Notes under the pieces: generated by a model
What the model was told of the DNA's origin: nothing
Databases searched by the model: none
The model's input: only the letters and a program-made list of their open reading frames with translations
NCBI GenBank assembly: GCA_913009315.1
Contig: CAJVZA010000046.1
Location: 1 to 16,237, forward strand
Origin: an uncultured Hippea sp.
Lineage (GTDB): Bacteria; Campylobacterota_A; Desulfurellia; JAADFJ01
Reading direction: 5' to 3'
Length of the DNA stretch: 16,237 nt
Shown here: in pieces, positions 1 through 16,237 of the stretch
Layout of the letters: the number at the start of each line of letters is the position of its first letter
Numbering within the stretch: the stretch's first letter is position 1
Made by a program: the position numbers and the translations under genes

Positions 1-125
1 GAGACAATGTAGAGATGACAGCTGAACTGATAAGTCCCGTTGCTCTTGAGAAAGAGACACGCTTTGCAATAAGAGAGGGTGGAAGAACAGTGGGCGCAGG
101 TGTTGTCAGTGAGATATTAAAGTAG
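1..125 (+). CDS. tuf: Elongation factor Tu, 3' end only (first tuf copy)
   Basis: This is the C-terminal end of EF-Tu, the GTPase that delivers aminoacyl-tRNA to the ribosome. Only the last 40 codons and a TAG stop are present; the first whole codon is GAC at base 3. The visible residues run from [10 protein letters not shown] to [10 protein letters not shown], which is the end of beta-barrel domain 3. They are identical, base for base, to the end of the complete tuf gene at 15039-16235, so about 358 codons lie outside the window. rpmG begins 13 bases after the stop with no promoter between them, so this copy probably heads the rpmG-tRNA-Trp-secE-nusG transcription unit. It may be a true second gene (the tufB position) or the same sequence seen twice through assembly of a repeat. 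Identity as tuf is certain; independence from the other copy cannot be shown here. Confidence 0.97.
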
Positions 126-127
126 GG
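1..127 (+). repeat. Left copy of a 127-base direct terminal repeat
   Basis: Bases 1-127 match bases 16111-16237 exactly. The repeat covers the last 41 codons of tuf (including the stop) plus two G residues. It touches the very first base of the window, so its true left extent is unknown. Length 127 is a common maximum k-mer in short-read assemblers, which suggests that this edge is an assembly-graph boundary at a duplicated tuf gene. Confidence 0.97.
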
Positions 128-138
128 GATGGTAGTAT

Positions 139-291
139 ATGCGCGATCTGTTTGCTCTGCAATGTCCTGATTGTAAAAGAAAAAACTATATGATTACAAG
201 GAACAAGAAATTAAAGAAGGAAAAAACTAACCTCAATAAGTATTGTCCTTTTTGTAAAAGACATACCTTGCACAAGGAGGTAAAAGCATAG
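139..291 (+). CDS. rpmG: 50S ribosomal protein L33
   Basis: This small gene encodes a 50-residue L33, a component of the large ribosomal subunit near the E site. The protein starts MRDLFALQCP and ends HTLHKEVKA. It keeps the zinc-ribbon form of the family, with two Cys-x-x-Cys pairs at C9/C12 and C36/C39, and the typical lysine-rich middle. The ATG at 139 is preceded by AGGGGA at 124-129, which overlaps the end of the upstream tuf stop. An ATG at 129 is in another frame and soon meets a stop. The TAG stop (289-291) overlaps the first two bases of the tRNA-Trp gene, so cutting the tRNA 5' end removes the rpmG stop codon from that transcript. L33 at this place, between tuf and tRNA-Trp, is known from Deltaproteobacteria and other phyla. 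Confidence 0.93.
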   Translation: MRDLFALQCPDCKRKNYMITRNKKLKKEKTNLNKYCPFCKRHTLHKEVKA

Positions 292-366
292 GTCAGTAGC
301 TCTAATTGGTAGAGCGTCGGTCTCCAAAACCGATGGTTGGGGGTTCGAGTCCCTCCTGGCCTACCA
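290..366 (+). tRNA. trnW: tRNA-Trp (anticodon CCA), discriminator A73
   Basis: A full cloverleaf folds by hand. The acceptor stem pairs 290-296 with 356-362 (A1-U72, with a U4-G69 wobble). The D stem is GCTC 299-302 with GAGC 312-315, and the D loop contains GG. The anticodon stem is 317-321 with 329-333, the loop is CTCCAAA, and the anticodon CCA lies at 324-326. The T stem is 339-343 with 351-355, with loop TTCGAGT. The CCA end is encoded at 364-366. The discriminator base at 363 is A, whereas bacterial tRNA-Trp normally has G73. The gene lies inside the tuf-rpmG-secE transcription unit and overlaps the rpmG stop codon by two bases, so it must be freed by RNase P and 3' processing. This location before secE is conserved in many bacteria. 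Confidence 0.96.
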
Positions 367-374
367 TAAAAATA

Positions 375-563
375 ATGAATACAATAAAAAATATAAAGAA
401 ATTTTTGTACAATTCGCGGGATGAGCTTTACAAGGTTGTCTGGCCGGATAAGAGGACTACTATAAATACAACTATTGCCGTTGTTGTATTATCTATCTTG
501 GTGTCAGCTCTGCTTAGTGTAGCCGATTATCTGTTTTCTTATCTGCTCAGGCTGGTTATATAG
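375..563 (+). CDS. secE: Preprotein translocase subunit SecE
   Basis: SecE clamps SecY in the inner-membrane SecYEG protein-export channel. This is the short single-membrane-span form of 62 residues, as in most bacteria outside the gamma group. The amphipathic N-terminal part carries the family motif ELYKVVWPDKRTT (residues about 17-29), followed by one hydrophobic span rich in V, L, A and I (about 34-60). I chose the ATG at 375. An open frame continues upstream to 306, but that would translate the tRNA-Trp. No Shine-Dalgarno sequence precedes the ATG: only the 8 bases TAAAAATA separate it from the tRNA CCA. After tRNA excision the secE message would be almost leaderless. The TAG stop directly abuts the nusG ATG. 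Confidence 0.95.
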   Translation: MNTIKNIKKFLYNSRDELYKVVWPDKRTTINTTIAVVVLSILVSALLSVADYLFSYLLRLVI

Positions 564-1109
564 ATGGCGTCTGTGCAGAGTAAAAAAAAATGGTATGCAC
601 TTCAGGTTCAGACAGGGTTTGAGAAACAGTTTATCAAGAACTTACCTAAAATATTGAAAGAAAAGGGATATGAGATAAACGAAGATGATCTCTTTTTGCC
701 TGTAGAGGAAGTCATAGATATACGCAAGGGAAAACGTACTGTCCGTGAACGATTTTTATATCAATCTTATCTGTTTATAAGAGCGGATATGACAGATAAT
801 CTGCAGAAAATATTAATAAGAATGCCTCGTGTAATCGGTATTATAGGAAAGCCGTATAAACCGAGCATGATTGATGAGAAAGAGATAGAGAGTATAAAAA
901 ATAGAATTGAGAAATCAAAAGATACTCCAAGACTTTCGGTAATCTACAAGATTGATGACAGAGTGAGGATCAAGGACGGTGCTTTTTCGGATTTCTCGGG
1001 AATTGTAGAATCTGTAGATGATGCAAAAGCAAGGTTAAAGATTATGGTAACAATTTTTGGAAGATCAACTCCGCTTGAACTGGATTATGATCAGGTTGAA
1101 AAGATATGA
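564..1109 (+). CDS. nusG: Transcription termination/antitermination factor NusG
   Basis: NusG binds the clamp of RNA polymerase, modulates pausing and, in other bacteria, links RNAP to Rho or to the ribosome. The 181-residue protein has the NGN domain (WYALQVQTGFE at residues 10-20, VEEVIDIRKGKR at 47-58) and a C-terminal KOW domain from about residue 128 (VRIKDGAFSDFSG, IFGRSTPLELD). Two usually conserved NGN spots differ: the common FPGY segment reads LYQSY (65-69), and the common TPGV reads MPRV (87-90). The ATG touches the secE stop (TAGATG) and has only a weak, distant AGG upstream, so reinitiation by ribosomes finishing secE is likely. Length and domain order are normal for a housekeeping NusG; a specialised paralogue such as RfaH is unlikely at this position. 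Confidence 0.96.
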   Translation: MASVQSKKKWYALQVQTGFEKQFIKNLPKILKEKGYEINEDDLFLPVEEVIDIRKGKRTVRERFLYQSYLFIRADMTDNLQKILIRMPRVIGIIGKPYKPSMIDEKEIESIKNRIEKSKDTPRLSVIYKIDDRVRIKDGAFSDFSGIVESVDDAKARLKIMVTIFGRSTPLELDYDQVEKI

Positions 1110-1118
1110 GGAGGATAG

Positions 1119-1541
1119 ATGGCTAAGGAAACAGCTGCACTTATTAAGCTGCAAATAGCTGCCGGAAAAGCAAATCCGGCTCCGCCGGTTGGGCCGGCAT
1201 TAGGGCAGCATGGTGTTAATATAATGGAGTTTTGTAAACAATTTAATGCTGCCACTCAAAAGCAGTCAGGTGATGTCATTCCGGTGATTATAACTGTTTA
1301 TAAAGATAAAAGTTTTACATTCATAACAAAACAGTCACCGGCTTCGCGATTAATACTTAAGGCTGCAGGACTTGAAAAGGGTTCTCCTGATAGTCTCAAG
1401 CAGAAGGTTGCGAAAATAACAGATGATCAGTTAACTCAAATTGCCGAAAAAAAGATGCCCGATCTCAATGCATATGACATTGATGCTGCAAAAAAAATTA
1501 TTGCAGGGACTGCGCGTAACATGGGCATTGAGATAGAGTGA
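1119..1541 (+). CDS. rplK: 50S ribosomal protein L11
   Basis: L11 binds the GTPase-associated region of 23S rRNA at the base of the L10-L12 stalk. It takes part in factor binding and in RelA sensing in species that have it. The protein is 140 residues, about the family norm. The N-terminal domain has the proline-rich [20 protein letters not shown] stretch (20-39), the region linked with thiostrepton-type antibiotics, and the C-terminal rRNA-binding domain ends [11 protein letters not shown]. The start ATG has a strong ribosome binding site, GAGGAGGA at 1108-1115, which overlaps the nusG stop. Only 9 bases separate nusG and rplK, so there is no room for a separate L1-binding leader here. Confidence 0.98.
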
Positions 1542-1563
1542 TTTTATAAAGGGGACTTTAATT

Positions 1564-2262
1564 ATGAAAAAACGAGGAAAGAGATATCAAAAATCTGCCG
1601 AACTAATTGAGAAAGATGCTATATATAACCTGGATGAAGCTATTGCTCTTTTGAAAAAGATGCAGTTTTCGAAATTCGATGAGACGGTCGAACTGGTTCT
1701 GAGACTTGGAGTAAATCCTAAAAAATCAGATGAAGCAGTTAGGGGCAGCTGCATATTGCCTGCAGGTTCAGGTAAACAGACCAGAGTAGTTGCATTTTGT
1801 AAAGGTGAAAAAATTAAAGAAGCTACAGAAGCCGGTGCCGATTATGTAGGTGGAAAGGAGCTGGCAGATAAAATAGCTGCCGGGTGGCTTGATTTTGATC
1901 GTGTCGCTTCAACGCCGGATATGATGTCTGTCGCGGGAAAGCTTGGACGTATATTGGGACCAAGAGGCATGATGCCGAATCCTAAGGTTGGTACGGTTGC
2001 TCAGGATATAGGAAATATTGTAAAACAGTTGAAGTTAGGGCAGTTGGCTTTCAGAATTGACAAGGGTGCAAATCTTCACTCTGCGATTGGCAGAGTATCA
2101 TTTACTGATGAGAATCTAAAGAAAAATATCTCATCTTTTATAAGTGCTGTTAAAAAGGCCAAGCCTGTATCATCTAAGGGAACTTACATTAAATCTGCTT
2201 ATATATGTGCTACTCATTCTCCAAGCGTTAAGCTTGATGTAAAAAGTTTGCAAGAGTCATAG
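1564..2262 (+). CDS. rplA: 50S ribosomal protein L1
   Basis: L1 forms the mobile L1 stalk next to the E site and in many bacteria also represses its own L11 operon. The 232-residue product has the L1 signature GKLGRILGPRGMMPNPKVGT at 125-144 and the usual VRGSCILPAGSGK segment (59-71). The start is supported by AAAGGGGA at 1548-1555 with a spacing of 8 bases. It lies 22 bases after rplK and 24 bases before rplJ, so it is co-transcribed with both. I see no obvious L1 operator: the 9 bases before rplK are too short, so any autoregulatory site would have to lie within the coding sequence or further upstream. Confidence 0.98.
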   Translation: MKKRGKRYQKSAELIEKDAIYNLDEAIALLKKMQFSKFDETVELVLRLGVNPKKSDEAVRGSCILPAGSGKQTRVVAFCKGEKIKEATEAGADYVGGKELADKIAAGWLDFDRVASTPDMMSVAGKLGRILGPRGMMPNPKVGTVAQDIGNIVKQLKLGQLAFRIDKGANLHSAIGRVSFTDENLKKNISSFISAVKKAKPVSSKGTYIKSAYICATHSPSVKLDVKSLQES

Positions 2263-2286
2263 GGAACGGTTTGAAATGGAGGAAGA

Positions 2287-2796
2287 ATGAAAAAAAGTGA
2301 AAAAGTAGCATGGATTAATAACTGGAAATCCGGTTTAAACGATAACGATGCGTTAGTTTTTTTCGACTATCAGAATGTTGATGCAAATAGTATCGCGAGC
2401 GTAAGACGTGATCTTAGAGACAAGGGGGTCAGATTTGCCGTTATAAAAAATTTGCTTTTCAAGCTGGCAATAAGCGGAAGCAGACTGGAAGCGGTAAACG
2501 ATCTTCTGAAAAATGCCAATGCAGTTGGAATACATAGCGATCCCATTGAGCTTGCTAAAATTTCAACAGAAATAAATAAACGATATAAGCTGGCAATAAA
2601 AGGCGGCTATGCCGATGGTGCCAAATTGTCGAAACAGGATGTTATAGAGTTGTCGAAACTGCTTTCAAGAGAGCAGCTGCTTGCAAAACTTCTTTCTACG
2701 CTTAATGCGCCTGTTGGAGGATTTGTATCGGCATTATCCGGTATTATAAGAAATTTAGTATACACAATAGATGCCATAAAAAACAAAATTAATTAG
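2287..2796 (+). CDS. rplJ: 50S ribosomal protein L10
   Basis: L10 is the stalk base protein that anchors the L7/L12 dimers to 23S rRNA beside L11. The 169-residue protein has the N-terminal rRNA-binding domain (MKKSEKVAWI start, LVFFDYQNVDANSIASVRRD, VIKNLLFKLA) and a C-terminal helix (about 135-169, NAPVGGFVSALSGIIRNLVY) that would carry the L7/L12 dimers. A strong GGAGGAAGA (2279-2287) precedes the ATG. Many bacteria have a long L10-leader RNA before this gene. Here the rplA-rplJ gap is only 24 bases, so a classical leader of that kind is absent from the intergenic space. Confidence 0.96.
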   Translation: MKKSEKVAWINNWKSGLNDNDALVFFDYQNVDANSIASVRRDLRDKGVRFAVIKNLLFKLAISGSRLEAVNDLLKNANAVGIHSDPIELAKISTEINKRYKLAIKGGYADGAKLSKQDVIELSKLLSREQLLAKLLSTLNAPVGGFVSALSGIIRNLVYTIDAIKNKIN

Positions 2797-2805
2797 GAGG
2801 AAAAG

Positions 2806-3180
2806 GTGGCTATAACAAAGGAAGAAGTAGTAAGTTTTATAGAGAATATGAGTGTTTTGGAGCTTTCAAATTTCGTAAAGGAGCTGGAGGATCATTTTGG
2901 TGTTACTGCTGCGGCACCGGTAGCCGTTGCAGCCGCAGCCGCCCCCGGTGAACAGGAGGCAGAGGAAAAAACGGAATTTGATGTGGTTTTGAAAGAAATC
3001 GGACAGAAAAAGATCGCTGTAATTAAGGCTGTAAGGGCTGCTACAGGTTTAGGTCTTGCTCAATCAAAAGAGATTGTTGACAAGGCTCCTTCTACAATCA
3101 AAGAAAAATTAAGCAAAGAAGATGCTGAAAACTTAAAGAAATCATTAGAAGAAGCCGGTGCAGTTGTTGAACTTAAATAG
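2806..3180 (+). CDS. rplL: 50S ribosomal protein L7/L12
   Basis: L7/L12 is the multi-copy stalk protein that recruits translational GTPases such as the EF-G and EF-Tu encoded at the end of this window. The 124-residue acidic protein has the N-terminal dimerisation helices (1-33), a flexible Ala/Pro-rich hinge (34-52, [17 protein letters not shown]) and the globular C-terminal domain with [15 protein letters not shown] (70-84). The start codon is GTG at 2806. It is preceded by a perfect AGGAGG (2795-2800) overlapping the rplJ stop, which fits the expected start [15 protein letters not shown] on one of the most heavily translated genes is slightly unusual. A strong terminator-like hairpin lies 87 bases downstream. 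Confidence 0.98.
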
Positions 3181-3216
3181 ATATACAGATTCCTGCTTTG
3201 GTTAAGATAAGTTTTA

Positions 3217-3222
3217 TATAAT
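3217..3222 (+). promoter_or_regulatory. Possible -10 element upstream of rpoB
   Basis: The hexamer is a perfect TATAAT within an A/T run. The best -35-like string, TTGGTT at 3198-3203, is only 13 bases away, which is too close, and nothing good lies at 16-18 bases. If used, the transcript would start near 3230 and run into the hairpin at 3268-3301. In A+T-rich spacer DNA such a match can occur by chance. Confidence 0.22.
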
Positions 3223-3267
3223 AGAATGAATCGGGGCATAGAAGATTGATAGTGTCGTCCCGTCGAA

Positions 3268-3301
3268 CAAAGAGGCAATTGAAATTGTCTCTTTGTTTTT
3301 T
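3268..3301 (+). terminator. Rho-independent hairpin between rplL and rpoB, probable partial terminator
   Basis: CAAAGAGGCAAT (3268-3279) pairs with ATTGTCTCTTTG (3284-3295) over 12 base pairs with one G-U, closing a TGAA loop. A run of six T follows at 3296-3301. The T run lies only on the + strand side, so it acts on rightward transcription. No good promoter is evident downstream, and rpoB must be expressed, so this most likely attenuates read-through from the ribosomal-protein genes rather than stopping it. Confidence 0.85.
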
Positions 3302-3302
3302 G

Positions 3303-3322
3303 TCTGTGCATATCTGTGCATA
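3303..3322 (+). repeat. Perfect tandem duplication of a 10-mer
   Basis: TCTGTGCATA occurs twice, head to tail, at 3303-3312 and 3313-3322, directly after the terminator T run and upstream of rpoB. The 10-base period places the two copies about one helical turn apart, on the same DNA face. The second copy runs into CATAAT (3319-3324), a -10-like hexamer. It may be a protein site or part of a weak promoter, or a simple slippage duplication. Confidence 0.75.
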
Positions 3323-3394
3323 ATAATAGTGGGTAAGCTATGAGATTAGCTGCTCATATGGATATAAATTAATAAACACCTTTTCGGAGGATAA

Positions 3395-6300
3395 ATGGCA
3401 CATCTGTTATCGTCGGAATATAGACTAAGAGTAAATTTTTCTTCAAAGGAAAATAGATTTGAAATGCCTGAGCTGCTTAAAACTCAAATAAATTCATATA
3501 AGCAGTTTTTGCAGTTAAATACTCCTCATGTAAATGTCCCTCAAGAGAAACGGGAAAATATCGGTTTGGAGGCTCTCTTCAGGCAATTTTTTAATATAGA
3601 GAACGAAAGAAGCAGCTGGAGTCTGAAATATCTGGGATATACGCTGGAGGAACCGAAATATAGTGTGAAAGATTGCCTTGAGAAATCTTTGAACTACGCA
3701 GGTGCGCTGCAAGTTCGGCTAAGATTGAATTTGTGGGATACGGATCCCGACACAGGGAAGAGAACCGGTATAAAGATTGCAAAAGAACAAAAGGTCTATA
3801 TAGGAGATATTCCTTTTGTGACCGAAAACGGCAGTTTTATAATGAATGGCGTTGAAAGGGTTTTTGTTATGCAGCTTCACAGATCACCCGGTGTTATTTT
3901 TAAGCGCATAAAATCGGAGGAAATACTGAGTGAATATCTGTTTTCAGCTCAGGCGATACCTGAGCATGGAAGCTGGATGGAGTTTGAAACAACAAGGAAA
4001 AATGTCTGTTACCTAAAAATAGACAAGAGAAAACGTTTTCCGGTAGCTCTGTTTCTTAATGCAATAGGCTTTTCGAATTCCGATATATTAAGGAGATTCT
4101 ATAAAACCGTATCAATTAAAAAAGAAGAAGAACGTTTTTTTGCGAAAGGTGATGTAAAGGGACTGATTCTCGACAATGATATAATAGCGGAAGAAAAACT
4201 AATTGCCAAATCCGGTTCAAAAATTACAAGAAAATTAATAAAGCAGTTGAATGATCCCGATATCTATTACCCGATAGCCGATGTTTCTCTTTATGGAAAC
4301 TGTATTCTCGAAGACGTGCAATTGGATGATGACATAACAATTAACGCAGGTGAGATAATAACACCGGAAGGTCTTGCGTTGCTGAAGAAATCCAGCTGTA
4401 GTTTTGATCTTGCGCTTGTTAAGGACGAGAAGCAGCTGATGCTCAACAGTATAAATACTGCGAAAGTTTTGATTAAGAAACTTAAAGGCAGCATTAATGA
4501 GACGATGAGCGACGAAGATTTGGCAACCATCTTTATTTATCATAATCAGCGTCCCGGAGAACCGGTTTCACCTCAAGAGGCAAGGCAGTTCTTAAACAAC
4601 CTTTTTTTTGAGGGGCCGTCATATGATTTGTCTGTTTATGGACGTATCAAGGTCAATAGGCGTTTAGGATTGGATATACCGACAAATAACACGCATTTAA
4701 CCAAAGAAGATGTAGTTAGAACGGTTGAATATCTCGTTTTGCTTATTAACGGAAAAGGGTTTTTAGATGACATAGACAGCCTTGCCAACAGAAGAATAAG
4801 AAGAATAGATGAAATGCTTAGCGTTCAGCTGAAACCCACCATGCTTTCGATGCAGAAAAGCATAAGGGATAAAATAGGTTTTTTAGAAGCAGAAACAGCA
4901 TCACCTTCAATGTTAGTGAATGCAAATGCATTTACCTCTGTTTTTAAATCCTTTTTTGAAAGCAACCAGTTGTCGCAATTTTTAGATCAGATTAATCCTC
5001 TTTCCGAGGTTAGCCATAAAAGAAGAATTTCTTCATTGGGTACCGGAGGTTTGACAAGAGAGAGAGCAGGATTTGAGGTTAGAGATGTAAACCCAAGCCA
5101 TTATGGGAGAATTTGTCCGATTGAGACTCCGGAAGGTCCTAATATCGGTCTTATAGTAGCTCTTGCAACTTATGCCAAGGTCAATCAATATGGATTCATT
5201 GAAACTCCGTATAAAAAGGTTGTTAACGGTGTTGTTACGGATAAAATCGTCTATCTTTCTTTCAGCGACGAGTACGATAAGATTATCTGTACCGCTAAGG
5301 CTAAAATAGACGGCAGAAAGCTTATTGGAAAAATTGAGGCAAGAAAAAACGATGATATAATTTTGATTTCTCCGGAAAAGGTTGATTATATGGATATAAA
5401 CCCTCAGCAGCTTCTTGGGGTAAGTGCATCCTCAATTCCTTTTGTCGGTCATGATGATGCCAATAGAGCGCTTATGGGCTGCAATATGCAGAGACAGGCT
5501 GTTCCGCTTGTCAAACCGTCAAGCCCGCTGGTCGGTACCGGAATGGAATCCGTAATAGCAAAAAGTTCAGGAAGAATGTTGATGGCGAGGCGAAGCGGAG
5601 AGGTTGTATATGTCGATAGTGCTATGATTGTTATACAAACTTCTGACGATGAGAATGGAAAATCATTGTATGATATTGACGTATACAGACTTAATCAATA
5701 TGCAAGATCAAACCAGAATACGGTATTTGTAAATATTCCTATAGTAAAAAAGCATGATATGGTAAAAAAAGGTCAGGCAATTACCAACGGTCCTTCGACA
5801 GACAATGGAGAGTTGGCTTTGGGGCAGGATCTTATGGTAGCCTTTGTGCCATGGAGAGGGTATAACTATGAGGATGCAATTACTATATCGGAACGTGTGG
5901 TAAAAGAAGATCTTATGAGCTCTATTCATATGGAAACATATGAATGTATAGAGCATGATACTAAGCTTGGGCCTGAGGAATTTACCTCGGATGTTCCGAA
6001 CAATGCCAAAGAACTTTTGAGAAACCTTGATGATAACGGAATTGTAAGGGTCGGTTCATATGTTAAGCCGGCGGATATTTTAGTTGGTAAGGTTACGCCG
6101 AAGGTTGAGACAAGCTATTCTCCGGAGGAAAAGCTGTTTCAGGCTATATTTGGCGAAAAAGCAAAAAATGTTTCGGATTCTTCGCTTAAAGTACCTCCGG
6201 GAATTAGTGGTATTGTTACTGATGTAAAGGTTTTTGTAAGAAGAGGCGTTGAGAAAGGCGAAAAACGTCTTGAGCTTGAAGATTATGAAAAAAAGCAGGA

Positions 6301-7516
6301 ATATGCTTTGCTTGAAAGAAAAAAGAAAATTATACATCATTTGATTGCATTATCAATTGCAGCTGTTGCGCAGGGTGCAACAGCTGCGAATTCAGTAAAA
6401 AGAAAAGGCGCATATATAATAAAATCAGCAGATATTATTACAAAAGAGAAACTGCTTAAGTTGAAATATTCAGAACTTTCTCATATTTCTACGACTGATG
6501 ACGCTCTTAACAGTAAAATAAAATCGGTTCTGACTCACTACAATGAAATGATTGATGCCGCCGAGGCATCTTATCGGAAAAATGTTTCTTCAATTGAGTC
6601 CACTGAAGAACTTGCAACCGGAATTCTGAGAATTGCTAAGGTTACTATTGCTCATAAAAGACATCTTCAGGTTGGAGATAAACTTGCCGGTCGGCATGGA
6701 AACAAAGGGGTTGTCTCGCGTATCTTACCGGAAGAAGACCTGCCTTTTATGGAGGACGGCAAGCCTGTAGATATTGTTTTAAATCCTTTGGGCGTGCCGA
6801 GCAGAATGAATGCAGGTCAGATATTAGAAACTCATCTCGGTATGGCGGCAAAAGGTATAGGTAAGCTGATAGACGAAGCTCTAAAGAGATATGATCTTGA
6901 CCGCGTAAAAGGAATTATGCTTTCAACCGTTTCCAATACCGATGAAGATACAAAAAAATATATCGACTCTCTCTCAAATGAGGAGCTTATGCTGTATGCT
7001 GATGATTGGCGCAACGGAGCGTTTATGGCTACGCCGGCTTTTGACGGTGCTTCAGAGAAAGATGTTGACGAACTTATGGCACTTGCCGGAATTCCGGCAG
7101 ACGGCAAATATACTCTATATGACGGTATCACCGGAGAAGCTTTTGATCAGAAAATTATGGTTGGTATTGTTCATATTCTTAAACTTGATCATATGGTTGA
7201 AGATAAGGTTCATGCGCGATCGGTCGGTCCCTATTCTCTCGTTACGCAGCAGCCGCTTGGCGGAAAAGCTCAGTTTGGAGGCCAGCGTTTTGGTGAAATG
7301 GAGGTGTGGGCGCTTGAAGGATATGGAGCGGCATACAATCTTCAGGAGGTGCTTACACTGAAATCGGATGATATAGAAGGACGAAGCAGGTCATATGAGG
7401 CTATTGTAAAGGGCAAACCGGTGCCGCTCGGAGGATTGCCGGAGTCATTTAATGTTCTGGTAAAAGAACTTCAAAGTTTAGGCCTTTCGGTAGAACTTCT
7501 GAAAGAGACGAGGTAA
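3395..7516 (+). CDS. rpoB: DNA-directed RNA polymerase subunit beta
   Basis: This is the beta subunit of the RNA polymerase core. It has 1373 residues, slightly longer than the 1342 of E. coli, and follows the proteobacterial layout with both usual lineage insertions. Hallmarks in order are: the rifampicin pocket QLSQFLDQINPLSEVSHKRR (525-544), TRERAGFEVRDVNPSHYGR, ICPIETPEGPNIGLI, the catalytic-region GDKLAGRHGNKG, and the C-terminal KAQFGGQRFGEMEVWALEGYG. The residues equal to E. coli D516, H526 and S531 are wild type (D531, H541, S546), so the main rifampicin positions look sensitive. Oddities are I533 at the E. coli N518 position, T550 in place of the proline in LGPGG, and DIDSLANRR (459-467) where nearly all bacteria have DIDHLGNRR. 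The ATG at 3395 has CGGAGG at 3385-3390. rpoC follows after 11 bases. Confidence 0.99.
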   Translation: MAHLLSSEYRLRVNFSSKENRFEMPELLKTQINSYKQFLQLNTPHVNVPQEKRENIGLEALFRQFFNIENERSSWSLKYLGYTLEEPKYSVKDCLEKSLNYAGALQVRLRLNLWDTDPDTGKRTGIKIAKEQKVYIGDIPFVTENGSFIMNGVERVFVMQLHRSPGVIFKRIKSEEILSEYLFSAQAIPEHGSWMEFETTRKNVCYLKIDKRKRFPVALFLNAIGFSNSDILRRFYKTVSIKKEEERFFAKGDVKGLILDNDIIAEEKLIAKSGSKITRKLIKQLNDPDIYYPIADVSLYGNCILEDVQLDDDITINAGEIITPEGLALLKKSSCSFDLALVKDEKQLMLNSINTAKVLIKKLKGSINETMSDEDLATIFIYHNQRPGEPVSPQEARQFLNNLFFEGPSYDLSVYGRIKVNRRLGLDIPTNNTHLTKEDVVRTVEYLVLLINGKGFLDDIDSLANRRIRRIDEMLSVQLKPTMLSMQKSIRDKIGFLEAETASPSMLVNANAFTSVFKSFFESNQLSQFLDQINPLSEVSHKRRISSLGTGGLTRERAGFEVRDVNPSHYGRICPIETPEGPNIGLIVALATYAKVNQYGFIETPYKKVVNGVVTDKIVYLSFSDEYDKIICTAKAKIDGRKLIGKIEARKNDDIILISPEKVDYMDINPQQLLGVSASSIPFVGHDDANRALMGCNMQRQAVPLVKPSSPLVGTGMESVIAKSSGRMLMARRSGEVVYVDSAMIVIQTSDDENGKSLYDIDVYRLNQYARSNQNTVFVNIPIVKKHDMVKKGQAITNGPSTDNGELALGQDLMVAFVPWRGYNYEDAITISERVVKEDLMSSIHMETYECIEHDTKLGPEEFTSDVPNNAKELLRNLDDNGIVRVGSYVKPADILVGKVTPKVETSYSPEEKLFQAIFGEKAKNVSDSSLKVPPGISGIVTDVKVFVRRGVEKGEKRLELEDYEKKQEYALLERKKKIIHHLIALSIAAVAQGATAANSVKRKGAYIIKSADIITKEKLLKLKYSELSHISTTDDALNSKIKSVLTHYNEMIDAAEASYRKNVSSIESTEELATGILRIAKVTIAHKRHLQVGDKLAGRHGNKGVVSRILPEEDLPFMEDGKPVDIVLNPLGVPSRMNAGQILETHLGMAAKGIGKLIDEALKRYDLDRVKGIMLSTVSNTDEDTKKYIDSLSNEELMLYADDWRNGAFMATPAFDGASEKDVDELMALAGIPADGKYTLYDGITGEAFDQKIMVGIVHILKLDHMVEDKVHARSVGPYSLVTQQPLGGKAQFGGQRFGEMEVWALEGYGAAYNLQEVLTLKSDDIEGRSRSYEAIVKGKPVPLGGLPESFNVLVKELQSLGLSVELLKETR

Positions 7517-7527
7517 GGAGAAAAGCT

Positions 7528-10500
7528 ATGTATACAGTATTAAAAGCTAAGCCAAAAACATCGAATGATTTCGATGCTATAAGAATAAAAATAGCATCTC
7601 CCGAGGAGATAAAAGATTGGAGTAACGGAGAAGTTAAAAAGGCAGAAACAATCAATTATAGAACTCTGAAACCTGAACCCGATGGTCTTTTTTGTGCTAA
7701 AATCTTTGGACCGATTAAAGACTATGAATGTCTCTGCGGTAAATACAAAGGGATGAAATTCAGAGGAACTGTGTGTGAACGATGTGGTGTTGAGATCACG
7801 GAATCAAGAGTGAGAAGACATAGAATGGGTCACATTGAACTGGCAGTTCCGGTTGCGCATATCTGGTATCTCAGTTCTATACCAAGTATTATTTCGATAC
7901 TGACTGGAATAAAAGCAAAAGATCTCGAGAGAGTCGTTTATTATCAGGCATATATTGTTACCAACAGTAAGCTCAAAGAGATTTCTGTGAGTGATATTAT
8001 AGCAGAGTCTGAATACGAGACTGTTAAAGAAGAATATGGCGGCAACTTTGAAGCGGATATGGGTGCAAAATCATTGTCTAAAATTTTGGCAAATATGGAT
8101 CTTGATTCTTTGAGATCTACTCTTATAACTGCCCAAAATGCTACATCATCTGTTGTCACAAAGAAAAAATTGTCGAGAAGACTCAAAATAGTCGAATATT
8201 TTATACGTTCTGAGAACTGTCCCGAATGGATGATTCTTTCTGTTCTGCCGGTTATTCCTCCGGATTTGAGGCCTTTGGTTGCGCTTGAAGGAGGCAGATT
8301 TGCCTCGTCGGATCTGAATGATTTATATAGACGCGTTATAAATAGAAACAACAGACTCAAAAAACTTATTGAATTAAAGGCTCCCTCGATAATCTTGCGT
8401 AATGAAGAGAGAATGCTGCAGGAGTCGGTTGATTCTCTATTTGATAATGGCAAGAGAAAGCAGGTAGTGAGACGTTCAAACAGGCTTCCACTTAAATCTT
8501 TGAGTGACAATCTGAAGGGAAAACAGGGAAGATTCAGAAGAAATTTATTGGGTAAAAGGGTGGATTATTCAGGGAGATCCGTTATTGTTTCCGGTCCTGA
8601 TCTTTCGTTTGATCAGTGCGGTCTTCCCAGAGAGATGGCTTTAGAGCTTTACAGGCCTTTCGTATATCATCTGCTTGAAGAAGAAGGATATGCGACAACA
8701 TTAAAGGCGGCTAAGCATCAGGTTGAGCGTCGCGAGGAACATATCTGGGAAATTCTGGAAAGAGCAGTCAAGGAACACCCCGTTTTTCTCAATAGAGCTC
8801 CAACACTTCACAGATTATCTATACAAGGTTTTTTCCCGGTGTTAACCAATGATAAAGCAATACATCTTCATCCGCTGGCATGTGCGGCGTTTAATGCCGA
8901 TTTTGACGGAGACCAGATGGCTGTTCATCTGCCTTTATCTGATGAAGCTCAGGCGGAAGGTATAATGTTGATGCTTGCTCATAACAATGTTGTTTCTCCA
9001 TCAAACGGAGGAATTATAGCAAAGCCTTCTCAGGATATGGTTTTGGGCATCTACTATATTACAAAACCGCTGCCCGGTGCAAAAGGCGAAAGCATGATTT
9101 TTGCCGATAAGCAGGATGCAATTTGTTGGTACAACGCTTCTCATATTGCGGTAAATGCGTCCATAAAAGTAAGAATAGCCGGTAAAATTGTTGATACAAC
9201 TGTTGGAAGACTGCTAGTTTCCAATCTGCTTCCCGATGATTTTCCATTTTCACAAGTCAACAAGTTGATAAAGAAAGCGGATATTGCAGCTATTGCAGAC
9301 AAGGTATATGAGGAATATGGAAATATCAGTACGGTAAGTTTTCTGGATAATATAAAAGATTTAGGATTCGAAATGGCGGCACTTTCAGGCAGTTCAATTT
9401 CTATAAAAGATATGATTATGCCGAAAAGAAAACAGGAAATCCTGGAAAATTCACAAAAAAAGGTTGATGAGATCGTTACGCAGTATAGAGACGGCTTGTT
9501 GACCGAAAGAGAGCGATACAATAAGGTAATTGATATCTGGAGTAGTGCTACCTCAAAGATCAGCGTGGAAACGATGAGAGATCTTGGAAATGATCAAAAT
9601 GGATTTAATCCTATCTTCATGATGAAGGATTCAGGAGCACGGGGAAGCGAGGAACAGATAAGACAAATGTCGGGTGTTAGAGGTCTTATGATAAAACCTT
9701 CCGGTGATATTGTTGAGCTTCCTATAAAATCGAATCTTCGCGAAGGTATGAGTGTTCTTGAATATTTTACATCCTCTCATGGAGCAAGAAAAGGTCTTTC
9801 CGATACCGCGTTAAAAACCGCAAATGCCGGATATCTTACACGAAAATTAATTGATGTAGCTCAAAATGTTGTAGTCAGGGAAATGGATTGCGGAACCACT
9901 AACGGTATAGAAGTCGATCAGATAACCATAGCCGGAACTGTTATTGAGAATCTTTATGAGCGCATTGTCGGACGTGTGGCGGCGGAAAATATAATAAACC
10001 CTTTCGATAAACAGGAGTTTGTACAATCCGGATCGGTTATAACTAAAAAATTGGCAAGAAAAATTGTAGATTTGAATATAAATAAGATAAAAATTCGTTC
10101 AGCTCTTACCTGCAGAGCGGAAAACGGCATCTGCGTAACATGCTACGGACATGATCTTACTACCGGTAAACTTGTTGAGATTGGAACGCCTGTCGGAATA
10201 ATTGCCGCTCAGTCAATCGGAGAGCCCGGAACGCAGCTTACGCTCAGAACATTTCATGGCGGCGGTACTGCAAGTATGGATAACGAAAAGGTCTTTGCGA
10301 GTACCGGTAAGGCCGGATTTGTCAGATTTCATAATATAAAAACAGCCGTTAACTCCAGGGGAGATAAGGTTGTTCTGTCAAGACGTGATGCGATGATGCT
10401 GATAACGGAGCCGTTTCTTGTAGTGTCTGATGCTGCATCAATCCGGATAGATGAGGATTTCAGAAGCTACACGTATAATATAAAAGATAAAGAATATAAG

Positions 10501-12033
10501 ATTTCAAAAGCGAGTCTTCTCAATCAGTCCGATTTTGCACATGGCGGTGAGACTGCAATAGGAAAATTGAAAATTCTTGTAGAAAAATCATGTTCAGTTA
10601 AAAAAAATACCATTATAATTGAAAGAGTGCTTGAGGTATGGGATATACCTAATAAAATAACTTATGGTGCAAAGATACATGTAAACGATGGAGATGCTCT
10701 TATCAGATTTTTAAAAGCGTCAAAAGCAGGACGAGTTGAAATTTGGGTGCTGGATGGTGATCAAATGGTGCGTGCTGCAGAAGATACGGGCAATAAAGTT
10801 GAGAGATACGGAACGCATATCTTTATTGTAGATGAAGATGACTTAATCGTTGAGCGTTATTATGTGCCGGTTGGATCCAGACTGTCCGTAAAAGACGGAG
10901 ACAACGTCGCAAGAGGTGATCTTTTGGCATATAAAGATGAGAATGAGCTTGAGAAGTTTATAAATGACGAGAATCTATATCAGTCAACAGTAATGCTGGC
11001 TGATTGGGATGCTTACTCATCTTATATTCTTTCATCCCAAAATGGTACGGTTACTTTTAAAGATATTGTTGTCGATAAAACATTGAAGGATGAAGTTGAT
11101 CGTATTACCGGTTTGAGAAGCAGAACAATAGTTGAATCGGTTGATATCAAACTATTCCCCAGAATTGTAGTTAAAGATGAATCGGGCAGCGATGAGTATT
11201 TTCTGCCGCCCAGAACCATATTGCTTAAACAGATGGGTGATTATGTGAAAGCGGGAGACGTATTAGGCAAGATTCCTAAAGAGACCGCAAGAACGAGTGA
11301 TATTACAGGAGGATTGCCGAGAGTTGTCGAGATTGTGGAGGCGAAATCTCCTAAAATGCCTACCGTCGTGTCCGAAATTAGCGGCGAGGTGAGCTACGGC
11401 AAGGAGATAAGAGGCAAAAAAACCGTGTATGTGACGAGTTCCGGCGGAATGGAGAGGGAGTATGTAATTCCACGCAATAGAAGAATTCAGGTATATCCTC
11501 ACGATCATATTGAAGCCGGTGAGCCGATAACCGATGGTGTTGTAAACCCGGCTGATATTCTAAGAATTCTTGGAGAAAAGCAGCTTGCAAAGCATCTTGT
11601 GAGCGAGGTTCAGCAGGTTTATAAAATACAGGGCGTCGATATTAACGATAAGCATTTCGAGGTAATTGTTCGTCAGATGTTGAAGTGGGTCACAGTTGAG
11701 AATCCAGGTGAAAGCGGTCTGATTCAGGGAGAGATAATCAACAGATACAAATTTGAGCAGCTCAACAGAAAACTTGTTGGTGAAGGCAAAAGGCCGGCTT
11801 TGGCAAGAATTTTATTCTTGGGCATAACAAGAGCTTCTCTTGCGACCGATAGTTTTGTTTCTGCTGCGTCATTTCAGGAAACAAAGCGCATTCTGACAGA
11901 TGCGAGCATCAGGGCGGCGACCGATAATTTGGAAGGCCTGAAGGAGAATGTGATTGTCGGAAGACTTATACCTGCCGGTACCGGTCAGAAGCGTCTGGAA
12001 AGTGTTAATGTGATTTTACAAGATAATGCTTGA
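7528..12033 (+). CDS. rpoC: DNA-directed RNA polymerase subunit beta'
   Basis: This is the catalytic beta' subunit. The Mg-binding loop is NADFDGDQM with D458, D460 and D462. The N-terminal zinc site is C68, C70, C83 and C86; the second zinc site uses the Cys of REMDCGT together with CRAENGICVTC. GKRVDYSGRSVI and LNRAPTLHRLSIQ are intact, and the trigger loop begins TQLTLRTFHGGG (R907, H910) and resumes at DITGGLPR (1258-1265). The protein has 1501 residues against 1407 in E. coli. The excess lies in the trigger-loop insertion (about 917-1250), while the C-terminal tail is shorter. The ATG at 7528 follows TAAGGAG at 7514-7520, which overlaps the rpoB stop. The stop codon overlaps a TTGACA promoter element for the next operon. 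Confidence 0.99.
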   Translation: MYTVLKAKPKTSNDFDAIRIKIASPEEIKDWSNGEVKKAETINYRTLKPEPDGLFCAKIFGPIKDYECLCGKYKGMKFRGTVCERCGVEITESRVRRHRMGHIELAVPVAHIWYLSSIPSIISILTGIKAKDLERVVYYQAYIVTNSKLKEISVSDIIAESEYETVKEEYGGNFEADMGAKSLSKILANMDLDSLRSTLITAQNATSSVVTKKKLSRRLKIVEYFIRSENCPEWMILSVLPVIPPDLRPLVALEGGRFASSDLNDLYRRVINRNNRLKKLIELKAPSIILRNEERMLQESVDSLFDNGKRKQVVRRSNRLPLKSLSDNLKGKQGRFRRNLLGKRVDYSGRSVIVSGPDLSFDQCGLPREMALELYRPFVYHLLEEEGYATTLKAAKHQVERREEHIWEILERAVKEHPVFLNRAPTLHRLSIQGFFPVLTNDKAIHLHPLACAAFNADFDGDQMAVHLPLSDEAQAEGIMLMLAHNNVVSPSNGGIIAKPSQDMVLGIYYITKPLPGAKGESMIFADKQDAICWYNASHIAVNASIKVRIAGKIVDTTVGRLLVSNLLPDDFPFSQVNKLIKKADIAAIADKVYEEYGNISTVSFLDNIKDLGFEMAALSGSSISIKDMIMPKRKQEILENSQKKVDEIVTQYRDGLLTERERYNKVIDIWSSATSKISVETMRDLGNDQNGFNPIFMMKDSGARGSEEQIRQMSGVRGLMIKPSGDIVELPIKSNLREGMSVLEYFTSSHGARKGLSDTALKTANAGYLTRKLIDVAQNVVVREMDCGTTNGIEVDQITIAGTVIENLYERIVGRVAAENIINPFDKQEFVQSGSVITKKLARKIVDLNINKIKIRSALTCRAENGICVTCYGHDLTTGKLVEIGTPVGIIAAQSIGEPGTQLTLRTFHGGGTASMDNEKVFASTGKAGFVRFHNIKTAVNSRGDKVVLSRRDAMMLITEPFLVVSDAASIRIDEDFRSYTYNIKDKEYKISKASLLNQSDFAHGGETAIGKLKILVEKSCSVKKNTIIIERVLEVWDIPNKITYGAKIHVNDGDALIRFLKASKAGRVEIWVLDGDQMVRAAEDTGNKVERYGTHIFIVDEDDLIVERYYVPVGSRLSVKDGDNVARGDLLAYKDENELEKFINDENLYQSTVMLADWDAYSSYILSSQNGTVTFKDIVVDKTLKDEVDRITGLRSRTIVESVDIKLFPRIVVKDESGSDEYFLPPRTILLKQMGDYVKAGDVLGKIPKETARTSDITGGLPRVVEIVEAKSPKMPTVVSEISGEVSYGKEIRGKKTVYVTSSGGMEREYVIPRNRRIQVYPHDHIEAGEPITDGVVNPADILRILGEKQLAKHLVSEVQQVYKIQGVDINDKHFEVIVRQMLKWVTVENPGESGLIQGEIINRYKFEQLNRKLVGEGKRPALARILFLGITRASLATDSFVSAASFQETKRILTDASIRAATDNLEGLKENVIVGRLIPAGTGQKRLESVNVILQDNA

Positions 12034-12058
12034 CAAATCATAATTTTTATCGTATTTT
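12030..12058 (+). promoter_or_regulatory. Predicted sigma70-type promoter for rpsL-rpsG-fusA-tuf
   Basis: A perfect -35 box TTGACA (12030-12035) overlaps the rpoC TGA stop. Seventeen bases later comes TATTTT (12053-12058), matching four of six positions of the -10 consensus. The expected start site near 12065 gives a leader of about 24 bases before the rpsL start. The ideal spacing and position just ahead of the str genes make it credible. It would let S12, S7, EF-G and EF-Tu be made independently of the polymerase operon. Confidence 0.6.
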
Positions 12059-12077
12059 AACAATCGTTTCAAAAAAT

Positions 12078-12083
12078 GGGAGG
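12078..12083 (+). promoter_or_regulatory. Ribosome binding site that decides the rpsL start
   Basis: GGGAGG lies only 2 bases before an ATG at 12086 but 5 bases before the GTG at 12089. The second spacing is the normal one, and the GTG gives the usual S12 N-terminus MPTINQ. The ATG would add one extra residue and give MVPTINQ. Confidence 0.65.
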
Positions 12084-12088
12084 ATATG

Positions 12089-12463
12089 GTGCCAACTATT
12101 AATCAGTTGATAAGAAAGGGAAGAAAGAAGTTAAAGAAAAAGAGTAAGACGCCTGCATTAAACGGATCACCTCAGAAAAGAGGTGTATGCACAAGAGTGT
12201 ATACGACAACACCTAAGAAGCCGAACTCTGCATTGAGAAAAGTTGCAAAGGTGAAGTTGACCAGCGGTTTTGAGGTGATTAGCTATATACAGGGAGAAGG
12301 TCATAATCTTCAGGAACATTCTATCGTACTGGTAAGAGGCGGCAGAGTTAAGGATTTGCCAGGTGTCAGGTATCATGTTGTCAGAGGTGCGCTTGATACT
12401 GCAGGCGTGGAAGGAAGAAAAAACGGACGCTCGAAATATGGCGCCAAGGCATCAAAAGAGTAA
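12089..12463 (+). CDS. rpsL: 30S ribosomal protein S12
   Basis: S12 lies at the decoding centre and controls translational accuracy. With the GTG start at 12089 the protein has 124 residues beginning [14 protein letters not shown], the family norm; an ATG one codon upstream (12086) is possible but sits too close to the GGGAGG. Conserved segments are [20 protein letters not shown] (28-47), GHNLQEHS and [12 protein letters not shown]. The streptomycin-linked lysines are wild type at K43 and K88 (E. coli K42 and K87 in the usual numbering), so the ribosomal target looks sensitive. The aspartate that RimO methylthiolates in E. coli is present (D89). The gene heads the str group; rpsG follows after 15 bases. 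Confidence 0.97.
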
Positions 12464-12478
12464 TAATTAGGGGTTTTT

Positions 12479-12949
12479 ATGTCAAGAAGAAGAAGAGCTG
12501 TCAAGAGAAAAATTGCGGCTGATAAAGTTTACAACAGTTTACTTGTTAGCAAGATAATAAATGGATTTATGAAAGACGGAAAGAAAAGTATTGCGGCAGG
12601 AGCTCTGTATAGTGCTGCAAAGATTGTGGAAGAGAAAACCAAAAAAGATTTTCTTGAGGTACTTATTTCTGCTGTCGATAATATTAAACCGAAGATAGAG
12701 GTTAAACCCAGACGTGTCGGAGGTGCCACTTACCAGGTTCCTATTGAGGTTTCCTCCAGAAGACAGAACAGTCTCGCAATCAGATGGCTTGTCCAATATG
12801 CAAGAACACGCGGTGAAAAGGGCATAACCGAAAGAGTTGCCAACGAAATTATCGAATCGTACGAAAAGCGCTCTAAATCAGTTAAAAAGAGAGAAGATGT
12901 GCATAAAATGGCTGAAGCGAACAGAGCGTTTGCGCATTATCGGTGGTAA
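12479..12949 (+). CDS. rpsG: 30S ribosomal protein S7
   Basis: S7 is the primary assembly protein of the 30S head and lines the mRNA exit/E-site region. The 156-residue protein begins MSRRRRAVKRKIAADKVYNS and contains PRRVGGATYQVPIEV (about 78-92), the beta-hairpin region, then RRQNSLAIRWLVQYAR; it ends ANRAFAHYRW. Length and motifs are standard. The ATG has AGGGG at 12469-12473 with a 5-base spacing. It sits between rpsL (15 bases) and fusA (9 bases). In E. coli S7 represses this operon by binding the rpsL-rpsG gap. Here that gap is only 15 bases, so that control element is not evident. Confidence 0.98.
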   Translation: MSRRRRAVKRKIAADKVYNSLLVSKIINGFMKDGKKSIAAGALYSAAKIVEEKTKKDFLEVLISAVDNIKPKIEVKPRRVGGATYQVPIEVSSRRQNSLAIRWLVQYARTRGEKGITERVANEIIESYEKRSKSVKKREDVHKMAEANRAFAHYRW

Positions 12950-12958
12950 ATTAAAAGT

Positions 12959-15028
12959 ATGTCTAATAAGCTGAAAAACTTAAGAAATATAGGTATCGTC
13001 GCTCATATTGATGCAGGGAAAACAACAACGACAGAGCGAGTACTTTATTATACAGGTGCAACATACAAATCAGGTAATGTTGATGACGGCAATACTGCAA
13101 CCGATTGGATGGAGCAGGAAAGAGAACGCGGTATTACCATTACATCTGCAGCCGTAAGCGCATTATGGAAAGATTGTACCATAAACATAATCGACACACC
13201 GGGGCATGTTGATTTTACGGTTGAGGTGGAAAGATCGCTCAGAGTTTTAGACGGTGTCGTGGCAGTATTTACTGCGGTTGACGGTGTTGAGCCTCAGTCT
13301 GAAACGGTTTGGAGGCAGGCGGATAAATATCATGTTCCGAGGATTGCATTTGTAAATAAGATGGACAGAGTGGGAGCTGATTTTTTTGAAGTTGTTAAAG
13401 ATGTTACCAACAAACTGGGGGCAGTTCCGTTAGTTGTGCAGATACCTGTAGGCAATGAAGATAGCTTCAGAGGCGTTGTCGATCTAATAGAGCAGAAGGC
13501 TATTATATGGGATTCTGATATTCTTGATGCCAAATATGATATTGTAGATATTCCGGATGATCTAAAGGGAGATGCGGGTCGCCGCAGGATTGAGCTTATT
13601 GAAAAGCTTGCCGATTTTGATGATGATCTTATGGAAAGTTATCTTGCTGAAAAAGAGATAGATAATGAAGCAATATATAAAGCAATAAGAAAAGGAACTA
13701 TTGACTTAAAAATCGTTCCTATGCTGTGCGGCAGCGCATTTAAAAATAAAGGTGTTCAGCCTCTGCTTGATGCGGTAGTAAAATATTTACCTTCTCCGCT
13801 CGATATACCTCCGGTTAAAGGAACCGAAAGAATTGATGGAGGTAAAACAGAGATAAGAAAAGCCGATGACGATGAGCCGTTTTGCGGGTTGATTTTTAAG
13901 ATTATGAGTGATCCTTATGTGGGAAAACTTTCATATATAAGAGTTTATTCCGGCAAAATTAGTGCAGGTTCGTATGTTTATAATCCTATTAAAAATAAAA
14001 AAGAGCGAATAGGAAGAATTCTTCGTATGAGCGCAAATAAGCGTGAGGATATAGATTGTGCCTTTGCAGGGGATATCTGCGCGATTGTCGGTCTTAAACA
14101 CAGCGGCACGGGAACCACTCTGTGCGATTCCGGGCATCCCATAATATTGGAAAAAATGCAATTTCCCGATCCGGTAATCAGTATGGCTATAGAGCCTGCA
14201 ACGAAAGCCGATCAGGATAAGATGGGTATCGCATTGTTTAAACTTGCAGAAGAAGATCCGACATTTACAGTTAAGTTTGATGATCAAACTAATCAAACCA
14301 TTGTATCGGGAATGGGAGAATTACATCTTGATATTATTGTTGATAGAATGAGACGTGAATTTCATGTAAATGCCAAAACCGGAATGCCTCAGGTTGCCTA
14401 CAAAGAAACGATAAAAAAATCGGTTATTCAGGAAAGTAAATTTATCAGACAGACCGGAGGGCATGGTCAATATGGTCATGTTAAAGTGCAGATTGATCCG
14501 GTTGACAGAGGCAACGGGATAGAGTTTGTTAACCGTATTGTAGGAGGTGTTATACCCAAAGAGTATATTCCTGCAATCGAAAAGGGTATTAGAGATGCAG
14601 CTCTTAGCGGTGTCGTTGGAGGATATCCTGCAACAGATATCAAGGTTGCATTGTTTGACGGATCGTATCATGAAGTTGATTCCTCAGAGATTGCATTTAG
14701 AATGGCAGGTTCTATGGCCTTTAAAGAGGGAATGAGAAAGGCGAATCCTGTCATACTGGAACCTGTGATGGCGGTTGAGATTAACACGCCCTCCGACTAT
14801 CTTGGAGATGTTATTGGTGATATTAATTCAAGACGCGGACAGATTGTTGAAACAGGGGAAAGAAAAAATATTAAGATAATTGATGCTATGATTCCGCTTT
14901 CAGAGATGTTTGGATATGCTACGGTTTTAAGATCGATAACTCAGGGTAGAGGCACCTATACTATGCGGTTTGATCATTATACCGAAGTACCGAAATCAAT
15001 AGCAGAAAAGATTGTCGGCAGCAAATAA
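12959..15028 (+). CDS. fusA: Elongation factor G
   Basis: EF-G is the GTPase that drives translocation and, with RRF, splits ribosomes. The 689-residue protein has all five G motifs: AHIDAGKTT (15-23), ERERGIT (54-60), DTPGHVDF (79-86), NKMD (133-136) and GSAFKNKG (258-265). Domains II-V follow. Domain IV includes GGHGQYGHV and the tip loop [11 protein letters not shown] with H571, equal to the E. coli histidine H583 used in translocation, so the factor looks active. Instead of the VHDG or VHEG usual before switch I it reads [13 protein letters not shown] (39-51), a form seen in some paralogous EF-G classes. No clear Shine-Dalgarno sits before the ATG; translation is probably coupled to rpsG, which stops 9 bases upstream. 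The tuf binding site overlaps its TAA stop. Confidence 0.97.
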
Positions 15029-15034
15029 GGAGGT
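15026..15034 (+). promoter_or_regulatory. Consensus ribosome binding site that decides the tuf start
   Basis: TAAGGAGGT is a full complement of the usual 16S rRNA 3' end. It begins with the fusA stop codon and lies 4 bases before the ATG at 15039. It rules out a longer reading from a TTG at 15012 inside fusA. Confidence 0.9.
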
Positions 15035-15038
15035 AGCT

Positions 15039-16235
15039 ATGGCAAAGGAAAAATATATTAGAACGAAACCGCATCTCAACATTGGAACTATCGGTCATGT
15101 TGATCACGGAAAAACAACACTGACAGCGACTATAACAAAACTGCTTGCCAGTAAAGGCCAGGCTGAGTTCAAGGCTTACGATCAGATTGATAATGCGCCT
15201 GAAGAGAGAGAAAGAGGTGTTACAATCAACACCGCTCATGTTGAGTATGAGACGGACATAAGGCATTATGCCCATATAGACTGTCCAGGGCATGCAGATT
15301 ACATAAAGAACATGATTACCGGTGCCGCTCAGATGGATGGAGCGATACTTGTGGTATCGGCCGCAGACGGTCCTATGCCCCAGACAAGAGAGCATATCCT
15401 GCTTGCAAGACAGGTTGGTGTTCCGGCAATGGTGGTTTTTCTCAACAAAACGGATATGGTTGATGATCCTGAACTTGTTGAGCTTGTAGAAGAAGAGATA
15501 AGAGAACTCTTGTCCAAGTATGATTATCCCGGAGACGATATTCCGATAATCAAAGGATCCGCCCTTAAAGCGCTTGAAACTCCGGATGGACAGGAGAATG
15601 AGAATACAAAAGCAATCTATGATCTTATAGCTGCAATTGACAGCTATATTCCTGAACCCAAAAGAGATATCGATAAACCGTTTCTTATGCCTATCGAGGA
15701 TATCTTTACAATCTCAGGCCGCGGTACCGTTGTAACCGGCAGAGTTGAAAGAGGAATTCTCAAACCGGGTGAAGATGTCGAGATGGTAGGTTTCAGACCG
15801 ACCAGAAAGACGGTAGCCACATCTCTTGAGATGTTCAGAAAGATACTTGATGAAGGAAGAGCAGGCGACAATGTCGGAGTTCTGCTCAGAGGAATAAAGA
15901 AGGAAGAGGCATTAAGAGGAATGGTACTGGCAAAACCGGGATCCATTACCCCTCATACAAAGTTCAAGGCTCAGGTATATGTCCTGACAAAAGATGAGGG
16001 AGGAAGACATACTCCGTTTTTCCCGGGATACCGCCCTCAGTTCTATGTCAGAACAACCGATGTCACAGGCAGCATAGAGCTTCCCAAAGGTGTAGAAATG
16101 GTCATGCCGGGAGACAATGTAGAGATGACAGCTGAACTGATAAGTCCCGTTGCTCTTGAGAAAGAGACACGCTTTGCAATAAGAGAGGGTGGAAGAACAG
16201 TGGGCGCAGGTGTTGTCAGTGAGATATTAAAGTAG
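15039..16235 (+). CDS. tuf: Elongation factor Tu, complete (second tuf copy)
   Basis: EF-Tu carries aminoacyl-tRNA to the A site. The 398-residue protein starts [20 protein letters not shown] and contains GHVDHGKT (19-26), ERERGVT with T62, DCPGH with the catalytic histidine H85, NKTD (136-139) and GSAL (173-176), followed by beta-barrel domains 2 and 3. NKTD replaces the more usual NKCD, a conservative change. The start at 15039 is fixed by a perfect TAAGGAGGT; nine further in-frame codons reach back into fusA to a TTG at 15012 but are not expected to be used. It closes the rpsL-rpsG-fusA-tuf operon. The final 127 bases of the window repeat its opening, so the downstream neighbour (often rpsJ) and any terminator are not visible. 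Confidence 0.99.
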
Positions 16236-16237
16236 GG
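16111..16237 (+). repeat. Right copy of the 127-base direct terminal repeat
   Basis: This is identical to bases 1-127 and reaches the last base of the window. It covers the last 41 codons of the complete tuf (including the stop) plus two G residues. In the left copy the sequence goes on into rpmG after this point; here it ends, which fits a repeat boundary where two tuf copies acquire different downstream sequence. Confidence 0.97.

Follow-up and report, generated by a model that had tools for sequence, protein, structure and literature searches.

The window, by which we mean the whole 16,237-bp stretch of DNA analysed here, is almost certainly a linear piece of chromosome, and its apparent circularity an assembly artefact produced by the merging of two tuf genes, tuf1 and tuf2. 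It constitutes the entire contig C46 of a draft genome, G000, that comprises 1.74 Mb in 96 contigs and was estimated to be 87.6% complete with 0.02% contamination. All genes of the contig lie on the + strand and are housekeeping genes throughout, from the 3' end of one tuf to a complete tuf. Neither the open reading frames nor profile searches revealed any replication, mobility, or phage gene in the window, which holds only genes of transcription and translation, secE, and tRNA-Trp. The features are listed below with their coordinates, strand, and supporting evidence.

1..127, +, 3' end of tuf (last 40 codons, stop codon, and 2 bases), preceding rpmG; exactly identical to 16111-16237, with the same 127-mer ending contig C49; read as the trimmed end of chromosomal tuf1
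139..291, +, rpmG, ribosomal protein L33, first exit of the fork (NCBIfam NF001764 / TIGR01023 above cut-off)
290..366, +, tRNA-Trp(CCA) (ARAGORN; Rfam RF00005)
306..563, +, secE, start codon uncertain, the longest frame overlapping tRNA-Trp (TIGR00964 above cut-off)
564..1109, +, nusG (TIGR00922)
1119..1541, +, rplK, L11 (TIGR01632)
1564..2262, +, rplA, L1 (TIGR01169)
2287..2796, +, rplJ, L10 (NF000955)
2806..3180, +, rplL, L7/L12 (TIGR00855)
3395..7516, +, rpoB (TIGR02013)
7528..12033, +, rpoC (TIGR02386)
12086..12463, +, rpsL, S12 (TIGR00981)
12479..12949, +, rpsG, S7 (TIGR01029)
12959..15028, +, fusA, EF-G (TIGR00484)
15039..16235, +, complete tuf, EF-Tu; lying after fusA it is positionally tuf2/tufA, read as collapsed with tuf1 (TIGR00485; Pfam EF-Tu domains; place as in relatives)
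16111..16237, +, 3' end of the complete tuf, the 127-mer at the fork, with exits into rpmG (window position 128 onward) and rpsJ (on C49) (terminal match, C49 match, and contig-end overlaps)

An earlier note on this DNA had reported that the window ends are identical, and our comparison confirmed that bases 1-127 equal bases 16111-16237 exactly, with no longer terminal repeat. As also stated there, the repeat ends two bases past the tuf stop codon, a TAG at 16233-16235. An exact match of 127 bases is far beyond chance. The suspicion that 127 is the k-mer length of the assembler was examined by comparing 70 readable contig ends, those of the 32 small contigs C57-C88 together with C46, C49, and C55, and counting overlaps of at least 20 bases. 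Eight of the nine end overlaps found in the draft genome were exactly 127 bases long (the remaining one was 100); three of these eight involve C46 or C49, and five are junctions without relation to tuf. The value of 127 is therefore the assembler's overlap length, a property of the assembly and not the length of a biological repeat. An overlap equal to the assembly-wide k is what a collapsed two-copy repeat displays, and the real repeat in relatives is the whole tuf gene of about 1.2 kb.

When the draft genome was searched for tuf, matches lay at just three sites, namely the two ends of the window and one end of contig C49. The earlier note had anticipated that tuf would also lead elsewhere, into rpsJ or a different gene, and this second exit was found on C49, whose reverse strand opens with the identical 127 bases and leads into rpsJ. 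This strand diverges from the window at base 128 and proceeds through rpsJ, rplC, rplD, rplW, rplB, and the rest of the S10, spc, and alpha operons, the gene names being assigned from reading-frame order and length. Since C49 shares the exact 127-mer but runs into rpsJ, the last 127-mer of tuf has two continuations, rpmG in the window and rpsJ on C49, and a shared end with more than one continuation is again as for a collapsed two-copy repeat.

Both tuf copies were found on a single contig in six relatives (G004, G006, G008, G009, G012, and G015), always in direct orientation, the spacings in ascending order being 16,068, 16,111, 16,121, 16,147, 16,184, and 16,191 bp. Related chromosomes thus carry the rif-str cluster flanked by two direct tuf genes about 16 kb apart, and the window, closed on its repeat, gives a pseudo-circle of 16,110 bp as against the 16,068-16,191 bp between these genes. 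Across the coding region the copies do not differ at all in five of these genomes and show five differences in G006; the match between them begins 2-19 bp before the start codon and ends in the stop codon or at most 9 bp after it. The tuf of the window is only 72-76% identical to those of the six relatives, and about 72-86% identical to those of other genomes with a full copy. Copies within a genome are far more alike than copies of different genomes, a case of concerted evolution, which has been described for tuf across 29 orders (PMC6053082); a passage of that paper cites Lathe and Bork 2001 for the concerted evolution of tuf duplicates. Fragmented relatives also break at tuf, with overlaps of 91 (G001), 127 (G002 and G016), and 151 bases (G014 and G017), as do further genomes with overlaps of 140, 141, and 151 bases. 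The claim of the earlier note that two chromosomal tuf genes had been collapsed in the assembly graph is accordingly upheld by the rpsJ exit on C49, by the direct tuf pair 16.07-16.19 kb apart in six relatives, and by the 127-base overlap at unrelated junctions.

In relatives, genes for tRNA-Thr(GGT), tRNA-Gly(TCC), and tRNA-Tyr(GTA) precede tuf1. The tRNA genes identified in the readable part of the draft genome include none with these three anticodons, and that part likewise contained no counterpart of the DNA beside these genes in G001 and no contig entering tuf1 from the tRNA side as the fourth arm of the fork. A tRNA-Tyr is indispensable, and therefore the DNA upstream of tuf1 must exist outside the readable bin. 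Absence of the three tRNA genes is expected if the piece upstream of tuf1 is unbinned or is among the unread contigs; it may be one of eight contigs, C89-C96 (2.0-2.9 kb), whose ends read as N. Contigs C55 and C34, which match DNA beside tuf1 of G001 and G002, were considered as the upstream contig and rejected, the matches being internal stretches with differing neighbourhoods.

We propose that the chromosome would run tRNAs-tuf1-rpmG-trnW-secE-nusG-rplKAJL-rpoBC-rpsL-rpsG-fusA-tuf2-rpsJ onward, with near-identical direct tuf genes about 16.1 kb apart that gene conversion presumably keeps alike. A de Bruijn assembler operating at k=127 would merge both tuf genes into one path with exits to rpmG and rpsJ. 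The merged tuf would stay attached to fusA, and the contig would be cut at the exit fork. Each exit contig would retain the last 127-mer, which would place the same 127 bases at both ends of C46 and make it look circular. For the draft genome itself we infer both the upstream junction of tuf1 and the identity of the copies beyond the last 127 bases. If the complete tuf of the window is a consensus of both copies, this is probably harmless, given the identity through the coding region in five of six relatives.

Two points count against the collapse. The contig leading into tuf1 from its tRNA side was not found, and a strict unitig assembler would also cut tuf from fusA were the tuf1 arm assembled and identical, and the window is uncut there. 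The uncut join between fusA and tuf implies that the tuf1 arm was too thin in coverage, was divergent further upstream, or was resolved by paired reads.

Self-closure within tuf was also seen in three contigs of other genomes, namely G017:C22 (16,299 bp, overlap 151), which closes at the 3' end of tuf as the window does, G327:C55 (16,779 bp, overlap 127), which closes in mid-tuf, and G382:C16 (17,116 bp, overlap 140), which closes in the 5' third of tuf. The end of G017:C22 is shared with C27, in parallel to that of C46 with C49. Among the viral contigs of IMG/VR, 37 carry tuf and none of these has secE to rpoC beside it; an RpoB scan of the same collection gave no relative, the peptide patterns being few and weak.

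When PLSDB was searched with tuf, the search returned NC_009037.1, the 16,762-bp circular plasmid pSbal03 of Shewanella baltica OS155, which contains rpoB, rpoC, rpsL, rpsG, fusA, tuf, secE, nusG, rplK, rplA, rplJ, and rplL, and nothing else. An RpoB search returned NZ_CP011111.1, a 16,587-bp circular "plasmid unnamed" of Pseudomonas chlororaphis PCL1606 with the same plan. Within the genus of Pseudomonas sp. 8Z, genomes with both full copies listed on one contig have the tuf pair 16,517-16,610 bp apart. No close Shewanella chromosome was present among 369 gammaproteobacterial genomes, the best being only 83% identical to the probe, and so the corresponding check for pSbal03 rests on two published studies. 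One of them lists rpoB on plasmids in only four proteobacterial strains, OS155, PCL1606, Serratia liquefaciens ATCC 27592, and Salmonella Senftenberg, and on the chromosome in six other S. baltica strains (PMC6403173). The other reports that the OS155 chromosome lacks the pSbal03 genes and that the presumed insertion site is marked there by an EF-Tu gene beside the ribosomal protein cluster (PMC3478194). An assembler that dropped the interval would leave a chromosome of just this form. We infer that pSbal03 and the PCL1606 plasmid are very likely tuf-collapse artefacts, bearing in mind that a genuine excision would give the same picture in the records.

The window read as a real circular element of 16,110 bp, whether plasmid, phage, or excised circle, with rpoBC and translation genes on it, would explain why its ends match exactly, and RefSeq lists two similarly organised records as circular plasmids. 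A circular plasmid or phage should offer a unique path through its terminal repeat and carry replication, mobility, or phage genes of its own, whereas here the end sequence is not unique to a circle but also runs along a second path into rpsJ on C49, and the genes are housekeeping genes only. Moreover, relatives carry this interval within their chromosomes, where its length is the same, and the length of the repeat is the assembler's k, such that a circle is extremely unlikely. A related idea is that direct tuf repeats let the 16-kb rif-str unit truly excise or duplicate in some cells, and that the window, pSbal03, and the PCL1606 circle record the only rpoBC cluster as it really exists outside the chromosome or in tandem; this we regard as very unlikely.

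Both the fusA-tuf-rpmG and the fusA-tuf-rpsJ links would be real if recombination between tuf genes had duplicated the 16.1-kb unit head to tail, perhaps in part of the population. Direct tuf repeats lend themselves to such events, and the contig joining tRNA genes to tuf1 was not seen. Yet no such arrangement is seen in the six relatives whose two copies share a contig, a single tuf1 and a single tuf2 suffice to produce this graph, and the absent tRNA genes point to a gap in the recovered DNA and not to the loss of a locus; we consider a duplication highly unlikely. A mixture of two strains, in which one exit would stem from another organism in the metagenome, might be entertained for a draft as fragmented and incomplete as this one, but the contamination estimate is minute, and both exits fit a single chromosome, rpmG adjoining tuf1 and rpsJ adjoining tuf2 in relatives, leaving this explanation with next to no probability. 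The merging of two chromosomal tuf genes is thus retained as the origin of the apparent circle.

The biology is ordinary and already known, in that the operon arrangement and the gene pair are both familiar, and the consequence for databases is weightier. Circularity tests that rely on matching ends turn a tuf-flanked arrangement into a false plasmid of 16-17 kb; two records that are very likely of this kind stand in RefSeq/PLSDB as complete plasmids, and the artefact has very probably yielded entries on which others have built. The essential ribosomal gene rpsL bears the old name strA. The only reading frames of at least 260 codons on pSbal03 are rpoB, rpoC, fusA, and tuf; the usual aminoglycoside phosphotransferase is longer than any other frame of this record, which therefore lacks such an enzyme of usual length. 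The "strA" on pSbal03 that ranked first in abundance among mobile resistance genes in effluents and in lake and wastewater sediments (PMC5812944) is very probably rpsL. The same record served as a second line of evidence for the EF-Tu-flanked rpoB cluster as a laterally transferred, mobile island (PMC3478194). A simple filter, flagging rpoB or fusA together with tuf on a circle without a replication gene, would remove such records. No earlier description of the tuf-collapse artefact was found in the literature, the coverage of which was partial and makes this weak evidence of absence.

The pSbal03 record resembles the window in being exactly a tuf-to-tuf interval with a single tuf and 12 annotated genes, none for replication; it differs in being gammaproteobacterial, in that rpmG is not annotated and tRNA-Trp was not found in the stretch from tuf to secE, and in having been submitted as a complete plasmid that lacks a terminal overlap. 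Similarly, the PCL1606 record is a circular tuf-to-tuf interval with a single tuf, but it is gammaproteobacterial and was deposited as a plasmid. The copies inside one genome are identical or nearly so, as in the described concerted evolution of tuf (PMC6053082), although the draft genome itself shows this identity for the last 127 bases only. A tuf-flanked gene cluster has also been described (PMC8046335) that has the same gene order, with a run of Thr-Tyr-Gly-Thr tRNA genes leading up to the first tuf, rpsJ following the second, and rpmG with secE, as inferred there for the proteobacterial ancestor. The arrangement reported here differs from that cluster in nothing of substance, and in the draft genome it is split over contigs by the tuf repeat.

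For Shewanella baltica OS155, RefSeq lists a plasmid, pSbal03 (NC_009037.1), which is, over its whole record, a circle made of the rif-str interval, the tuf-to-tuf stretch carrying rpoB, rpoC and fusA, with a single tuf, and a replication gene is absent from the whole record. pSbal03 is very probably a false plasmid. It has been used in the literature as support for gene mobility (PMC3478194), and the 'strA' that it carries has been treated as mobile (PMC5812944).

The same plan was found throughout the 16,587-bp unnamed plasmid of Pseudomonas chlororaphis PCL1606 (NZ_CP011111.1); in Pseudomonas genomes, the rif-str interval lies between two tuf genes approximately 16.5-16.6 kb apart. Serratia liquefaciens ATCC 27592 has a 44-kb 'plasmid' (NC_021742.1) that extends from one rRNA operon to another, with the gene order murB-birA-coaA-tuf...rpoC...purD-purH. 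The stretches of note are:

1-2627, one end of NC_021742.1
40115-44107, other end of NC_021742.1

Closure of this circle runs through truncated 16S and 23S genes, and the record is likely a further false plasmid, having rRNA operons as its bounds.

Several contigs of the IMG/VR viral collection (L179, L181, L203-L206, L208, and L209) start or stop inside tuf, as expected for assemblies breaking at a duplicated tuf; these contigs may be host DNA bordering proviruses. In the megabase-scale Pseudomonas-genus contig G422:C1, tuf was found only in fragments that are scattered and in part inverted, a pattern suggestive of a scaffolding error:

around 5104667, tuf piece
around 6498346, tuf piece
around 6541488-6542394, tuf piece
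around 6547488, tuf piece

In the pseudo-circular contig G382:C16 (L230), two partial tuf matches follow in succession near the contig end (15570-17080), and the closure may therefore be a chimera of both tuf copies.

Many contigs of G000, the draft genome that contains the window, carry untrimmed Illumina adapter sequence less than 200 bases from an end. A 30-base adapter had 12 exact matches in this genome, and adapter was found on 13 of the contig ends compared. Examples were:

L138, 1-47, adapter
L138, 14043-14094, adapter
C49 (L011), start of contig, adapter

RpoB matched 66 plasmid records in PLSDB, 54 of which cover at least 80% of its length. Many of the matching records, among them twelve from Clostridioides difficile, are entire chromosomes or stretches of 100-150 kb carrying essential genes, so rpoB serves well as a marker of mislabelled plasmids. 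The one C. difficile record inspected contains the tuf-rpoBC-tuf cluster.
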